Source: Mesorhizobium loti
Lineage (GTDB): Bacteria > Pseudomonadota > Alphaproteobacteria > Rhizobiales > Rhizobiaceae
Length of the DNA: 64,000 bases
Reading direction: 5' to 3'
Assembly: GCA_014189435.1 (NCBI GenBank)
Contig: CP050293.1
Location: 873,001 to 937,000 of the forward strand
Position numbers and translations under genes: made by a program. Position 1 is the first letter of the stretch; each line of letters begins with the position of its first letter. The notes beneath the pieces were generated by a model. It was not told where the DNA came from and made no database searches. It worked only from the letters and a program-made list of their open reading frames with translations. Below are positions 1-64,000 of the stretch, piece by piece.

Positions 1-624
1 GAGGCGATCGCCGAGATCGGCGAGCTGTGTGCCCGCGCATGCCTGACCATCGGCTATACGGGGGCCGGCACGTTCGAGTTCCTCTACGAGGACGGGCGCT
101 TCTCTTTCATCGAGATGAACACCCGCGTGCAGGTGGAGCATCCCGTCACCGAGCTCGTCACCGGCATCGATATCGTGCGCGAGCAGATCCGCATCGCTCG
201 GGGCGAACCCCTGTCGTTCAGCCAGGAAGACATCCGCATTCAGGGCCACGCTGTCGAATGCCGCATCAACGCTGAAAATCCCTACAGCTTTCGGCCGCAT
301 CCGGGTCGTGTCGAGCGCTGGACGCCGCCCGGTGGTCCCGGAATCCGCGTCGAATCGCATCTTTACTCCGGCTACACGGTGCCGCCGCATTACGATTCGC
401 TGGTGGCCAAGCTGCTGGCGCATGGCGCGACGCGGGCCGAGGCGATCCGGCGCATGAGCGGCGCGCTGGGCGAGATGGAGGCCGTCGGCATCGCCACCAA
501 TGCGCCGCTGCACGGCATCCTGATGGAAGAGCCCGGCTTCGCCGCCGGCGGCTTCGATATCCATCATCTCGAACATCTCATTGAAGGCGGTCTGCTCCAG
601 GGACGAGACGGCGATGACGGTTGA
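1..624 (+). CDS. Biotin carboxylase (AccC-like), C-terminal part
   Basis: This is the 207-residue C-terminus of an ATP-grasp biotin carboxylase; the N-terminus lies outside the window. The family carboxylates biotin on a carrier protein using ATP and bicarbonate. Visible signatures are the ATP-grasp segment FIEMNTRVQVEHPVTE near residues 36-51, the typical ECRINAENP stretch and the C-terminal SGYTVPPHYDSLVAKLL block. The reading frame is open from base 1. The stop overlaps the start of the next gene (614) by 11 bases, so the two are translationally coupled. Because an AccB-like carrier and PxpA follow, it belongs to the accessory carboxylase set often found with 5-oxoprolinase genes rather than being clearly the housekeeping AccC. 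The family call is secure; the substrate is not. Confidence 0.93.
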   Translation, partial: EAIAEIGELCARACLTIGYTGAGTFEFLYEDGRFSFIEMNTRVQVEHPVTELVTGIDIVREQIRIARGEPLSFSQEDIRIQGHAVECRINAENPYSFRPHPGRVERWTPPGGPGIRVESHLYSGYTVPPHYDSLVAKLLAHGATRAEAIRRMSGALGEMEAVGIATNAPLHGILMEEPGFAAGGFDIHHLEHLIEGGLLQGRDGDDG

Positions 625-1010
625 GGAGATCGAAAGGCTGACCGCCTGGTGCGCAAGCGCCGGCATAGGCGAGATCGAATTGGTGGAGGCCGGCTTTTTC
701 GCTTCGCCTGCATATGCAGGCCGTTGTTGTGGCAGCACCCCTGGCTGCTGCCGGAGCGCCGAAGGCTGAAACGGTCTTCAAGGGCGTGCGTGCGCCCGGC
801 GTCGGCGTGTTCCGTCTCGATCATCCAACGACCGGTCGGCCGGTTGCCGAACCTGGCCAGACGGTTCGCAAGGGCGAGACGGTCGGCGTCCTGCAGGTCG
901 GCCCATGCCTGAAGGCCGTGCTCGCGCCGGCAGACGGCGTTCTGGGCGCGGCGCTGGTCGAGGACGGAGCGATCGTCGGTTACGGCACGCCGCTCTACGA
1001 GCTGGCGTGA
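614..1010 (+). CDS. AccB-like biotin/lipoyl carrier protein, apparent N-terminal frameshift
   Basis: The gene starts at ATG 614, overlapping the biotin carboxylase gene, and reads MTVEEIERLTAW and onward. At the T5 run (695-699) that frame goes astray and soon stops (769). Dropping one T joins it to the frame that continues as SLRLHMQAVVVAAP and ends at 1010 with a complete biotinyl/lipoyl barrel (VKAPGVGVF-like start, GYGTPLYEL end). Either the gene carries a 1-base insertion or the base is a sequencing error. An internal ATG at 714 could give a 98-residue product that keeps the whole barrel. The hairpin where carriers normally have AMKM reads QVGPCLKAVLAP; the position of the biotinyl lysine is a proline and the nearest lysine is three residues later. 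Confidence 0.75.
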
Positions 1011-1050
1011 GGGCGCCGGCAATGGTTGAAACCACACTGAGGAAAGCGCC

Positions 1051-1824
1051 ATGACGGGATTGCAGGTCGATATCAATTCCGACATGGGCGAGGGTTTTGG
1101 AGCCTACAGGCTTGGCGACGACGCAGCGATCCTCGACATCGTCAGTTCCGCCAATGTCGCCTGCGGCTTTCATGCCGGCGACCCCGAGATCATGGCAGCC
1201 ACGTTCTCGATGGCGCGCGAAAAGGGCGTCGCCGTTGGCGCGCATCCGAGCTTCGCCGATTTGTGGGGATTCGGACGCCGCATCATCCCGCATTCCATGG
1301 ATGAGATCGAAAGGCTGGTCGCCTACCAGATCGGGGCGGCGCAGGCGCTTTCCGCCTATGCCGGCCACCCGATCCGCTACGTGAAGGCGCATGGCGCGCT
1401 GGGCAACCTTACCCAGACAGACCGTGGCGTCGCCGAAGCCGTGACGCGCGCGGTGAAGGCCGTCGATCCCCGCCTGATCTGCCTGGCCATTGCGCTCGGC
1501 TTCCAGGACAGGATCGCACGTGACGCGGGCCTGACGGTCAGGTCCGAAATCTTTGCCGACCGCGCCTATACGGAGGAAGGCTTTCTTGTCTCGCGCAAGC
1601 TGGACGGCGCGGTCATCCACGATGCGGAGAAGGCGGCGGAACGGGTCGTGCGGATGGTCAAGCAAGGCGCCATCGAAACGCTTTCCGGGCAGATGCTGCA
1701 GACGCCGATCGATTCGATCTGCGTCCACAGTGACACGCCGGCGGCCGTCGCCATCGCCGCGCACGTCAGGAGACGGCTGGAGGCGAGCGGCGTCAGGGTC
1801 AGGGCGTTCGCAGCAACGACCTGA
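1051..1824 (+). CDS. pxpA: 5-oxoprolinase subunit PxpA (LamB/YcsF family)
   Basis: This 257-residue protein is of the usual family length. PxpA works with PxpB and PxpC in ATP-dependent cleavage of 5-oxo-L-proline to glutamate in the cytoplasm. The hallmark N-terminus VDINSDMGEGFGAY, then SSANVACGFHAGDP and the HPSFADLWGFGRR segment are all present. A purine-rich stretch (GAGGAAAG) precedes the ATG at 1051. It follows the biotin carboxylase and AccB-like genes on the same strand, whereas pxpB and pxpC lie 3-5 kb away on the other strand. It is the last gene of its strand before a convergent gene. The family assignment is strong; the physiological substrate in this context is inferred. Confidence 0.94.
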   Translation: MTGLQVDINSDMGEGFGAYRLGDDAAILDIVSSANVACGFHAGDPEIMAATFSMAREKGVAVGAHPSFADLWGFGRRIIPHSMDEIERLVAYQIGAAQALSAYAGHPIRYVKAHGALGNLTQTDRGVAEAVTRAVKAVDPRLICLAIALGFQDRIARDAGLTVRSEIFADRAYTEEGFLVSRKLDGAVIHDAEKAAERVVRMVKQGAIETLSGQMLQTPIDSICVHSDTPAAVAIAAHVRRRLEASGVRVRAFAATT

Positions 1825-1833
1825 GCACGGCGG

Positions 1834-1875
1834 AACGGTTACGCGGCCGCGCCGGAGGGCACGGCCGCCACCGTT
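1834..1875. terminator. Bidirectional hairpin between convergent genes
   Basis: The arms GCGGCCG (1843-1849) and CGGCCGC (1862-1868) pair perfectly around a 12-base loop. The outer arms AACGGT (1834-1839) and ACCGTT (1870-1875) extend the stem. It lies exactly between the convergent pxpA stop and the stop of the racemase-family gene, so it probably ends transcription from both sides. Confidence 0.6.
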
Positions 1876-2901
1876 TCAGAACCAGACATCGCTGAGGCGA
1901 TGTCCGCGTGGATAAGGGTCTGTCGGGTCGAGGCCATATTGGCCGATGCTGGTGATCCAGGCCTGTCCGGCGATGGTGACCACGATAGCGTCGCGATCGC
2001 CAACGCGCGCATTGGCGATCACGCGGGAATCGAAATGGGTCCCGATGATCGACTTGTTGCGGAACAACTCGCCCTTGGCGATCTGCCCCTTTGCCGACAT
2101 CACCGCCAACCGCCCGGTGGTGCCGGTGCCTGTCGGCGAGCGGTCGAGCCTGCCATGCAGACACACCGTGCCGTTGACGCTTTCCACGCGCCCGTCGACG
2201 CGCTCGATCGGGCCTTCGAATATGACGTTGGACACGTCGCGGATCTTCGCGTTCTCCGGATGCACGACCTCGAGCTGCTCGTTGACCGCCTTCTTGATAC
2301 GTTGGCCCATCAGCGACATCTGGTGAGCCTCGTCGGGTTTCACGGCAAAGCCGAGTGCGCGGGCATTCACATGGGCAAAAGTCATGCCGCCATAGGAGGT
2401 GTCGACGGTGATCGTGCCGAGCCCCTCGACTTCGACATGCGTGTCGAGGTGGAAGGCGAAAGCCGGCACATTGGTGAACTCCACCTGCTTCACCTTGCCG
2501 TTCTCGCAGAGGCAGCGCACCTCGATCATGCCGGCCGGCGCTTCCATGCGTAGCCGCGTCTCGGGTTCCTTCATCGGCACCATGCCCGTCTCCAGCGCCA
2601 CGGTGGCGACGCAGATGGTGTTCGAACCCGACATGGGCGGGTATTCGGTGCTTTCCATGATCACATAGCCGAGGTCGGCCGAGCGATCGCAGGGTGGCAG
2701 GATGATGTTGGCGTTGACGTAGGGCGCGCCGCGCGGTTCGAAGAGAACGAGCCCGCGTATGTCATCCATATGCTCTTGCAGATATTCCTTCTTTTCGAAC
2801 ATGGTCTTGCCGGGCACGTCCATGACGCCGCCGGTGATCACATTGCCTACTTCTCCCTCGGCGTGGCAGCCGACGACCGTGAATGTTCTTGACCAGCGCA
2901 T
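1876..2901 (-). CDS. Proline racemase superfamily protein with Ser/Thr at both catalytic positions
   Basis: The 341-residue protein starts at ATG 2901, preceded by AAAGGGAGAAAA; longer frames upstream run into the neighbouring gene. The family includes proline racemase, 4-hydroxyproline 2-epimerase (thiol pair) and trans-3-hydroxy-L-proline dehydratase (second thiol replaced by Thr). Here the first motif reads PPMSGSNTIC with Ser91 where the first cysteine sits. The second reads DRSPTGTGT with Thr257 where the second cysteine sits. A normal two-thiol racemase mechanism is therefore not possible. The upstream co-directional gene codes for an Ldh-family imine reductase, so dehydration of a hydroxyproline-like compound to a cyclic imine followed by reduction is a fair inference. 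It is the last gene of a six-gene - strand operon. Confidence 0.85.
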   Translation of the reverse strand: MRWSRTFTVVGCHAEGEVGNVITGGVMDVPGKTMFEKKEYLQEHMDDIRGLVLFEPRGAPYVNANIILPPCDRSADLGYVIMESTEYPPMSGSNTICVATVALETGMVPMKEPETRLRMEAPAGMIEVRCLCENGKVKQVEFTNVPAFAFHLDTHVEVEGLGTITVDTSYGGMTFAHVNARALGFAVKPDEAHQMSLMGQRIKKAVNEQLEVVHPENAKIRDVSNVIFEGPIERVDGRVESVNGTVCLHGRLDRSPTGTGTTGRLAVMSAKGQIAKGELFRNKSIIGTHFDSRVIANARVGDRDAIVVTIAGQAWITSIGQYGLDPTDPYPRGHRLSDVWF

Positions 2902-2953
2902 TTTTCTCCCTTTCCCCTTGATGACCAAACCTGAGTGAGGCGGACGGATCACC

Positions 2954-3982
2954 TCAAACGCCGCCGAGTCCTTCTTCAAGAAATCGATCGAGCTGTTCGA
3001 TTTCCTGAGCCGAGAGGCTGATGCCGCCACTCTCCGATGCTGCTCGGGCAATGAATCGCCGCTGCGAGGGCAGGCGCGCGCCCTGGCCAAGGATCGCCTC
3101 GAACAGAGTTTCAGCTCGACCCAGCGGGTTGCCGGGACGACCGGCGGAAAAAGCCTGTGGCGAGAAAGCGAGGATCAGCTCTCCATGCGATGGATAGAGC
3201 GTCGTGGTGCCGAGCAGATCGAGTGCCTCGGGGCTGGTCAGGTCGCCGATCATGATCCCGGCGAGCAGCTCGATCATTGTCGCGATGGCTGAGCCCTTGT
3301 GACCGCCGAAGGGAAGCATGGCGCCCGCCAGGGCGGCTTCGGGATCGGTTGTTGGCCTGCCGTCAGAATCCATGGCCCAGCCTTCCGGCAGCTTCTTGCC
3401 GGCCCGGCGGTGCAGCTCGATCTCACCGCGCGCGGCAACCGAGGTCGCGAAGTCGAAAACATAAGGCTGTCCGTCGCGCGGCCAGCCAAAGGCAAAAGGA
3501 TTGGTGCCCAGCAAGGGTCCGTTGCCGCCGGTCGGAGCGACCGTGGCGTAGCTCGGGCACATGGCAAGGCCGGCAAGGCCTGCCTGCGTCAGAGCTTCGA
3601 CCTCCACCCAAAGGGCGGAAAAATGTACCGCATCGTTGATCGCGAGCGCGGCAATGCCGCACGAACGTGCCCGTTCGACCAGCACCGGCAGACCCAGTTC
3701 GAATGCTGGGTTGGCGAAGCCGTGCTTCGCATCCACTTTCACGATGGCGGGCGCGCCTTGCGGCAACAATTCAGGCACCGCGTTCGGGTTCACCTTCCCG
3801 GCCCTGATCGTCCGCAGGGCGCCATCGATCCGGTAGACACCATGTGACTTGCAGGCATCGCGTTCCGCCGCGACGATGACCCTTGTGATGGCGCTGGCCT
3901 GGATGGGGTTCAGTCCGGCCTTGCGGAAAATTGCATCGACGCGCTCATGCAGGGCATCGATGGTGAGAACGGTGCTGGTCAT
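2954..3982 (-). CDS. Malate/lactate/ureidoglycolate dehydrogenase family oxidoreductase (DpkA-like)
   Basis: This is a 342-residue NAD(P)H-dependent oxidoreductase of the Ldh2/DpkA family, which includes delta1-pyrroline/piperideine-2-carboxylate reductase as well as malate and ureidoglycolate dehydrogenases. Visible family features are the ACKSHGVYRI segment, the conserved HFSALWVEVEAL stretch carrying the active-site His, and GTNPFAFGWPRDG followed by PFGGHKGSAIATMIELLAG. It lies 52 bases upstream of the racemase-family gene in the same operon. If that partner is a hydroxyproline dehydratase, this protein would reduce delta1-pyrroline-2-carboxylate to proline. The family is clear; the substrate is inferred from the neighbour. 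Confidence 0.87.
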   Translation of the reverse strand: MTSTVLTIDALHERVDAIFRKAGLNPIQASAITRVIVAAERDACKSHGVYRIDGALRTIRAGKVNPNAVPELLPQGAPAIVKVDAKHGFANPAFELGLPVLVERARSCGIAALAINDAVHFSALWVEVEALTQAGLAGLAMCPSYATVAPTGGNGPLLGTNPFAFGWPRDGQPYVFDFATSVAARGEIELHRRAGKKLPEGWAMDSDGRPTTDPEAALAGAMLPFGGHKGSAIATMIELLAGIMIGDLTSPEALDLLGTTTLYPSHGELILAFSPQAFSAGRPGNPLGRAETLFEAILGQGARLPSQRRFIARAASESGGISLSAQEIEQLDRFLEEGLGGV

Positions 3983-4021
3983 TTCTGGCCTTCGGGTTTG
4001 GCTGCGCGAATGCAGGTGCCG

Positions 4022-5185
4022 TCAAAAATCCAGACCACCGGCAAAGGCTCTTAGATCCTGTGCAAGCAAAGCGGGCTGCTCGAGGGCTGCGAAATGACCA
4101 CCGCGCGGCATCGCTGTCCACTGGCGGATGTCCTTGAAGACGCGCCCGACCCAGCTCCGTGGCGGCATCGGCAGCTCTTTGGGAAACAACGCCACCGCAA
4201 GCGGGACATGGATCGTCGTGCCGGGCGCGAATGCAAGCGGCCGGGCGCGCGTTTCCCAATAGAGCCGCATCGACGAAGCGATGGTCCGGGTGAACCAGTA
4301 AAGCGAGATGTTGGCGAGCATGTCGTCGCGCGCAAATGCGGCGTTGGCCAGATCGCCGTCGCAATCGCTCCAGTCGCGGAATTTTTCGATCATCCACGCT
4401 GCCAGTCCGACCGGCGAATCCGTCAGCCCGTAGGCAAGCGTTTGGGGGCGCGTCGCTTGGATATGAGCATAGGCGCCGTCAAGATCCGCCCATCCGGCCT
4501 TCCGTTTTAGGAAGGTGCGTTCTTCCGGCGTCAAGTCGCCGGCCGGGCTGGCATCGTGAGGAGGTGAGAATGAGCCGGGGATGAAATTCAGATGCACCCC
4601 GGCGAGACTGTCGGGATGCGCGTGCGCCAGGCAGGTCGACACGCTGGCGCCAAGATCCCCTCCCTGGGCGAGATATCGTTTGTAGCCGAGACGGCTCATC
4701 AACTCGGCCCAAAGGTCGGCAATTGTGAACAGGTTGAGACCAGGTCTGCTCGGCCGGCTCGAAAAGCCATAGCCGGGAATCGACGGGACCACGACGTTGA
4801 AGGCGTCCTCCCGTCTTCCGCCATGCGAAAGCGGGTCGGTCAGAAGTGGGATCAGCCTGTGAAATTCGAAGACGCTGCCAGGCCAGCCATGGGTGAGTAT
4901 GACCGTCCTGCCGGTCGCAACAGCGGCGCGCGCATGGATGAAATGGATGGTTTGGCCGCCGATATCCGTCTGGTAGTGCGGATGGATGTTCCAGGCGGCT
5001 TCCTGCTTGCGCCAGTCGAAGCCGGTGCACCAGTGCTGCATAAGCCGCCGCAGTTCCTCGTGCTCCGTTCCCTGCGCCCAGCCAATTCCCTGCAACTGGT
5101 CCGGCTCGCGCCAGTTCGAGATGCGCTTGTTCAAATCGTCGATTTCAGGCTGGGCAATCTCGATCGTGAAGGGGCGAATTTTCAT
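4022..5185 (-). CDS. Epoxide hydrolase with N-terminal EHN domain
   Basis: The 387-residue alpha/beta-hydrolase starts at ATG 5185, overlapping the pxpC stop by four bases; the longer frame upstream is only open sequence across pxpC. The N-terminal EHN region spans about residues 1-90. The oxyanion-hole motif HGWPGS is at 99-104, the nucleophile Asp177 in QGGDLGA, and the catalytic His in PRGGHFAALEQP near residue 363. A lid Tyr is seen in SLYWFTRT. The family opens epoxides to diols through an alkyl-enzyme ester on the Asp. It is unusual inside a 5-oxoprolinase operon. The substrate is unknown. Confidence 0.9.
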   Translation of the reverse strand: MKIRPFTIEIAQPEIDDLNKRISNWREPDQLQGIGWAQGTEHEELRRLMQHWCTGFDWRKQEAAWNIHPHYQTDIGGQTIHFIHARAAVATGRTVILTHGWPGSVFEFHRLIPLLTDPLSHGGRREDAFNVVVPSIPGYGFSSRPSRPGLNLFTIADLWAELMSRLGYKRYLAQGGDLGASVSTCLAHAHPDSLAGVHLNFIPGSFSPPHDASPAGDLTPEERTFLKRKAGWADLDGAYAHIQATRPQTLAYGLTDSPVGLAAWMIEKFRDWSDCDGDLANAAFARDDMLANISLYWFTRTIASSMRLYWETRARPLAFAPGTTIHVPLAVALFPKELPMPPRSWVGRVFKDIRQWTAMPRGGHFAALEQPALLAQDLRAFAGGLDF

Positions 5186-6162
5186 GGAGCCCTCTGCTCG
5201 CCGGCCATGAGGTTCCGGGCCGCGACAAAGTCGCGACGTTGCTGCCGGTTCGCGCGATGCGCTTCCGTCGACGCTTCGATCGAGACCGCTGAGAAACGCA
5301 GGCGCGCCCCGACCGGCGCTTGCGCCAGCCGCCAGAAATCGGCTTCGATCACCGTGGCGATCTTCGGATAGCCGCCGCAGGTGTTGGCATCGGCAAGCTG
5401 GATGATCGGCTGGCCGGACGGCGGCACCTGGACGGTGCCGGGTACGATGCCATGCGAAAGCAATTCCAGCGGCGAGAGGAGGGAAAGCGTCGCCCCGGAA
5501 AGGCGATATCCCATCCGGTTGGCGTCGTTGGTGATGCTCCACTCGCTGTCGGTGAAAGCCGCCTGGGCCTCCGGCGTGAAAGCGTCGAACTCGGCGGCTG
5601 GCAGAACCCGCAATTCGATTGCCGAGGCCATGCCGTCCGCCGCGCCCCGTCGCTCCTCCAGCGCCGCGCCAATCCCGCCCTTGGGAAACAGGCATTGCGC
5701 CGGATTGAGCGCAAGCCGGTCGCCGCGCGACAGGCCGCGTCCGCTGAGCCCACCGAAATTGCCTTTCACATCCGTCGCGCGCGACCCCATGACGGGCGGC
5801 AGATCGAGCCCGCCGGCAAAGGCGATGTAGGAGCGAGCACCGACGCGTGGTGCTTCAAGGACAAGGGTCTCGCCGGCGCGGATCGTCATGGCCCACCAGG
5901 GCGGGCAGGGCCGATCGCCGACACTGACGGCGCAATCCGCACCGGTGATGGCGACGGCGGTGTCGATATGCACGCGCAGCCTGAACGGATGCAGCGCGAC
6001 CTCGATCCCGGCAGCCGAGGGATCATTGCCCAGCATGAGATTGGCGATCGCCAGCGCCTGCGCGTCCATGGCGCCACCATGGCTGACCCCCAGCGCCAGA
6101 TGACCGGGCCGGCCGAGATCCTGGACCGTGTTCGGCAGGCCGGTGGTGAGGATCTCGATCAT
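5182..6162 (-). CDS. pxpC: 5-oxoprolinase subunit PxpC (KipA/AHS2 family)
   Basis: The 326-residue protein starts at ATG 6162, overlapping the pxpB stop by four bases (ATGA). The hallmark N-terminus reads TVQDLGRPGHLALGVSHGGA, followed by ANLMLGNDPSAAGIEV. The conserved DANRMGYRLSG and STPGTVQVPP-like (VPGTVQVPPSGQP) segments occur later. PxpC forms the carboxyltransferase-like partner of PxpB. The same domain pair occurs in urea carboxylase next to a biotin carboxylase and biotinyl domain, which makes the nearby biotin-carboxylase and AccB-like genes notable. Confidence 0.93.
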   Translation of the reverse strand: MIEILTTGLPNTVQDLGRPGHLALGVSHGGAMDAQALAIANLMLGNDPSAAGIEVALHPFRLRVHIDTAVAITGADCAVSVGDRPCPPWWAMTIRAGETLVLEAPRVGARSYIAFAGGLDLPPVMGSRATDVKGNFGGLSGRGLSRGDRLALNPAQCLFPKGGIGAALEERRGAADGMASAIELRVLPAAEFDAFTPEAQAAFTDSEWSITNDANRMGYRLSGATLSLLSPLELLSHGIVPGTVQVPPSGQPIIQLADANTCGGYPKIATVIEADFWRLAQAPVGARLRFSAVSIEASTEAHRANRQQRRDFVAARNLMAGEQRAP

Positions 6163-6821
6163 GCCTCGATCTCCGCGATTGCGAATCGGATCGTGTCTCC
6201 GGGCCTGAGCAGCACGGGCAATTCCGCTTCGGCCTTGAACAGCTTCACGTCGGTATGGCCGATGATGTGCCATCCGGACGGCGCGGTCATCGGCATGATA
6301 CCCGCCTGCGCGCCGCCAATGATGACGGCGCCCTCGACGACTTTGAGGCGAGGCGTGCTGCGCCTTGCCCAGCTGAGCCGCGGGTCGAGACCGGACAGAT
6401 AGGGAAAGCCCGGCATGGCGCCGATGGCGGCGACGGTGTAGCTGGCCGCCGCGTGGCGCCTGACGGTCTCGTCGACGGACAGGCCGCAATGCGCGGCCCA
6501 GCCGGCGAGGTCCTCGCCGCGAGTTCCGCCATAGCTGACGGGAATGGTATGATGCGTGCCGGTTACCGCGTGGGCGTCGGTGCAGGCCCAGAGCGACATC
6601 AGTTGACTGCCGACGCTTTTGGCGTCCGTAGCGAGCGGGTCAAACACCACCAGCAGGTTGTTCATGCCGGGAACGGCCTCGCGCACCCCCTCGAGGGTCA
6701 GCGCGGCATTCGCAACCGCCCAGACCAGCTCCTGGGTGGCATCATTGAAAGCCCCCTGCGCGCCATCGAGCAGCAGCGCGCCTGATCCCGCAAGACTGAT
6801 GTGGGGCGTACCGGCAACCAC
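6159..6821 (-). CDS. pxpB: 5-oxoprolinase subunit PxpB (KipI/AHS1 family)
   Basis: This 220-residue protein appears to start at GTG 6821 with AAGGA about ten bases upstream. Typical family features are the IPVSYGG strand, MPGFPYLSGLDPRL, and the GAVIIGGAQAGIMPMTAPSG run followed by GWHIIGHT. It overlaps pxpC by four bases and follows the SDR gene after six bases, so the genes form one transcript. PxpB and PxpC act together with PxpA, which here is encoded on the opposite strand 4-5 kb away. Confidence 0.93.
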   Translation of the reverse strand: MVAGTPHISLAGSGALLLDGAQGAFNDATQELVWAVANAALTLEGVREAVPGMNNLLVVFDPLATDAKSVGSQLMSLWACTDAHAVTGTHHTIPVSYGGTRGEDLAGWAAHCGLSVDETVRRHAAASYTVAAIGAMPGFPYLSGLDPRLSWARRSTPRLKVVEGAVIIGGAQAGIMPMTAPSGWHIIGHTDVKLFKAEAELPVLLRPGDTIRFAIAEIEA

Positions 6822-6827
6822 GGGCGG

Positions 6828-7604
6828 TCAGTCCTTCACCGGCACCGTATAATTCAGGATCAGGCGGCCGCCATCCGGATAGATGGTCTGGCCGACAATG
6901 TAGGAAGCGTCGTCGCTAGCCAGGAAGGATGCGACGCTGGCGATCTCCGAAGGTTCGCCACATCGGCCGCTCGGCGTGCGCGACAGGATGGTCTGGCGCT
7001 GCGCTTCGCTGGCCATGACGGAACTCTTGACCATGTCGGTCAGGATGGTGCCGGGGCCGATGGCGTTGACGCGGATGTTGTGCGGGATCAGTCCGACGGC
7101 CATCACCGCCGTCAGCTGCTTGATGCCACCCTTGGACACGGCATAGGCGACGGAATTGGGAATGGCCAGAATGGCGTTGATCGACGACATGTTGATGATC
7201 GAGCCGCCGCGTCCCTGCGCGATCATGGCCCTTGCCGCGGCTTGCCCGAGCAGGAAGGGCGCCTTGAGATTGACGCGCTGAACCAGGTCGAAGGCCTCCT
7301 CGGGGAAGTCGACGAAATCGTCCAGATGGATGATGCCGGCATTGTTGATGAGCACGTCGACACCGCCGAAGCTTTGCATGGCCTTGGCAATAATGCCGTC
7401 GGCCATATCCCTGTTGATTTCGGAAAGGTCGGCGGACAGCCAGACGGCGCGCTCGCCAAGACGTTCGGCATGCGCGCGCCCGCGATCTGCCTGCACGTCG
7501 ACAAGCACAACCTTGGCGCCATCGGCATGAAAGCGCTCGGCGCAGGCAAGGCCCAGGCCTTGTGCCGCCCCGGTAACGATCACGACTTTTCCTGCGTGCT
7601 TCAC
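6828..7604 (-). CDS. SDR family NAD(P)-dependent oxidoreductase
   Basis: The likely start is GTG 7604, which has AAAAGGG eight bases upstream and gives the usual short lead into the nucleotide-binding turn TGAAQGLG; an ATG at 7628 is a weaker option. The product has about 258 residues. NNAG is present ([13 protein letters not shown] [10 protein letters not shown]). The catalytic Ser in MSSINAI and Tyr/Lys in VAYAVSKGG match classical SDRs, and the C-terminal DDASYIVGQTIYPDGG is typical. It is the first gene of the - strand operon (SDR, pxpB, pxpC, epoxide hydrolase, reductase, racemase-like). Its substrate cannot be read from the sequence. Confidence 0.9.
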   Translation of the reverse strand: MKHAGKVVIVTGAAQGLGLACAERFHADGAKVVLVDVQADRGRAHAERLGERAVWLSADLSEINRDMADGIIAKAMQSFGGVDVLINNAGIIHLDDFVDFPEEAFDLVQRVNLKAPFLLGQAAARAMIAQGRGGSIINMSSINAILAIPNSVAYAVSKGGIKQLTAVMAVGLIPHNIRVNAIGPGTILTDMVKSSVMASEAQRQTILSRTPSGRCGEPSEIASVASFLASDDASYIVGQTIYPDGGRLILNYTVPVKD

Positions 7605-7843
7605 AACCCAATCCCTTTTCACAATCATGACATTTATGGATATGTTATCCAATCTATCTTGAACTTCGACGCCATTGCAAGCCCGGATGGGCGGAGTCGT
7701 GGGGTCGGGTTGGCCCGCCACGCGCCATTCGTAAGCTGCTTTGGCTTTTTTCCGCCGACCATCGCAAGGTCGGTTGACTCCACCGAATTAATTGTGATTG
7801 GATACTATATTCACAAAAGTGCCGACGACGGGGAGTGCAGGCG
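7605..7843. promoter_or_regulatory. Divergent promoter region with two related dyads
   Basis: This 239-base gap separates two divergent operons and is locally AT-rich. It contains the perfect dyad TGGATA-TGT-TATCCA at 7637-7651 and a near copy TGGATA-CTA-TATTCA at 7799-7813. The second lies inside a further inverted repeat TTGTGA (7792-7797) / TCACAA (7811-7816). The spacing near each divergent start suits operators for one regulator controlling both directions. Dyads of this size suit a GntR-type dimer, but no regulator gene is adjacent and the identity is unknown. Confidence 0.55.
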
Positions 7844-8479
7844 ATGGCGGATGGATCACAGGAAAGCGAACTGATCGACGCGTTCCGCGCTCTTGCGACG
7901 CCATTGATCAGCGACAATCTCGCTCGTGTCCCCGGAGCTGTCGGGTTACGGCCGTTTCATCGGATGAGCGGCGTCATGGCTGGGAGGGCGCTGACGGTCA
8001 GGACCCGCCCCGGCGACAACCAGTTCATCCATCGTGCACTCGATCTGTTGCAGCCCGGCGACGTCATTGTCGTCGATGGCGGTGGCTATGAGGGGCGCGC
8101 GCTGGTCGGCGAGATCATGACAAGTGTGGCGGCGTCGCGCGGCGCCGCGGGTATTGTCATCGACGGCGCCATCCGCGATGCCGGTGCCATCGGCCGCAGT
8201 CCGTTTCCGTGCTTCGCGCGGTCGGCCATCCATCTCGGACCGTACAAGGATGGTCCGGGAGCCATCAATGTTCCCGTCTGCATAGGCGGCATGGTCGTCG
8301 GTCCTGGCGACATCGTCGTCGGCGACGAGGATGGCGTCGTGGCATTTCCAATCGACGGTGCCGCGGCCCTGTTGACCGCTGTCCGGGCGCAGGAAGCCCG
8401 CGAGGCCGAGATCATGCAGAGCATCCAGGAGAACCGCTATCGGGGAGCCTATGCCCGGGCTTCCGGCGGCAGTCACTGA
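7844..8479 (+). CDS. RraA family protein (HMG/CHA aldolase-like)
   Basis: The start at ATG 7844 is favoured over GTG 7835 because GGGGAG lies eight bases upstream of the ATG. The product has 211 residues. The RraA fold family includes 4-hydroxy-4-methyl-2-oxoglutarate aldolases and oxaloacetate decarboxylases. Family signs are PLISDNLAR, GDVIVVDGGGY, GIVIDGAIRDAGAI (with the conserved Arg-Asp pair), and the closing GDIVVGDEDGVVAFP. It heads the operon with a Liv-type transporter, so it may act on a keto acid made from the imported substrate. The exact reaction is not determined. Confidence 0.87.
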   Translation: MADGSQESELIDAFRALATPLISDNLARVPGAVGLRPFHRMSGVMAGRALTVRTRPGDNQFIHRALDLLQPGDVIVVDGGGYEGRALVGEIMTSVAASRGAAGIVIDGAIRDAGAIGRSPFPCFARSAIHLGPYKDGPGAINVPVCIGGMVVGPGDIVVGDEDGVVAFPIDGAAALLTAVRAQEAREAEIMQSIQENRYRGAYARASGGSH

Positions 8480-8627
8480 TCAGCGGATCAGGAGCCTGCC
8501 GGTGAGAAATCGCGTGGCCGGCTGGCGATCTTGCTCAACATAACCGCTCCGCAGCCAACCGAGGGGCGAAACAATGCATTTCGGGCACGCCGCCTGGATG
8601 CGCCAACAGGGGAAATGGAGAGAATTA

Positions 8628-9749
8628 ATGGTTGTTTCCTTCAAGAGGCTTGCCAAGAGGCTGGCTTGTGCGACCGCCCTTGCCGGGCTGGCTATGACCA
8701 CTATGGCCGCGGCTGCCGATATCAAGATCGGCATCGTGGCCCCCATGACTGGCCAACTGGCCAGTGAAGGGCAGGACATGGAGAATGCCGTGAAGATGGC
8801 GATCGATGCCGTCAACGCAAAAGGCGGCGTCAACGGCGACAGGATCACCACCACGACCGCCGACGACGCGTGCGATCCGCAGCAGGCGGTGACCGCAGGC
8901 AGCAAGCTTGTCTCGGAGGGCGTGACCGCCATCGTCGGCGGCTACTGCTCGGGCGCCGTCTTGCCGACATTGAAGATCTACGGTGACGCCGGCATTCCGT
9001 TCGTCATCATCGGAGCGAACTCGACCAAGCTCGTCGCCGCCAATCAGGGCAATGCCTTCCTCGCCAATTCGACCGGCGACATGCAGGCGACGACGGCCGT
9101 CGAACTCTTCAAGAAGAACGGCTACAAGAAAATCGCGGTCGTGGACGAAGGCGATGCCTATTCGTCCGACCTGGCCAAGCTGACCGCCGAAGCCTTCAAA
9201 AGCGCAGGCGGCGAGATTGCCGCCAAGGAGACCACCACGGCCGGCGAGCAGGATTATTCCGCGGTCGTCACCAAGATCAAGTCAAGCGGCGCCGACGCTG
9301 TCTTCTGGACCGCCTACCATGCCGGTGGCGCCCTGCTCACCAAGCAGCTTCGGCAGGCCGGTTTCCAGGGCGGCATTGTGCTGGGCGATGGCAACAATTC
9401 GCCGGAATATCTGGAAATCGCCGGCTCGGCCGGTGAGGGCGTGTATCTGTTGTCCCCGCCGACCGTCGACCTCTTGTCCGGCGCCGCCGACTTCAAGGCC
9501 AAGTACAAGGAGACCTATAGCCGCGACGCCGGCGCCTATGCGGCTCTCTCCCATGATGTGGGCGACCTGATTGTCGATGCGATCACGCGGGCCAAGTCGG
9601 CGGATCAGAAAGCGATCATCGAAGCGCTCAAGGCAAGCGACTTCAAGGGCCTTGCCGGTGAAATCAAGTTCACCGACAAGAACACGCTCCAGACGTCGAA
9701 CTTCCGCCCGGTGATCGCCAAGGGCGGCAAGTGGGTGGCTGTCGAATAA
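8628..9749 (+). CDS. Branched-chain amino-acid-type ABC transporter, substrate-binding protein
   Basis: The start at ATG 8628 has GGAGAGAATT just upstream; an ATG at 8574 would add an unlikely leader before the signal peptide. The 373-residue precursor begins with a Sec signal (KRLAKRLACATALAGLAM, cleavage after MAAAA). The mature protein opens IKIGIVAPMTGQLASEGQDM, the standard type 1 periplasmic binding fold of LivK proteins, with GGYCSGAVLP and NSTKL further on. It delivers a small solute to the LivHMGF components encoded next. The ligand may be an amino acid or a carboxylate. Confidence 0.93.
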   Translation: MVVSFKRLAKRLACATALAGLAMTTMAAAADIKIGIVAPMTGQLASEGQDMENAVKMAIDAVNAKGGVNGDRITTTTADDACDPQQAVTAGSKLVSEGVTAIVGGYCSGAVLPTLKIYGDAGIPFVIIGANSTKLVAANQGNAFLANSTGDMQATTAVELFKKNGYKKIAVVDEGDAYSSDLAKLTAEAFKSAGGEIAAKETTTAGEQDYSAVVTKIKSSGADAVFWTAYHAGGALLTKQLRQAGFQGGIVLGDGNNSPEYLEIAGSAGEGVYLLSPPTVDLLSGAADFKAKYKETYSRDAGAYAALSHDVGDLIVDAITRAKSADQKAIIEALKASDFKGLAGEIKFTDKNTLQTSNFRPVIAKGGKWVAVE

Positions 9750-9868
9750 AGGCGAACCAGATTGACGCCGAGGCCGGCCTTGTGGCGGCCTCGGCGTCAC
9801 CGCCGATTGTCTGGCGCGCCGACGCTGCGCCCAGGCAAGACTTTTTCAATTCTGCCCCCGGAGCATCA

Positions 9869-10780
9869 ATGACGCTCGACCTGCTTATTCAGCAACTGGT
9901 GAACGGTCTTATCGTCGGCTCGTTCTATGCCCTGATCGCGCTTGGCTACAGCATGGTCTTCGGCGTCATCAAGCTCCTGAATTTCGCCCATGGCGACATC
10001 TACATGAATGGCGCCTTCGTCGGCCTCATCGTGTTTTCCTTCGTCGGCATATGGGTCGGCAACGGCTGGTTGGGCGTGGTCTGTGCCCTGCTGATGTCGA
10101 TGCTGGTCGTCGGCTTGCTCGGCGTTGTCATCGAACGCTTCGCCTATCGGCCGATGCGCAATGCGCCGCGCCTCTCCATCCTGATCACGGCGCTCGGTGC
10201 GTCGATGGTGCTGAACGGCACCGCACTCGCCCTGACAGGCGGGCGACATTATGCCTTCAACACGGACCTCGGTTTTGCCGGCGTCGATATTTCCACCGTT
10301 CATATCACCTACACGCAGATGGTGCTGGTGGCCGCCTCCATCGCTCTTATGGCCGGCATGCAGGCCTTCGTCTCACGCACCATGTACGGCAAGGCGATGC
10401 GCGCGGTGTCCATCGACATGGGGGCTAGCCGCCTGATGGGCATCGATGTCGACCGGGTGATCGCCTTGACCTTCTTCATGGGTTCGGCGCTCGCCGCCGG
10501 CGGCGGGGTCATGGCCGGCGCCTATTATGGCAGTGTCCATTTCTTCATGGGCTTCATCATGGGGCTCAAGGCCTTCACCGCCGCTGTCATAGGCGGGATC
10601 GGCAGCGTGCCGGGCGCCATGCTCGGCGGATTGCTGCTCGGCCTGCTTGAGGCTTTCGGTTCGTCCTTGCCCTTCGTCGGATCGGAGTGGCGTGACGTCT
10701 TCGTGTTCGGGACCTTGATTCTGTTCCTTGTTTTCAAGCCGACCGGCCTTCTTGGTCGCTCGGTGGTGGAGCGGGTGTGA
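9869..10780 (+). CDS. livH: LivH-type ABC transporter permease
   Basis: The start at ATG 9869 has GGAG seven to ten bases upstream; the longer frame would add a hydrophilic leader. The 303-residue product is mostly hydrophobic helices. NGLIVGSFYALIALGYSMVF near the start and NFAHGDIYMNG are diagnostic for LivH permeases, as is AVIGGIGSVPGAMLGG near the C-terminus. It forms the inner-membrane channel with LivM. Its stop overlaps the livM start, indicating coupling. Confidence 0.94.
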   Translation: MTLDLLIQQLVNGLIVGSFYALIALGYSMVFGVIKLLNFAHGDIYMNGAFVGLIVFSFVGIWVGNGWLGVVCALLMSMLVVGLLGVVIERFAYRPMRNAPRLSILITALGASMVLNGTALALTGGRHYAFNTDLGFAGVDISTVHITYTQMVLVAASIALMAGMQAFVSRTMYGKAMRAVSIDMGASRLMGIDVDRVIALTFFMGSALAAGGGVMAGAYYGSVHFFMGFIMGLKAFTAAVIGGIGSVPGAMLGGLLLGLLEAFGSSLPFVGSEWRDVFVFGTLILFLVFKPTGLLGRSVVERV

Positions 10781-11739
10781 TGACCGACGAAGTGAGGAGC
10801 ATGTCGGCCACCGCGCAGCCGCGACTGATACGCTGGTCCGTTGTGCTGCCTGGGTTGGCGGCGCTCGCCTGCGCGCTGGTGTTGCCGCAATTCGCCAACG
10901 CCTATGTGACGGAGGTGGCAACCACGGCGCTGCTCTATGTCGTTCTGTGCCTCGGCCTCAACATTGTCGTCGGCTATGCGGGCCTGCTCGATCTCGGCTA
11001 CGCCGCCTTCTTCGCGGTTGGCGCCTACACGTCAGGCATCCTGACCGCGGAATTCGGGTTCAATTTCTGGCTTACCATCCCGGTCGCCATGGCTGCAGCC
11101 TGCGTGGCCGGCATCATCATCGGCGCTCCGACCTTGAGGCTGCGCAGCGATTATCTGGCGATCGTGACGCTGGGCTTCGGCGAGATCGTGCGCATCATCG
11201 CCCGCAACCTCGACATCACCGGTGGCGCCAGCGGCCTCATCGGCATCGAGCGGCCGGAGATCTTCGGCTTCAGGCTGATGCAGGTGCAGCACTTCTACTA
11301 TGCGTTCCTGGTGCTCGCGCTGCTCACCGCCTTCGTCTGCCTGAGCGTCGAGCGGTCGCGAATGGGACGAGCCTGGTTCTATGTTCGCTATGATGAGGAC
11401 GCCGCTGCCGGTATCGGCATCAACCGTGTCACGGCCAAGTTGCAGGCCTATATGATGGGCGCGGTGATCGCTTCCGTGGCCGGATGCCTCTACGCGGCCA
11501 AGATGACGGCCATCTCGCCGGAGAGTTTTACCTTCAACCAATCGCTTCTCATCCTGCTCGGCGTCGTCCTGGGTGGCATGGGCCGCATTCCCGGCGTCGT
11601 CCTGGGCGCCGTTCTGGTAGCCCTGCTTCCGGAAGTGCTGCGCGGCGCGGGCACCTACCGTCCGCTGGTGACCGCGGTTGCGCTGCTGGCAATCATGCTC
11701 TTCAGGCCGAACGGGCTCTGGCCGGACAAGCGAGTTTGA
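10780..11739 (+). CDS. livM: LivM-type ABC transporter permease
   Basis: The start at ATG 10780 overlaps the livH stop; an in-frame GTG sits three bases earlier and ATG 10801 has its purine run too close. The 319-residue membrane protein has the LivM signature CLGLNIVVGYAGLLDLGYAA, the SDYLAIVTLGFGEIVRI stretch preceding NLDITGGASG, and the C-terminal GVVLGGMGRIPGVVLGA. It pairs with LivH in the inner membrane. It is the fourth gene of the RraA-livKHMGF operon. Confidence 0.94.
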   Translation: MTDEVRSMSATAQPRLIRWSVVLPGLAALACALVLPQFANAYVTEVATTALLYVVLCLGLNIVVGYAGLLDLGYAAFFAVGAYTSGILTAEFGFNFWLTIPVAMAAACVAGIIIGAPTLRLRSDYLAIVTLGFGEIVRIIARNLDITGGASGLIGIERPEIFGFRLMQVQHFYYAFLVLALLTAFVCLSVERSRMGRAWFYVRYDEDAAAGIGINRVTAKLQAYMMGAVIASVAGCLYAAKMTAISPESFTFNQSLLILLGVVLGGMGRIPGVVLGAVLVALLPEVLRGAGTYRPLVTAVALLAIMLFRPNGLWPDKRV

Positions 11740-11741
11740 CC

Positions 11742-12506
11742 ATGGCCTTGCTGGAAGTCCGCGATCTGCGCCTCAGTTTCGGAGGACTGAAAGTCCTTCA
11801 CGACATTTCGTTCTCGGTCGAGAAGGGCGCCATCAACAGTCTTATCGGGCCGAACGGCGCCGGCAAGACGTCGCTCTTCAATTGCATGACCGGCTTCTAC
11901 AAGCCGAAGGGCGGCTCGATCAGCCTGGGCGGCCGGCCGATCACCGGTTTGCCGCCGCATCGCATCACCGCGCTCGGGCTCGCCCGCACGTTTCAGAACA
12001 TCCGGCTGTTCAAGGAAATGACCGTTCTGGAAAACGCCATGTCCGGCCAGCATTGCCGCAGCCGCCACGGCATTGTGTCGGCGATCCTGCACTTGCCGGC
12101 CCAGCGGCGCGAGGAGGAGGCGATCCGCGCTGCCGGCATGCACTGGCTCGGTTTCGTCGGCATCGAGCAGCATGCGCATCGCCGGGCCGGCGGTCTTTCC
12201 TATGGCGATCAACGGCGGCTCGAACTCGCAAGAGCCTTGGCGTCGGCGCCCCAGCTTATCCTGCTGGATGAGCCTGCCGCCGGCCTTAACGAGCGCGAGA
12301 AGATGGACCTTGTGCACCTGATCCGCCGCATCCGTGACGAAACCGGTGTCACCGTCCTGCTGATCGAGCACGACATGGGCCTGGTCATGCAAGTGTCGGA
12401 GAAGATCGTGGTGTTCGACTACGGTCAGAAGATCGCCGACGGGCCGCCGGAGGCGGTGCGCGCAGACCCCCGGGTCATCGAAGCCTATCTCGGTACGGAG
12501 GAATGA
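11742..12506 (+). CDS. livG: LivG-type ABC transporter ATP-binding protein
   Basis: The start at ATG 11742 lies two bases after the livM stop; the longer frame starting inside livM is only open sequence. The 254-residue ATPase has Walker A GPNGAGKTS, the LivG-specific LARTFQNIRLFKEMTVLEN stretch, signature LSYGDQRRLELARAL, Walker B LILLDEPAAGL and switch His in VLLIEHDMG. It powers the LivHM channel from the cytoplasm and overlaps livF by four bases. Confidence 0.95.
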   Translation: MALLEVRDLRLSFGGLKVLHDISFSVEKGAINSLIGPNGAGKTSLFNCMTGFYKPKGGSISLGGRPITGLPPHRITALGLARTFQNIRLFKEMTVLENAMSGQHCRSRHGIVSAILHLPAQRREEEAIRAAGMHWLGFVGIEQHAHRRAGGLSYGDQRRLELARALASAPQLILLDEPAAGLNEREKMDLVHLIRRIRDETGVTVLLIEHDMGLVMQVSEKIVVFDYGQKIADGPPEAVRADPRVIEAYLGTEE

Positions 12507-13234
12507 TGGACGCCGAAATCGTTCTTTCCGCGGACCGCATCGTCGCGCGCTATGACGGCATCGAAGCCCTGCATGGCGTCAGCCTTTCGGTCAAACGCGG
12601 CCAGATCGTCGCCCTGCTTGGCGCGAACGGCGCGGGCAAGAGCACCACGCTACGCACACTTTCCGGCCTTGTTGCCGCGTCCTCTGGAAGTGTCCGCTTC
12701 CTGGGCGAGGACATAACCAAAGTCCCTGCTCACCGCCTGCCACATCGCGGGCTCGTCCACGTCCCGGAGGGAAGGCGTATTTTCGGCGACATGACGATCA
12801 AGGAGAACCTTGACCTCGGCTCGTTCACGCTTGCCGACGACGTCGAGCGCCGGCGACGGCTGGACCACGTTTTTGAGCTCTTCCCCATCCTGGCGCGTCG
12901 GCAGAATGGCGATGCAAGGAACCTCTCGGGCGGTGAGCAGCAGATGCTGGCGATCGGCAGAGCCCTCATGGCCGCGCCCAAGGTGCTGTTGCTCGACGAG
13001 CCTTCCATGGGCCTGGCGCCGCAACTGATCAAGGAAGTCATGAACATCGTGCAGCGCCTCAATCGTGAAGGCGTGACCATCCTGCTCGTGGAGCAGAACA
13101 GCAAAGTCGCCTTGAAGTTCGCCGACTACGGCTATGTGCTCAAAGCCGGGCGCATCGTTCTTGAGGGACCAGGCAGCGATCTGGCGAGCAATGAAGCGGT
13201 CATCAGCGCCTATCTGGGCGGCGTAGCCGCCTAA
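12503..13234 (+). CDS. livF: LivF-type ABC transporter ATP-binding protein
   Basis: This 243-residue ATPase is the second nucleotide-binding subunit. Walker A is GANGAGKSTT, the signature LSGGEQQMLAIGRALM and Walker B VLLLDEPSMGL; the LivF-typical RGLVHVPEGRRIFGDMTI motif is present. Its ATG overlaps the livG stop (ATGA). It ends the operon, 42 bases before a convergent LysR gene. That short gap shows no strong terminator; only a weak 4-base stem is visible. Confidence 0.95.
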   Translation: MMDAEIVLSADRIVARYDGIEALHGVSLSVKRGQIVALLGANGAGKSTTLRTLSGLVAASSGSVRFLGEDITKVPAHRLPHRGLVHVPEGRRIFGDMTIKENLDLGSFTLADDVERRRRLDHVFELFPILARRQNGDARNLSGGEQQMLAIGRALMAAPKVLLLDEPSMGLAPQLIKEVMNIVQRLNREGVTILLVEQNSKVALKFADYGYVLKAGRIVLEGPGSDLASNEAVISAYLGGVAA

Positions 13235-13276
13235 GGTCCGGTCTCTTCTTCAGAGGCTACTTTTGGGCGACATGCA

Positions 13277-14227
13277 TCAGCGCCCCCAGACGACGGCGTT
13301 CTCATGCCGTTTGATGATGTGCTTCAGATTCTCGAAGGCAGTCGTGACGTGGCCCGCGAAGCGCTCTGCCGCGGGTGAGCGTGGCCCGCTGACCCGGCGC
13401 AGGATGCCGAGCGAGCGGCTGGGCTGCGGGATTTCATAGGGCAGCACCGTAACCCGGTTCTCCTTGCGCTGTGCGAAGACCACGGAGAATGGCAGCACGG
13501 CCAACGCATCGGTTTCGGCAAGGAAGTTGATCACGCTCATCAGCGAGCCCCCCGAATAGCGGATGTTCAGGTCCGACATGCCGATGCTCATCAGGATCAT
13601 CTGCAGGTCCGACATCAGCGGAGAGCCGGGCAGGGGCGCCACCCAGGGAAAGCTGGTCAGGTCATGCGCCCTGAGGCGGCGATTTCGCAGCAGGGGATGG
13701 TCGGGCCGGCAAGCCACGACGTTGCGTCCAGGCAGGATTTCGGTGAATTCGAAGCCGGGTCCGAGGTCGAGCACGCCGATCGGCACGATGCCGAGGTCGA
13801 TCTGGTTGCTCTCCAGCGCCGCGACCATCTCGGGCAGGTTCATATAGCTTTGCTGAACGGTGACCTCCGGTTCGAGCTTCTGGAATTCCCCGATCATCCG
13901 GCTGATCATCGCATCCATGAAGAAAGGCACGCCGCCGACACGGACGACGCCCTTGGTGCCTTTCATGAAGCCCTGCACCGCATCCGACGCCTTGCGCGAC
14001 GCGGTGATGATCGTGCGGCCCTGCGCCGCCAGCTGGAAGCCGAGCGGTGTCGCCTGCAACGGCCGGCGGCCCTTGAGGAAGAGCGGCTCACCCACCCGCG
14101 CCTCCAGCATGGCCAGCGATCGGCTGACCGCCGGCTGGGTAAGGCCCAGCATGGCGGCTCCTTCCGACACGCCGCCTGCATCCAGCACTGCGGCGAGCTG
14201 CATAAGATGGCGCTCGTTCAGCTTCAT
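13277..14227 (-). CDS. LysR family transcriptional regulator
   Basis: The 316-residue protein has the LysR helix-turn-helix in residues 1-60 (MLGLTQPAVSRSLAMLEARV and ARVGEPLFLKGRR) and a periplasmic-binding-like effector domain from about residue 90 onward (VRVGGVPFFMDAM, GIVPIGVLDLGPGF, FPWVAPLPGSPL). It is divergent from the intradiol dioxygenase gene across 93 bases and convergent with the transporter operon. LysR regulators usually control the divergent operon in response to a pathway intermediate, so it is the natural candidate regulator of the aromatic catabolic genes. A perfect dyad overlaps its own start codon. Confidence 0.93.
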   Translation of the reverse strand: MKLNERHLMQLAAVLDAGGVSEGAAMLGLTQPAVSRSLAMLEARVGEPLFLKGRRPLQATPLGFQLAAQGRTIITASRKASDAVQGFMKGTKGVVRVGGVPFFMDAMISRMIGEFQKLEPEVTVQQSYMNLPEMVAALESNQIDLGIVPIGVLDLGPGFEFTEILPGRNVVACRPDHPLLRNRRLRAHDLTSFPWVAPLPGSPLMSDLQMILMSIGMSDLNIRYSGGSLMSVINFLAETDALAVLPFSVVFAQRKENRVTVLPYEIPQPSRSLGILRRVSGPRSPAAERFAGHVTTAFENLKHIIKRHENAVVWGR

Positions 14228-14240
14228 AGCAAAACGCTAT
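14226..14240. promoter_or_regulatory. LysR-type dyad (T-N11-A) overlapping regulator start
   Basis: The perfect inverted repeat ATAGC-AAAAC-GCTAT fits the T-N11-A pattern of LysR boxes. It overlaps the start codon of the - strand LysR gene and lies about 80 bases upstream of the divergent dioxygenase start. Autorepression together with activation of the divergent operon is the usual arrangement; here it is inferred from position only. Confidence 0.5.
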
Positions 14241-14320
14241 ACAAGGGACGTCACATCTCATCAAGCACCGCGTCGGGCCGTGCTATTCCGCTTGGCAAGG
14301 GGAAGGGAGGCCCCGGCGGA

Positions 14321-15226
14321 ATGCACGGCCAGCACGACCCGAAGCGGGATGAATTCCCCAAGGCGATATCGACGCAGGCCGAGGAATTCTCGCGGCGCCT
14401 GACAGCAATGGGCCAGTCCCGCCTGGCGGCGGCGGCGCAGGCTGCGGTGGATGGTTTGCACGCGCTGATCGTGGAGTTGCGACCCTCCGGCGAGGAATTC
14501 CGCCAGGCGATCGATTTTTTGACCGAGGTTGGCCACTACGCCGATGCGCGGCGCCAGGAATGGGTGCTGTTCGCCGATGTCCTGGGCGTGTCTTCGCTGA
14601 TCGAGGATCAGAACAGCCCGCGCCCCGCCGGGGCGACACCAAACACCCTGGCTGGGCCCTTCTACCGGGCCGATGTGCCGGAGATGGTGCCCGGCGCGAA
14701 CATCTCGCGCGATCACAAGGGCGAGCCGCTGGAGGTTGCCGGCCGCATCGTCACGCTCGACGGCGCTGGGATCGGCGATGCGACGGTCGAGATCTGGCAG
14801 GCCAATGCCGAGGGTCTCTACGAGAACCAGGAACCCGACAGGCAGCCGGAATTCAATCTGCGCGGACGCTTCCGTACCGATCCGCAGGGGCGGTTCCACT
14901 TCGCGACGGTGAAGCCGAAGGGCTACACGCTGCCTTCGGACGGACCGGTCGGTCAATTGATGTCAGCGCTTGGCCTCGGCCTTGAGCGGCCGGCCCATAT
15001 CCATTTTCGCGTCTCGGCGGAGGGCTTCGAGACGCTGACGACCCACATCTTCGACCGGTCGGACCCTGCGATCGGCCGGGATGCCATCTTCGGGGTCAAA
15101 CCCGAACTCATGGCCGAGTTCCGCGCGCTGCCGCCCAATGGAGGAAAACGCAAGCACGCGCTCGACCTCAACCTCGTGCTCTGCCCGCAGCGGCGCAGCG
15201 ATACCGAAACCTCTGGGAGGAGATGA
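14321..15226 (+). CDS. Intradiol ring-cleavage dioxygenase (catechol/hydroxyquinol 1,2-dioxygenase family)
   Basis: The start at ATG 14321 follows AAGGGAGG and GGCGGA; the longer frame runs through the divergent LysR gene. The 301-residue protein uses Fe(III) to open a catecholic ring between the hydroxyls. The non-heme iron ligands are visible: Tyr167 (AEGLY), Tyr202 (KGYTLPSDG), His226 and His228 (RPAHIHF). The N-terminal helical dimerisation domain spans roughly residues 1-105 and is followed by NTLAGPFYRADVPE. With maleylacetate reductase three genes downstream, hydroxyquinol is the likeliest substrate, though catechol or a substituted catechol is possible. It is the first gene of the catabolic operon. 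Confidence 0.9.
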   Translation: MHGQHDPKRDEFPKAISTQAEEFSRRLTAMGQSRLAAAAQAAVDGLHALIVELRPSGEEFRQAIDFLTEVGHYADARRQEWVLFADVLGVSSLIEDQNSPRPAGATPNTLAGPFYRADVPEMVPGANISRDHKGEPLEVAGRIVTLDGAGIGDATVEIWQANAEGLYENQEPDRQPEFNLRGRFRTDPQGRFHFATVKPKGYTLPSDGPVGQLMSALGLGLERPAHIHFRVSAEGFETLTTHIFDRSDPAIGRDAIFGVKPELMAEFRALPPNGGKRKHALDLNLVLCPQRRSDTETSGRR

Positions 15227-15229
15227 CCG

Positions 15230-16189
15230 ATGGCACGTATCAGCGGCTACCACCATTTGACGCTCTCAACCGACAGCGCTCAGGAAGACTTTGATTTCTA
15301 CACCAAGGCACTCGGCCTGCATTCGGTGAAGCGCACCGTCTTGTTCGACGGCGTCATTCCTGTCTATCACCTCTACTACGGCTCGCCCAATGGCGATGCC
15401 TCGACGATCATCACCACCTTCCCGTTCCGCAAGCCAGGCGTCTATGGCCGCCGTGGGTCCAACCAGTCGCGCACCATCATGCAGTCGATCCCCAAGGGGG
15501 CCGCGGATTTCTGGGTGGACCGGTTGAACGCGCGCGGCATCGAGGCCATCAAGATCACCCGTTTTGGCGCCGACCGTGCGGCTTTCGCACATCCCTGCGG
15601 CATCTCGCATGAGCTGGTGGAAAGCGACAGGGATCCACGTACGCCCATCACCAACGAGGCGCAGGGCATCGGCAAGGCGCACGGCATCAAGGGAATCTAC
15701 GGCGCCGTGGTGGCGGTGATGGACCGCACCGCCATGGACGACTTCCTGACCATCGCATTGCCGATGGAGAAAGAGGCCGACGACCACGAGGGGCTCGTGT
15801 TCCGCGTGCCCGACGCGACCGGCGTGGCACAGCGCGTGGAGGTCATTGTCGACCGCGACAGCCCGCAGGGCACCTGGACGCTGGCGGGCGGCACGATCCA
15901 CCACCTCGCCCTCAACACCGGTGACGAAGAGAACCAGTTGAAACTGCGCGCTCATATCGAGGGCCTCGGCTTCACGGACATATCGGAGCAGAAGGACCGC
16001 AACTACTTCAAGTCCTGCTATGTCCGTTCGCCCGGCGGCGCGCTGTTCGAAATTGCCTGGACCACGCCGGAAGGCTGGGCCAAGGACGAGCCTCCGGGCC
16101 AGATCGGCAAGACGCTGGTCTTCCCGCCGTGGTTCAAGGACCGTGAGAGCGAATTGCAGGCCGGCCTGGAAGAGGCGGATTTCGCGTGA
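15230..16189 (+). CDS. VOC-family ring-cleaving dioxygenase (MhqO/LinE-like)
   Basis: This 319-residue two-domain vicinal-oxygen-chelate protein is of the size of MhqO/MhqA-type hydroquinone or methylhydroquinone dioxygenases. The metal-binding pattern is visible as His in SGYHHLTLS near residue 9, His in GGTIHHLALN in the second domain, and Glu in GGALFEIAW near residue 277. The family uses a divalent metal to open hydroquinones or catechols extradiol. It starts three bases after the intradiol dioxygenase stop (GGGAGGAG upstream) and overlaps the next gene. An mhqD-like hydrolase follows, the same pairing as in Bacillus mhq operons. Confidence 0.88.
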   Translation: MARISGYHHLTLSTDSAQEDFDFYTKALGLHSVKRTVLFDGVIPVYHLYYGSPNGDASTIITTFPFRKPGVYGRRGSNQSRTIMQSIPKGAADFWVDRLNARGIEAIKITRFGADRAAFAHPCGISHELVESDRDPRTPITNEAQGIGKAHGIKGIYGAVVAVMDRTAMDDFLTIALPMEKEADDHEGLVFRVPDATGVAQRVEVIVDRDSPQGTWTLAGGTIHHLALNTGDEENQLKLRAHIEGLGFTDISEQKDRNYFKSCYVRSPGGALFEIAWTTPEGWAKDEPPGQIGKTLVFPPWFKDRESELQAGLEEADFA

Positions 16190-16845
16190 GTTCAGGCAGC
16201 GGTCCGCTCAGGCTTGGGCCAAGAGGCCCGGAGGCGAAGGCGATTTGCGTCTTCGTCCACGGCCGCGGCCAATCGCCCGAAGAGATGCAGTCCCATGTGC
16301 TGTCGCGACTTTCGGCGTCCGCCGTGGCCTTCATCCTGCCGCGCGCACCGCACGGCATGTGGTGGGAGGCGCGCGCCGTCGACCCGTTGACGCCGGTCGC
16401 CCGGGCGCAGCTTTCCGACGCGCTCGATCATCTTGCGGCCGCCGTGGTGGCGGCGCGGGCGGAACTGCCCGGACTGCCGCTGCTTCTCGCGGGTTTCTCG
16501 CAAGGGGCGTGTCTCTCGATCGAATATCTCTGCGCTGGGCTGCCGCCGCCGGACGCTTTGGTGGCCTTCACGGGCTGCCGTGTCGGTGTACCGGCGGACG
16601 ACAGATCAGAGGCCGCGCCGGCCGGAATGCCGATCTATCTTTCCGGCGGCGATGCCGATCCCTGGATTCCGGTCTCGGCGTTTGCCGATGCCGCGCAATC
16701 GCTGGGGCGGATTGGCGCGAGCCTGCGGGCCGATCTGTTCCCGGGCCGCGGCCATGAGGTCTCGGACGCCGAGATTGCCATGCTGGGCACAATCCTCGAC
16801 GACCTCGCGGCCGGACGTGGCCCGCGCATGGAGGCGGCGCGATGA
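16186..16845 (+). CDS. Carboxylesterase/phospholipase family hydrolase (MhqD-like)
   Basis: The start is GTG 16186, overlapping the preceding stop (GTGA). The 219-residue alpha/beta-hydrolase has the oxyanion region FVHGRGQSPEEM, nucleophile Ser105 in GFSQGA, the acid Asp in GGDADPWIP and His in GRGHEVS. This group is typically co-transcribed with VOC hydroquinone dioxygenases and is thought to hydrolyse ring-cleavage or quinone-derived products. No signal peptide is seen, so it is cytoplasmic. It overlaps the maleylacetate reductase gene by four bases. Confidence 0.88.
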   Translation: MSSGSGPLRLGPRGPEAKAICVFVHGRGQSPEEMQSHVLSRLSASAVAFILPRAPHGMWWEARAVDPLTPVARAQLSDALDHLAAAVVAARAELPGLPLLLAGFSQGACLSIEYLCAGLPPPDALVAFTGCRVGVPADDRSEAAPAGMPIYLSGGDADPWIPVSAFADAAQSLGRIGASLRADLFPGRGHEVSDAEIAMLGTILDDLAAGRGPRMEAAR

Positions 16846-17906
16846 TGGACAGCTTCATCTTTCCGGGCCTGACGACACGGGTGGTCTTCGGTGCCGGCAC
16901 CATGGCTCGCGTCGAGGAGGAAGTCCGGCGGCTCGGCCATGACAAGGTGATGGTGCTGTCGACACCGCACCAGAAGGGCGATGCGGAAAGACTGGCCGCA
17001 AGCCTTGGCGGCCTCGCTGCCGGGATCTTTGCCGGCGCGGTCATGCATACCCCTGTCGAGGTTACGGAACAGGCCGTCGATGCCTTCCGCACCAGCGGCG
17101 CTTCGGCGGTCGTCAGCCTCGGCGGCGGCTCGACCACCGGGTTGGGCAAGGCCATTGCCGTGCGCACCGGCGCCGACCAAGTGGTCATTCCCACAACCTA
17201 TGCCGGCTCGGAAATGACCGACATTCTTGGCGAGACGGCGGCTGGTGAAAAGACCACGCGCCGCTCGCCGGACATCCGCCCCGAGACGGTGATCTACGAC
17301 GTCGATCTGACACTGAGCCTGCCGGTAAGTCTCACCGTCACCTCGGCGATGAACGCGATCGCCCATGCGATGGAGGCTTTCTATGCCCCCGATCGCAATC
17401 CGGTGATCGTGCTGATGTGCAGGGATGCCATGGTTGCCTTCCGGGACGGCATTCCAAGGCTGATCGGCGATCCGCAGGATCGCGCGGCGCGGACGCAGGC
17501 GCTCTATGCGGCGTGGTGCTGCTCGACCGCGCTCGGCTATGTCTCGATGGCGCTGCATCACAAGCTGGCGCATGTCTTCGGCGGCTCGTTCGACACGCCG
17601 CATGCCGAAACCCACGCCATCCTGCTGCCGTACACGACCGCCTTCAACGAAGTGGCGGTGCCCGATCTGCTGCGCCCGATCACCGAGGCATTCGGTGGTG
17701 GCTCGGCGGGCGGTGGGCTCTGGGATTTCGCGCAGTCGGTCGGCTCTCCGCTGAGCCTGAAGGCGATCGGCATCAAGGAGGCCGATCTCGACCGCGCGGC
17801 GGCCATCGCGGTCAAGAATGCCTATGCGAATCCGAGGCCAATCGATCCGGGATCCATCAGGGAACTCCTTCAGGCGGCGTGGGAGGGACGCCGTCCGGGG
17901 GCTTGA
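16842..17906 (+). CDS. Maleylacetate reductase
   Basis: This 354-residue protein of the iron-containing alcohol dehydrogenase superfamily is the length of MacA, ClcE and TftE. It reduces maleylacetate to 3-oxoadipate with NAD(P)H, the step after ortho cleavage of hydroxyquinol or chlorocatechols. Diagnostic segments are FGAGTM, SLGGGSTTGLGKAIA, IPTTYAGSEMTDILGET, NAIAHAMEAFYAPD and HHKLAHVFGGSFDTPHAETH. It completes a four-gene cassette with the intradiol dioxygenase, VOC dioxygenase and hydrolase, and is followed 27 bases later by the transporter-A binding protein. Confidence 0.94.
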   Translation: MMDSFIFPGLTTRVVFGAGTMARVEEEVRRLGHDKVMVLSTPHQKGDAERLAASLGGLAAGIFAGAVMHTPVEVTEQAVDAFRTSGASAVVSLGGGSTTGLGKAIAVRTGADQVVIPTTYAGSEMTDILGETAAGEKTTRRSPDIRPETVIYDVDLTLSLPVSLTVTSAMNAIAHAMEAFYAPDRNPVIVLMCRDAMVAFRDGIPRLIGDPQDRAARTQALYAAWCCSTALGYVSMALHHKLAHVFGGSFDTPHAETHAILLPYTTAFNEVAVPDLLRPITEAFGGGSAGGGLWDFAQSVGSPLSLKAIGIKEADLDRAAAIAVKNAYANPRPIDPGSIRELLQAAWEGRRPGA

Positions 17907-17933
17907 GAATAAAACAGGAGGGAGGAACTACAC

Positions 17934-19208
17934 ATGATCACAAGACGCAGCCTACTGAAAGCCTCGGCGGCGACGGGCCTGGCGCTCGCCGGGTCGCGCC
18001 TGGCGACGCCGGCCATCGCGCAAGGCGCCAAGATCCGCCTGGGCTATGTCTCGCCGCAGACGGGGCCGCTCGCCGGCTTCGCGGAGAGCGATGACTACAA
18101 CATCAGGGCCTTCCTCGCTTCCGAGGCGGGCAAGAACTTCGAGGTCATCGTCAAGGACAGCCAGTCGAACCCCAATCGCGCGGCGGAGGTGGCCAAGAGC
18201 CTGATCGTCGATGACGAGATCAACCTGATGCTCGTCGGCTCGACGCCCGAGAACACCAATCCGGTGGCCACCACCTGCGAGGCGGAGGGCGTGCCGGTCA
18301 TCTCGACGATGGCGCCATGGCAGCCCTGGTTTATCGGCCAGCAGGGCAATCCGGCCGATCCCTCCTCGTGGAAGCCTTTCAACTTCGCCTATCATTATTT
18401 CTGGGGTCTCGAAGACATCATCGCCGTCTACACTGGCATGTGGAAGCAGCTTTCCACCAACGGTAAGGTGGGCGGGCTGTTCCCGAACGATGCCGACGGC
18501 AACGCCTGGGGCGACCCGAAGAACGGGTTGAAGCCGGGTCTCGATGCCGCCGGTTTCAGCCTTGCCGATCCCGGTCGCTACCAGAACCTCTCGGACGATT
18601 TCACCGCGCAGGTCAACGCCTTCAAGGCGGCCAATGCCGAGATCGTCACCGGTGTGGTCATTCCGCCCGACTTCACCACCTTCTGGAACCAGGCCCGCCA
18701 GCAGGGTTTCAAACCCAAGGCGGTGACCGTGGCCAAGGCGATCCTCTTCCCGCAATCGGTCGAGACGCTCGGCGACGCAGGCCACAACCTCTCGTCCGAG
18801 GTCTGGTGGTCGGCCTCGCATCCGTTCAAATCGTCCGTGACGGGCGAGAGCTCGGCGGAACTCGCGGCGGATTTCACCGCCAAGACCGGGCGTCCCTGGA
18901 CGCAGCCGATCGGTTTTGTCCATTCGCTGTTCGAGGTGGCGGCCAATGTCATGGGCCGCGTTTCGGATCCGACCAATGCCGAGGCGATCGCGGCGGCCAT
19001 AGCCGCCACCGACATGACGACCGTGGTCGGCAAGGTGGCCTGGAGCGGTGCGGGACTGCCGCCTTTCGCCGCGAAGAACGTCTGCAAGACGCCGCTCGTT
19101 GGCGGGCAGTGGCGCAAGAAGGCCGGCGGCGGCTTCGATCTGGTGATCGTCGAAAACGCCGGCGCCTCCGAGATACCCACCGCCGGCAAGATGGAAGCCC
19201 TGGCCTGA
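17934..19208 (+). CDS. ABC transporter substrate-binding protein, transporter set A (Tat-type signal)
   Basis: GGAGGGAGGAA precedes ATG 17934. The 424-residue precursor starts with a twin-arginine-like signal, MITRRSLLKASAATGLALA, ending at TPAIAQ. The mature protein (IRLGYVSPQTGPLAGFAESD) is a type 1 periplasmic binding protein of the Liv class, larger than LivK. It follows maleylacetate reductase directly and precedes its own G-F-H-M genes, so it likely binds an aromatic acid or phenol-derived solute. A hairpin follows its stop, suggesting that it is made in excess over the membrane parts. Confidence 0.92.
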   Translation: MITRRSLLKASAATGLALAGSRLATPAIAQGAKIRLGYVSPQTGPLAGFAESDDYNIRAFLASEAGKNFEVIVKDSQSNPNRAAEVAKSLIVDDEINLMLVGSTPENTNPVATTCEAEGVPVISTMAPWQPWFIGQQGNPADPSSWKPFNFAYHYFWGLEDIIAVYTGMWKQLSTNGKVGGLFPNDADGNAWGDPKNGLKPGLDAAGFSLADPGRYQNLSDDFTAQVNAFKAANAEIVTGVVIPPDFTTFWNQARQQGFKPKAVTVAKAILFPQSVETLGDAGHNLSSEVWWSASHPFKSSVTGESSAELAADFTAKTGRPWTQPIGFVHSLFEVAANVMGRVSDPTNAEAIAAAIAATDMTTVVGKVAWSGAGLPPFAAKNVCKTPLVGGQWRKKAGGGFDLVIVENAGASEIPTAGKMEALA

Positions 19209-19214
19209 CGCTGC

Positions 19215-19241
19215 CGAGGGCGGCTGATGCCGCCGCCCTCG
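19215..19241 (+). terminator. Intercistronic hairpin after set A binding-protein gene
   Basis: The arms CGAGGGCGG (19215-19223) and CCGCCCTCG (19233-19241) pair perfectly around a 9-base loop. No T-run follows, so partial termination or mRNA 3'-end protection is more likely than a full stop. A similar hairpin follows the Aap binding-protein gene. Confidence 0.55.
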
Positions 19242-19255
19242 TTCGGCGCAACCCA

Positions 19256-19297
19256 AGGATGGTAGCCCCAGGATGGTAGCCCAAGAATGGTAGCAAT
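19256..19297 (+). repeat. Three 14-base tandem repeats spanning a livG start
   Basis: The units AGGATGGTAGCCCC, AGGATGGTAGCCCA and AGAATGGTAGCAAT follow head to tail. Each carries an ATG, and the third provides ATG 19287 of the ATPase gene. The second contributes the only Shine-Dalgarno-like AGGA, 13 bases upstream. Copy-number change here would alter translation initiation. Confidence 0.75.
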
Positions 19298-20012
19298 GAT
19301 GCTCAGGCTGGAAAGCGTCTCGAAGTCGTTCGGCGCGCTGAAGGTTACGGATGGCGTAACCGTCACGGTTCCGCGCGGCGAGGCGTTGGGCATCATCGGT
19401 CCGAACGGGGCCGGAAAATCGACGCTCTTCAACCTGATTACTGGCAACCTCTTTGCAAATGAGGGTCGCATCGAATTTCTTGGCTGCGACGTGACCCGCG
19501 CACCGGCTATGGAGCGGGTGCGCATGGGTGTCGGCCGCAGCTTCCAGATTCCGCAGCCTTTCGAGGGGCTGACCGTGTTCGAAAATCTCTTGACCGCCGC
19601 CGCCTTCGGTCGCGGCGGACGCGAGGCCGAGATGGTCGACGATTGCGCGCGCATCCTCGATGAGACGGAGCTTCTCAGAAAGGCCAATTTCGTGGCCGGC
19701 TCGCTGAGCCTTCTCGATCGCAAGCGCCTGGAACTCGCCCGCGCCCTGGCGACGGGCCCCGAGCTTCTGCTTCTGGACGAGATCGCCGGCGGTCTGACGG
19801 AGGGCGAATGCAAGGCCCTGGTCGCGACGATCAGAGCCATCCACGCGAGGGGAACCACCATCATCTGGATCGAGCATGTGCTGCATGCCCTCACGTCAGT
19901 GGTCGAGCGGCTTCTGGTGCTGGATTTCGGGCGCGTGATCGGGATCGGTACGCCCGATGAGATCATGGCCTCGAAGGCGGTTCGCGAAATCTATCTGGGG
20001 CTCGAGGTCTAA
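19287..20012 (+). CDS. LivG-type ATP-binding protein, transporter set A
   Basis: The 241-residue ATPase has Walker A GPNGAGKSTL, the LivG-type VGRSFQIPQPFEGLTVFEN, and Walker B LLLLDEIAGGL with His in IIWIEHVLH. The ABC signature region reads SLSLLDRKRLELARAL, a variant of LSGGQ where the glycines are lost; set B has the same variant. The ATG at 19287 is used here, but 19296 and 19299 are also possible because none has a strong ribosome site. Its stop codon shares one base with the next start. Confidence 0.91.
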   Translation: MVAMMLRLESVSKSFGALKVTDGVTVTVPRGEALGIIGPNGAGKSTLFNLITGNLFANEGRIEFLGCDVTRAPAMERVRMGVGRSFQIPQPFEGLTVFENLLTAAAFGRGGREAEMVDDCARILDETELLRKANFVAGSLSLLDRKRLELARALATGPELLLLDEIAGGLTEGECKALVATIRAIHARGTTIIWIEHVLHALTSVVERLLVLDFGRVIGIGTPDEIMASKAVREIYLGLEV

Positions 20013-20713
20013 TGCTGGAAACGCACGGCCTCACCGCTAATTACGGCCAGTTCCGGGCGCTGTTCGGTGTGGATATCACCGTGGCCGCGGGTGAATGCGT
20101 GGCGATCATCGGCGCCAACGGCGCCGGGAAATCCACGCTGATGCGCTCGATCACGGGCGTGATCGGCAACGAGCCCGGCATGGTGCTGCACAGGGGCGAG
20201 CCGATCGGCGCGCTGTCTTCGGCCGAGATCATGAAGCGCGGCATCGCCATGGTGCCGGAAGGGCGCCGGCTGTTCCCTTCGCTGACCGTCGAGGAAAATC
20301 TGCTGGTCGGCGGGCAGGCGCGCAAGGTGCCGGGGCCGTGGAGCCTCGACGCGGTCTATGACCTTTTCCCGATCCTGCGCGAGCGGCGCAAGAGCCCGGG
20401 CACAGCGCTCTCTGGCGGCCAGCAGCAGATGGTGGCGATCGGCCGGGCGCTGATGTCGAACCCCGAATTGCTGCTTTGCGACGAGATCAGCCTCGGCCTG
20501 GCGCCCGTCGTCATCCGCGATATCTACGCAGCCCTTCCCAGGGTCCGCGAAGGCGGCGCCGCGATCGTGCTGGTGGAGCAGGATATCGGCAAGGCGCTGG
20601 CGGTGGCCGATCGCGTCTACTGCATGATGGAGGGCCGCGTCACGCTGGCCGCCAGGGCGGCCGAGGTCACGCGCAACGAAATCCATTCTGCCTATTTCGG
20701 AGTGGCGGCATGA
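20012..20713 (+). CDS. LivF-type ATP-binding protein, transporter set A
   Basis: This 233-residue ATPase has Walker A GANGAGKSTLM, MVPEGRRLFPSLTVEENL, the normal signature LSGGQQQMVAIGRALM and Walker B LLLCDEISLGL. It begins on the last base of the preceding stop codon (TAATG). The cysteine in the Walker B strand also occurs in the set B homologue, supporting common descent of the two transporters. Confidence 0.93.
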   Translation: MLETHGLTANYGQFRALFGVDITVAAGECVAIIGANGAGKSTLMRSITGVIGNEPGMVLHRGEPIGALSSAEIMKRGIAMVPEGRRLFPSLTVEENLLVGGQARKVPGPWSLDAVYDLFPILRERRKSPGTALSGGQQQMVAIGRALMSNPELLLCDEISLGLAPVVIRDIYAALPRVREGGAAIVLVEQDIGKALAVADRVYCMMEGRVTLAARAAEVTRNEIHSAYFGVAA

Positions 20714-20780
20714 CGAGGCAACCGAGGCTCCGTCATTTGCTCGCGCAGCGCTCTTGTGGCCTGATCGAGGTGGCGCGGCG

Positions 20781-21644
20781 ATGATCTGGCTGGACACCCT
20801 CGTGCAGGGGATTCTGCTGGGCGGGCTCTATGCCTTGTTCGCAGCGGGGCTGAGCCTCGTCTTCGGCATCATGCGGCTGGTGAACCTCGCCCATGGCGAC
20901 CTCATCATTCTTGCCGCCTATCTGGTGTTGATGGGCGTCACGCTGCTCGGCCTGTCGCCATGGATCGCTGCCCTGATCGCCATGCCGGTGATGTTCGCGC
21001 TCGGCTGGCTGCTGCAGGCCGCCATCTTGAACCGCGTGCTGGGCAAGGACATCCTGCCGCCGCTTCTCGTCACGTTCGGCCTGTCGGTCGCCCTGCAGAA
21101 CGGGCTGCTCGAGGTCTTCTCCGCCGACAGCCGCCGCATCCCGGTGGGCGCGTTGGAGGGGGCATCGCTCGATCTCGGGCTGGTCACCGTCGGGATCATG
21201 CCGCTGATGACCTTTGCCTCGGCGATCGTGACGATCGTTGCCCTGAACGGGCTCTTCTACCACACCGCCCTCGGCCGTGCCTTCCGCGCCACCTCGGACG
21301 ACGCCGTGACGGCGGGGCTGATGGGGATAGAGCCGAAGCGGATTTTCGCGATCGCCACCGGGATCGCGATGGTCGTGGTGACGCTGGCGGCGCTCTATCT
21401 CGGCATGCGCGCGAACTTCGATCCCTCGATCGGACCGGCGCGGCTGATCTATGCCTTCGAGGCGGTGATCATCGGCGGTCTCGGCAGCCTGTGGGGAACG
21501 CTTGCCGGCGGGATCATCATCGGCGTGGCGCAGACGTTCGGCGCCGCGCTCAATCCGGAATGGCAGATCCTGGCCGGCCACATCGCCTTCCTGGCCGTGA
21601 TGCTGCTCAAGCCGCGCGGGCTTTTTCCGCGCGCAGTGGATTGA
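20781..21644 (+). CDS. LivH-type permease, transporter set A
   Basis: The start at ATG 20781 is favoured because the protein then opens at the hydrophobic WLDTLVQGILLGGLYALF typical of LivH; an upstream start would add a short charged leader. The 287-residue product has NLAHGDLIILAAYLVL, the QNGLLEVFSA region and AVIIGGLGSLWGTLAGG near the C-terminus. It forms the channel with the LivM-type protein encoded nine bases downstream. A 67-base gap separates it from the ATPase gene. Confidence 0.93.
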   Translation: MIWLDTLVQGILLGGLYALFAAGLSLVFGIMRLVNLAHGDLIILAAYLVLMGVTLLGLSPWIAALIAMPVMFALGWLLQAAILNRVLGKDILPPLLVTFGLSVALQNGLLEVFSADSRRIPVGALEGASLDLGLVTVGIMPLMTFASAIVTIVALNGLFYHTALGRAFRATSDDAVTAGLMGIEPKRIFAIATGIAMVVVTLAALYLGMRANFDPSIGPARLIYAFEAVIIGGLGSLWGTLAGGIIIGVAQTFGAALNPEWQILAGHIAFLAVMLLKPRGLFPRAVD

Positions 21645-21653
21645 GGGGGCGGC

Positions 21654-22703
21654 ATGTATCGACTGACAACCCGCACCCGCGCCGGAACCGCAACCGCGAT
21701 CGCGGTGCCGATCGTCCTCGTCGCCGCGCTCGCGCTGCCTGCCGTGGCCTCGCGTGGTGTCATACAGGATCTGTTCTTCATCCTCACCATGCTGACGCTG
21801 GCGCAGATCTGGAACCTGCTGGCGGGCTATGGCGGCCTGGTCTCGGTGGGCCAGCAGGCCTTCGTCGGCCTCGGCGCCTACGCGATGTTCGCCGGCGTGA
21901 TCCTGCTCGGCTGGAATCCGATCCTGGCGATCCCGCTGGGCGGCCTTGCGGCGCTGGTGCTGGCGGTTCCGACGGCCTTCTTCGCATTCCGCTTGCAGGG
22001 CGCCTATTTCGCCATCGGCACCTGGGTAATCGCCGAAGTGACGCGCCTGCTGGTCGCGCAGTGGAAGGCGCTCGGTGGCGGCACCGGCACCTCGCTGCCG
22101 CGCGAAGCGACGAGCAGCATCCTGGGCACCGATGCGATCCGGGCGCTGTTCGGCGTCCGCGAGGCCGCGGCCCGCGACGTCCTGGCCTACTGGCTGGCTT
22201 TGGCGCTGGTCGTGGCCGTGACGGGCGGCATCTATTGGCTGCTGCGCAGTCGCCTCGGGCTGGCGCTGGCGGCCGTGCGCGACAATGTCGATGCGGCGCA
22301 ATCGGTGGGCGTCGATACCGGTCGGCTCAGATGGGCGGTCTTTCTAATCGCCGCGGCCGCCACCGGGCTGACCGGCGCGTTGATCTTCCTGCAGACGGCC
22401 CGTATCTCGCCGGGCGCAGCCTTTGCCGTCACCGACTGGACCGCCAACGTCATCTTCATTGTCGTCATCGGCGGCATCGGCACCATCGAGGGGCCGATCC
22501 TTGGTGTGCTGGTCTTCTTTGCGCTGCGTTCGGCGCTGGCGGATTACGGCAGCTGGTACTTGATGACGCTCGGCCTCATCGCCGTCGTCGTGATGCTTTT
22601 TGCGCCAAAGGGGCTGTGGGGGCTGATCGCGTCCCGCAATGGCCTGCACCTGTTTCCGGTCCGCCGCAGGCTGACCGGCCCGAATATCGAAGGAGGAATT
22701 TGA
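21654..22703 (+). CDS. LivM-type permease, transporter set A
   Basis: The 349-residue membrane protein has MLTLAQIWNLLAGYGGLVSV, AYFAIGTWVIAEVTRLL, SRLGLALAAVRDNVDAAQSV and the closing IGGIGTIEGPILGVLVFF, all LivM features. GGGGGC precedes its ATG. Its stop overlaps the start of the hydroxylase gene, and AGGAGG within its last codons is that gene's ribosome site, so uptake and hydroxylation are tightly coupled. Confidence 0.93.
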   Translation: MYRLTTRTRAGTATAIAVPIVLVAALALPAVASRGVIQDLFFILTMLTLAQIWNLLAGYGGLVSVGQQAFVGLGAYAMFAGVILLGWNPILAIPLGGLAALVLAVPTAFFAFRLQGAYFAIGTWVIAEVTRLLVAQWKALGGGTGTSLPREATSSILGTDAIRALFGVREAAARDVLAYWLALALVVAVTGGIYWLLRSRLGLALAAVRDNVDAAQSVGVDTGRLRWAVFLIAAAATGLTGALIFLQTARISPGAAFAVTDWTANVIFIVVIGGIGTIEGPILGVLVFFALRSALADYGSWYLMTLGLIAVVVMLFAPKGLWGLIASRNGLHLFPVRRRLTGPNIEGGI

Positions 22704-24457
22704 TGGCGGATATCGAAACCGACGTGCTGATCGTCGGCACGGGCCCGGCCGGCTCGGCCACGGCGGCGCTGCTGTCCAGCTACGGCGTGGCCAACATGAT
22801 CGTCAATCGCTATCGCTGGTTGTCGAACACGCCGCGTGCCCACATCACCAACCAGCGCACGATGGAAGTGCTGCGCGACCTCGGTCCGGATGTCGAGGCA
22901 GAGGCCATGATGCACGCCTCGCCGCAGGAGCTGATGGGCGAGAACGTGTTCTGCGAAAGCCTGGCCGGCGAGGAGATCGGCCGCATGAAGAGCTGGGGCA
23001 TCCACCCGCTCTCGAAGGCCGAACATCTCCTTTCGTCGCCCTGCCTCATGAACGATCTGCCGCAGACCTTCATGGAGCCGATCCTGTTCAAATCGGCGTG
23101 TGCCCACGGGACGCAGGCCCGCATGAGCACGGAATATGTCAGCCATGTCCAGGATGCGGACGGCGTGACCACCACCTGCCGCGATCGGCTGTCGGGCAAG
23201 GATTTCACCGTGCGGTCGAAGTTCCTCGTCGGCGCCGATGGCGGCAACTCGCTGGTGGCCGAGCATCTGGGCCTGCCGCTCGAAGGCAAGATGGGCGTCG
23301 GCGGCTCGATGAACATCCTGTTCAGGGCCGATCTCTCGAAGTATGTCGCCCACCGGCCAAGCGTCCTCTACTGGGTCATGCAGCCCGGCGCCGACGTCGG
23401 CGGCATCGGCATGGGTCTGGTTCGCATGGTGCGGCCGTGGACCGAGTGGCTGATCGTCTGGGGCTACGACATCAACCAGCCGCCGCCTGAAGTGACGCCG
23501 GAACTGGCCACCGAGGTCGCGCGCCAGCTGGTCGGAGATCCCGCGCTCGAGATCGAGCTCCTGGGCGCCAACACCTGGACCGTGAACAACTGCTTCGCCA
23601 CGCAGATGCAGAAGGGGCGGGTGTTCATCATGGGCGATGCCGCGCACCGGCATCCGCCCTCGAACGGGCTCGGCTCGAACACCTCGATCCAGGACGGGTT
23701 CAACCTCGCCTGGAAGCTTGCCAAGGTCGTCAAGGGGCAGGCGGGGGTCGGGCTTCTGGACAGCTTCTCGGCCGAGCGTGCGCCGATCGCGCGCCAGATC
23801 GTGACGCGCGCGAACCAGTCCATCGCCGAATTCGGACCGATCTTCGAGGCGCTCGGCATGGATGGCGGCGTCGATCACGACAAGATCCAGAGGAACATGG
23901 AGGCCCGCGCAGATGCGACGCCCGCCGCCGAAGCGCAGCGCGAGGCGCTCCGCAAGGCCATCGCCTTCAAGAAGTACGAGTTCGACGCCCATGGCGTCGA
24001 GATGAACCAGCGCTATGCGTCGGGCGCGGTGGTGACCGACGGCCAGGGCGAGCCGGCGTTCGAGAAGGATCGCGAGCTGCACTATGCGCCAACGACCTGG
24101 CCGGGCGCGCGCTTGCCGCATGTCTGGGTCTTCGAGCGCTCGGGCAGGAAGGTCTCGACGCTCGATCTTTGCGGGCATGGCGAGTTCACGCTCTTGACCG
24201 GTATTGGCGGCGAGGCGTGGGTCGCGGCGGCGCAGACGGTCGGCGCGGAGCTCGGTCTGCCGATCCGCAGCCATGTGATCGGCCCGCGCCGCGCGATCGA
24301 GGATCATACCGGGGACTGGGCCGGCGCGCGGGAGATCCGCGACGCGGGCTGCCTGATCGTCCGCCCCGACCACCACGTCGCCTGGCGCTCCGACACGCTG
24401 GCGGCCGACCCCGCGGCCGAACTGCGCCGGGTCTTCAAATCCGTTCTGGCGCGCTGA
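22703..24457 (+). CDS. FAD-dependent phenol hydroxylase, 2,4-dichlorophenol 6-monooxygenase (TfdB)-like
   Basis: The start at ATG 22703 has AGGAGG (22691-22696); the much longer open frame upstream is a shadow of the permease genes. The 584-residue flavoprotein monooxygenase has the FAD-binding GTGPAGS near residues 12-18, the aromatic-hydroxylase GADGG near 177 and the second FAD motif MGDAAHRHPPSNGLG near 310. The stretch NTPRAHITNQRTMEVLRDLG is shared with TfdB-type chlorophenol hydroxylases, which hydroxylate the ring next to the phenol oxygen using NADPH and O2. Because an intradiol hydroxyquinol-type dioxygenase follows ten bases later, resorcinol or a substituted phenol converted to hydroxyquinol is a reasonable proposal. 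Substrate range is not readable from sequence. Confidence 0.92.
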   Translation: MADIETDVLIVGTGPAGSATAALLSSYGVANMIVNRYRWLSNTPRAHITNQRTMEVLRDLGPDVEAEAMMHASPQELMGENVFCESLAGEEIGRMKSWGIHPLSKAEHLLSSPCLMNDLPQTFMEPILFKSACAHGTQARMSTEYVSHVQDADGVTTTCRDRLSGKDFTVRSKFLVGADGGNSLVAEHLGLPLEGKMGVGGSMNILFRADLSKYVAHRPSVLYWVMQPGADVGGIGMGLVRMVRPWTEWLIVWGYDINQPPPEVTPELATEVARQLVGDPALEIELLGANTWTVNNCFATQMQKGRVFIMGDAAHRHPPSNGLGSNTSIQDGFNLAWKLAKVVKGQAGVGLLDSFSAERAPIARQIVTRANQSIAEFGPIFEALGMDGGVDHDKIQRNMEARADATPAAEAQREALRKAIAFKKYEFDAHGVEMNQRYASGAVVTDGQGEPAFEKDRELHYAPTTWPGARLPHVWVFERSGRKVSTLDLCGHGEFTLLTGIGGEAWVAAAQTVGAELGLPIRSHVIGPRRAIEDHTGDWAGAREIRDAGCLIVRPDHHVAWRSDTLAADPAAELRRVFKSVLAR

Positions 24458-24467
24458 GGAGGATCTT

Positions 24468-25358
24468 ATGATCGACGAACACGAATCCGGCTATTTCACC
24501 GAAGCGAACTCGGCCGAAATCGTCGTGGCGCGGAACAGGAACGCTGGGGATGAGCGGCTCAAAGAGGTGATGGAGGTCATCACCCGCAAGCTGCACGAGG
24601 CGGTGAAGGAGATCGAGCCGACACAGGAGGAATGGTTCGGCGCGATCATGTTCCTGACGCAGACGGGCCAGATCTGCAACGAGTGGCGGCAGGAGTACAT
24701 CCTGCTGTCGGATGTTCTCGGCGTCTCGATGCTGGTCGATGCGATCAACAACCGCAAGCCGTCGGGCGCCTCGGAATCCACGGTTCTGGGACCCTTCCAC
24801 GTCGCCGATGCGCCCGAACTGCCGATGGGGTCGAACATCTGCCTCGACCAGAAGGGCGAGCCCATGTTCGTGCATGGCCGCATCCTCGATACCCAGGGCA
24901 AGCCGATCGCAGGCGCCAAGATCGACGTCTGGCAGGCCAATGACGAGGGCTTCTACGACGTGCAGCAGAAGGGCATCCAGCCCGACTTCAACCTGCGCGG
25001 CGTGTTCCGCACGGGCGCGGACGGACGTTACTGGTTCCGCGGCGTGAAGCCCAAATACTATCCGATCCCGGATGACGGCCCGGTCGGCAAGCTGCTGGGC
25101 GCGCTGGGGCGCCACCCCTATCGTCCGGCGCATCTCCACTACATCGTCGCGGCCGAAGGCTTCGACGCGCTGACCACGCACATCTTCGATCCGGACGATC
25201 CGTACATCGATTCAGATGCCGTCTTCGGCGTGAAGAAGAGCCTGCTCGCCGAGTTCCGCAAGGTCGAGGACGCCGAAGCCGCCGCCAGGGTCGAGGTTGC
25301 GGCCCCGTTCTACGACGTGGAGTTCGATTTCGTGCTGTCGCGCAAGGGAGGAAACTGA
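24468..25358 (+). CDS. Hydroxyquinol 1,2-dioxygenase
   Basis: The 296-residue intradiol dioxygenase starts at ATG 24468 after GGAGGATCTT. The Fe(III) ligands are Tyr163 (DEGFY), Tyr198 (KYYPIPDDG), His222 and His224 (RPAHLHY). ASESTVLGPFHVADAPE and PIPDDGPVGKLL match hydroxyquinol dioxygenases more closely than catechol ones. The product of hydroxyquinol cleavage is maleylacetate, for which the reductase is encoded at 16842. It is the second intradiol enzyme in the locus; the first (14321) is a divergent paralogue. Confidence 0.92.
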   Translation: MIDEHESGYFTEANSAEIVVARNRNAGDERLKEVMEVITRKLHEAVKEIEPTQEEWFGAIMFLTQTGQICNEWRQEYILLSDVLGVSMLVDAINNRKPSGASESTVLGPFHVADAPELPMGSNICLDQKGEPMFVHGRILDTQGKPIAGAKIDVWQANDEGFYDVQQKGIQPDFNLRGVFRTGADGRYWFRGVKPKYYPIPDDGPVGKLLGALGRHPYRPAHLHYIVAAEGFDALTTHIFDPDDPYIDSDAVFGVKKSLLAEFRKVEDAEAAARVEVAAPFYDVEFDFVLSRKGGN

Positions 25359-26176
25359 TGGCTGCACTTGAGAAGATGTTCGATGTCAGAGGCAAATCGG
25401 TGATCGTCACCGGCGGCGCCAGCGGCATCGGGCAGGCCTATTCCGAGATCATGGCCGAGCACGGGGCGAAGGTCTGCATCTTCGACCTCAACCCTGCCGG
25501 GCTGGAGAAGAGTGTCGCCGCGATCAGCGCCGCTGGCGGAGAGGTCTGGGGCCAGGTCGTCGATGTCGGCGACCGCGCGGCCATGGCCGCAGCCTTCGAC
25601 AAGGTGGCCGAAAGAGCGGGCTCGATCGATGTCGTGTTCGCCAATGCCGGGATCGATGCCGGGCCGGGCTTCAACACCCCGACGGGCGAAAGGAACCCCG
25701 AGGGCGCCATCGAGAACCTGCCCGACGAGCACTGGGACAAGGTGATCGAGATCAACCTGACCTCGGTCTACACCACGATCAAGCATGCCGTCCGGTACAT
25801 GAAGCCGAATGGCGGCGGCCAGATCATCGTCACGTCGTCCATCGCCTCGCTGATCAACGAGAGCATCGTGGGCACGCCCTACATGCCCGCCAAGGCCGCG
25901 GTGAACCATCTCGTTCGCCACATGGCGATGGAACTCGGCGCCTACAACATCCGCATCAACGCCATCCTGCCCGGGCCGTTCATCACCAACATCGCCGGCG
26001 GCCGGTTGCGCAATCCGGCGGACCGCAAGGCCTTCGAGGCCCAGTCGCTCGTCGGCCGGATCGGCGACCCGGAGGAGATCAAGGGCCTGGCGCTTTATCT
26101 GGCGTCGCCGGCCGCGTCCTACGTCACGGGCTCGCTGATCGTCATCGATGGCGGCTCGCTGCTGAGGATGACCTGA
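25358..26176 (+). CDS. SDR family oxidoreductase
   Basis: This 272-residue classical SDR starts on the last base of the dioxygenase stop (TGATG) with GGGAGG upstream. The nucleotide site is TGGASGIG, the Ser is in VTSSIASL, and the active Tyr-Lys pair is in TPYMPAKAAVNH. It has an insertion around GFNTPTGERNPEGAIENLP after NAGIDAGP. Its place after the hydroxylase and dioxygenase suggests oxidation or reduction of a side-chain alcohol or carbonyl of the aromatic substrate, but this is inference. Confidence 0.91.
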   Translation: MAALEKMFDVRGKSVIVTGGASGIGQAYSEIMAEHGAKVCIFDLNPAGLEKSVAAISAAGGEVWGQVVDVGDRAAMAAAFDKVAERAGSIDVVFANAGIDAGPGFNTPTGERNPEGAIENLPDEHWDKVIEINLTSVYTTIKHAVRYMKPNGGGQIIVTSSIASLINESIVGTPYMPAKAAVNHLVRHMAMELGAYNIRINAILPGPFITNIAGGRLRNPADRKAFEAQSLVGRIGDPEEIKGLALYLASPAASYVTGSLIVIDGGSLLRMT

Positions 26177-26194
26177 ACAAGCTTTGAACTGACA

Positions 26195-26220
26195 CCGGTC
26201 CCGTCGAGGGGACGGGCCGG
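26195..26220 (+). terminator. Hairpin between SDR and set B binding-protein gene
   Basis: CCGG-T-CCCGTC (26195-26205) pairs with GACGGG-CCGG (26211-26220) around the loop GAGGG, with one bulged T. No T-run follows. It separates the first catabolic transcript from transporter set B and may act as a leaky terminator. Confidence 0.5.
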
Positions 26221-26243
26221 CTTAACCAAGGGAGGAAATGACC

Positions 26244-27548
26244 ATGACCTACTACAACAGACTCGTGAAATCGGGCTTGCCAAGCCGCCGAAGCGTCCTG
26301 AAGGGGATTGGAGCCGGCCTTGCCGCCAGCACGCTGGCCATGCCGGCCTATGTGCGCGCCGCGACGGCGGGGAAGATCAAGATCGGCTATCTCAGCCCGA
26401 CGACCGGGCCGCTCGCCCTCTTTGGCGAAACGGATGGCTATACCTTGCAGAAGATCCGCGCTTTGCTCGGCGGCCAGCTGCAATGCGCCAACGGCAATAC
26501 CTATGAGATCGAGATCCTCGATCGCGACAGCCAATCCAATCCGAACAAGGCGTCGGAAATCGCCGGCAACCTCATCCTGAACGACGAGGTGCATCTGCTC
26601 GTGCCGGCCTCGACCACCGATACGATCCTGCCGGCGGCCGAGCAGTCCGAACTCTATGAGACCCCCTGCATTTCCTCCGGCGCTCCCTGGCAAGCGGTGA
26701 TCATGCCGCGCGGCGGCGGCAAGCAGACCTTCGACTGGACGTATCATTTCTTCTGGGGCCTCGACGAGGCGCTGAACACCTTCGTCGGGCTCTGGAACCA
26801 TCTGGAGACCAACAAGAAGGTCGGGATGCTGTTTCCCCAGAACATCGACGGCGAGACCTGGGGCAACGACGACTATGGCCTGCCGGCGCCGGCCCGCAAG
26901 GCTGGCTACGAGGTCGTGGTGCCCGGCTATTTCCAGCCGCGCACCAATGATTTCTCCGCACAGATCGCCGAGTTCAAGAAGCAGGGCTGCGAGATCATCG
27001 GCGGCATCACCTATCCGGACGATTTGAAGACCTTCGTCACCCAGTGCAACCAGCAGGGCTTCAAGCCGAAGGCGGTCACGGTGGCGGCGGCGCTGCTGTT
27101 TCCAGGCGGTGTCGAAGCGATGGGTCCGCTTGGCAACGGCATGTCCTCGGAGGTCTGGTGGACGCCGGCTTTCCCGTTCAAGTCGTCGCTGACCGGGCAG
27201 GTCAGCAGCGACATCGCCAGCCAATGGGAAGCCGATTCGAAGCGCCAGTGGACGCAGCCGCTGGGCTATTCGCACGCCTTGCTCGAGGTTGCCCTGGACA
27301 TCCTGAAGCGCTCTTCCAATCCGCTCGACCGTACGGCCAACCGTGACGCCCTGGTCGCTACCGATCTGCAGACGCTGGTCGGTCATATCAAGTTCGACGG
27401 CTCGCCTCACAAGAACATCTGCAAGACGCCGATCTTCGGCGGCCAGTGGGTGAAGGGCGAGAAATGGCCCTATGACCTGAAGATCGTCGACAACACGGTC
27501 AATCAGCTCTTCGCGCCCCAGCAGGCTATTCAGCCGATCGCCTGGTGA
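26244..27548 (+). CDS. ABC transporter substrate-binding protein, transporter set B (Tat-type signal)
   Basis: ATG 26244 is preferred over ATG 26238 because GGAGG (26231-26235) is then eight bases away. The 434-residue precursor has a twin-arginine-like signal, LPSRRSVLKGIGAGLAAS, ending about YVRAA. The mature part (KIKIGYLSPTTGPLALFGET) is clearly paralogous to the set A binding protein; both have DRDSQSNPNKA / DSQSNPNRA and FKPKAVTVA blocks. It starts the second SBP-G-F-H-M transporter. The ligand is probably aromatic or phenolic, inferred from context. Confidence 0.92.
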   Translation: MTYYNRLVKSGLPSRRSVLKGIGAGLAASTLAMPAYVRAATAGKIKIGYLSPTTGPLALFGETDGYTLQKIRALLGGQLQCANGNTYEIEILDRDSQSNPNKASEIAGNLILNDEVHLLVPASTTDTILPAAEQSELYETPCISSGAPWQAVIMPRGGGKQTFDWTYHFFWGLDEALNTFVGLWNHLETNKKVGMLFPQNIDGETWGNDDYGLPAPARKAGYEVVVPGYFQPRTNDFSAQIAEFKKQGCEIIGGITYPDDLKTFVTQCNQQGFKPKAVTVAAALLFPGGVEAMGPLGNGMSSEVWWTPAFPFKSSLTGQVSSDIASQWEADSKRQWTQPLGYSHALLEVALDILKRSSNPLDRTANRDALVATDLQTLVGHIKFDGSPHKNICKTPIFGGQWVKGEKWPYDLKIVDNTVNQLFAPQQAIQPIAW

Positions 27549-27549
27549 C

Positions 27550-28302
27550 ATGAGCGGGGACGCGGGCGGAGTTATGGATAGAGAAATCCTGCTGAAGGCG
27601 CGCGGCGTGTCGAAGTCCTTCGGCGCCGTCCGCGTCCTGCATGAGGTGAGTTTCGACGTTCATCGGGGCGAGGTGCTGGGCATCCTCGGCCCGAACGGGG
27701 CGGGCAAGACGACGCTGTTCAACATGATCAGCGGCGACTTGAAGGCGTCCGGCGGCGAGATCCAGCTCGGCGACACGGCGCTCCGCGGCGAGCCGCCCTT
27801 CCGGCGCTGCCAGATGGGGATCGGGCGGACCTATCAGATCCCGCGTCCCTATTCCGGCATGACCACCTTCGAAAACCTGCTGGTCGCCGCCGCTTTCGGC
27901 GGCGGCCGGTCCGAGAATAAGAGCTATGCTTTCTGCGCCCAGGTCCTGCGCGATTGCGAGCTCTCCGACAAAGCCAATGTCTCGGCCGGCGCTCTGACGC
28001 TGCTCGACCGCAAACGGCTGGAACTGGCGCGCGCGCTGGCGTCGGATCCGAAGTTGCTGCTGCTGGACGAGATCGCCGGCGGGCTGACCGACGATGAATC
28101 GAAGGCGCTGGTGGCGCTGGTGCGTCGCATCCGCGACCGCGGCATCACCATCGTGTGGATCGAGCATGTGCTGCACGCGCTGCTGGCGGTGGCCGACCGG
28201 CTGTTGGTGCTGAACTTCGGCGAGAAGATCGCCGAAGGCGTGCCCGCCGAAGTGATCGCGCTGCCCGAGGTCCAGCGCGTCTACATGGGGATCGAGGTAT
28301 GA
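27550..28302 (+). CDS. LivG-type ATP-binding protein, transporter set B
   Basis: The 250-residue ATPase has Walker A GPNGAGKTTL, IGRTYQIPRPYSGMTTFEN, Walker B LLLLDEIAGGLTD and IVWIEHVLHALL. As in set A, the signature site reads ALTLLDRKRLELARAL rather than LSGGQ. ATG 27550 begins one base after the preceding stop; ATG 27574 is an alternative that would shorten the N-terminus by eight residues. It overlaps the next gene (ATGA). Confidence 0.91.
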   Translation: MSGDAGGVMDREILLKARGVSKSFGAVRVLHEVSFDVHRGEVLGILGPNGAGKTTLFNMISGDLKASGGEIQLGDTALRGEPPFRRCQMGIGRTYQIPRPYSGMTTFENLLVAAAFGGGRSENKSYAFCAQVLRDCELSDKANVSAGALTLLDRKRLELARALASDPKLLLLDEIAGGLTDDESKALVALVRRIRDRGITIVWIEHVLHALLAVADRLLVLNFGEKIAEGVPAEVIALPEVQRVYMGIEV

Positions 28303-29027
28303 CGGCCGTTCTTTCCACCCACGGGCTCCTGGCCCGCTATGGCGACTTCCAGGCGCTCTATGGCGTCGACATCGAACTGCATCAGGGTGAGGCCGTGGCT
28401 CTGATCGGCGCCAACGGGGCCGGAAAATCCACCCTCCTGCGCTCGATCATGGGCCTGCTCCCTGTGGCGCGCGAGATGGTGCTGCTGCACGGCGAGCCCG
28501 TCGGCGGCACCGCCACCGACCGCATGGTCCAGAAGGGCGTCGCCATCGTGCCGGAGGGCCGCCGCCTGTTCACCGGCATGTCGGTCGAAGACAATCTTCG
28601 CGTCGCCATCGACCAGGCCGCGCGCATGGGCGCCAAGGGCGGATGGACGCTGCCGCGTTTGCATCAGCTGTTCCCGATCCTCAAGGAGAAGGCCCGCACG
28701 CAGGTGCAGAGTCTCTCGGGCGGGCAGCAACAGATGGTGGCGATCGGCCGCGCGCTGCTGTGCCAGCCGCGCGTGCTGCTCTGCGACGAGATCAGCCTCG
28801 GTCTTGCGCCCAAGGTGATCCGCGAGATCTACGCCGCCTTGCCCGAAATCCGCGCCACCGGAACGGCGATGATCGTGGTCGAACAGGATGTCGGCCTCGC
28901 CCGGACCGCCACGGACCGCCTCTACTGCATGCTGGAGGGGCGCGTGACCCTGACCGGCAGGTCCGCCGAAATCACGCGCGAACAGATCGGCAAAGCCTAT
29001 TTTGGAGCGGGCCATGGAGTGGTTTGA
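28299..29027 (+). CDS. LivF-type ATP-binding protein, transporter set B
   Basis: The start at ATG 28299 overlaps the preceding stop. The 242-residue ATPase has Walker A GANGAGKSTLL, IVPEGRRLFTGMSVEDNL, LSGGQQQMVAIGRALL and Walker B VLLCDEISLGLAPK. Like its set A paralogue it has Cys in the Walker B strand. Its 3' end overlaps the following permease gene by 14 bases. Confidence 0.93.
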   Translation: MTAVLSTHGLLARYGDFQALYGVDIELHQGEAVALIGANGAGKSTLLRSIMGLLPVAREMVLLHGEPVGGTATDRMVQKGVAIVPEGRRLFTGMSVEDNLRVAIDQAARMGAKGGWTLPRLHQLFPILKEKARTQVQSLSGGQQQMVAIGRALLCQPRVLLCDEISLGLAPKVIREIYAALPEIRATGTAMIVVEQDVGLARTATDRLYCMLEGRVTLTGRSAEITREQIGKAYFGAGHGVV

Positions 29028-29877
29028 CGCCTTGGTGCAGGGGATCCTGCTGGGCGGCATGTATGCCCAGTATGCGCTCGGCATGGCGCTCATGTTCGGC
29101 GTCATGCGGATCGTCAACATCAGCCATGGCGATCTGGTGATCCTCTTGTCGCTGATCGGCATCTCGATCGCCACGGCCTGGGGGCTGGGACCCTTGCCTG
29201 TGCTGATCGTATTGGTGCCGCTTGCGGTGCTGATGGGCTGGGTGCTGCAGAAGGCCGTGCTGAACCGCGTGGTCGGAAGCGATCCGCTGCCCTCGCTGAT
29301 CGCCACCTTCGGACTGTCGATCGCGCTGCAGAACCTGATGCTCCAGATTTGGTCCGCGAACAGCCGGTCGTTGCCCGGCCACGGGATCGAGAGCCAGTCC
29401 ATCGAGATCGGCGGTATCTATATCGGCCTCCTGCCGCTGATCGTGCTGGCAGTCGCCACGGGTCTGACATGGGGCCTCGACCTGACGCTGAAGCGCACGC
29501 GCTTCGGCCGGGCGCTGCGCGCCGCGTCGGCCGATGTCGAAGCGGCGGCGATGACCGGCATCAACCCACGCGCCGTCTATGCGATGGCGACAGCGGCGGC
29601 GGTCGGCATCCTCGGCTTTGCAGCGGTCTTCCAGGCGTTGCGGTCGACCGTTGCGCCGGCCGATGGACCTGCCCAGCTGATCTACGCGTTCGAAGCGGTG
29701 ATCATCGGCGGCATGGGGACGGTATGGGGCGCCTTCGCCGGCTCGATGGTGCTCGGCATCTCGCAAGCCATCGGCTTCCGCATCGATCCGGGCTTCGGCG
29801 TGCTTGCTGGACATATCGTCTTCCTGATCGTGCTGGCGACCCGTCCTCAGGGCCTGTTTGGAAAGGCATTGTCATGA
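29014..29877 (+). CDS. LivH-type permease, transporter set B
   Basis: ATG 29014 has GGAG seven bases upstream, within the end of the ATPase gene; a TTG at 29002 is a less likely start. The 287-residue protein, the same length as its set A paralogue, opens WFDALVQGILLGGMYAQYA and has NISHGDLVILLSLIG and AVIIGGMGTVWGAFAGS. It overlaps the LivM-type gene by four bases. Confidence 0.93.
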   Translation: MEWFDALVQGILLGGMYAQYALGMALMFGVMRIVNISHGDLVILLSLIGISIATAWGLGPLPVLIVLVPLAVLMGWVLQKAVLNRVVGSDPLPSLIATFGLSIALQNLMLQIWSANSRSLPGHGIESQSIEIGGIYIGLLPLIVLAVATGLTWGLDLTLKRTRFGRALRAASADVEAAAMTGINPRAVYAMATAAAVGILGFAAVFQALRSTVAPADGPAQLIYAFEAVIIGGMGTVWGAFAGSMVLGISQAIGFRIDPGFGVLAGHIVFLIVLATRPQGLFGKALS

Positions 29878-30899
29878 GTGCGATCCCCTATACGGCAACC
29901 GAGGTGCCCGAGGTCCTGGTCCAGCGCCAGACCCGGTCCGGTCGCATCGCGATGACGCTGGCGGTGCTGGCGATGATCGGTGTCGCTGCCATGCCGTGGT
30001 GGGCCTCGACCGGCACGATCCGGTCGGTTCTGGTGCTTTGCTGCTATATCGCCGTCGCGCAGATGTGGAACCTGCTCGCCGGCTATGCTGGCCTTGTCTC
30101 GGTGGGCCAGCACGCCTTCATGGGCGCGGCCGGCTATGCGCTTTTCGTGCTGGCGCAGACTTACGGGGTCAATCCGTTTGTGGCGGTCTTCCTGTCGCTC
30201 CTGGTGCCGGCCGCGCTGGCTGTGCCGATCTACCTGCTGCTTCATCGCCTGGACGGCCCTTATTTTTCGATCGGCACATGGGTGGTGGCCGAGGTCTTCC
30301 GGCTGACCGCCTCGAACCTGCCGCTCGTCAATTCCGGCGCCGGCATGTCGCTGCGCGTGATGAAGGACTATTCGGCCTTCGAGCGGAATGTCGCGATGTC
30401 GCTGCTTTGCGCGGGGATGCTGCTCGTCACGCTGGGCGGCAGCTACTGGCTGCTCCGCTCGCGCTTCGGCCTTGCGCTGATCGCCATGCGCGACAATCCG
30501 GTGGCGGCTGCCAGCCAGGGCGTGAATGTCGTGAAGCTGCGCTTCCTGATCTATGTCGCGTCGGCGGTCGGCTGCGGCCTTGCGGGCGCGATCTATTTCA
30601 TGGCGCAGCTGCGCATCACCCCGGGTTCGGCCTTTGATCCGATGTGGGCGAACGTCGCGATCTTCATCGTCATGGTCGGCGGGATCGGGTCCATCGAGGG
30701 CGTTCTGATCGGATCGCTGATCTTCTTCGTCGCGGACCGGTGGTTCGGCGAATACGGCGCGACCTATTTCGTCGTGCTCGGCCTGATGACGCTCCTCGTC
30801 GCGCTCTACGCCCGCACCGGCATCTGGGGCCTGATCTCGAAACGATGGGATGCGCCGTGGTTCCCGATACGGCGCAAGCTCGTCGATCCGAAGCATTGA
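29874..30899 (+). CDS. LivM-type permease, transporter set B
   Basis: The start at ATG 29874 overlaps the preceding stop (ATGA). The 341-residue membrane protein has VAQMWNLLAGYAGLVSVGQ, PYFSIGTWVVAEVFRLTAS, SRFGLALIAMRDNPVAAASQ and MVGGIGSIEGVLIGSLIFF. It ends transporter set B; a dehydrogenase gene begins 13 bases later with AGGGAGGA as ribosome site. Confidence 0.93.
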   Translation: MSAIPYTATEVPEVLVQRQTRSGRIAMTLAVLAMIGVAAMPWWASTGTIRSVLVLCCYIAVAQMWNLLAGYAGLVSVGQHAFMGAAGYALFVLAQTYGVNPFVAVFLSLLVPAALAVPIYLLLHRLDGPYFSIGTWVVAEVFRLTASNLPLVNSGAGMSLRVMKDYSAFERNVAMSLLCAGMLLVTLGGSYWLLRSRFGLALIAMRDNPVAAASQGVNVVKLRFLIYVASAVGCGLAGAIYFMAQLRITPGSAFDPMWANVAIFIVMVGGIGSIEGVLIGSLIFFVADRWFGEYGATYFVVLGLMTLLVALYARTGIWGLISKRWDAPWFPIRRKLVDPKH

Positions 30900-30912
30900 A
30901 AGGGAGGATTTC

Positions 30913-31929
30913 ATGAAAGCGGCCATCTTCGATACGGTCGGCAGCCCGCTGCGGATCGGCATGGTGCCGGATCCGACGCCGGCACCCGACGAGGTCGTCT
31001 TGCGTGTCGCCGCCTGCGGCATCTGTGGCAGCGACCTTCACATCACCGAGGATCCGGTGCCCTTCGGCATCGGAAGCGGCTTCGTCCTTGGCCACGAATT
31101 CGCAGGCGACATCGTCGCGGTCGGGTCGGAGGCAACGGGCCTTCGGATCGGCGACCGCGTGGCTGTCGTGCCGATGCGCGGCTGTGGACACTGCGAGGCC
31201 TGCGGGCGAGGCGATCCGGGGCGCTGTCGCGAGATGGAGCTGATCGGCGGCGGCTATGCGCAATACGCGACCGTCGCCGCACGCCAGTGCCATATCCTGC
31301 CCGACGACGTGGCGCTCGAGGATGGTGCGTTGGCCGAACCGCTCTCGGTCGCGCTGCATTGCATCATCCGCTCGGGCATGAAGCCGGGAGACCGGATCGC
31401 CATCCTTGGCGCCGGACCGATCGGCCTGCTCGTCGCCTTCTGGGCCCGGCGGATGGGGGCGTCGCGCGTGGTCGTCGCCGACATTCACGGCCATCAGCGC
31501 GAGCGAGCGCTTGCTCTCGGTGCGACCGACGTCGCGCTTTCCGACGAAAGGCTGGCGGAGAATCTCGCCGACCTTTGCGGCGGGGCGCCCGATATCGTCT
31601 TCGAATGCGTCGGCAAGCGCGGCCTCATTGATGCGGCGGTCAAGGCCGTCCGGCCGCAGGGCACGGTGGTCGGCGTTGGCCTGTGCATCGGCGGCGACCA
31701 ATGGGACCCGTTCGTTGCGCTGATGAAGGAAGTGAACCTGCTGTTTTCTGTCTTCTTCCACCAGCGCAACGAATTCGGCGTCGCCCTCGATGCCCTGCGC
31801 GGCGGACCTTTCGCGCCGCAGGCGCTGATCACCGATCGGATCGATCTTCCGCCGGTTCCGCAGATATTCGAGAGCCTTCGCCGCCGCACGACGCAATGCA
31901 AAGTGCTGATCCAGCCGGACCTTGTCTGA
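30913..31929 (+). CDS. Zinc-dependent medium-chain alcohol dehydrogenase
   Basis: The 338-residue MDR enzyme starts at ATG 30913 after AGGGAGGATTTC. Catalytic zinc ligands are in ACGICGSD and GHEFAGD. The structural-zinc cluster has four cysteines in CGHCEACGRGDPGRC, and the Rossmann motif is AILGAGPIGLLVA near residues 160-172. It oxidises or reduces an alcohol/aldehyde with NAD(P). It is co-transcribed with the hydrolase, monooxygenase and transporter B genes, so it probably handles a side chain or ring alcohol of the imported compound. Confidence 0.91.
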   Translation: MKAAIFDTVGSPLRIGMVPDPTPAPDEVVLRVAACGICGSDLHITEDPVPFGIGSGFVLGHEFAGDIVAVGSEATGLRIGDRVAVVPMRGCGHCEACGRGDPGRCREMELIGGGYAQYATVAARQCHILPDDVALEDGALAEPLSVALHCIIRSGMKPGDRIAILGAGPIGLLVAFWARRMGASRVVVADIHGHQRERALALGATDVALSDERLAENLADLCGGAPDIVFECVGKRGLIDAAVKAVRPQGTVVGVGLCIGGDQWDPFVALMKEVNLLFSVFFHQRNEFGVALDALRGGPFAPQALITDRIDLPPVPQIFESLRRRTTQCKVLIQPDLV

Positions 31930-31941
31930 GGAGAAATGAAA

Positions 31942-32730
31942 ATGGCCGTTCAATTCGAAACGCTCGAATACGATGTCGGCGGCACGAAAACGGTGGTGAA
32001 GGCCATCGGCGAGGGCAAGCCCGTGCTGTTCCTGCACGGCGCATCGACGCTTGAAGGCTTCGACTTTGCCGAAGGCCTCGCCGACCGTTTCCGCGTGCTC
32101 TGCCCGAGCCATCCGGGCTTCGGCTTTTCAGGCGCTGCGCCGCATGTGGCCGTGATGTCCGACATGGTTCTGCACTACCTGAACCTGCTCGATATTCTGG
32201 ACCTGCCGGAGAAGCCTCACCTCATCGGCTTTTCCATGGGCGGCTGGATGGCGACCGAACTCGCCGGCCTTGCACGCGAACGCTTCGACAAGGTGGTGCT
32301 GATCGCGCCGGCAGGGCTCAACGATCCCGCGCACCCGGCCACCGATCTAGGCGCGGTCGCACCGCAGGAGCTGCCGGCCTATCTGGCGCATGATGTCTCG
32401 GTGGCGCTGCGTTATTTCCCGGATGGATCGGACCCCGCCTTTGCGGAGGCCTTCGGCGCCGATCGCGCCCGCGAAGGCGAAACGCTCGGCCGGCTGCTGA
32501 CACCATTCGGCATGGGCCATCCGAACCTGCGGCGCTTCCTGGCACGCATCACCAACCAGACGCTGGTCGTCTGGGGCACCAAGGACCGTCTGCTGCCGGC
32601 GAGCCAGGCGCCGCTCTTCGTCGAGGCGCTGCCTAACGCACGGCTGGTCCTGGTCGAGGACGCCGGCCATTTCGTCATGCAGGAAAAACCCGAAACGCTC
32701 AGGAAGATCGGCGACTTCCTCGCCGGCTGA
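31942..32730 (+). CDS. Alpha/beta-fold hydrolase
   Basis: ATG 31942 is preferred over ATG 31936 because GAGGAG lies about eight bases away. The 262-residue protein has the oxyanion region LFLHGASTLEGFD, nucleophile Ser in GFSMGGWM, acid Asp in GTKDRLLP and His in DAGHFV. It resembles meta-cleavage-type C-C hydrolases and esterases; with no signal peptide it is cytoplasmic. A role on an ester or ring-cleavage product of the aromatic pathway is inferred. Confidence 0.88.
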   Translation: MAVQFETLEYDVGGTKTVVKAIGEGKPVLFLHGASTLEGFDFAEGLADRFRVLCPSHPGFGFSGAAPHVAVMSDMVLHYLNLLDILDLPEKPHLIGFSMGGWMATELAGLARERFDKVVLIAPAGLNDPAHPATDLGAVAPQELPAYLAHDVSVALRYFPDGSDPAFAEAFGADRAREGETLGRLLTPFGMGHPNLRRFLARITNQTLVVWGTKDRLLPASQAPLFVEALPNARLVLVEDAGHFVMQEKPETLRKIGDFLAG

Positions 32731-32757
32731 CCGCATTTGAAAAAGGAGGAGAAGACA

Positions 32758-33978
32758 ATGAACAAGCCCATCAAGCACAGCTCGTGGGGGACGACCACCG
32801 ACTACCGCGACCTGCTGAAGAAGATCGCGGAGATCGGGCCGGCCCTGGAAGCCAACGCCACCGCCGACGAAGTGAGCGGCGAACTGACTGCGGCCACGTT
32901 CGAGCTGCTGAAGCCGCTGCGCATGTCGCATATCTTCGCCGCGGAGAGCCTCGGCGGCGCGCAGTTGCGACCCACCCAGGGTCTCGAACTGCTGGAGACG
33001 ATCACCTGGTATTCGGGAGCGGCCGGCTGGGTTTCAATGGTGCATTGCTGCATCGGTGCGATGTCGGCGGCCTTTCTGCCGGACAGCGCGGTCGAGCGGC
33101 TGTTCGCGCCGGGCACCGACAACCGTTTCTCGGGGCAGGGCGCGCCGCTCGGCATGCTGAAGAAGGTCGACGGTGGTTACCGGCTGAACGGCAAGTGGAG
33201 CTATGGCAGCGGCTTCAGCCACGCCACCTATAGCCACAGTGCCGCCTTCGTCGACGACGGCACCGGCAAGCCCGCCAAGGACGACAAGGGCAATTTGATT
33301 ATCATGTGCGCCCATGCCCCGATCTCCCAGCACAAGCAGCTCGGCAATTGGGACGTCCTGGGCCTCGGCGGCACCGGCAGCATCGACTATGCGGCCGAGG
33401 ATGTCTTCATCGCCGACGATCTCGTCTTCCCGATCCTGACCGCACCGCCGCTGCGCCAGAAGGAGTTCTTCAGTCTCGGGGTCGTTGGCCTCGCTGCCAT
33501 CGGCCATACCGGCTGGGCGCTCGGCACCGGGCGGCGGATGCTGGACGAGATCGCCAAGTTCGCCCGCTCGAAGTCAGGCCGCGCCGGACTGATCGGCGAA
33601 AGCGAGAAGTTCTGGCACGACTATGGCCGCGCCGAAGCCCGCTATCGCGCTGCCCGCGCCTTTGTCTTCGAAGTCTGGCGCGACATCGAGGCGACAGTCG
33701 AAGCCGGCAACAGCGTATCGACGCGGCAGATCAGCCTTGTCCATCTGGCCAAGTCCGAGATTCACGAGGTTGGCGTCGATATCTGCAATTTCGCCTATCG
33801 CGCCGGCGGCGGCGCGTCGCTGCGCGCCGGTGCGATCCAGCGCACCTTCCGCGAGATGATGGTGGCGGCCAACCACTTCACGATTGCGCCGTCGATCGTC
33901 ACCTCGGCCGGCCGCGACATCGGCGGCCTGTGGAGCGACCGCACCTGGCAGTTCTACGACCTGATCGAGAAGAAGTAG
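32758..33978 (+). CDS. Acyl-CoA-dehydrogenase-fold flavin monooxygenase, oxygenase component (HsaA/HpaH-like group D)
   Basis: The start at ATG 32758 has AAGGAGGAG upstream; a TTG at 32737 would include the ribosome site. The 406-residue protein has the acyl-CoA dehydrogenase-like fold of flavin-dependent phenol hydroxylases: N-terminal helices, YRLNGKWSYGSGFSHATY beta-domain motif, GTGSIDYAAEDVF, and the C-terminal helical domain ending SDRTWQFYDLIEKK. Such enzymes take reduced FMN/FAD from a separate reductase and hydroxylate a phenolic ring. A flavin reductase gene follows, after a strong terminator-like hairpin. This is the second aromatic hydroxylase type in the locus. Confidence 0.86.
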   Translation: MNKPIKHSSWGTTTDYRDLLKKIAEIGPALEANATADEVSGELTAATFELLKPLRMSHIFAAESLGGAQLRPTQGLELLETITWYSGAAGWVSMVHCCIGAMSAAFLPDSAVERLFAPGTDNRFSGQGAPLGMLKKVDGGYRLNGKWSYGSGFSHATYSHSAAFVDDGTGKPAKDDKGNLIIMCAHAPISQHKQLGNWDVLGLGGTGSIDYAAEDVFIADDLVFPILTAPPLRQKEFFSLGVVGLAAIGHTGWALGTGRRMLDEIAKFARSKSGRAGLIGESEKFWHDYGRAEARYRAARAFVFEVWRDIEATVEAGNSVSTRQISLVHLAKSEIHEVGVDICNFAYRAGGGASLRAGAIQRTFREMMVAANHFTIAPSIVTSAGRDIGGLWSDRTWQFYDLIEKK

Positions 33979-33982
33979 TCGC

Positions 33983-34020
33983 GAGGGCCGGACAGCGGAC
34001 GCCGTCCGGCCCCTCCTTTT
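33983..34020 (+). terminator. Strong Rho-independent-type hairpin
   Basis: The arms GGGCCGGAC (33985-33993) and GTCCGGCCC (34004-34012) pair perfectly around a 10-base loop, extended by flanking GA/TC, and are followed by CTCCTTTTTA. It lies between the oxygenase and the flavin reductase genes, so the reductase is probably expressed at a lower level by read-through. Confidence 0.8.
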
Positions 34021-34043
34021 TATGCTGCAGAAGAGAGATGTCG

Positions 34044-34592
34044 ATGAGCTTCCCGCATCCGATGACCAACGCCTTCCGCGAAGCCTTTCGCCACCACCCG
34101 GCCGGTGTGGCCGTGATCACGGCCGATCCCGGCGACAGACCGGTGGCGATGACCGTGTCTTCGCTGATCTCGGTAAGTGCCGCGCCGCCGGTCGTCGCCT
34201 TCTCGCTATCGATGAAATCGACCTCGTCCGAGCCCTTGCTGCGAGCCGAGACCATGGTGATCCACCTGCTGCGCTTCACCGATATCGACCTGGCGCAACT
34301 CTGCGCCTCGAGTGGCGCAGAACGCTTCCCGCCAGGGGGCGCCTGGGCGCGTCTGCCCACGGGCGAGCCGCGCTATACCGGCGTTTCGACCTGGTTCCGC
34401 GCCCGCCGGCTCGGCGTCCTGCCGATCGAGGGCGCTACGCTGGTCGCGGCCGAGCTTCTGGACGGCGAAGTGCAGCCGGACGAGGTCCCTCCGGAGGCGC
34501 ATTCGCTGGTCTATCTCGACCGTCGCTGGCATCGCCTGCACAAGGAACTGGACGGCGTGGCCGAGCTTCTCGAGTCGTCGCGTTTTCTCTAG
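34044..34592 (+). CDS. Flavin reductase (FMN-binding split-barrel) for the two-component monooxygenase
   Basis: ATG 34044 is preferred over ATG 34038 because AGAGAG is directly adjacent to the latter. The 182-residue protein has the flavin-reductase opening FREAFRHHPAGVAVITADPG, AMTVSSLISVSAAPPVVAFS and the C-terminal SLVYLDRRWHRL. It supplies reduced flavin to the upstream oxygenase. It is the last + strand gene of the aromatic locus and faces a convergent epimerase gene. Confidence 0.89.
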   Translation: MSFPHPMTNAFREAFRHHPAGVAVITADPGDRPVAMTVSSLISVSAAPPVVAFSLSMKSTSSEPLLRAETMVIHLLRFTDIDLAQLCASSGAERFPPGGAWARLPTGEPRYTGVSTWFRARRLGVLPIEGATLVAAELLDGEVQPDEVPPEAHSLVYLDRRWHRLHKELDGVAELLESSRFL

Positions 34593-34641
34593 GCGAACCG
34601 AGTTCCACGGCGAGCCGCGAGGGCTGTCCCGCTCCTTGACC

Positions 34642-35454
34642 TTATGCCGGCTTGTCGTCCGGGTGACCGAGTTCGCAAAACCAGCCGCCCAGATACTTCA
34701 CCGAGGGTGCCTTCGGATCGGGAACCGGCGTCCTCGCCTCCACCGCCGCGCGGAACGGCTCGGCACTGTCTTGCGGAATAAATCCGATATGGTCAGCGCC
34801 ACTGTTGTCGACCATCTTCAGCTTGTTGTCTGAAATGCCGAAGGAGATCGTGTGGCCGACGCGCGGCGCGGTCAGCGCGGCCTCGACCAGGCGCACGCAG
34901 TCGGCGAAGGAGAGGTACGACCACAACATGCGGCGGTCGGCCGGTTCGGGAAAGGACGAGAAGATGCGCAGGCACGCAGTCTCGATGCCGAACTTGTCCC
35001 AGTAGAGCCGGCTCAGGCTCTCGACGAAATTCTTCGACACGCCGTAGAGGCTGTCGGGGCGCACCGGCGCGTCGACGCCGATATGCGCCTCGACTTCATG
35101 GTAGCCGATGGCATGCACCGAGGAAGCATAGATGACGCGCTTCACGCCGTGTTTCCGGGCGCCTTCGTAGATGTGGTAGGAGCCGCGAATACTGGAGTCC
35201 AGGATCGTCTGCCATGCGCATTCAAGCGGCGCGCCGCCGAAATGCACGATCGCGTCGCAGTCCTTGGTGGCCGCGATCGTCGCTTCCATGTCAGCGAGAT
35301 CGAAGACGGCTTCTTCCTCGTGAGGAGCAAGCTCGCCGAACGGTTCGCGGCCCGCGAGGCGGATCGTTCTTGCCAGCGGCACCAGTCCCTTTCGCAGTTC
35401 CGAGCCGAGCCGGCCGGCGGCGCCGGTGATCAGGATGCGTTCGTAATGCGGCAT
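34642..35454 (-). CDS. NAD-dependent epimerase/dehydratase, uronate dehydrogenase-like
   Basis: This 270-residue extended SDR has the NAD site ITGAAGRLGSEL near residue 9, Ser in YASSVHAIGYHE, and the YGVSK Tyr-Lys pair, followed by ETACLRIFSSFPEPADRRML. The arrangement and length resemble uronate dehydrogenases, which oxidise hexuronates to aldarolactones. It lies at the 3' end of a long - strand gene series, three bases after the aminotransferase stop. The substrate is uncertain. Confidence 0.83.
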   Translation of the reverse strand: MPHYERILITGAAGRLGSELRKGLVPLARTIRLAGREPFGELAPHEEEAVFDLADMEATIAATKDCDAIVHFGGAPLECAWQTILDSSIRGSYHIYEGARKHGVKRVIYASSVHAIGYHEVEAHIGVDAPVRPDSLYGVSKNFVESLSRLYWDKFGIETACLRIFSSFPEPADRRMLWSYLSFADCVRLVEAALTAPRVGHTISFGISDNKLKMVDNSGADHIGFIPQDSAEPFRAAVEARTPVPDPKAPSVKYLGGWFCELGHPDDKPA

Positions 35455-35457
35455 GGT

Positions 35458-36660
35458 CTACTCCACTTGTGCGACGGCAGTGTTGATCCGCGCGATCGCC
35501 TCGGCAAGCACCTCCTCGCTGGTGGCGGTGGAGATGCGGAAATAGGGTGAAAGTCCATAGACAGCACCTGGCACCGATGCCACGCGGCCTTCGTTCAGGA
35601 GATAGGTCGCCACCGCCGTATCGTCCTCCAGCACGACGCCTTTGGGTGTCTTGCGGCCGATCAGGCTGGCGCAGCCGATATAGGCATAGAAGGCGCCTTC
35701 CGGCGGCGGCAGCGTCAGGCCGTTGATACGCCTTATGCCATCGACCACCAAATTCCTGCGCGCCTCGAATGCCTCGCGGAAACGGGTCACCTCGTCCTGC
35801 GGGCCATTCAGCGCGGCGACCGTCGCCGCCTGGGCGATCGAGCAGACCGAAGTGACCGACTGGCTCTGAATGGTCGACATCGCCTTGACCAGTGGCGCCG
35901 GGCCAGCCGCGTAGCCGACACGCCAGCCGGTCATCGCATAGGCCTTGGCGACACCGTTGACGATCAGGCTGCGGTCCTTCAGGTCTGGGCAGGCCTTGCC
36001 GAAGGATACGAATTCGCGGCTGTCGAAGATGATGTGCTCATAGATCTCGTCGGACAGGATGAGCACCTGCGGATGCCTGGCAAGGACGGCGCCAAGCGCC
36101 TTGAGATCGTCGGCTGAGTAGACCGCGCCGGATGGATTGCCGGGCATGTTCAGGAACAGCCATTTGGTTCTCGGCGTGATCGCCCTTTCAAGCAACTCGG
36201 GCGTCAGCCTGAAGCCGCCGCTTTCCCCGCATTCGACCGTGACGGGCGTGCCGCCAAGCAGCTTCACCATCTCGGGATAGGACACGAAATAGGGCGCGGG
36301 CAGGATGGCCTCGTCGCCAGGTTCCAGCGTCGCCATCAGCGCGTTGAAGATGATCTGCTTGGCGCCGTTGGCAACGACGATGTCGTCGGCCGTGTAGTCC
36401 AGTCCGTTCTCGCGCCTGAACTTCCCGGCCACGGCCTCGCGCACTTCCGGCGAGCCGGCCGCGGCGGTGTAGAGGGTCTGGCCGGCCTTTGCGGCCGCGT
36501 GCGCCGCTTCGATTATGTGGGCAGGCGTCGGAAAATCAGGCTCGCCAAGGCCAAGGTCGATGACGTCGACGCCTTTGGCCCGTAGCGCCTTGGCGGCCTG
36601 CGAGGCCGCCATCGATGCCGACGGCTTGACCACGGACAGGCGCGAAGCAATGTAGCTCAT
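35458..36660 (-). CDS. Class I/II PLP-dependent aminotransferase
   Basis: This 400-residue fold-type I aminotransferase resembles the aspartate aminotransferase Ib subgroup. The PLP lysine is Lys239 in NGVAKAYAMTGWRVGY. MPGNPSGAV, the Asp-Tyr pair in ILSDEIYEHI and DLGLGEPDFPTP near residue 35 are typical. It overlaps hyuB by four bases, so amino-group removal is coupled with the hydantoinase-like step. The substrate amino acid is not determined. Confidence 0.92.
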   Translation of the reverse strand: MSYIASRLSVVKPSASMAASQAAKALRAKGVDVIDLGLGEPDFPTPAHIIEAAHAAAKAGQTLYTAAAGSPEVREAVAGKFRRENGLDYTADDIVVANGAKQIIFNALMATLEPGDEAILPAPYFVSYPEMVKLLGGTPVTVECGESGGFRLTPELLERAITPRTKWLFLNMPGNPSGAVYSADDLKALGAVLARHPQVLILSDEIYEHIIFDSREFVSFGKACPDLKDRSLIVNGVAKAYAMTGWRVGYAAGPAPLVKAMSTIQSQSVTSVCSIAQAATVAALNGPQDEVTRFREAFEARRNLVVDGIRRINGLTLPPPEGAFYAYIGCASLIGRKTPKGVVLEDDTAVATYLLNEGRVASVPGAVYGLSPYFRISTATSEEVLAEAIARINTAVAQVE

Positions 36661-38276
36661 CGGCTTTTCTCCGAAACATAGCCCCTGGACACGTCCTGTG
36701 CCCGCGCCTCCGTACTGCGCTTGGCCGGATCGCCATAGCCGCCACCGCCGGGAAGTTCCAGAACCAGACGACGCCCTTCGGGGACGTGCTGCCAGCCCTT
36801 GGGGCGCATCAGCGTGCCGTCGTCGAGCCTGACGATGCCGGCAATCCCGTCCTCGCCGCCATCGCGGCCCTTGGCTGGATGTTTGACCCGGTCGAACATG
36901 GCGGAGAAGTCGAACTCGTGGCCTTCGGTGGCCGCGATTTCGAGGATCTGGCCGAGGCCGCCGCGAAATTCACCGTCGCCGCCCGAATCGGGACGCAGTT
37001 CCTTGCGCCAGATGACGATCGGCCCGGTGTGTTCGGTCGCCTCGATCGGCATCGTATGGACCCCGGACGGAAAGGCCGTGGCGGAAAGCCCGTCTAGCGT
37101 AGGGCGTGCGCCCATGCCGCCGGAATTGAACATCAGCACCTCGGCGCGACGCCCGTCGCCACCGGCGACCGGCCTGACCGAGATGTGGATGTTCCACAGT
37201 GCCGCCGCGCCTTCGGCCAGGATCTGGCCCGGCAGTGCCTTGGCCAGCGCGCCCAGCACCAGATCGGGCACCATATGGCCGATGACGTGGCGCAGCGACA
37301 CCGGCGCCGGCCGCGGGGCGTTCAGGATGTTGGTCGGCGACGATATGGTGAACAGAGCAAGCGAGGCCGCATTGTTTGGGATCTCCGGCGCCACCACGCA
37401 TTTCAGGGCGTAGCAGGCATAGGCCTTGCTGTAGATGATCGGAACGTTGATGCCCCATCGGCTTGTCGGATCGGTGCCGGAGAAGTCGACGTTCAGATGG
37501 TCGTCGCCGATCGAGACGGCGGCCACCAGCTTGACCGGCGTGTCGTAGCCGTCGGTCACCAGTTCGTTCGACCAGGTGCCTTTCGGCAGTGCCTTGATGC
37601 GCTCCAGCGTCGCGTCGTGGGTGCGCGTGAAGATGAACTCTCCCAGCCTGTCCAGCGATGCCAGACCGATCTCCTTCATCATGTCGACCAGGCGACGGTG
37701 GCCGACCTCGTTGCAGGCGGCCAGCGAATAGAAGTCGCCGACAACCTGGTTCGGCTCGCGCACATTGGCGCGCAGGATCTTCACCAGATCGAGGTTCACC
37801 TTGCCGCGTTCGGCGAACTTCATGATCGGGATCTGGATGCCTTCCTCGTAGACCGACTTGCCGTCGGCGCCGAAGCCGCGGCCGCCGACGTCGACCACAT
37901 GCGCGGTGCAGGCAAAAAACGCCACCAGTTCGCCGTTGAGGAACGAAGGCGAGACCATGGTGATGTCGTGCAGATGGCCCGTGCCTTTCCAGGGATCGTT
38001 GGTGACATAGGTGTCACCCTCGTACATCTCCTCGCGCGGGATCTCGTTCATGAACTGCAGCACGGCCTCGGCCATGGTGTTCACATGCCCGGGCGTGCCG
38101 GTCACCGCTTGCGCCAGCATCTCGCCGCGCGGATTGAACACGCCGGCCGACAGGTCGCCCGATTCACGCACCGATGTGGAGAAGGCCGTGCGCAACAGGG
38201 TCAGCGCCTGCTCCTCGACCACCGAGATCAGGCGATTCCACATCACCTGCATGCGGATTTCCAAGATGTCGCTCAT
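36657..38276 (-). CDS. hyuB: Hydantoinase B/oxoprolinase family protein
   Basis: The 539-residue protein is the usual length for the N-methylhydantoinase/acetone-carboxylase beta family. Visible family segments are SVRESGDLSAGVFNPRGEMLAQ, TGTPGHVNTM, NDPWKGTGHLHDITMVSP, FFACTAHVVDVGGRG and the C-terminal LELPGGGGYGDP. It acts with HyuA in ATP-dependent opening of a cyclic amide such as a hydantoin or 5-oxoproline, or in carboxylation in the wider family. ATGA overlap with hyuA indicates a fixed stoichiometry. Confidence 0.92.
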   Translation of the reverse strand: MSDILEIRMQVMWNRLISVVEEQALTLLRTAFSTSVRESGDLSAGVFNPRGEMLAQAVTGTPGHVNTMAEAVLQFMNEIPREEMYEGDTYVTNDPWKGTGHLHDITMVSPSFLNGELVAFFACTAHVVDVGGRGFGADGKSVYEEGIQIPIMKFAERGKVNLDLVKILRANVREPNQVVGDFYSLAACNEVGHRRLVDMMKEIGLASLDRLGEFIFTRTHDATLERIKALPKGTWSNELVTDGYDTPVKLVAAVSIGDDHLNVDFSGTDPTSRWGINVPIIYSKAYACYALKCVVAPEIPNNAASLALFTISSPTNILNAPRPAPVSLRHVIGHMVPDLVLGALAKALPGQILAEGAAALWNIHISVRPVAGGDGRRAEVLMFNSGGMGARPTLDGLSATAFPSGVHTMPIEATEHTGPIVIWRKELRPDSGGDGEFRGGLGQILEIAATEGHEFDFSAMFDRVKHPAKGRDGGEDGIAGIVRLDDGTLMRPKGWQHVPEGRRLVLELPGGGGYGDPAKRSTEARAQDVSRGYVSEKSR

Positions 38277-40369
38277 GCCTGGACCCCTTTGCGGATCAGG
38301 AGGATCGAACCGTCGCTCTGCAGCACGGCATCGAAGAGAGTGGTGACGACCGTCGACGTCTCGCGCTCGACGATCACCGCCGGGCCGCTGATGCGATCCC
38401 CCGGCGAGAGGTCAGCGCGTTCGATGATGGCTGAAATCTGCACGGTTCCGGTCGCCGGATCGAAAACGCCGCGCGTCTGCGAAGCGGCGACAGTTCTGGT
38501 CCCCATGGTGATCTCGTGCCTGGCGGGGGCCGGCCGCACGTCCTGCGCCTTGACCGACCAGGTGACGATCTCGATTTCCAACCCGTCGAGTCCATCGATG
38601 GCGCGGCCGAAGAAGCGCGCGTAATTGTCCCGGAAGGCGTCCTTGACGCCTGCCTCGTCACCGGGCTTGAACGCCCTGTCGGGCAGCGGCACCGGGATTT
38701 CCCAACCCTGGCCCGCATAGCGCATGAAGGCGGTGATCTCGCGGGTGATGGCACTGTTTGTGCCGGCCCGCACGAAGCTCTCGGCGGTCGCCTTCAGCCC
38801 GTCGAGCAGCGTATTCACCTCGCATGCATCGAAGCGCGACAGACGCATCAGCTTGGAAGCCAGCGCCTCATAGCCGAACGGCGCCTTGAGGAAGCCGATG
38901 GCCGAGCCGACGCCGGCGCCTTGCGGAACAAGGCACTGTTCGACGCCAAGCTTTTCGCACAGCCGCGCCGCATGCAGGGGCGCGGCGCCGCCAAAGGCGA
39001 TCATGACATTGTCGGAGATGTTCTTGCCGTTTTCCACCGCATGGACGCGGGCGGCATTGGCCATGTTCTCGTCGACGACCTCGCAGATGCCGAAGGCGGC
39101 GGAAACGGAATTGAGCGAAAGTCGGGTGCCGACATCGCGGGTGATCGCCTGCTCGGATGCCTCGGTGTCCAGCCTGATGGCGCCGCCGGCGAAATTGTCG
39201 GGATCGAGCTTGCCCAGCACCAGGTCGGCATCGGTGATGGCCGGGCGACTGCCGCCGCGTCCGTAACAGGCGGGACCGGGTTCGGACCCGGCACTTTCCG
39301 GGCCGGTCTGGATGCGCCCCATGGCGTCGACCCAGGCGATTGAGCCGCCGCCGGCGCCGATTTCGATCATTTCGATCACCGGGATCGAGATCGGCATGCC
39401 GGAGCCCTTGCAGAAGCGATAGGTGCGGGCAACCTCGAAGGTCCGCGCGGTGCGCGGCGAATAATCCTCGATCAGGCAGATCTTCGCGGTCGTTCCGCCC
39501 ATGTCGTAGGAGACGACGGAGTCGAGATCGAAGCGCCGCGCCACGTCGGCCGCGAAGATCGCGCCGCCGGCCGGGCCGGACTCGACCAGGCGCACCGGAA
39601 ATTCGGACGCTGTTTCCACCGAGATCAGGCCGCCGCCCGAGTGGATCATGAACACCGGGCAGTTCGCCCCCATCTCCTTCAGCCGCACCTGGAGGCGCAC
39701 CAGATAGTCGGCCATCTGCGGCCGCACATAGGCATTGGCGCAAACCGTGTTGAAGCGTTCGAACTCGCGCATCTGCGGCGAGACCTCGGCGCTGATGGAA
39801 ATCGGTATGTCCAGCTTCGCAGCGAGGATCTCTCGCGCTCGCCGTTCATGCACCGGGTCCATGTAGGAATGGATGAAGCCGATGGCGACGGCGCCGAAGC
39901 CGCCGGCGGCAATGCTGTCGGCGATCTCGTCGAGCGCTGCTTCGTCCAGCGGCTGCAATTCCTGCCCGTCCGCGCCGATGCGCCCCTTCACAGTATAGCG
40001 ATGCTCGCGCGGGATCAGCGGCGGCGGCAGTTTCAGGTTCAAATCATACTGTTCGAACCGGTTTTCCGTGCGCATCTCGATGACATCGCGAAACCCTTCG
40101 GTGGTGACCAGCGCCGTCTTGGCGCCGCGCCGCTCGATGAGCGCGTTGGTCGCCAGCGTGGTGCCGTGGATGACGATGTCGAGGTCGGCCAGCGTGATGC
40201 CGGCGTCGCGCACGACGATCTCGATCCCGTCGAGGATGGCCTGCTCGGGGGCGGCATAATTGGTCAGGATCTTGGTCGAAAAGATCGTGCCGCGCACATC
40301 GACCGCGATATCGGTGAACGTGCCGCCGATATCCGCGCCGAGACGGATGTCATTTGCCGTACTGGTCAT
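38273..40369 (-). CDS. hyuA: Hydantoinase/oxoprolinase family protein, subunit A
   Basis: The 698-residue protein has the ASKHA-type ATP site ADIGGTFTDIAV near residues 13-24, HGTTLATNALIERRGAKTAL, SGPAGGAIFAADVA, SYDMGGTTAKICLI and the GPACYGRGG motif. It is the ATP-using partner of HyuB. The hyuA-hyuB pair is bracketed by a ThDP enzyme and an aminotransferase, and an amino-acid transporter is nearby. A cyclic-amide or amino-acid-derived substrate is therefore likely, but not identified. Confidence 0.93.
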   Translation of the reverse strand: MTSTANDIRLGADIGGTFTDIAVDVRGTIFSTKILTNYAAPEQAILDGIEIVVRDAGITLADLDIVIHGTTLATNALIERRGAKTALVTTEGFRDVIEMRTENRFEQYDLNLKLPPPLIPREHRYTVKGRIGADGQELQPLDEAALDEIADSIAAGGFGAVAIGFIHSYMDPVHERRAREILAAKLDIPISISAEVSPQMREFERFNTVCANAYVRPQMADYLVRLQVRLKEMGANCPVFMIHSGGGLISVETASEFPVRLVESGPAGGAIFAADVARRFDLDSVVSYDMGGTTAKICLIEDYSPRTARTFEVARTYRFCKGSGMPISIPVIEMIEIGAGGGSIAWVDAMGRIQTGPESAGSEPGPACYGRGGSRPAITDADLVLGKLDPDNFAGGAIRLDTEASEQAITRDVGTRLSLNSVSAAFGICEVVDENMANAARVHAVENGKNISDNVMIAFGGAAPLHAARLCEKLGVEQCLVPQGAGVGSAIGFLKAPFGYEALASKLMRLSRFDACEVNTLLDGLKATAESFVRAGTNSAITREITAFMRYAGQGWEIPVPLPDRAFKPGDEAGVKDAFRDNYARFFGRAIDGLDGLEIEIVTWSVKAQDVRPAPARHEITMGTRTVAASQTRGVFDPATGTVQISAIIERADLSPGDRISGPAVIVERETSTVVTTLFDAVLQSDGSILLIRKGVQA

Positions 40370-42036
40370 GCGTTGGCCTTCTGCGAAGCGAGCGCTGCGT
40401 CGCGCATTTGGGAAAGGGTCTGACGCGGCGTGATCGCTTCCGGGGAAATATCCAGCTCCAGGACCGCGCCGGTCGCGGATGCCAGCGCCCTGCCGAAAGC
40501 GCCGGCGAAATCGCTGGTCGCGCCGACCCGCTCGGCATGGAAGCCATAGGCCCGGGCGATGCCGACGAAATCCGGGTTCTCGATGTTGGTTCCCGACACG
40601 CGCGCCGGATAGTGCCGCTCCTGATGCGCGCGGATGGTGCCGTAGATGCCGTTGTTCAGGATGAGGACGATCGGCTGCGCGCCGGCCTGCATCGCCGTCC
40701 CGAGTTCCTGGCAGTTCATCTGGAAATCGCCGTCGCCGGCAAAGCAGACCACCGTGCGTGAGGGAAAGGCCACCTTGGCGGCGATGGCCGCCGGCAGGCC
40801 GTAGCCCATCGCCCCGGATTGCGGCGCCAGCAGCCGTGCCTTCGGCCCGAACTTGAAGAACTTGTTTGGCCAGACGGTGAAATTGCCGGCACCATTGGTG
40901 AGGATGACGTCGGCGGGCAGCGCCTCGCGCAGCCAGCGGCTGACCTCGACCATGTCGACAGGACCCGGCTGGGCCGGCGCCTCGAATGTGCCCTCATAGC
41001 TTTGGCGCGCCTGCGACCGCCACGCGGCCCAGTCGCCCTTGACCGGCGAGAGCGCCTTGGCGAAGGCGTTCGGGCCGGAATGGATGCCGATCGCGGGCAC
41101 ATAGATCTTGCCGATCTCGCGATCCGAACCGTGCACGTGGATCAGCTTCTGCTTCGGCTCGGGCACGGACAGGAGCGTGTAGCCATCCGTGGTCATCTCG
41201 CCAAAACGCACATTGATCGCCAGGATCACATCGGCATCGCGGATCAGCTTCTTGACATGCGGGACCATGCCGACACCAGCCTCGCCGACGAAGACCGGCG
41301 AGTCATTGTCGAATTGATCCTGGAAACGGAACGCCGCGACCACCGGAATGTCGGAAGTTTCGGCGAAAGCCTGGAGCGCGGCACGCCCGTCAGCGGACCA
41401 GTTGGCGCCGCCGATCAGGATGACCGGCCTGCGGGAGGCGGCCAGCATGGACCGGGCCTCGGCCAGCGCGTCCGCATCGGCCGCGGCCTCGAACATCCTG
41501 GCCGGTCCGCTGAGTGCCGCGACATCGGTCAGCGTCGTCAGCATGTCCTCGGGCAGGGCGATCACCACTGGGCCGGGCCGCCCGGTGAGCGCCGTGGTCC
41601 AGGCACGGGCAACGATTTCCGGCAGGCGCTCGACATCGTCGATTTCGACAGCCCATTTCGCCATCGTGCCGAACACGGCGCGGTAGTCGATTTCCTGGAA
41701 CGCTTCGCGGCCGCGCATGTCGGTGCCGACTTGGCCGACGAAGACGATCATCGGCGAACTGTCCTGCATCGCCGTGTGCACGCCGATGGACGCATTGGTT
41801 GCGCCTGGGCCACGGGTTACGAAGCAAAGGCCTGGCGAGCCCGTCAGCTTGCCATAGGCAGAGGCCATGAATGCCGCACCGCCTTCGTTGCGGCACAGCA
41901 CGTAGTCCAGCTTGCCATGAGTGTCGTGCAGCGCATCCAGCACGGCCAGGTAGCTTTCGCCCGGCACACCGAAACTCTTGGTCGCGCCGAGCGCGATCAG
42001 GCACTCGACAAGGAGGCGACCGCCATTGCGGATCAT
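40366..42036 (-). CDS. Thiamine diphosphate-dependent enzyme (acetolactate synthase-like)
   Basis: The start at ATG 42036 is where the family N-terminus GGRLLVECLIALGATKSFGV begins; the longer open frame upstream lies across the flavoprotein gene. The 556-residue protein has the ThDP-activating Glu in CRNEGGAAFMASAYGK, GPGATNASIGVHTA and the ThDP-Mg site GDGDFQMN with NN in LILNNGIYG. Such enzymes decarboxylate 2-keto acids or join them. It is the first gene before hyuA and overlaps it by four bases. The precise reaction cannot be told from the sequence. Confidence 0.9.
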   Translation of the reverse strand: MIRNGGRLLVECLIALGATKSFGVPGESYLAVLDALHDTHGKLDYVLCRNEGGAAFMASAYGKLTGSPGLCFVTRGPGATNASIGVHTAMQDSSPMIVFVGQVGTDMRGREAFQEIDYRAVFGTMAKWAVEIDDVERLPEIVARAWTTALTGRPGPVVIALPEDMLTTLTDVAALSGPARMFEAAADADALAEARSMLAASRRPVILIGGANWSADGRAALQAFAETSDIPVVAAFRFQDQFDNDSPVFVGEAGVGMVPHVKKLIRDADVILAINVRFGEMTTDGYTLLSVPEPKQKLIHVHGSDREIGKIYVPAIGIHSGPNAFAKALSPVKGDWAAWRSQARQSYEGTFEAPAQPGPVDMVEVSRWLREALPADVILTNGAGNFTVWPNKFFKFGPKARLLAPQSGAMGYGLPAAIAAKVAFPSRTVVCFAGDGDFQMNCQELGTAMQAGAQPIVLILNNGIYGTIRAHQERHYPARVSGTNIENPDFVGIARAYGFHAERVGATSDFAGAFGRALASATGAVLELDISPEAITPRQTLSQMRDAALASQKANA

Positions 42037-42115
42037 GCTTCGACATCCTTCATTCAGGCGGCAAGCCAACCGAGCCTGCCCTTCGGGTTCATACGTGCAC
42101 GCTGCCGGATCGAGA

Positions 42116-42154
42116 CGAAACCAAGAAATGCCGTCTATTCGAAAGTTTTTCTTT
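42116..42154. promoter_or_regulatory. Shared two-part motif, copy 1 (upstream of ThDP enzyme gene)
   Basis: The 13-mer CGAAACCAAGAAA (42116-42128) is followed nine bases later by TTCGAAAGTTTTTCTTT (42138-42154). The second part has an imperfect dyad, CGAAAG-N5-CTTT. The same pair occurs at 50381-50423 and, partly, at 47776-47817, each just upstream of a - strand gene. It may be an operator or activator site for a regulator encoded in the locus. The 116-base gap 42037-42152 holds nothing else recognisable. Confidence 0.4.
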
Positions 42155-43559
42155 ACTGGGAGACGCGCACCAGGACGCCCGGGTTCATCGTGCCCAGCGG
42201 ATCGAACGCAGCCTTGAGGCGCGCCATGAGCTCTCGCTCCACCAGGCCGCGATTGCGGTCGGCCATGGCGACCTTGGCCCGGCCAAGCCCATGCTCGGCC
42301 GCAAAGCTGCCGCCCATCTGCGTGGCGAGAGATGACAGCGCCTCGGCGAACAGCTCGGCCTTGCCGTCGAAATCGGCACGGCCTTCGGGCGGAGACAAAT
42401 TGTAGTGGATGTTTCCGTCGCCGAGGTGCCCGAACGGGTTTATCCGCACGCCGGGAAGAATGCCGCCGCAGATCTTCGCACCTGCCTCGACGAAACGAGC
42501 GATCGCACCTGATGGCACCGAGATGTCGTGCTTGAGCTGCTCGCCTTCCAGCCTTTGTCCCTCCGGCTGCTCTTCGCGTAGCCGCCAGAATTGTTCCCGA
42601 TGCGCACCCGTCGCCGCCAGCGCGCCGTCGCTGACCAGGCTCTGTTCCATGCCCCATTCCAGAGCCGAAGCCAGGATTTCGTCCAGGGGAACGCGTGACG
42701 ATCCCGATGCCAGTTCGACCAGCAGATAGACGTCGCCCCGTGTCTCCAGTTGGTAGGCAAGATCGGGCAAGTGCTTGAGCGCCAGTCGCAGGCCGACATC
42801 GGAGAAGAATTCGAGACCAGTCAGGAATTCCCCGGCCTCGCCGCGCAGGAAGGCGCCGAACGAAACGGCGGCGGCAAAGTCGGGCAGGACCAGAAGGGCG
42901 CTCGCTTGCTGCCGAGGCTTGGGGTAGAGCCGCAGGATCGCGCGCGTGACGATGCCGAGCGTGCCTTCAGCACCACAGAACAGCTTGCGCAACTGATAGC
43001 CGGCATTGTCCTTCTGCACCGCGCGCAGTCCATCCCAAATACCGCCATCAGGCGTCACGACTTCGAGACCCAGAACGAGATCCTGCATCATGCCGTATCG
43101 GAAAGCCTGGCTGCCGCCGGCATTGGTGCCGATCAGGCCGCCGATCCTGGCGCTGCCTTCGGCGCCCAGATGCATGGGAAACATCAGGCCATCAGGTTCG
43201 AGCGCCTCGTGCAGCGCGGCCAGCACGACACCCGCCTCGACAACGATCGATCCGCTGTCCAGATCCGGTTTGCCGATCGCCGTCATGCGTGAAAGCGAGA
43301 CGATCACCGCATTCGGCTGCTCGGCGACAGCGGCGCCGCAAAGCCCGGTGTTCCCGCCTTGTGGCACCACCGCCAGCCCTGCCTCGCGGCATAGCTTGAC
43401 GACACTGGCAACCTCCGACGTATTCGCGGGCCTGGCAACGCCAAGAGGTGCGACGCCGTAGCGATTGAGCCAATCGCGCTGGTAGGGCTCGGCATCCCCG
43501 CCCGAAAGCCAGCCTTTCGGCCCGAGAATCTCGTGCAGCGCGGTAGCAGGATCGGTCAT
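42153..43559 (-). CDS. FAD-binding oxidoreductase (GlcD/D-2-hydroxyacid dehydrogenase-like)
   Basis: ATG 43559 is chosen because the family N-terminus follows directly; the frame is open 20 codons further upstream without a family match. The 468-residue protein has the VAO-type FAD site VPQGGNTGLCGAA, IGGLIGTNAGGSQAFRYG, and the C-terminal NPFGHLGDGNIHYN and AEHGLGRAK segments of GlcD, D-lactate and D-2-hydroxyglutarate dehydrogenases. It oxidises a 2-hydroxyacid to a 2-keto acid, which could feed the ThDP enzyme or aminotransferase encoded next. Confidence 0.91.
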   Translation of the reverse strand: MTDPATALHEILGPKGWLSGGDAEPYQRDWLNRYGVAPLGVARPANTSEVASVVKLCREAGLAVVPQGGNTGLCGAAVAEQPNAVIVSLSRMTAIGKPDLDSGSIVVEAGVVLAALHEALEPDGLMFPMHLGAEGSARIGGLIGTNAGGSQAFRYGMMQDLVLGLEVVTPDGGIWDGLRAVQKDNAGYQLRKLFCGAEGTLGIVTRAILRLYPKPRQQASALLVLPDFAAAVSFGAFLRGEAGEFLTGLEFFSDVGLRLALKHLPDLAYQLETRGDVYLLVELASGSSRVPLDEILASALEWGMEQSLVSDGALAATGAHREQFWRLREEQPEGQRLEGEQLKHDISVPSGAIARFVEAGAKICGGILPGVRINPFGHLGDGNIHYNLSPPEGRADFDGKAELFAEALSSLATQMGGSFAAEHGLGRAKVAMADRNRGLVERELMARLKAAFDPLGTMNPGVLVRVSQ

Positions 43560-43619
43560 TGATTTACCCGAGTTAGCTGAGGGCGTGCCGTGCGACACGT
43601 CCCGGATCGTTGCTTCCAA

Positions 43620-44378
43620 TCAATGACCCAGCACCTGCGACAGGAATTGTCGAGTGCGCTCGTTGCGGGAAGAGGTGAAGAACTCGTCCGGAGGCGCTTC
43701 TTCGAGGATCTCGCCGCCGTCCATGAAAAGCACCCGGTCCGCCACGCGACGCGCAAAGCCCATCTCATGCGTCACGCAGATCATCGTCATGCCCTCGGAG
43801 GCAAGCGTCACCATGACGTCGAGCACTTCGGAGACCATTTCCGGATCGAGCGCCGAAGTCGGTTCGTCGAACAGCATGATCTGCGGCTGCATGCAAAGAG
43901 CACGCGCAATCGCAACGCGCTGCTGCTGACCGCCGGACAATTGGCTGGGATATTTCATGGCCTGCTCGGGAATGCGCACCTTTTCCAGATAGCGCCGGGC
44001 GGTCGCCTCGGCTTGCGCCCGCGGCTGTTTGCGCACGATCATCGGGGAGATCATGCAGTTCTCCAGCACCGTCATGTGCGGAAACAGGTTGAAGTGCTGG
44101 AACACCATCCCGACTTCGCGCCTGATCTCGTCGATGTTGCCGACATCGTCGTTGAGTTCGGTGCCGAGCACGACGATGCGGCCGCCATTGTGCTGCTCGA
44201 GGCGGTTGATGCAGCGGATCATGGTCGACTTGCCGGAGCCGGAGGGACCGCAGACGACGATTTTTTCGCCCCGCTGGACGGAAAGGTTTATCCCGCGCAG
44301 CGCGTGGAACGTGCCGTAATATTTGTCGAGGTTTTCGATGCGGAGCGCCGGCTCATCGGTCGAATTGGTCGAGATCAT
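43620..44378 (-). CDS. Amino-acid ABC transporter ATP-binding protein (AapP/GlnQ-like)
   Basis: This 252-residue ATPase of the polar amino-acid family has Walker [11 protein letters not shown], the Q-loop [16 protein letters not shown], signature [15 protein letters not shown], Walker [16 protein letters not shown] and His in [10 protein letters not shown]. It energises the two permeases encoded immediately upstream. It begins 12 bases after the second permease gene. It is the last gene of the four-gene transporter operon. Confidence 0.95.
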
Positions 44379-44390
44379 CTGCAGGCCTCC

Positions 44391-45470
44391 TTAGCGTTCG
44401 CTGACCGACATGCGGCGCTCGAGAAAGGCGCCATAGCGGGACAGGCTGAAGACGAAGATGAAGTAGATGAAGGCGATGAAGGCATAGACTTCGACATAGG
44501 CGAAACGCCATTCGCCGGTGCCGTAGGCGGCATTGCCGGACGCCAGGATCTCGAAGAAGCCGACGATGACCACCAGCGAAGTCTCCTTGAACGAGATGAC
44601 GAACTGGTTGATGGTCGCCGGCATCGCGTTGCGCATGGCCTGAGGCAGAAGGATGCGGCTGATGCGTTGCCAATAGCGCATGCCAAGCGCCATGGCAGCC
44701 TCTTCCTGTCCTGTCGCAACGCCCTGCATGCCGCCTCTCACGATCTCCGCCTGATAGGCCGAGAAGAACAGGGCCGAGCCGAGGATCACGCGGTAAAGCT
44801 TGTCGCCCTGCAGCCATTGCGGCAGCGCGAACGGCAGAACCACGGCGAATGTGAAGAGGATCGATATCAGCGGAAGCGACCGGACCCCGTCGATGATGAG
44901 GCCGGTGGTCCGGGAAATCCAGGGCAGTTCCGACCGGCGCAGCAAAGCCAGGCAGATCGCTAAGGGGAAACCGATCAGGCAGGTGGTCACGAAGATGAAC
45001 AGGGTCAATGCCAGCCCGCCCCAGGCTTCCTCGCCGACATGGGCAAGACCAAGCACGCCGCCTTTCATCAGCATGTAGAAAAGACCTGTTCCGGCTCCCC
45101 ATATCAACGCGATCCGGCGGCCCGTCCAGAATGCCGGGATACAGCTCAACACCGTCATTACCACCACGGCGACGCAGGCCAGCGCCGAGCGCCATTGTTC
45201 TTCGTAGGGATAGAGGCCGAAGAAGATGATGCGCCATCTCGCTGCGATGACCGACCAGCAGGCTCCCGCTGCCGCCTGGCAAGCTTCCGGCCCGCCGCTG
45301 ATCGTGAAGACAGCCGAGAAAACCGCCCAATTCAGGAGCTTCCAGAGCAGGAAGACCATGATCGTCAGGCAGGCCAGAGACACCACCGCCTGAAGCGGCG
45401 TCGCGAAGAAGCGTCGCCTCAGGTCCTCGAGCCTGCCGGGAGCGGGTGGAGCGACAACGACCATCTCCAT
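44391..45470 (-). CDS. Amino-acid ABC transporter permease (AapM-like)
   Basis: The 359-residue inner-membrane protein has a long N-terminal part (about residues 1-150) before the permease core, as in AapM. The core has the binding-protein-dependent transport loop SAYQAEIVRGGMQGVATGQEE followed by ALGMRYWQRISRILLPQAM. Several hydrophobic helices flank it, and the end ERRMSVSER is cytoplasmic. It starts three bases after the first permease gene. Confidence 0.92.
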   Translation of the reverse strand: MEMVVVAPPAPGRLEDLRRRFFATPLQAVVSLACLTIMVFLLWKLLNWAVFSAVFTISGGPEACQAAAGACWSVIAARWRIIFFGLYPYEEQWRSALACVAVVVMTVLSCIPAFWTGRRIALIWGAGTGLFYMLMKGGVLGLAHVGEEAWGGLALTLFIFVTTCLIGFPLAICLALLRRSELPWISRTTGLIIDGVRSLPLISILFTFAVVLPFALPQWLQGDKLYRVILGSALFFSAYQAEIVRGGMQGVATGQEEAAMALGMRYWQRISRILLPQAMRNAMPATINQFVISFKETSLVVIVGFFEILASGNAAYGTGEWRFAYVEVYAFIAFIYFIFVFSLSRYGAFLERRMSVSER

Positions 45471-45473
45471 CTC

Positions 45474-46637
45474 TCAGCTCCTCAGTTGATTGCTCTTGAG
45501 GGCAATTGCCTTGTTGATGCGGTTGAAGACGGCGGCAAGGCTGAGATTGATGGCGAGGAAGCCTGCCATCAGGATGCCGATCGCTTCGAGGGTCTGCCCG
45601 GAATGGTTGATCGTCAGCGCCACAATCATGAAGAAGTCGGTGAAGCCCACGGCGATGCCCATCGTGGTCGCCTTCATCAGCCAGACATACTGGTTGGCAA
45701 GGATCGGCAGCATGGCGCGCAGCGCCAGCGGCAGCCGCACCAACGTGAAGACCCGCCAGGGACTGAGGCCCAGGGAAAGGGCTGCCTCGACCTGGCCGGT
45801 GCCGACGGCCTTGAAGCCTCCGCGTACGATCTCCGCGATGTAGGAGCCGCCATAGATAGCGATGGCGATCGCGAGCGTGGCGAACTCGGGCGGAATGCGC
45901 AGGCCGCCTCTCAGATTGAGGCCTTGCAGGGCAGGGAAGTCCAGCAGCGGCGTATCCGGCAGACGTCCGATGGCCAGAATGATGGCCGCGCAGACCAGTG
46001 CCGCTGCGGCGGCGGCAAACTGGATGGTGCGCCGCTGGCCGATCGGCTGGGCAAGGCGCGACGTTCGGCCCAGCCAGGCCGGCAGCAAGATGGCCGCGAT
46101 GACGGCCACTGTGGCTGCTGCAAACGCGGCACTGCCGACGTTCGGGAATGGGATGTAGAGCCCGCGGCTGGTCAGCAGGAAGCCCCAGGCTTCGTGCGCG
46201 CTGCGCGGCGTCGGCAGGTGCGTGATGATCGCGTACCAGAAGAAGACCTGGAGGATCAGCGGGATGTTTCGGAAGATGTCGACATAGGTGCGGCCGAGCA
46301 GCCGGGCCAGATCGTTCGAGGATGTCCGCGCCAGACCGACGATTGTTCCCACGATCGTTGCCAGTATCAGCCCGACGCTGCCCAGGAACAGCGTGTTGAT
46401 GATGCCGATGAGGAAGTACCACCAATAGGGATCATTGGCCGTGGCGGGCAGGAGCGAGAAATTCACATCCCAACCCGTCGACTTGAACAGAAAGTCGAAT
46501 CCGGAGGTGATCCCCTGGTCAGCCAGGTTGCGGCGGGCGATCACGACGCCGGCGAGCACCATCGCGGCGATCGAGCCGACATAGAGGACCTGCAACAGCG
46601 CGTTGCGGACCTTTTGATTTCTCAGCGGGCTGACCAT
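45474..46637 (-). CDS. Amino-acid ABC transporter permease (AapQ-like)
   Basis: The 387-residue membrane protein is the size of AapQ, with an early helix (LLQVLYVGSIAAMVLAGVVI), the large periplasmic/inner insert before the core, and the loop GGSYIAEIVRGGFKAVGTGQ with ALSLGLSPWRVFTLVRLPLA. It forms a heterodimer with the AapM-like protein. A strong hairpin lies between it and the binding-protein gene, 79 bases upstream. Confidence 0.92.
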   Translation of the reverse strand: MVSPLRNQKVRNALLQVLYVGSIAAMVLAGVVIARRNLADQGITSGFDFLFKSTGWDVNFSLLPATANDPYWWYFLIGIINTLFLGSVGLILATIVGTIVGLARTSSNDLARLLGRTYVDIFRNIPLILQVFFWYAIITHLPTPRSAHEAWGFLLTSRGLYIPFPNVGSAAFAAATVAVIAAILLPAWLGRTSRLAQPIGQRRTIQFAAAAAALVCAAIILAIGRLPDTPLLDFPALQGLNLRGGLRIPPEFATLAIAIAIYGGSYIAEIVRGGFKAVGTGQVEAALSLGLSPWRVFTLVRLPLALRAMLPILANQYVWLMKATTMGIAVGFTDFFMIVALTINHSGQTLEAIGILMAGFLAINLSLAAVFNRINKAIALKSNQLRS

Positions 46638-46663
46638 CCAAAGATCCTTGCCGAATTGTCGCC

Positions 46664-46692
46664 GGCCCCGCCCGGCTGTGACGGGCGGGGCC
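46664..46692 (-). terminator. Intercistronic hairpin after Aap binding-protein gene
   Basis: The arms GGCCCCGCCCG (46664-46674) and CGGGCGGGGCC (46682-46692) pair perfectly around a 7-base loop. There is no clear T-run downstream on the - strand. It probably raises the binding-protein to permease ratio by partial termination or by stabilising the upstream mRNA. Confidence 0.65.
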
Positions 46693-46716
46693 TATAGCGG
46701 GTGAGTTAAGAAAGGA

Positions 46717-47751
46717 TCAGTCGATCACCAGCGGGAACAGGACACCGCCATTGTTCCAAAGGTTGGTCAGCTCGCGGTCCATCTTGTAGGGCGAGTCCTT
46801 GCCGAGGTCGCGCTCGAAGATTTCGCCGTAATTGCCGACGTTCTTGATCACCTTGTAGGCCCAGTCGTCATCGAGACCGAGACCCTTGCCCATGCCTGGC
46901 GTGACGCCGAGGAACTTGGCGACTTGCGGCGACGTCGGCTTGGCCTTGATCTCGTCGACGTTCTTGGAGGTGATGCCTTCCTGCTCTGCGAAGATCAGGG
47001 TGCTCAGCGTCCAGTTGGCAATGTCGACCCAATTGTCGTCGCCTTGCCGCATGATCATGACTTCAGGCTCGACGGCGAGCACGTCGGGCAGGATGACATG
47101 GTCGTCGACCTTGCTCTTGGCGATGCGCGCAATGGCGAGCGTCGGACCCCACTGCGCATAGAGATCGCAGCGTCCCGAGAAATAGGCCTGCTCGAGTTCC
47201 TCGGTCTTTTCGATGAGCACGGGTTCGAGCTTGATGCCAAGCTTGGCCGTATAGGCCGCGACCTGCTGTTCCTGCGACGTGCCGGCGGGAATGCAGATCG
47301 TGCCGCCGGCGGCATCCTTGAGCGACTTGAGATTGAGCTCCTTGTGCGCCATCACCTTGGTGGTTCCGAGGTAATAGGACATGGAGAATTGCAGACCGAG
47401 CTCGGTGTCCCGGCTGAGCGTGCCGCCCGACGCCTTGATGATGATGTCGACATCGCCCGACTGCAGGGACGGCCAGCGCTGCGCCCAGCTGATCGGAACG
47501 ACCTTCAGCTTTGCCGGGTCGCCGAGCACTGCCGTGGCCACCGCCCGGCAGAGGTCGATGTCCATGCCCTTCCAGTTGCCCTTGTCGTCGACTTCGGCGA
47601 AGCCGAGATAGGATCCGTCATGGCCGGTGCAATTGAGCACGCCGCGCGCCTTGACGGCTTCCAGCGTCTTGCCGCCGGCGGCTTCTGCCGGCGCTGCAAA
47701 ATGCACAAGTCCAAGGGCCATGGCTGCGGCCCCCCATTTCATCGTTTTCAT
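46717..47751 (-). CDS. Amino-acid ABC transporter substrate-binding protein (AapJ-like)
   Basis: ATG 47751 has GGAGACGGA just upstream; the longer open frame has no family support. The 344-residue precursor has a Sec signal (MKWGAAAMALGLVHFAAP, cleavage near AEAAG). The mature part, TLEAVKARGVLNCTGHDGSY then GFAEVDDKGNWKGMDIDLC, is typical of AapJ, the general L-amino-acid binder. It heads the Aap operon, and a LysR gene lies directly upstream on the same strand. Specificity may be narrower than that of AapJ. Confidence 0.93.
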   Translation of the reverse strand: MKTMKWGAAAMALGLVHFAAPAEAAGGKTLEAVKARGVLNCTGHDGSYLGFAEVDDKGNWKGMDIDLCRAVATAVLGDPAKLKVVPISWAQRWPSLQSGDVDIIIKASGGTLSRDTELGLQFSMSYYLGTTKVMAHKELNLKSLKDAAGGTICIPAGTSQEQQVAAYTAKLGIKLEPVLIEKTEELEQAYFSGRCDLYAQWGPTLAIARIAKSKVDDHVILPDVLAVEPEVMIMRQGDDNWVDIANWTLSTLIFAEQEGITSKNVDEIKAKPTSPQVAKFLGVTPGMGKGLGLDDDWAYKVIKNVGNYGEIFERDLGKDSPYKMDRELTNLWNNGGVLFPLVID

Positions 47752-47775
47752 GTTCCGTCTCCACTGTTGAGGTTG

Positions 47776-47817
47776 TTTGGTTTCTTGTTGTTGGAGGTCC
47801 AAAAGTTTTCTTTCGGA
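47776..47817. promoter_or_regulatory. Shared two-part motif, copy 2 (upstream of AapJ-like gene)
   Basis: TTTGGTTTCTTG (47776-47787) contains the reverse complement of GAAACCAA. CCAAAAGTTTTCTTTCGG (47799-47816) is an imperfect dyad of CGAAAG half-sites. It lies 25-65 bases upstream of the binding-protein start, where a promoter operator would be expected. It matches the other two copies less well than they match each other. Confidence 0.35.
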
Positions 47818-47837
47818 GCTCGGTCTCAAAGCCGCTC

Positions 47838-48788
47838 CTAGTCGGAAAGCGGGGTCGGTTTCGGTACGGAGGAAATCTTCAGATCGCTGCCCCAGTCCTG
47901 CTGCGCGAGCCATCGATGAAGGGCAGCGACCGCCTTCACGCGCAGGTGCCCGCGCGGGACGATCAGGTAGAATCCAGGGACCTCTTCCGGCCGCATATCG
48001 GCAAGGGCGTCGCGGCCAACCGGCGCGACCAGCGCGCCCGACCTCAAATCTTCCTCGGCGTCGATGACGGAGACGAGACCGACGCCGATGCCTTGCAGGG
48101 TTGCACGGCGCATGGTGGCAGCATCGTCGAAGCTGATGCTTCGGTTGCCGTCCGTCTGCTCGATGGCAAGGTGGCGTAAAATGTCTGGCCAAAGGCGCTT
48201 CGACTTGACGGTGTCCAGCAACGTGAACAGCGTCAGGTCCTGCGCCGACTTGATGCTTTCGCCGATGGCCGGAGTGCAACAAATGACCTTCGGATCCGGT
48301 ACCAGCAGGATGGTCTCGTAGTCCGGCCAGTTCCCGTAGCCCCACTGGACGGTCATATCGATATCGTCGCGTCCGAAATCGGGCAGGTCGACCATCGTCG
48401 TCAGGCGCAGATCCGCACCCGGCAATATCTCCCGGAACAGGGACAGACGAGGCAGCAGATAATGGGTCGCGAAATAGGGGCTCGCATTCAGGTTGATGCG
48501 GTCCCGGTAGTTCGACTTGGTGACGCGGCGAACACCTTCGGAAAACTCGTCGAACCCGGCTTTGACATAGTGCGAGAGAAGGATAGCCGACTCGGTCAAT
48601 TCGACCGACCGGCCCTTGCGCTCGAACAGCGTCACCTGAAGCGTATCCTCCAGAAGCTTGATCTGCTGTCCGACGGCCTGCGGCGTGACCAGCAATTCAT
48701 CTGCCGCCTGCCGAAAGCTCTTGTGCTGCGCGACAGCGTGGAAGACGCGAAGCGCATTCAGCGAGGGAAGGCGGAGCTTGCCGGTCAT
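47838..48788 (-). CDS. LysR family transcriptional regulator (GcvA-like)
   Basis: ATG 48788 has AGGAGG 11 bases upstream; GTG 48800 would overlap that site. The 316-residue protein opens LPSLNALRVFHAVAQHKSFR with the GcvA-type helix-turn-helix DELLVTPQAVGQQIKLLED and LFERKGRSVELTE. The effector domain includes DIDMTVQWGYGNWPDYET and LQGIGVGLVSVIDAEEDL. Lying just upstream of the Aap operon on the same strand, it is the first candidate to control it and to bind the CGAAAG dyads at 42.1, 47.8 and 50.4 kb. That link is inferred. Confidence 0.92.
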   Translation of the reverse strand: MTGKLRLPSLNALRVFHAVAQHKSFRQAADELLVTPQAVGQQIKLLEDTLQVTLFERKGRSVELTESAILLSHYVKAGFDEFSEGVRRVTKSNYRDRINLNASPYFATHYLLPRLSLFREILPGADLRLTTMVDLPDFGRDDIDMTVQWGYGNWPDYETILLVPDPKVICCTPAIGESIKSAQDLTLFTLLDTVKSKRLWPDILRHLAIEQTDGNRSISFDDAATMRRATLQGIGVGLVSVIDAEEDLRSGALVAPVGRDALADMRPEEVPGFYLIVPRGHLRVKAVAALHRWLAQQDWGSDLKISSVPKPTPLSD

Positions 48789-48858
48789 CGTGTATTCCAC
48801 CTCCTTTCGCTTGCGTTCCCGTTGGACAATTCAGCGCCGCAGGCGCTGCGAAGATAGC

Positions 48859-49608
48859 TCAGGCGTATATATAACCACCTGAAACAATTACGTTTTCTCC
48901 GGTCATGTAGGTGTTCTTGGGGCCGCCCGTCATGAGCACCCACTCGGCAATCTCCGTAGGCTCGGCACCACGACCCAGCGGGCTTGCCTTGGCCAGTTCC
49001 TCGAGGAAGCCGAGGGCTTTGGCCCGCTCCGTGGCCATGCCCGCGGGGGCCACCGAATTGACCAGGATCCCGTGTTTTGCGACGTCATGGGCAAAGGAAC
49101 GCGTCAGGCTGACCACGGCGGCCTTGGTCGCCGCATAGTGGGCGTTCTGCGGATGCGCCTTGAACGCATCGACGGAGGTCAGGTTGACGATCCGGCCACG
49201 CACATGGCTCTTCGGCTCCTGCGATTGCATGTGGCGAACGGCCGCCACCATCATGTGATAGGTGCCCTTGATGTTGATGCCATTGGAGGCATCCCAATCG
49301 GCGTCGCTGATCTCCAGGAGCGGGCGGCGAGGGTAGATCGCGGCGCAATTGATCAGTGTGTCGATACGCCCGATTTTCGAAACGATGGCGTCGAAGGCGG
49401 CGTGGCACTGAGGGCCGACCTGGATGTCGCAAAGGGCGGTCGCGGTCGGCAGGCCGTTGGCCTTTGCTGGTGCGAGAGCGGCTTCGGCGGCGTCCTGGTT
49501 GATGTCGATGATGCCGATCTTTGCAGCCCCGGCCTCTACAGCCATCCTGGCCAAAAGCGCGCCGAGGCCGGCGCCGCCGCCTACGATCAGAACGGAAAGA
49601 TCCTTCAT
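48859..49608 (-). CDS. SDR family oxidoreductase
   Basis: The 249-residue SDR starts at ATG 49608. The nucleotide site is a variant, [15 protein letters not shown], with NCAAIYP instead of NNAG; Ser is in NLTSVDAF and Tyr-Lys in [12 protein letters not shown]. It lies 11 bases downstream of another SDR gene on the same strand, so the two are co-transcribed. It is a possible alcohol or sugar-acid dehydrogenase; the substrate is unknown. Confidence 0.88.
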
Positions 49609-49619
49609 TCCAGTTTTCC

Positions 49620-50330
49620 TTACTTGGTGCCGCTTGGCGAGGTTGGCCAGGTCGGCATGATGTCGAAACGGGTAACGTCGGCCCATGCGGGCAGGCCGAG
49701 TACCGCGACCACCATTCTGGCCACGTCATCCGGCTGCACCACTTTGCTGGCGTACATGGCCGCGCGCGCCTTGGTGTCGAGGATGTCCTGGTAGAGCTGC
49801 GTCTCGACACGGCCGGCGACGATCTCGGTGACGCGTATGCCTGATGGGGAGAGGTCGGCGCGCAGCGCGGCGGCGAAGCCTGAGATCGCCGCCTTGGTGG
49901 CCGAATAGACGGCAATGTTGGAATATGCTGCGTGGCCCGCGGTGGAGCCGGTGAACAAGATGTGCCCCGCCTGCCGCTCGCGCATCTGCGGAACGACGAG
50001 GCGGGTGAGCAGGATTGCCGCGCTGAGGTTTACCTCCAGCGTGGTGTCGATGTCTGATATCTTCATATCGGCAAAGTTGCCCAGCGGCGGCATGATCCCG
50101 GCATTGTTGATCAGCACGTCGATGGTGAGATCCGCCAGAACCGCTTCCAGTGCTTCGCGATCTGTAACATCGACGGCAATGGGCACGATGCCGGACCGCT
50201 CGGCCTGCAGCTCCTTGAGCGCGGACTGGCTGCGCCCGACCGCATAGACATCGTAGCCGGCGTCGCTCAGTGCGATCGCCATGGCCCGCCCTATGCCGCT
50301 CGTTGCACCTGTGATGAAGGCTGTCGTCAC
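49620..50330 (-). CDS. SDR family oxidoreductase
   Basis: The 236-residue SDR has the classical [12 protein letters not shown] site at residues 8-19, [10 protein letters not shown], Ser in [11 protein letters not shown] and Tyr-Lys in [13 protein letters not shown]. It ends with a Pro/Ser/Trp-rich tail ([10 protein letters not shown]). It starts a two-SDR transcript, downstream of the 290-base gap that carries copy 3 of the shared motif. Confidence 0.91.
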
Positions 50331-50620
50331 GTGGGCTTCCCTGATTGCCTGATTTCAGTCTGCGGCCTGGGCCGATGCCGCGAAACCAAGAAAACCAGCA
50401 AAAAGGAAAGATAAACTTTCGAAAGCCGGTTCAGCCTGCGAAACTTGCTTGGGTGCCCCGACGATCGCGGAAGCCGCAAAGCCAAGGAAACGCCGGGAAA
50501 ATGGCGCTTTCGTCGCGTGGGAAAACGGGCGCCGCCGGCCGGCAGACCAAAAACAAGGCTTTCGCAATGCGTGGCTGATCTGGTCCACGCGCCTGTGCGT
50601 ACGAAGCGAAGTCGCCGGCC
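50331..50620. repeat. Gap with imperfect direct repeats and shared motif copy 3
   Basis: This is the largest non-coding stretch, between two - strand genes. GCCGCGAAACCAAGAAAACC (50377-50396) and GCCGCAAAGCCAAGGAAACG (50473-50492) are direct repeats matching at 16 of 20 positions. The first contains the 13-mer CGAAACCAAGAAA (50381-50393) also found at 42116. AAAGATAAACTTTCGAA (50407-50423) matches the copy at 42.1 kb (reverse strand) at 16 of 17 positions and contains the perfect palindrome CTTTCGAAAG (50416-50425). It lies 50-95 bases upstream of the SDR start at 50330. A 77-codon open frame covers the repeats but is not convincing. Confidence 0.5.
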
Positions 50621-51409
50621 TTACCCGCCTGTCGGAGCAGGCCTCTTCATATCGGTAAAGAGCGAGGCCGCAGCCGCCTTCTGCTCGGCCTCTGTCGCCG
50701 CGACGCCGGACGCCCGGGCCAAAGCGCGCACGCGCCCGAGGCTGTTGTGCAGATGCTTGCGCATGGCCTGGCGAGCAGCGCGACCGTCCTGCCTTTCGAT
50801 GGCGTCCACGATGGTTTTGTGTTCGTTGTGGATGCGTGCGTAGTAGCTGTCCTTGAGCGCCGGCGTGACCACGTAGCCCAGTTGAAAGCGTGGAACGATC
50901 ATCGGCCTGAGATAGCTCAGGAAGCCGTGGATGAATTCGTTGCCTGCTGCTTTGGCGATCGCCAGGTGGAAATCATAGTCGTAGTGGATCTGGACGGCAG
51001 CGGGATCCGCTTGCTGGGCGTCGACCTGTTCCATCAAGGCTCGGATACCATCCGCCTCCGCGTCGGTACGCCGTTCCGCGCACAGCCCGGCGGACTCCAC
51101 CTCGACGCTCAATCTCAGTTCGAGCAGGGCGATGGTTTCCGGCAAGGTCCTGAGAGCCTCGTCCGGTATCGAGAAATTGCGCGGCGCCGGGGTTTCGCTG
51201 ACGAACATGCCGCGTCCTTGCTGTGGCACCACCATGCCTTCGGAGCGCAGCCGTGCCACCGCTTCCCGCACCACGGTGCGGCTGACGTCGTATTCGGCGC
51301 AAAGCGCCGCCTCGGTCGGCAATTGCGCGCCGGGCAGCAACTGCCCGGAGCGGATCTTTTCGGACAGGCTCTCGGCCACGACGGTGGAAAGTGGCTTGCG
51401 CTTCGTCAT
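50621..51409 (-). CDS. GntR family transcriptional regulator, FCD/FadR type
   Basis: ATG 51409 follows GGGAAA and starts just before the DNA-binding domain; an upstream start would run toward the ridA gene. The 262-residue protein has the winged helix in residues 1-75 (LPTEAALCAEYDVSRTVVRE, then GMVVPQQGRGMFVSE). The helical FCD effector domain has DYDFHLAIAKAAGNEF and HNEHKTIVDAIERQD, with His residues of the usual metal site. FCD regulators sense carboxylic acids and usually bind short dyads; the perfect dyad at 54527 in the same locus is a good candidate operator. Confidence 0.94.
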   Translation of the reverse strand: MTKRKPLSTVVAESLSEKIRSGQLLPGAQLPTEAALCAEYDVSRTVVREAVARLRSEGMVVPQQGRGMFVSETPAPRNFSIPDEALRTLPETIALLELRLSVEVESAGLCAERRTDAEADGIRALMEQVDAQQADPAAVQIHYDYDFHLAIAKAAGNEFIHGFLSYLRPMIVPRFQLGYVVTPALKDSYYARIHNEHKTIVDAIERQDGRAARQAMRKHLHNSLGRVRALARASGVAATEAEQKAAAASLFTDMKRPAPTGG

Positions 51410-51465
51410 CAGTGTTTCCCAGTCCGATGCCAGATGCAGGATGATGCCCGAACCGGCAAGGCCAT

Positions 51466-51813
51466 TCAAACCGCCGCGGTGACGATCAGCTCAACCAGCA
51501 TTCCAGGCTTGGCCATCCGTCCTTCGCCGGAAGAGCGCGCTGGTGCGTGCTCCTTCGGCATCCATGCGTCCCAGACCGTGTTGACCTCGTCGAAATCCCT
51601 GATGTCGTCCAGCCACATCTGCACGTGAAGGATGCGGGTCTTGTCCGTACCGGCCTTGGCAAGCAGCGCGTCGACCTTGCCGAGCACCTCGCGCATCTGG
51701 TCGGCCGCGGACTGACCCGGCTTTGCGACCTGGCCGGTGAGGTAGAGGGTGCCATTGTGGATGACGCCGTGATGGATGCGGGTGTCGAAGTCGAAGCGCT
51801 TGATGTCACTCAC
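51466..51813 (-). CDS. RidA family protein (enamine/imine deaminase-like)
   Basis: This 115-residue single-domain protein is of typical RidA length. It has HHGVIHNGTLYLTGQVA, the middle LAKAGTDKTRILHVQMWLDD and GRMAKPGMLVELIVTAAV at the end. RidA proteins hydrolyse reactive enamines/imines formed by PLP or flavin amino-acid enzymes. It sits with an aminotransferase, a DAO-type flavoprotein and an amino-acid transporter, so removal of an imine intermediate is plausible. The terminal Arg-containing motif of canonical RidA is not clear here, so it may belong to a divergent subgroup. Confidence 0.9.
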   Translation of the reverse strand: MSDIKRFDFDTRIHHGVIHNGTLYLTGQVAKPGQSAADQMREVLGKVDALLAKAGTDKTRILHVQMWLDDIRDFDEVNTVWDAWMPKEHAPARSSGEGRMAKPGMLVELIVTAAV

Positions 51814-51825
51814 TGGGTTGTCCTT

Positions 51826-51991
51826 GTCAGATTTCCGGCCTCCGCCGGATGGGTCAGATTCCCGGCCTCCGCCGGATGGGTCAGATTCCCGGCCTCCGCC
51901 GGATGGGTCAGATTCCCGGCCGCCGCCGGATGGGGTCAGATTTCCGGCCTCCGCCGGATGGGGTCAGATTGCCGGCGTCTGGCGGATGGGG
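51826..51991. repeat. 27-28-base tandem repeat, about six copies
   Basis: Units beginning GTCAGATT start at 51826, 51853, 51880, 51907, 51935 and 51963. The first three are 27 bases and the others 28 or more. Each carries the inverted repeat CCGGC-CTCC-GCCGG (one copy CCGCC), except the last, which is diverged. The last unit overlaps the 3' end of the SDR gene and holds its stop codon, so the array seems to have grown from that gene end into the 150-base space before ridA. It is not a CRISPR because there are no spacers. Each unit can fold as a small hairpin. Confidence 0.9.
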
Positions 51992-52770
51992 TTTCCCTGC
52001 AAATATTGCGCGTAGGGCGCCTGAACGAGCCAGCCGGCATCGACGGGCAGGGTCACACCGGTTATCGACGCGGCTCGGTCGGAGCAGAGGAAGAGTGCCG
52101 CCTCGGCAACGTCGCGCGGCTCGACGAAGCGGCGCAGCGCGGTGGTCGCCTGGATGGCTTCGGGGTTGCGCTCTCCCTTGGCGATCCTGGCTTTCAGCCC
52201 GTCGGAAAGCGTGTAGCCGGGCGCCACCGCATTCACCCGCACCCCGTGCGGACCGAGCTCGGCGGCCAGGATCTGGGTCAAGGCCAGAACGGCATGCTTT
52301 CCGGGCGTGTAGGCAGGCAGGGACAGCGGCGCGAAAGAGGCAAGCGAGCCGACATTCAGGATGGCGCCTCGCCCGGCAGCCGACATCAGCCGGCCGAAGA
52401 CCTGGCAACCCAGCAGGGTGCCGCGATAATTCACCCTCCACATCCTCTCGTCCTCGTCCAGATCCTGGTCGAGGACGTGCTTGCCGCTCTGCAGGATACC
52501 GGCGCAATTGACGACGATTTGAGGCGTGCCGAACGCCGCGCTGACGGCCTGTGCCAGCGCTTCGACCGAGCCGGGATCGGCGACATCGGTCTGGACAAAC
52601 AGCGCGCGCGGCGCGCCCGCCGCCGCGCAGGCGCCAACAGCCTCATTGCCCCGCGCCGCATCCCTGCCGGCGACGACCACATGGTAGCCGTCCTCGGCGA
52701 AGCGCAGCGCTATCGCGCGTCCGATACCGGAAGTGCCGCCGATGACGACGGCCGTTGACGTCTCAGCCAT
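51964..52770 (-). CDS. SDR family oxidoreductase
   Basis: The 268-residue SDR has IGGTSGIGRAIA near residue 10, NCAGILQ, Ser in NVGSLASFAPL and Tyr-Lys in PAYTPGKHAVLAL. The end of the gene lies in the last unit of the tandem repeat, giving the tail QGNPIRQTPAI. It overlaps the AroE-like gene by eight bases. The substrate is unknown; neighbours suggest a hydroxy acid or cyclic polyol. Confidence 0.91.
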   Translation of the reverse strand: MAETSTAVVIGGTSGIGRAIALRFAEDGYHVVVAGRDAARGNEAVGACAAAGAPRALFVQTDVADPGSVEALAQAVSAAFGTPQIVVNCAGILQSGKHVLDQDLDEDERMWRVNYRGTLLGCQVFGRLMSAAGRGAILNVGSLASFAPLSLPAYTPGKHAVLALTQILAAELGPHGVRVNAVAPGYTLSDGLKARIAKGERNPEAIQATTALRRFVEPRDVAEAALFLCSDRAASITGVTLPVDAGWLVQAPYAQYLQGNPIRQTPAI

Positions 52771-53575
52771 TGCCCCGGTCCTTGCCTTCGATGTCGAAGA
52801 ATTCGGACATCGCCCGGACCTGGAAATCCATCATCGGGCGCCCCGGCTGAACGCGGCAGCCAATCTCTTTCGCCGCCTTTAGCAGGGCGGTCTCGGCGGG
52901 CTCCATGATGATGTCCACGACCGTCATGTCCAGGGTCAGCCGGCTCACGTCCAGCGGCAGCGGGTCGCCGGCATGCATGCCGACCGGCGTGGCGTTTATG
53001 GCCATATGCATGCCCGAAGGTTCGGCCTCGCCGACCTGGATGCGGCATTTCGGGAAGACCTGCTCAACAAGCGCCGCCAGTTTTTCGGCGCGACCGGTAT
53101 CGATGTCGGCCAGGCGGATCTCCTCGGCGCCGGCTTCGGCGAGACAATAGGCCAGGGACGCGCCGGCGCCGCCGGCTCCCACCTGGAGGATGCGGCGGCC
53201 GGCAATCTTATGCCCGCCTGCCTTGAGGCCATCGATAAAGCCGACGCCGTCGAAATTGTCGGCGTACCAGCTGCCATCGGGCAGCCGGCGCACGGAATTG
53301 GCGCTCTGCACCCGCGCGGCGCGGTCGTGAGCGGCAGAGCATTTGTGATAGACCGCGACCTTGTAGGGCACCGAGATGATGACACCCCTTATGTTCTCGG
53401 CTGCCGTGATGCCGGCCCAGAAGGTCTCGAAATCCTCCGGGCGGCAGCTCAACGGCACCATGAGGCTGTCGAGCCCCTTTTGCTCGAAGATCTCGTTGAA
53501 TATTCCGGGGCTCTTGGCGTGTGCCACGGGATGGGCCAGCATCACGAAGATGTCGGCCTTGCCGGTTCCGCGCAT
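52763..53575 (-). CDS. Shikimate dehydrogenase (AroE)-like protein with altered substrate site
   Basis: ATG 53575 has AAAGGAG upstream. The 270-residue protein has the AroE fold: the catalytic Lys72 (SVPYK) and Asp109 (NFDGVGF) are kept, and VGAGGAGASLAYCL forms the NAD(P) site. However, the shikimate-binding S-x-S near the N-terminus reads HAKSP, with the first Ser replaced, and NTDG reads NFDG. An alternative substrate is therefore likely, as for other AroE paralogues. It lies in a catabolic locus between an SDR gene and a GarR-like dehydrogenase gene, not with aromatic biosynthesis genes. Confidence 0.86.
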   Translation of the reverse strand: MRGTGKADIFVMLAHPVAHAKSPGIFNEIFEQKGLDSLMVPLSCRPEDFETFWAGITAAENIRGVIISVPYKVAVYHKCSAAHDRAARVQSANSVRRLPDGSWYADNFDGVGFIDGLKAGGHKIAGRRILQVGAGGAGASLAYCLAEAGAEEIRLADIDTGRAEKLAALVEQVFPKCRIQVGEAEPSGMHMAINATPVGMHAGDPLPLDVSRLTLDMTVVDIIMEPAETALLKAAKEIGCRVQPGRPMMDFQVRAMSEFFDIEGKDRGNG

Positions 53576-53579
53576 CTGT

Positions 53580-54470
53580 TCACTCCTTTTCTTTTGACAG
53601 TTCATGGGCGCTGAGGACCTCCAGCGCCCGGACGAGGGACGAGTGGTCGGCCTCTGCGCCGCCCGGTCGGGCCGAGCAGGCGTTCATCAGTTGCTGCGCC
53701 ATCGCGGTGTTCGGCAGCGAGACGCCAAGCGCGCGGGCGCTTTCGAGCGCGAGGTTGAGATCCTTCTGGTGAAGCCGCATCCGAAAGCCCGGGGCGAACG
53801 CACGGGCGATCATGCGCTCGCCATGCACCTCCAGCACGCGGGACGAGGCAAAGCCGCCCATCAGCGCGGCGCGCACCTTTGCCGGGTCGCAGCCGGCCTT
53901 GCTGGCAAAGACGAGCGCTTCCGCCACGGCCTCTATGTTGAGCGCGACGATGATCTGATTTGCGATCTTGCAGGTCTGGCCGGCGCCATTGTGCTCGCCG
54001 ATCAAGGTGATGTTCTTGCCCAGCGTCCGAAAGATCGGCAGCGCGCGCTCGAACTCGGCAGCCGGCCCGCCGACCATGATGGTGAGGCTCGCCGCCTTGG
54101 CGCCGACCTCACCGCCCGAGACCGGGGCGTCGAGGTAGCCGGCTCCCGCTTGCCGCAGTTTCGCTGCGAACTCCGCGGTGGCGATAGGGCTGATCGAGCT
54201 CATGTCGATGACCAGCTTGCCGGCCGACAGCCCCTCCAGGACGCCGTTCGCTCCAAGCAGGACGCGCTCCACGTCTGGCGTGTCGGGCAGCATGGTGACG
54301 ATGATCTCGGACATCCGCGCCACATCGCCAGGAGAGGCGACGACCGATGCCTTGAGGTCCTTCGGCAGAGGGGAGCGGTTCAGGACCGTGAAGATCTCAT
54401 GTCCCGCGTCAACGAGATGGTGCGCCATCGGTGCTCCCATCACACCAAGCCCGATGAACCCGATCTTCAT
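53580..54470 (-). CDS. NAD(P)-dependent beta-hydroxyacid dehydrogenase (GarR/HIBADH family)
   Basis: ATG 54470 has GGGG and GAGA upstream; the longer frame crosses the promoter region and the divergent gene. The 296-residue protein has the Rossmann motif FIGLGVMGAPMA at residues 5-16, substrate site DAPVSGGEVGA at 114-124 and catalytic Lys168 in GAGQTCKIANQI. The family includes tartronate semialdehyde reductase and 3-hydroxyisobutyrate dehydrogenase. With an HpcH/HpaI aldolase encoded divergently, aldol cleavage to tartronate semialdehyde and its reduction to glycerate is a plausible sugar-acid route, as in glucarate catabolism. Confidence 0.91.
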   Translation of the reverse strand: MKIGFIGLGVMGAPMAHHLVDAGHEIFTVLNRSPLPKDLKASVVASPGDVARMSEIIVTMLPDTPDVERVLLGANGVLEGLSAGKLVIDMSSISPIATAEFAAKLRQAGAGYLDAPVSGGEVGAKAASLTIMVGGPAAEFERALPIFRTLGKNITLIGEHNGAGQTCKIANQIIVALNIEAVAEALVFASKAGCDPAKVRAALMGGFASSRVLEVHGERMIARAFAPGFRMRLHQKDLNLALESARALGVSLPNTAMAQQLMNACSARPGGAEADHSSLVRALEVLSAHELSKEKE

Positions 54471-54526
54471 TCTCAAACCCCTGTACGAAGGTTGGTGCGC
54501 ATTGCATCTTGTAGCAAATTGCTGCC

Positions 54527-54547
54527 GTATGATATAGGACATCATAC
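54527..54547. promoter_or_regulatory. Perfect dyad in divergent promoter, likely GntR/FCD operator
   Basis: GTATGAT-N7-ATCATAC is a perfect inverted repeat in the 118-base gap between the divergent GarR-like and aldolase genes. Its length and AT-rich half-sites suit a GntR dimer. The GntR/FCD regulator encoded 3 kb away in the same locus is the obvious candidate. Placed between both starts, it could control both directions. Confidence 0.65.
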
Positions 54548-54588
54548 AAATTTCAACGTCCTTTCGCTCATCGGAGACTGACCGCAAA

Positions 54589-55353
54589 ATGCAAGAGCGC
54601 CTCAACACGCTGAAGGCTGCCGTGTCGGCCGGCCGGGCCCATATAGGCATCTGGTGCTCGCTGGCGTCGTCCCTCACCACAGAGATCGTCGCGGGCTCCG
54701 GAGCCGGCTGGGTGCTGATCGATGGCGAGCATAGCCCCAACCATCTGCGCAGCATCATGGCCCAGTTGCAGGTCATGGGCGGCTTCGACAGCGAGGCCGT
54801 CGTCAGGCTACCTTCCGACGATCCCAATCTGATCAAGCAGGCCCTGGATATCGGTGCGCGCAGCCTGATGATCCCCAATGTGCGGACGGCCGATCAGGCC
54901 CGCGCCATTGTGGCGGCCATGACCTATGCGCCTGGCGGATTTCGCGGCTTCTCGGTCGGTCACCGTGCCAACGGCTTCGGCCGCATCGCCGGTTACCACG
55001 CCAAGGCGCGTGAGCAGCAGCTTCTCGCCGTGCAGATCGAGGATGAACTAGGCGTCGCCAATGCCGCCGAGATCGCGGCGGTAGACGGCGTCGACGTGCT
55101 GTTCGTCGGGCCCGGCGACCTTTCCACGAATATGGGCGCGATAGGCAATCCCGGGGCTGCACACGTTCAAGAAGCGATCGCCTCGGTGCGCAAGGCAGCA
55201 ACAGCGGCAGGCAAGGCCAGCGGGATCCTGGCTCCCGCAAAGACCGATGCCGACCGCTACCTCGCCGACGGCTTCACCATGATTGCCGTTGGTTCCGACC
55301 TCGGCCTGCTGGCGCGGGGCTCGGATGCCTTGGTCGCTTCGTTCAATCAGTAG
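54589..55353 (+). CDS. HpcH/HpaI family aldolase
   Basis: The 254-residue class II pyruvate-type aldolase has GIWCSLASSLTTEIVAGSGA, then the metal/substrate region LIDGEHSPNHLRSI, the metal-binding Glu and Asp in VQIEDELGVANAAEIAAV, and VLFVGPGDLSTNMG. The family cleaves 4-hydroxy-2-keto acids to pyruvate and an aldehyde (HpaI, GarL, RhmA). Divergent to a GarR-like reductase gene, it may act like GarL in sugar-acid breakdown, producing tartronate semialdehyde. It starts at ATG 54589, 42 bases after the dyad. Confidence 0.91.
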   Translation: MQERLNTLKAAVSAGRAHIGIWCSLASSLTTEIVAGSGAGWVLIDGEHSPNHLRSIMAQLQVMGGFDSEAVVRLPSDDPNLIKQALDIGARSLMIPNVRTADQARAIVAAMTYAPGGFRGFSVGHRANGFGRIAGYHAKAREQQLLAVQIEDELGVANAAEIAAVDGVDVLFVGPGDLSTNMGAIGNPGAAHVQEAIASVRKAATAAGKASGILAPAKTDADRYLADGFTMIAVGSDLGLLARGSDALVASFNQ

Positions 55354-55368
55354 ACCGGAGATACAGCC

Positions 55369-56587
55369 ATGCCGATCCCCCCCGTATAAAGCGCCATCGC
55401 GCACCGCCTACGACATCGTCATCGTCGGCGGCGCCGTCGTCGGTTCGTCGACCGCCTACTGGCTGAGCCAGGCGCTGGGCAGCGGCGCCTCGATCCTCGT
55501 GGTCGAACGCGACTCGAGCTACGAGTTTTCGTCGACCGCGCTCTCCACCAGCGCGATCCGGCAGCAATACTCCAATCCGATCAATGTGAAGATCAGCCAG
55601 TTCGGGATCGAGATCATCCGCGGATTCCAGGAGCGTATGGCACCTTTCTACAAGGACGAACCGGCGCCCGACCTCGGCTTCAAGGAGCATGGATATCTCT
55701 ACTGCTGTTCACCTGATGGCGTCGAGGCGGCGCGCGAGCGCGTCGACCTGCAGCGCAGTTTTGGGGCTCACACGGTGTTCCTTGAGCCGGGCCCGCTGAA
55801 GGATCGCTTCCCCTGGCTCAATGTGGAAGATCTCGGCGGCGGTTCCTGGGGGGCTCGGGAAGAGGGCTGGTTCGATTCCGTGGGGCTGATGAACGGTTTC
55901 CGCCGGGCCGCCCGCGCCAGCGGCGTCGAGTATATCGACAATGCCGTGACAGGGCTGGATGTCGCCAAGGGGCGGGTCGTCTCGGTGCGCCTCACGACCG
56001 GCCAGACGGTTGCCTGCGGAACATTGGTCAACGCCGCGGGCCCGCGCGCGCAGCAGGTCGCCGCCATGGCCGGCCTGTCGATCCCGGTCGCGCCCTACAA
56101 GCGCTACAGCTTCGTCTTCGCCAGCGCCAACCCGATCCCCGGTCGGATGCCCAATGTTATCGACCTTTCCGGAACATTCGTGCGTCCCGAAGGCGAACTT
56201 TTTCTCACGGGCAACACGCCGCAAGGCGACGGGCCGGCCGACTATGACGACTTTGAAATGCACCATGAAGAGTTCGACGACTACATCTGGCCAGCGCTCT
56301 GGCACCGCATTCCGTCCTTCGATGCGCTCAAGGTCCAGACGAGCTGGACCGGCCACTACGAGTACAACATGCTCGACCACAACGGCATCGTCGGCTTCCA
56401 CCCCGAGATAAAGAACTTCATGTTCGCCAACGGCTTCTCGGGGCACGGGCTGCAACAGTCGCCAGCCGTGGGTCGGGCCGTTTCAGAACTCATCGTCCAC
56501 GGGGCTTTCCAGACGCTCGATCTGTCGCCGTTCTGTTACGAGCGCATAGAGCGCAACGAGCCGTTCCTGGAAGAAGCCGTGATTTGA
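55369..56587 (+). CDS. DAO-type FAD-dependent oxidoreductase with apparent C7 frameshift at the start
   Basis: ATG 55369 has CCGGAG at good spacing, but its frame (MPIPPV) meets TAA six codons later, after a run of seven C (55378-55384 approximately). With six C the frame reads MPIPPYKAPSRTAYDIVIVG and runs to 56587 with no further break, about 405 residues. In the present sequence the main frame has no credible start of its own. The protein has the FAD site IVIVGGAVVGSSTAYWL, TSAIRQQYS, and the C-terminal NGFSGHGLQQSPAVGRAVSE typical of sarcosine/glycine oxidase-like enzymes. It oxidises an amine or amino acid, in line with the RidA and amino-acid transporter genes nearby. Either a real 1-base insertion or a base-calling error is present. 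Confidence 0.87.
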
Positions 56588-56726
56588 GCCGGTGCTTGCG
56601 CTGCCGACAAGCTCAGTGCGCGGATGCAAAGTGCTATACGCAATGCATTGGGCGATGGTGTAGAATGATGTGGAATTCGGCGGGCCTGCTGCCCACCGAC
56701 AGCTTGCGGACGAGGTGGAGAATTTG

Positions 56727-57236
56727 ATGCGGAACATGATGCTGGGCTTCGCGGCACTTGCCCTGGCTGCGTGCCAATCGGCTCCCGAAGCGCCGCAATC
56801 AGCCGCTCTCGAACCTGCGTCAGATTCTGTTGCTGTTCGTCCTCAACCTGCCTTGGATCCCGCCGCCGTTCCTCCTGGCTCCGCAATCATGGATCAATCC
56901 GTGACGATCACTTCCCCTGCGAAGGGCGTTCCAACACAGTACGCCGCATTTTCGGGCATGTGGGTTGGACGATTGGGGGGGACGGATGAAGCCAAAGTCG
57001 CTGTGCAGACGATTTCTCCGAAAGGCAATGTGACGGTCACCTTTGCGTGGGGAATGCTGGGCGACAACAATCCGGGAGAGGCCGCCGGAGCAGGAAAAAT
57101 TGTAGGGACTACGTTGAAGCTTGGGCGCCTCCCGAACGGTGCGGACGTCAGTTTTATGATGCTGCCCGACGGAACCTTGGCCGGAACCGTTGCGCTTGCC
57201 GGCCAGACCTACACGGGCGTATTCATCAGGCAATGA
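56727..57236 (+). CDS. Putative lipoprotein, function unknown
   Basis: ATG 56727 has GAGGTGGAG upstream. The 169-residue product starts with a lipoprotein signal, MRNMMLGFAALALAACQSAP, with the lipobox LAAC. A Pro/Ala/Ser-rich linker (about residues 22-55) follows, and then a compact beta-rich domain with WVGRLGG, TVTFAWGMLGDN and GTVALAGQTYTGVF. I do not recognise the family. It stands alone between the flavoprotein and secretion genes. The 139-base gap upstream shows no clear operator; a dyad follows its stop. Confidence 0.75.
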   Translation: MRNMMLGFAALALAACQSAPEAPQSAALEPASDSVAVRPQPALDPAAVPPGSAIMDQSVTITSPAKGVPTQYAAFSGMWVGRLGGTDEAKVAVQTISPKGNVTVTFAWGMLGDNNPGEAAGAGKIVGTTLKLGRLPNGADVSFMMLPDGTLAGTVALAGQTYTGVFIRQ

Positions 57237-57506
57237 CCAAAAGCATCCAACTGGTCACATTGTGGCCAGCTGAGTATCCCACTCGTCCTAGGCAAGAATT
57301 ACGCTGACAGTGCACGTTTTGCCATGTTCGCACGGCTGCCGTCTTGTGCACTGTACATGCTGTCCAAATCGCAGGCGCTCTTCGCTTGCCGGCAACTCAT
57401 TGTCCGCCCTCCGCCGCCTACCCTGTGGATAGACTCCAACGACCCCCATCATTCCCGACATCGGCTTGCAAGAAGCCCTAGACTTGGTGTCAGGGGAATC
57501 AGGTGT
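57237..57506. promoter_or_regulatory. Gap upstream of gspD with hairpin and inverted repeat
   Basis: CTGGTCACA / TGTGGCCAG (57251-57269) forms a short hairpin just after the lipoprotein gene and may be its terminator. ACAGTGCAC (57307-57315) and GTGCACTGT (57346-57354) are perfect inverted copies 30 bases apart, about 150 bases upstream of the secretin start. They could be an operator. No clear -35/-10 pair was seen. Confidence 0.4.
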
Positions 57507-59630
57507 ATGGCAATCGGGTCTGGTCATCGCGTCGTGTTGTGCACGTTGCTGGCGATTGCCGGCTGCACCTCCGCGCCGGGCAAGGACTTCTTCACCGAAA
57601 CCATCGACAGCCTGCACGCCAAGAACTCGCCCTTGCGGGCGGGCTACACCGGACCCAGCGCGGTTACGTCGGCCGCCGGCCAGGCGCAGCGCTTCAACGG
57701 CACCCAGTATCAGGGCTCGGGCCAGTTCGTCTCCTCCGGCGCCCCCGTCACCAAGGTGACGACAGATGGTTCGGGCCAGTTCGAGCTCAATTTGATCAAT
57801 GCGCCGATCACCGAGGCGGCCAAGGCCGTGCTCGGCGATGCGCTTCACCTCAACTACATCGTCGACCCGCGCGTACAAGGCACGGTGACGCTGCAGACCT
57901 CGCAGCCGGTGTCGAAGGATGCGCTGGTCGACATCCTGCAGTCGGCGCTCGCGGTGAACGGCGCCGGCATCACCAACCGCGCCGGCACCTACCAGGTCGT
58001 GCCGCTTGCCGAGATCATGTCCAGCACCCCGCCGGTCAGCGTGCCCTCGGTTTCGCCGTCCGGTCCCGGCGTCAAGGTGCAGGTGCTGCAGCTGCAGTTC
58101 ATCGCCGCCGACGAGATGAAGACCATTCTCGAACCGATCACCCGACAGGGCTCGGTCTTGCGGGTCGATTCCACCCGCAACCTGATCACCGTCGCCGGTA
58201 ATGACAGTGACCTCAATGCTATCAGAGAAGCGGTCTCGGTGTTCGACGTCGACTGGATGCGCGGCATGTCGGTGGCGCTGCATCCGCTGAAAACCTCCAA
58301 GCCGGAGGCGGTCGCCGCCGAACTCGATTCGATCTTCGGCACCAAGGAAGGGCCGGGCGCGAAACTCATCCAGTTCATCCCCAATGACAGGCTGAATTCG
58401 GTTCTGGTGATCACATCGCGCCCGGCCTATCTCGCCCGTGCCGCGACCTGGATCAACAAGCTCGACAGACTGGCCGAGACCAACGAGGACCAGCTTTTCG
58501 TCTACCAGATCCAGAACCGCCCGGCCAAGGAACTGGCCGCGGTGTTGAGTTCCGTCCTCGGCACCTCGGTCAAGACCGAGGGCGACTCAGGCGGTTCGAA
58601 TGTGTCGCCCGACCAGACGCCGATCGCCATGCAATCGGATGGCGTCACCCCGGTGCCATTGACCGGGCCGTCGCCTTCGCTGCCGATGCCGGATGGACAG
58701 CCGCCCGCCCACGCCACGGTCGTCGCCGATATCGAAAACAATGCGCTGTTGATCCAGACCACGGCGCGCGACTACGAGCGCATCGAGCAGATCCTGGCCA
58801 AGGTCGACGTGCTGCCGACGCAAGTCATGCTGGAAGCCGTCATCGCCGAAGTCACGCTCAACGACGATTTGAAATACGGCCTGCGCTGGTTCTTCGAGAA
58901 TGGCGGCATGAAGATCTCGGTGTCCGACGTGGCGAAGGGGGTCGCCGCGGCAGCGCTGCCTGGCTTCAACTGGAGCTACGCCACCGACAACATCCAGGTG
59001 ACGCTGAACGCACTGTCCAGCATCACCGACGTCAATGTTATCTCGGCACCGACCATCATGGCACTGAACAACCAGAAAGCGGTGTTGCAGGTCGGCGACC
59101 AGGTGCCGATCGCGACACGGCAGGTGGTCGACCAGACGCTCGGCAGTTCGCCGGTGGTCTCGGTCGAGATGAAGGATACCGGCGTCATCCTGACGGTGAC
59201 GCCACGCATCAACAATGCCGGCCGGGTCATGCTCGACATCGAGCAGGAGGTCAGCAATGTCACCAAGACGACCAGCTCCGGCATCGATTCGCCGACCATC
59301 CAGCAGCGCAAGATCCAGACCCGCGTTCTGGTCAATGACGGCGAGAGCTTGGCGCTGGGCGGCCTCATCCAGTCGCGCAACAATGTCGATCGCACGCAAG
59401 TGCCTATCCTCGGCGATATCCCGATCATCGGCAATGCGTTCAAGCAAAAGACGGACAGTATCGGGCGCACCGAACTGATCATCTTCATCAGGCCGCATGT
59501 CGTGCGCGACATCAACGAAGCCCGCGAAGTGACGGATGAATTCCGCGGCAAGATCAGCCTGCAGACGCCGATCCAGAAGCGACGCGGCGGCACCAAGCTG
59601 CAACAGGACCTGAAGAGGCTGGCGTATTGA
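57507..59630 (+). CDS. gspD: Type II secretion system secretin GspD
   Basis: ATG 57507 is followed by a lipoprotein-type signal, VVLCTLLAIAGCTSAPG, so the secretin itself appears to be lipid-anchored. The 707-residue protein has the N0 domain (FELNLINAPITEAAKAVLGD then NYIVDPRVQGTVTL), N1-N3 repeats, a Ser/Pro linker near residues 365-395, and the C-terminal secretin domain from about residue 440 (QVMLEAVIAEVTLNDDL, VGDQVPIATRQ, LALGGLIQSR). It forms the outer-membrane channel. It heads gspD-prepilin peptidase-gspG. No gspC is visible upstream. Confidence 0.95.
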   Translation: MAIGSGHRVVLCTLLAIAGCTSAPGKDFFTETIDSLHAKNSPLRAGYTGPSAVTSAAGQAQRFNGTQYQGSGQFVSSGAPVTKVTTDGSGQFELNLINAPITEAAKAVLGDALHLNYIVDPRVQGTVTLQTSQPVSKDALVDILQSALAVNGAGITNRAGTYQVVPLAEIMSSTPPVSVPSVSPSGPGVKVQVLQLQFIAADEMKTILEPITRQGSVLRVDSTRNLITVAGNDSDLNAIREAVSVFDVDWMRGMSVALHPLKTSKPEAVAAELDSIFGTKEGPGAKLIQFIPNDRLNSVLVITSRPAYLARAATWINKLDRLAETNEDQLFVYQIQNRPAKELAAVLSSVLGTSVKTEGDSGGSNVSPDQTPIAMQSDGVTPVPLTGPSPSLPMPDGQPPAHATVVADIENNALLIQTTARDYERIEQILAKVDVLPTQVMLEAVIAEVTLNDDLKYGLRWFFENGGMKISVSDVAKGVAAAALPGFNWSYATDNIQVTLNALSSITDVNVISAPTIMALNNQKAVLQVGDQVPIATRQVVDQTLGSSPVVSVEMKDTGVILTVTPRINNAGRVMLDIEQEVSNVTKTTSSGIDSPTIQQRKIQTRVLVNDGESLALGGLIQSRNNVDRTQVPILGDIPIIGNAFKQKTDSIGRTELIIFIRPHVVRDINEAREVTDEFRGKISLQTPIQKRRGGTKLQQDLKRLAY

Positions 59631-60121
59631 CTGATGCTGCGCACCCATCCCTCGTGCTGGCTGCCACGATCGCCCTGGTGGCCATCCTCTGCGCCATTTC
59701 CATCGCCGATTTCCGCCGGCAGATCATCCCGGATGCGCTCAACCTGGCGCTGGCCGGCATCGGCCTTGCCTATCAGATGGCGACCGATGGCCTGCCGGTG
59801 CACATCCTGTTCGCCGCCGCGACTTTTGCGGCAGCCTGGGCGATCCGGCGCGGCCATTTCCTGATGACCGGCCGGATTGGCCTCGGCCTCGGCGACGTCA
59901 AGATGCTGGCTGCCGCCGCATGCTGGATCAGCCCGCTGCTGTTGCCGGTGTTGTTGTTCATCGCCAGCGCCAGCGCTCTGCTGTTCGTCGGGGGGCAGGT
60001 GGTTGCGACAGGCCCGGCGGCGGCGAAGGCGCGTGTCGCCTTCGGTCCGTTCATCGCCATCGGCCTCGGCTGCAGCTGGGCGCTGGAGCAATTTGCAGGT
60101 TTGGACATGGGACTGCTCTGA
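59627..60121 (+). CDS. Prepilin peptidase (A24 aspartic peptidase), short form
   Basis: The only credible start is TTG 59627, overlapping the gspD stop. The 164-residue membrane protein has the two catalytic aspartates, in SIADFRRQIIPD near residue 28 and in GLGLGDVKM (GxGD motif). It lacks the N-terminal cysteine-rich/methylase region of full-length GspO/PilD, resembling the short CpaA-type peptidases. It cleaves the leaders of the pseudopilins encoded here. Its stop overlaps the gspG start. Confidence 0.9.
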   Translation: MTDAAHPSLVLAATIALVAILCAISIADFRRQIIPDALNLALAGIGLAYQMATDGLPVHILFAAATFAAAWAIRRGHFLMTGRIGLGLGDVKMLAAAACWISPLLLPVLLFIASASALLFVGGQVVATGPAAAKARVAFGPFIAIGLGCSWALEQFAGLDMGLL

Positions 60122-60591
60122 TGATCACTCTGCGCTTCACCTCTGAAAAACCCCGCCGCGCCAGAAAATCTGTCAGCGAGCGCGACGATCGCGACAGCGG
60201 CTTCACCCTGGTCGAGCTTCTGGTCGTGCTCGCCATCATCGCCTTGATCGCCACGCTCGCAGCACCTCAGGTGCTGCGCTATCTCGGCTCGGCCAGGACC
60301 AATGCGGCCAAGGCGCAAGTCCGTAACATCGAAAGCGCGCTCGAACTCTACTATGTCGACAATGCGAAATATCCGACCGCGGACGAGGGGCTCTCGGCCC
60401 TGGTCACGGCGCCCACCGGCGAAGCGCGCTGGAACGGACCCTATCTCAAGGGAACGACCGGCCTGAAGGATCCATGGGGGAGGCCCTATTCCTACGAGGT
60501 GAAGGCCGATGCGAGCGGCGTGATCATCCGCAGCCTTGGCAAAGACGGCAAGCCGGACGGAACCGGCGAAGACCAGGACGTCAGCAACTGA
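60121..60591 (+). CDS. gspG: Type II secretion system major pseudopilin GspG
   Basis: The 156-residue prepilin has a long positively charged leader (about 26 residues), cleavage at DSG^FTLVELLVVLAIIALIA with Glu at +5, and the GspG hallmark KAQVRNIESALELYYVDN, YPTADEGLSALV and WNGPYLKG followed by DPWGRPY. It forms the pseudopilus that pushes substrates through GspD. It faces the convergent gspJ gene with only ten bases between stops. Confidence 0.95.
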   Translation: MITLRFTSEKPRRARKSVSERDDRDSGFTLVELLVVLAIIALIATLAAPQVLRYLGSARTNAAKAQVRNIESALELYYVDNAKYPTADEGLSALVTAPTGEARWNGPYLKGTTGLKDPWGRPYSYEVKADASGVIIRSLGKDGKPDGTGEDQDVSN

Positions 60592-60601
60592 TTTTTCTGC
60601 T

Positions 60602-61342
60602 CTATGGGCGCTGTGTTTCGGTCGTGCGCTGCGTTTCGTTTGTGCCCGGCAGCTGCTGGGCATTGGCCAGGTCGAGGCGGGCAAAACCTTTTGCCGAATA
60701 GGCAGCACCATCGCGCAGGACCGAAACGGTGAAGCGCACGGCGGCGGGCAGGCGGCGCGGCGCATTCCAGCTCGGCACCCACGATGACGCTGCCGAACCG
60801 TCGAGATATTCGAATCTTATAGCGCTTACGCCGCCGAGCAGCCGCACCGGTTCGCTCTGCGTCGACGTGCCGGCTCCGCTGCCCCGCCGCGTCTTCTGGA
60901 CAATGGCCAGTGCACTTCCGCCAAGCGAAACGGCAATTTCGCGCAGCGCGGAGGATTTGAAGCCGATTGCCTGAACGGCGTTGAATTCGATCCGGGCACT
61001 GTCGCCGTCGAGATAAAGCACCTGGTCCGGCGACGATTTCGACAATGGCAACGGCTCGGCATGGCTGATCGCGGTTTCCAGAAACCGCGATGCGGCATCG
61101 ACCTCCATCTGGAATTCGGTTGCCTTCTCGATGCGCACCATCGTCCGGGCCTGGCCGAGGAAGACCATCATCAGCGATGTGATCACGCCGATCAGGGCCA
61201 GTCCGACCAGCACGTCGATGAGCGCAAATCCCTCGACCAACGCCGCTGGTCCCGACGATGGTCTGGCGTCTGCCAGAGGGACGCCTGAACGACGTCCCTG
61301 CCGGCAGACGGCGCGGACCTTCGAGCGAGCGAACAGGCTCAT
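60602..61342 (-). CDS. Type II secretion minor pseudopilin, GspJ-like
   Basis: The 246-residue protein has a long N-terminal leader, then EG^FALIDVLVGLALIGVITSL. It has the length and C-terminal beta-rich region (GVSAIRFEYLDG, AVRFTVSVL) of GspJ. The +5 residue, normally Glu, is Asp here. It is the last of the gspE-F-H-I-J series; its start overlaps the gspI stop. GspJ helps form the pseudopilus tip with GspI and GspK; no gspK is in the window. Confidence 0.82.
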   Translation of the reverse strand: MSLFARSKVRAVCRQGRRSGVPLADARPSSGPAALVEGFALIDVLVGLALIGVITSLMMVFLGQARTMVRIEKATEFQMEVDAASRFLETAISHAEPLPLSKSSPDQVLYLDGDSARIEFNAVQAIGFKSSALREIAVSLGGSALAIVQKTRRGSGAGTSTQSEPVRLLGGVSAIRFEYLDGSAASSWVPSWNAPRRLPAAVRFTVSVLRDGAAYSAKGFARLDLANAQQLPGTNETQRTTETQRP

Positions 61343-61698
61343 TTGGGGGTCGGCTCCCGCACGGGCACGAAAGTCAGAAACGGCTGGCCTGGAAATGCTC
61401 CCCCCGCCTTCTCGATGAGCACGGCAGTCACCTTCGCCTTCGACAGTTCTATCGTGCGCGTCTTCAGGGTCCAGCCAGGTTGCGCCGTCGTTTGCGCCCG
61501 GGCTTCGTAATCTGCCAGCATCACACGAACTGTCCTGGCGGCTTCGACCTGGCGCTTGGCAGCAGTGATGCTGCGGGACGCCAGCACGATCGACTGGCTG
61601 GCGATGCCCAGCACCAGCGCCAGGATGGTCATGGCGACGATCATCTCCAGGATCGAAAATCCGTCTTCGGGGGAGGGCTGGGGCGATAGCCCGGTCAT
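61339..61698 (-). CDS. Type II secretion minor pseudopilin, GspI-like
   Basis: The 119-residue prepilin has cleavage at EDG^FSILEMIVAMTILALVLG with Glu at +5, and a short C-terminal domain (LKTRTIELSKAKVTAV), matching GspI in size. ATGA overlaps join it to the gspH and gspJ genes. It nucleates the pseudopilus tip together with GspJ. Confidence 0.85.
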   Translation of the reverse strand: MTGLSPQPSPEDGFSILEMIVAMTILALVLGIASQSIVLASRSITAAKRQVEAARTVRVMLADYEARAQTTAQPGWTLKTRTIELSKAKVTAVLIEKAGGAFPGQPFLTFVPVREPTPK

Positions 61699-62168
61699 GG
61701 CAGTGCGCGCCAGGTTGAAAGCCCGGTCAGCCAGTTGACCGCGATGCGCGCGGTCCGCCCTTTTCGCTCGAGCGCGATGTCCATGCCGGAAGCGCTGCCA
61801 TCGGGAAGGAAGGTCAAGACCGTCTGCCGGTCGGCAATGATGGTCTCTTGGCCAGTGGTCACGGTCATCTTGACATCGTCCGGCAGCGTGAGCGTGTCCC
61901 GCTCGCCAAAACGGAAGGCGCGGGCGCCGAGATCGACGACGACCTGCTTCGGCCTGGCGGTGGCGATCGCCGACGTGCGCGACAGGCGCAGCCGCATGGT
62001 GATCTCGCCGGCCAGTGTCTCCAGGTTCTTGGTGCGATAGTTGCTGACCAGCCCGGGTGCTGCGATGGCCGCGACGAGGGCCATGATCGCCAGCACGACC
62101 AGCATTTCGACCAGGGTGAATCCGGCCGTTGCATGTGCCGGCGCGTCGGCTCTCGGCGCGGCTGTCAT
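61695..62168 (-). CDS. gspH: Type II secretion minor pseudopilin GspH
   Basis: ATG 62168 overlaps the gspF stop; the longer open frame is a shadow of gspF. The 157-residue prepilin cleaves at ATAG^FTLVEMLVVLAIMALVA. The GspH-type region LSRTSAIATARPKQVVVDLG and a terminal LTFLPDGSASGMDIAL strand are present. It links the tip complex to the major pseudopilin. Confidence 0.88.
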   Translation of the reverse strand: MTAAPRADAPAHATAGFTLVEMLVVLAIMALVAAIAAPGLVSNYRTKNLETLAGEITMRLRLSRTSAIATARPKQVVVDLGARAFRFGERDTLTLPDDVKMTVTTGQETIIADRQTVLTFLPDGSASGMDIALERKGRTARIAVNWLTGLSTWRALP

Positions 62169-63382
62169 TGCAGCGCCAGATCGTTGATGCTGAGGATGGT
62201 GGTCATCACCGAAATGACCAGGCTGCCGACGAGAAAACCAAGTGAAATCGTCAGCGCCGGGGTCAGCAGCTTTAGCACCGTGTCGATGCGTCGGGTGAGC
62301 GTCAGCTGAAGCATTTTCGCCGCCCGATCCAGCACCACGGGAAGGGCGTTGGCCTCTTCGCCGAGCGAGACCAGCGACATCGTCGCATTGTCGAAAATCC
62401 CCGCCTTGACGATCGCGCCATGCAGGCGCGCGCCATTGGCGACGGTTTCTTCGATCGCTGCAAAGCTTGCCGCCAGTGAACTCTGCCTGGAGACGTTGGC
62501 GGCCAGGCCAAGCGCCTCGGTCATCGCCACGCCATTGCCGAGCAACAGCGCAAGCGTTTCCAGATAGCGCGCGATCACCGCATCCCTGACCAGCGCGCCG
62601 ATCAGCGGGATCTTCAACAGCCAATGCGAGAGGCGTTTTCTGGCACCGGTGGACCGGGACAGGAAAAGCCAGGCAAGCAGGCTGAGGACCGCCGCCAGCG
62701 GGAACACGAACGGATAGTCGCGGAACACCGTGCCGAATGCTGAAAGCATGGTCATGGTGAACGGTTTTGGGGCGGATGAGCCCTCGAAGATCGGTTCCAG
62801 GGCCGGCACCAGGACCGTCGCCAGGATGACCAGCGCCCCGCTCATGACCAGCAGCAGGAAGGCGGGATAGGCCAGGGCCTCGATGATTGCCGCACGGCGC
62901 TTGGCCGTTGCCTCATACGTGTCCGCCAGCCGCTGGCATATATAGGCCATCTTGCCGCTGCGCTCGCCGCTGGCGAGCAGAGCGGCAACGTCGGAGGTGA
63001 TGCCCGGCAGGCCGGCAAAGGCTTCGGCGATCGGCCGACCGCCGGTCGTCAGATCGAGTACCGATTGCAGCTGCTGGCGCCGCTGACCGTTGGCTTCGCC
63101 TGAAATAACCGCATGCAAGGCGCGGTCGACGGTGAAACCGGCGTTCAGAAGCACCGAAAGCTCTGAAAACAGCCGACCGAGATCGACCCTGCGGGTAAAC
63201 GTCAGCGCGCTGCGCCCCGGCAGGCGAAGCTGCTGCTTGTCGCTGTTCACAGGCGCAAGATGATAGGAACGGCGGCCCTGCTGCGCCAGTTTGCGCGCCG
63301 CGTCCTGCTTGGTCGACGCATCGAGAACGCCGGTCTCGGTGCTGCCGTCGACGAGATAGGCGCGATAGGCAAAGGCCGGCAT
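62165..63382 (-). CDS. gspF: Type II secretion inner-membrane platform protein GspF
   Basis: The 405-residue protein opens AFAYRAYLVDGSTETGVLDA and has two repeated GspF domains, with GRSALTFTRRVDLGRLFSEL and the second-copy NGVAMTEALGLAANVS. Three hydrophobic helices lie around residues 170-195, 218-235 and 378-400. It connects the ATPase GspE to pseudopilus assembly. ATG 63382 shares a base with the gspE stop (TGATG). Confidence 0.93.
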   Translation of the reverse strand: MPAFAYRAYLVDGSTETGVLDASTKQDAARKLAQQGRRSYHLAPVNSDKQQLRLPGRSALTFTRRVDLGRLFSELSVLLNAGFTVDRALHAVISGEANGQRRQQLQSVLDLTTGGRPIAEAFAGLPGITSDVAALLASGERSGKMAYICQRLADTYEATAKRRAAIIEALAYPAFLLLVMSGALVILATVLVPALEPIFEGSSAPKPFTMTMLSAFGTVFRDYPFVFPLAAVLSLLAWLFLSRSTGARKRLSHWLLKIPLIGALVRDAVIARYLETLALLLGNGVAMTEALGLAANVSRQSSLAASFAAIEETVANGARLHGAIVKAGIFDNATMSLVSLGEEANALPVVLDRAAKMLQLTLTRRIDTVLKLLTPALTISLGFLVGSLVISVMTTILSINDLALQ

Positions 63383-64000
63383 CAGCCGCCTCCCGCGAGA
63401 TCGATGACACGCCGGACCTCGTCCATCGTGGTGACCTGTGATCGGGCAAGGGCTGTCGCGTGGGCCGACATCGGCACGAGGTCGTCCTCGGCGGCAATCC
63501 GGCCGATCTCCATCTCGCCGGCACCCTGGTCGATAAGCTCGGCGATGCGCGGCGACACCTGCAGCATTTCGTAGGTCACCGTGCGCCCGCTGTAGCCGGA
63601 GCCATTGCAGGTGCGGCAGGCCGGACCGGTCTGTTCCGCGCCGTGGCAGGTCGGGCAGATACGGCGCAACAGCCGCTGTGCGATGACGCCCCTGATCGTC
63701 GCGCCGAGCAGGTAGCCGTCGATGCCCATGTCGCGAAGCCGCGTCAGCGCGCCCGCGGCACTGTTGGTGTGGAGTGTCGAAAACACCAGGTGGCCGGTCA
63801 GGGCCGCCTGGACCGCGACCTGCGCCGTCTCGCGATCGCGAATTTCACCGAGCAGGATGATGTCGGGGTCCTGCCGCAGGATCGAACGCAGCGCGGCGGC
63901 AAAGTCGAGGTCGATCGCCGGGTTGACCTGCAGCTGGGTGATGCCCGCCATCCGGTATTCGACCGGGTCCTCGACGGTGAAGATCTTGACGTCCGGCCGC
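63382..64000 (-). CDS. gspE: Type II secretion ATPase GspE, C-terminal part
   Basis: The frame is open to the window edge; about 205 C-terminal residues are present. The Asp box [10 protein letters not shown], Walker [13 protein letters not shown] and the His box [19 protein letters not shown] are visible, followed by the zinc tetracysteine pair CPTC and CRTC spaced by 12 residues, and then a C-terminal helical part. Walker A lies beyond base 64000. It drives pseudopilus assembly from the cytoplasm. Confidence 0.93.

Follow-up and report, generated by a model that had tools for sequence, protein, structure and literature searches.

Why would one rhizobial operon hold two intradiol dioxygenases, a VOC ring-cleaving dioxygenase and two unlike hydroxylases, and does such a set serve one compound or several? 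The locus lies in a 64,000-nt stretch of Mesorhizobium loti DNA (CP050293.1), here called the window, whose positions are the coordinates used throughout. An initial annotation had described a phenolic catabolic locus whose redundancy suggested either one complex substrate or a funnel for several. The enzymes that it named (the five above, maleylacetate reductase, two hydrolases and two dehydrogenases) are all there as intact frames, and the catabolic enzymes share a single strand, the plus strand, in an operon of 21 genes (14321-34592) that are always spaced by less than 80 bases.

Importers and regulator

Ten of the 21 genes, which the initial annotation had omitted, encode two complete paralogous ABC importers of the branched-chain type (17934-22703 and 26238-30899, plus strand). 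Importer 1 (ABC1) comprises the substrate-binding protein SBP1 (17934-19208), ATPases a (19287-20012) and b (20012-20713), and permeases a (20754-21644, starting at TTG 20754 or a later ATG) and b (21654-22703). Importer 2 (ABC2) comprises SBP2 (26238-27548), ATPases a (27550-28302) and b (28299-29027), and permeases a (29014-29877) and b; the frames of ATPase b and permease a were seen and their starts chosen, and that of permease b, with coordinates corrected to 29874-30899, was read and is matched in 38 of 40 related loci. SBP1 and SBP2 are 43% identical and are distinct paralogues. Their structure models were too poor for use (mean pLDDT 56.6 and 46.9, respectively).

A LysR-type regulator gene (13277-14227, minus strand; Pfam HTH_1 and LysR_substrate) diverges from the operon and adjoins the first intradiol gene, intraA, in all 17 fetched stretches that hold intraA, with identities of 74-96% in 16 and 54% in one. 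An exact copy of the palindrome ATAGC-N5-GCTAT (14226-14240, assigned to neither strand) overlaps the LysR start in the window. At the same position in 26 other LysR-intraA spacers, which are related to one another, the palindrome is exact in 7, has one mismatch in 7, two in 9, four in 2 and six in 1, two of its bases lying in the LysR start codon. The copy in the window alone is not beyond chance, with 33 of 100 shuffles giving a match at ≤1 mismatch. We regard the palindrome as the probable LysR operator.

Enzymes of ring hydroxylation and ring opening

Both intradiol dioxygenases, intraA (14321-15226) and intraB (24468-25358), contain a Dioxygenase_C domain (136.5 and 153.9 bits, respectively), and the alignment keeps the Tyr, Tyr, His and His positions that we take to be the iron ligands, as the initial annotation had said. 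The closest solved structures to intraB are hydroxyquinol-type dioxygenases (8r2x, 3n9t and 1tmx), a 6-chlorohydroxyquinol dioxygenase being among the best solved relatives, and intraB retains the YPIP-DGPVG and LLSD stretches of that type; its best structures and iron-ligand positions thus place it with the intradiol enzymes of the hydroxyquinol kind. The domain, the alignment and the tree point to a hydroxyquinol-type enzyme with an altered pocket motif for intraA. Two NCBIfam models for catechol 1,2-dioxygenase scored both proteins below cut-off (TIGR02438, 146.9 bits for intraA and 149.7 for intraB against 404.4; TIGR02439, 138.5 and 190.5 against 392). In the tree, intraA and intraB sit on opposite sides of one branch, and the pocket motifs differ consistently between their groups. 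Given this split, the motif difference and their unlike gene partners, the two look specialized, and the redundancy seen by the initial annotation does not describe them well.

The VOC enzyme (15230-16189) has as its closest solved structure by sequence the 2,6-dichlorohydroquinone dioxygenase 4huz (E 6.8e-66), followed by MhqO (3oaj, E 2e-41). It is 35% identical to LinE, with His/His/Glu positions aligned and kept, presumably as metal ligands; family and ligand positions together class it as a predicted type I hydroquinone dioxygenase of the PcpA/LinE/MhqO kind. The gene that follows it in 20 of 20 fetched stretches, est (16186-16845), encodes a small alpha/beta hydrolase (Abhydrolase_2/carboxylesterase). 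The next product, MAR (16842-17906), matches the maleylacetate reductase structure 3w5s at E 3.6e-128, which makes its predicted identity unambiguous and supports the view of a phenolic catabolic locus, here ending at maleylacetate.

The single-component FAD hydroxylase (22703-24457) combines FAD_binding_3 with an aromatic-ring hydroxylase C-terminal domain and has the full-length similarity of the TfdB/HbpA kind. The initial annotation had called it TfdB-like; the kind is right, but the protein is closer to 2-hydroxybiphenyl 3-monooxygenase (HbpA; 4cy6, E 1.5e-177, residues 4-584) than to 2,4-dichlorophenol monooxygenase (TfdB; 6u0p, E 1.7e-138). Two tfdB-annotated genes among the matches listed are 55.5% and 53.1% identical to it. 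The second hydroxylase system had been described as HsaA-like and two-component. Its oxygenase (32758-33978) has an acyl-CoA dehydrogenase fold and adjoins a flavin reductase, FR (34038-34592), its presumed partner, in 40 of 40 loci, so that the pair qualifies as a group D two-component flavin monooxygenase; the HsaA label itself holds less well, the oxygenase scoring 85.8 bits on the HsaA model (NCBIfam NF045629), far under the cut-off of 450, and 62.3 bits against a cut-off of 650 on the p-hydroxyphenylacetate enzyme model. The oxygenase may thus work like HsaA, yet is no member of that family. Its true start is probably ATG 32758, and that of FR ATG 34038. The remaining enzymes are a short-chain dehydrogenase (SDR, 25358-26176), a zinc-dependent medium-chain alcohol dehydrogenase (ADH, 30913-31929, start corrected to 30913) that scores best on models of polyol and sugar dehydrogenases, and an alpha/beta hydrolase (abH, 31936-32730) with a remote likeness to esterases and C-C bond hydrolases. 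The likeness of est and abH to general hydrolases is weak.

Conservation and modular recurrence in relatives

The gene set is conserved, in reshuffled form, across Rhizobiales and Rhodobacterales. Among 35 genomes reached via the HsaA-type gene, the TfdB/HbpA-type gene is present in all 35 and the VOC gene in 33, and intraA adjoins VOC in 30. All 40 loci retrieved with the HsaA-type protein keep the order abH-HsaA-FR, and 35 of them keep the ten-gene order from SDR to FR, so the grouping is more than chance. A GMC oxidoreductase gene occurs in 12 of 40 related loci. Across 146 Mesorhizobium genomes, the VOC and the HsaA-type genes have 13 carriers each, 12 of them shared (hypergeometric 1.4e-15, kinship ignored).

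Relatives also carry parts of the set. Among 31 Mesorhizobium carriers of the HbpA-type gene, 17 had no match to the VOC gene and none to the HsaA-type gene. The series intraA-MAR-ABC1-HbpA-intraB stands alone in stretches read from Rhizobium leguminosarum and other Mesorhizobium, and no VOC match was found in the stretches of R. leguminosarum and three Mesorhizobium that hold intraA and HbpA-intraB. An Agrobacterium plasmid has, in the stretch read, intraA-VOC-est-MAR-abH-HsaA-FR. SDR-ABC2-ADH occurs alone in the stretch read from Pseudosulfitobacter, where its neighbor bears the annotation 2,4'-dihydroxyacetophenone dioxygenase. One genome (G289) has the left part and lacks the right, another (G343) has HsaA, SDR and HbpA-type genes and no VOC match, and Rhodobacterales have the pieces, interleaved in a different order. 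Paracoccus versutus places intraB-MAR-HbpA-ABC1 (identities of 77% for the HbpA-type protein, 60% for the intradiol to intraB and 53% for MAR) beside annotated pcaF and CoA-transferase genes; clusters of relatives extend to a CoA transferase and a thiolase, that of Kaistia scoring 683 bits, above the pcaF cut-off of 597. In Cupriavidus basilensis, a hydroxylase (71% identity to ours) and an intradiol (47% to intraB) have as neighbors an Amidohydro_2 protein, a CoA ligase, two enoyl-CoA hydratase-family proteins and an aldehyde dehydrogenase, which would fit a resorcylate-to-resorcinol route; the MAR match in that stretch is partial (136 of 354 positions). An enrichment with 2,6-dichlorophenol was the source of the Cupriavidus relative, and petroleum-contaminated soil that of Martelella AD-3.

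Because relatives carry parts alone, we read the operon as a modular build, in which a hydroxyquinol unit appears to be joined by VOC-esterase, by SDR-ABC-ADH and hydrolase-HsaA-reductase, and in some genomes by pcaIJF-type genes.

Proposed pathway and alternative readings

On balance, we lean toward a LysR-controlled operon that would import phenols and funnel two branches to maleylacetate and 3-oxoadipate; each reaction we infer from what is seen in the sequence, namely gene families, order, conservation and modular recurrence. Phenols would enter by the two related importers. In branch B, the TfdB/HbpA-type enzyme would hydroxylate a resorcinol-type phenol, giving hydroxyquinol (benzene-1,2,4-triol), and intraB would then open this ring to give maleylacetate. 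In branch A, an alcohol or ketone side chain may be oxidized by SDR and the zinc-dependent ADH and the product hydrolyzed by abH, and the HsaA-type oxygenase and FR would together hydroxylate the ring, giving a hydroquinone or a substituted hydroxyquinol; the former would be opened by the VOC enzyme and the resulting ester or acyl product hydrolyzed by est, and the latter would be opened by intraA. A single MAR, common to both branches, would yield 3-oxoadipate. No aldehyde dehydrogenase family match (Pfam), as the route from plain hydroquinone would need, was found among the 21 genes, so the VOC step would have to take a substituted ring or borrow such an enzyme. We divided the genes between branches according to the partial clusters in relatives, some of which fit poorly: the strains with intraA and HbpA-intraB without VOC, and G343. 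Elsewhere in this genome there is a PcaF thiolase gene (C1:6538473, 705 bits, over cut-off), with a weak match (32.7 bits) to the 3-oxoadipate CoA transferase model TIGR02429 ~1 kb before it; the best match to that model in the genome reaches 61.3 bits against a cut-off of 128.5.

Gene sets that convert resorcinol through hydroxyquinol to maleylacetate include NCgl1110-1113 of Corynebacterium glutamicum and the rhizobial gra genes. The window shares with them a regulator, a hydroxylase, an intradiol hydroxyquinol dioxygenase and a maleylacetate reductase, and goes beyond them in its second intradiol, VOC-esterase, second hydroxylase system, hydrolase, SDR, ADH and two importers; unlike them, it has no amidohydrolase among its 21 genes. 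HsaAB, the steroid-ring hydroxylase, and HpaH C2 share with the window an oxygenase of the same fold with a separate flavin reductase, but their models give the low scores noted above. In R. leguminosarum 3841, the neighboring genes pRL120214-216 and 218 (dioxygenase, maleylacetate reductase, amidohydrolase and flavin reductase) are reported to rise about two-fold or more in salicylic acid, the p values of the reductases being 0.13 and 0.14 (PMC4136779). The p-nitrophenol cluster of Burkholderia SJ98 is reported to have both a hydroquinone and a benzenetriol branch: it joins dioxygenases for hydroquinone and for benzenetriol (hydroxyquinol) with a single maleylacetate reductase, and so sets a precedent for opening rings by two routes that yield one product (PMC3485097). 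Its hydroquinone enzyme has two subunits and is accompanied by a 4-hydroxymuconic semialdehyde dehydrogenase, whereas in our operon the predicted counterpart is one VOC protein, an aldehyde dehydrogenase is missing, and there are two intradiols and two importers. The initial annotation knew of no described pathway with this exact layout, and we likewise found none in the open-access literature searched.

The VOC enzyme belongs to the family of LinE and PcpA and may resemble the TTNP3 hydroquinone dioxygenase; its catalytic positions align with those of LinE, though it stands with an esterase and an intradiol and not with dehalogenation genes. The TTNP3 enzyme is reported to act on 2-methoxyhydroquinone too, at 59% of its rate with hydroquinone, and the cut that LinE makes in 2-chlorohydroquinone appears to lie between C1 and C2 (PMC3222310). 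A quite unlikely but more specific version of branch A would make intraA-VOC-est a demethylase-free way to degrade hydroquinones that carry O-methyl or other substituents, completed by SDR-ABC2-ADH-abH-HsaA for a methoxylated plant phenol with a side chain. The VOC enzyme would cut between the OH- and OMe-bearing carbons, turning the methoxy group into a methyl ester that est would split into methanol and maleylacetate, and intraA, its pocket opened by a small residue, would take the hydroxylated substituted form.

The funnel for several substrates is supported by parts that occur alone as plausible pathways. For the same reason, the single complex substrate of the initial annotation is possible but not required: a molecule with two unlike rings, or a ring and an oxidizable side chain (an arylglycerol-type lignin fragment or a flavan-3-ol are examples), would be split inside the cell, each ring having its own hydroxylase and intradiol. 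The entire set stays together, reshuffled, in two orders, which keeps a split single substrate or a co-occurring mixture in play; the intradiol and binding-protein pairs are distinct paralogues, and SDR, the polyol-type ADH, the GMC oxidoreductase and the Pseudosulfitobacter dioxygenase suggest side-chain oxidation. Yet every part is also found alone in the stretches read, the 17 HbpA-type Mesorhizobium genomes lack matches for both VOC and HsaA-type genes, and two separate importers suggest two imported compounds, and we consider one complex substrate unlikely.

MhqO and MhqD of Bacillus serve quinone or hydroquinone detoxification. That VOC-est should mainly do the same, and be no needed catabolic step, would agree with the MhqO match and with units that still look complete though they hold no match to VOC-est; the adjacency of intraA and VOC, the constant place of est after VOC and the greater closeness of the VOC enzyme to PcpA than to MhqO make this distinctly improbable. 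A pathway for xenobiotic phenols that bear halogen or nitro groups would draw on the chlorinated substrates of the best solved relatives (the 2,6-dichlorohydroquinone and 6-chlorohydroxyquinol dioxygenases), the 53-56% identity of tfdB genes to the hydroxylase, and the origins of the Cupriavidus relative and Martelella AD-3, but is very improbable given a hydroxylase nearer HbpA than TfdB, the absence of dehalogenase and nitroreductase families from the 21 genes, and many rhizobia and Rhodobacterales among the carriers (judged by taxon). That unrelated left (to 25358) and right (SDR onward) operons lie side by side by accident, as the left part in G289 and SDR-ABC2-ADH in the Pseudosulfitobacter stretch might suggest, is extremely improbable, because Rhodobacterales keep the interleaved pieces and the gaps are so short.

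Under the preferred reading, a phenol funnel of two branches, the locus would be a catabolic supercluster across rhizobia and Rhodobacterales, undescribed in the literature searched, and a clear case of an operon assembled from separable modules whose partial forms survive in relatives. Strains with the whole set, the left part only or the hydroxyquinol unit only offer a means of tracing, by growth, what each module consumes. Should the operon act on plant phenols, the locus would bear on the use of root and lignin phenolics by nodule and rhizosphere bacteria.

Organization of the locus

The 21 plus-strand genes between positions 14321 and 34592 encode, in order, a first intradiol dioxygenase (intraA), a VOC dioxygenase, an alpha/beta hydrolase (est), maleylacetate reductase (MAR), the five components of an ABC importer (ABC1), a TfdB/HbpA-type single-component hydroxylase, a second intradiol dioxygenase (intraB), an SDR, a second five-gene importer (ABC2), a Zn-ADH, another alpha/beta hydrolase (abH) and an HsaA-type oxygenase with its flavin reductase (FR). 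Fewer than 80 bases separate neighboring genes, several gene ends overlap, and a LysR gene (13277-14227) diverges from the run. All of the enzymes named in the initial annotation are present, and an alignment bore out its statement that the iron-ligand positions are intact in both intradiol enzymes; it left out the two importers, which account for 10 of the 21 genes. The genome is assembled in three contigs (8.33 Mb), and its nearest named relative, M. norvegicum, with an HsaA-type protein 100% identical to that of the window, marks it as a Mesorhizobium.

The spacer between LysR and intraA holds a palindrome, ATAGC-N5-GCTAT (14226-14240), two bases of which fall in the LysR start codon. In the window alone this motif is not above chance, as 33 of 100 shuffles match at no more than one mismatch. 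In 26 further spacers of related sequence, the corresponding position holds an identical element in 7 cases and one that differs at a single base in 7; another 9 differ at two bases, 2 at four and 1 at six. A simple scan of 13200-32800 found no sigma-70-like promoter (2.1 expected) and 11 terminators against 10.5 expected, none above chance.

Two further gene sets flank the locus. A third importer of the branched-chain ABC type, comprising a binding protein with two permeases and two ATPases, lies together with an RraA-like protein at 8574-13234 (plus 7835-8479) and stops just short of the LysR gene. Downstream, a convergent minus-strand set (34642-42657) encodes an NAD-dependent epimerase, an aminotransferase, hydantoinase B and A subunits and a ThDP-dependent enzyme and looks like a separate pathway.

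Enzyme identities and the two intradiol dioxygenases

The best PDB matches of intraB are 6-chlorohydroxyquinol and hydroxyquinol dioxygenases (8r2x, 3n9t and 1tmx); intraA, 48% identical to intraB across 254 residues, matches the same group with lower scores. Neither protein reached the cut-off of the catechol dioxygenase models, and a catechol pathway was set aside because these models scored far below it. In a maximum-likelihood tree of 66 intradiol sequences from the stretches analyzed, the 44 intraB and 22 intraA proteins lie on opposite sides of one branch (support 100/100), an agreement that is partly built in because the sequences were labeled by the better-scoring window protein. Midpoint rooting places three Rhizobium intraA proteins on the intraB side, so that intraA may not form a single clade once rooted. 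Immediately before the GPF motif, all 44 intraB proteins have Leu or Phe, whereas the 22 intraA proteins have Ala (15 proteins), Arg (3), Thr (2), Gln (1) or Pro (1), and YPIP in intraB corresponds to Y-x-[LV]-P in intraA. These columns presumably border the substrate-binding pocket, as in hydroxyquinol 1,2-dioxygenase (1tmx). The initial annotation had spoken of redundancy in the locus; because the motif differences are consistent, they instead support the view that intraA and intraB would act on different substrates. One stop was counted in 6 of the 30 intraA matches that adjoin VOC, and a broken gene was rejected as the explanation because, in the three resolved stretches (L062, L064 and L069), the stop falls at residues 294-296 of the 301-residue query, the natural end. 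Elsewhere in the genome, two adjoining intradiol-family genes (contig C1 of G000, 4158534-4159711) are probably the subunits of protocatechuate 3,4-dioxygenase, a name that we infer.

Among the remaining enzymes the identity of MAR is clear, and the VOC protein is closest to 2,6-dichlorohydroquinone dioxygenase, with MhqO next. The single-component hydroxylase is closer to HbpA than to TfdB among solved structures; in a protein search (8000 candidates scored) the best 120 of 7969 matches were named FAD-dependent monooxygenase or oxidoreductase, or 2,4-dichlorophenol 6-monooxygenase, names from which no substrate can be read. The two-component oxygenase belongs to the HsaA/HpaH type yet falls well outside the HsaA equivalog, and a steroid pathway was set aside on an HsaA model score far below cut-off. 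Both the SDR and the ADH are members of broad dehydrogenase families, with sugar, polyol and fatty-acid-type enzymes among their top models and none at its cut-off among the matches listed. A true meta-cleavage-product hydrolase is one candidate identity for abH, whose matches, to esterases and to hydrolases of that type, were weak and mixed. The binding proteins of the two importers, SBP1 and SBP2, are paralogues (43% identity) with weak PDB matches only and mean AlphaFold pLDDT values of 46.9 and 56.6, respectively.

Distribution and modular composition

The HsaA-type protein is rare: of 199 genomes from the order, 7 gave a match, four at 84% identity or more (the window genome included) and three at 35%. 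The named genome collection yielded 41 loci, of which one (L053; distant, 27%) was dropped and 40 at 75-100% were kept. Among these 40, abH-HsaA-FR is contiguous in every locus and the ten genes from SDR to FR keep their order in 35; four loci gave no SDR match, two on short contigs (L025 and L039) and two without SDR in a full stretch (L048 and L049). HbpA-type and intraB genes occur in 35 and 36 of the 40 stretches, respectively. Whole-genome searches of 35 genomes (35 of the 40 loci, with L017, L019, L025, L039 and L040 left out) found the HbpA-type protein in all 35 and VOC in 33; intraA adjoins VOC in 30, the exceptions being Stappia, Hoeflea, Martelella mediterranea, Lutimaribacter and an uncultured Paracoccus. 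Hosts belong to the Rhizobiales (Mesorhizobium, Kaistia, Bosea, Prosthecomicrobium, Hoeflea, Stappia and Martelella) and the Rhodobacterales (Paracoccus, Tabrizicola, Gemmobacter and others), and block order varies among them. A typical Rhodobacterales order is LysR / intraA, VOC, est, SBP1, SDR through FR, followed by the remaining ABC1 genes, intraB, a 110-residue protein, and a second LysR / MAR and HbpA-type gene.

This 110-residue protein, which matches no Pfam family, is encoded directly after the single intraB at L006 (25607-25939), at L009 (23972-24304) and in 17 of the 40 loci. The clusters concerned are those of Rhodobacterales, Martelella, Stappia and Hoeflea; it also occurs in Paracoccus versutus and Agrobacterium vitis but is absent from the window. 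From its length and position, it is a putative small isomerase for the ring-opened product.

Across 146 Mesorhizobium genomes, VOC and the HsaA-type protein were each found in 13, SDR in exactly those with the HsaA-type protein and the HbpA-type protein in 31; all four occur together in 12, G348 among them. In G348 the HsaA-type gene (L085 61-1277) matches in two different frames, as does est in genome G289 (L079 5985-6642), and both genes look broken or mis-assembled.

Parts of the locus also occur as modules, their contents judged within the stretches read. A hydroxyquinol unit, LysR / intraA-MAR-ABC1-HbpA-intraB, is found in R. leguminosarum WSM1325 and in three Mesorhizobium genomes inspected from the 17 that have the HbpA-type protein without a VOC or HsaA-type match. 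G289 carries this unit together with VOC-est, placed after intraA and before MAR, and lacks the right half. A single-intradiol form, intraB-MAR-HbpA-ABC1, is present in Paracoccus versutus (60% to intraB), where it adjoins annotated pcaF and CoA-transferase genes, and in Agrobacterium vitis (57%). An Agrobacterium LN-1 plasmid has intraA-VOC-est-MAR-abH-HsaA-FR. On Pseudosulfitobacter plasmids SDR-ABC2-ADH lies beside an XylR-type regulator and a cupin annotated as 2,4'-dihydroxyacetophenone dioxygenase (L010 9436-9951; L058 11436-11951), a hint that this module may handle a hydroxyketone side chain. Cluster extensions among the 40 loci include GMC oxidoreductase (12), CoA transferase A (9) and thiolase (7), the Kaistia thiolase scoring above the pcaF cut-off.

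A proposed two-branch funnel

The most parsimonious interpretation is a two-branched funnel with a common MAR, all of whose reactions we infer. In branch B, resorcinol-type phenols would pass through the HbpA-type enzyme to intraB. In branch A, a side-chain-bearing phenol would be processed by SDR, ADH, abH and the HsaA-type system and delivered to VOC-est or intraA, and both branches would meet at MAR. Resorcinol-type phenols are given to branch B because, in a Cupriavidus relative, Amidohydro_2, CoA ligase, enoyl-CoA hydratase-family and aldehyde dehydrogenase proteins surround the hydroxylase and intradiol, a set that fits resorcylate-to-resorcinol entry. An unannotated partial match to maleylacetate reductase (136 of 354 positions) follows the intradiol gene in Cupriavidus basilensis (L086 12963-13370). 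The endpoint of the pathway is assigned from MAR and the relatives' clusters. In the window genome pcaF is clear, and a CoA transferase match about 1 kb before it is weak, with none above the model cut-off; the last step is therefore less certain here than in Kaistia and Paracoccus versutus, whose clusters contain both genes.

A precedent for two ring-opening routes leading to one reductase is a p-nitrophenol cluster (PMC3485097); that layout was set aside because the 21 genes include no aldehyde dehydrogenase. The salicylate-responsive genes pRL120214-218 of R. leguminosarum 3841, compared by gene content, include an amidohydrolase (PMC4136779), which the 21 genes lack, and on that ground they were set aside as a candidate for the same system. 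In line with the initial statement on novelty, searches of an open-access library turned up no pathway arranged in this way. Every enzyme family is already known, and what is new is their combination and its modular distribution.
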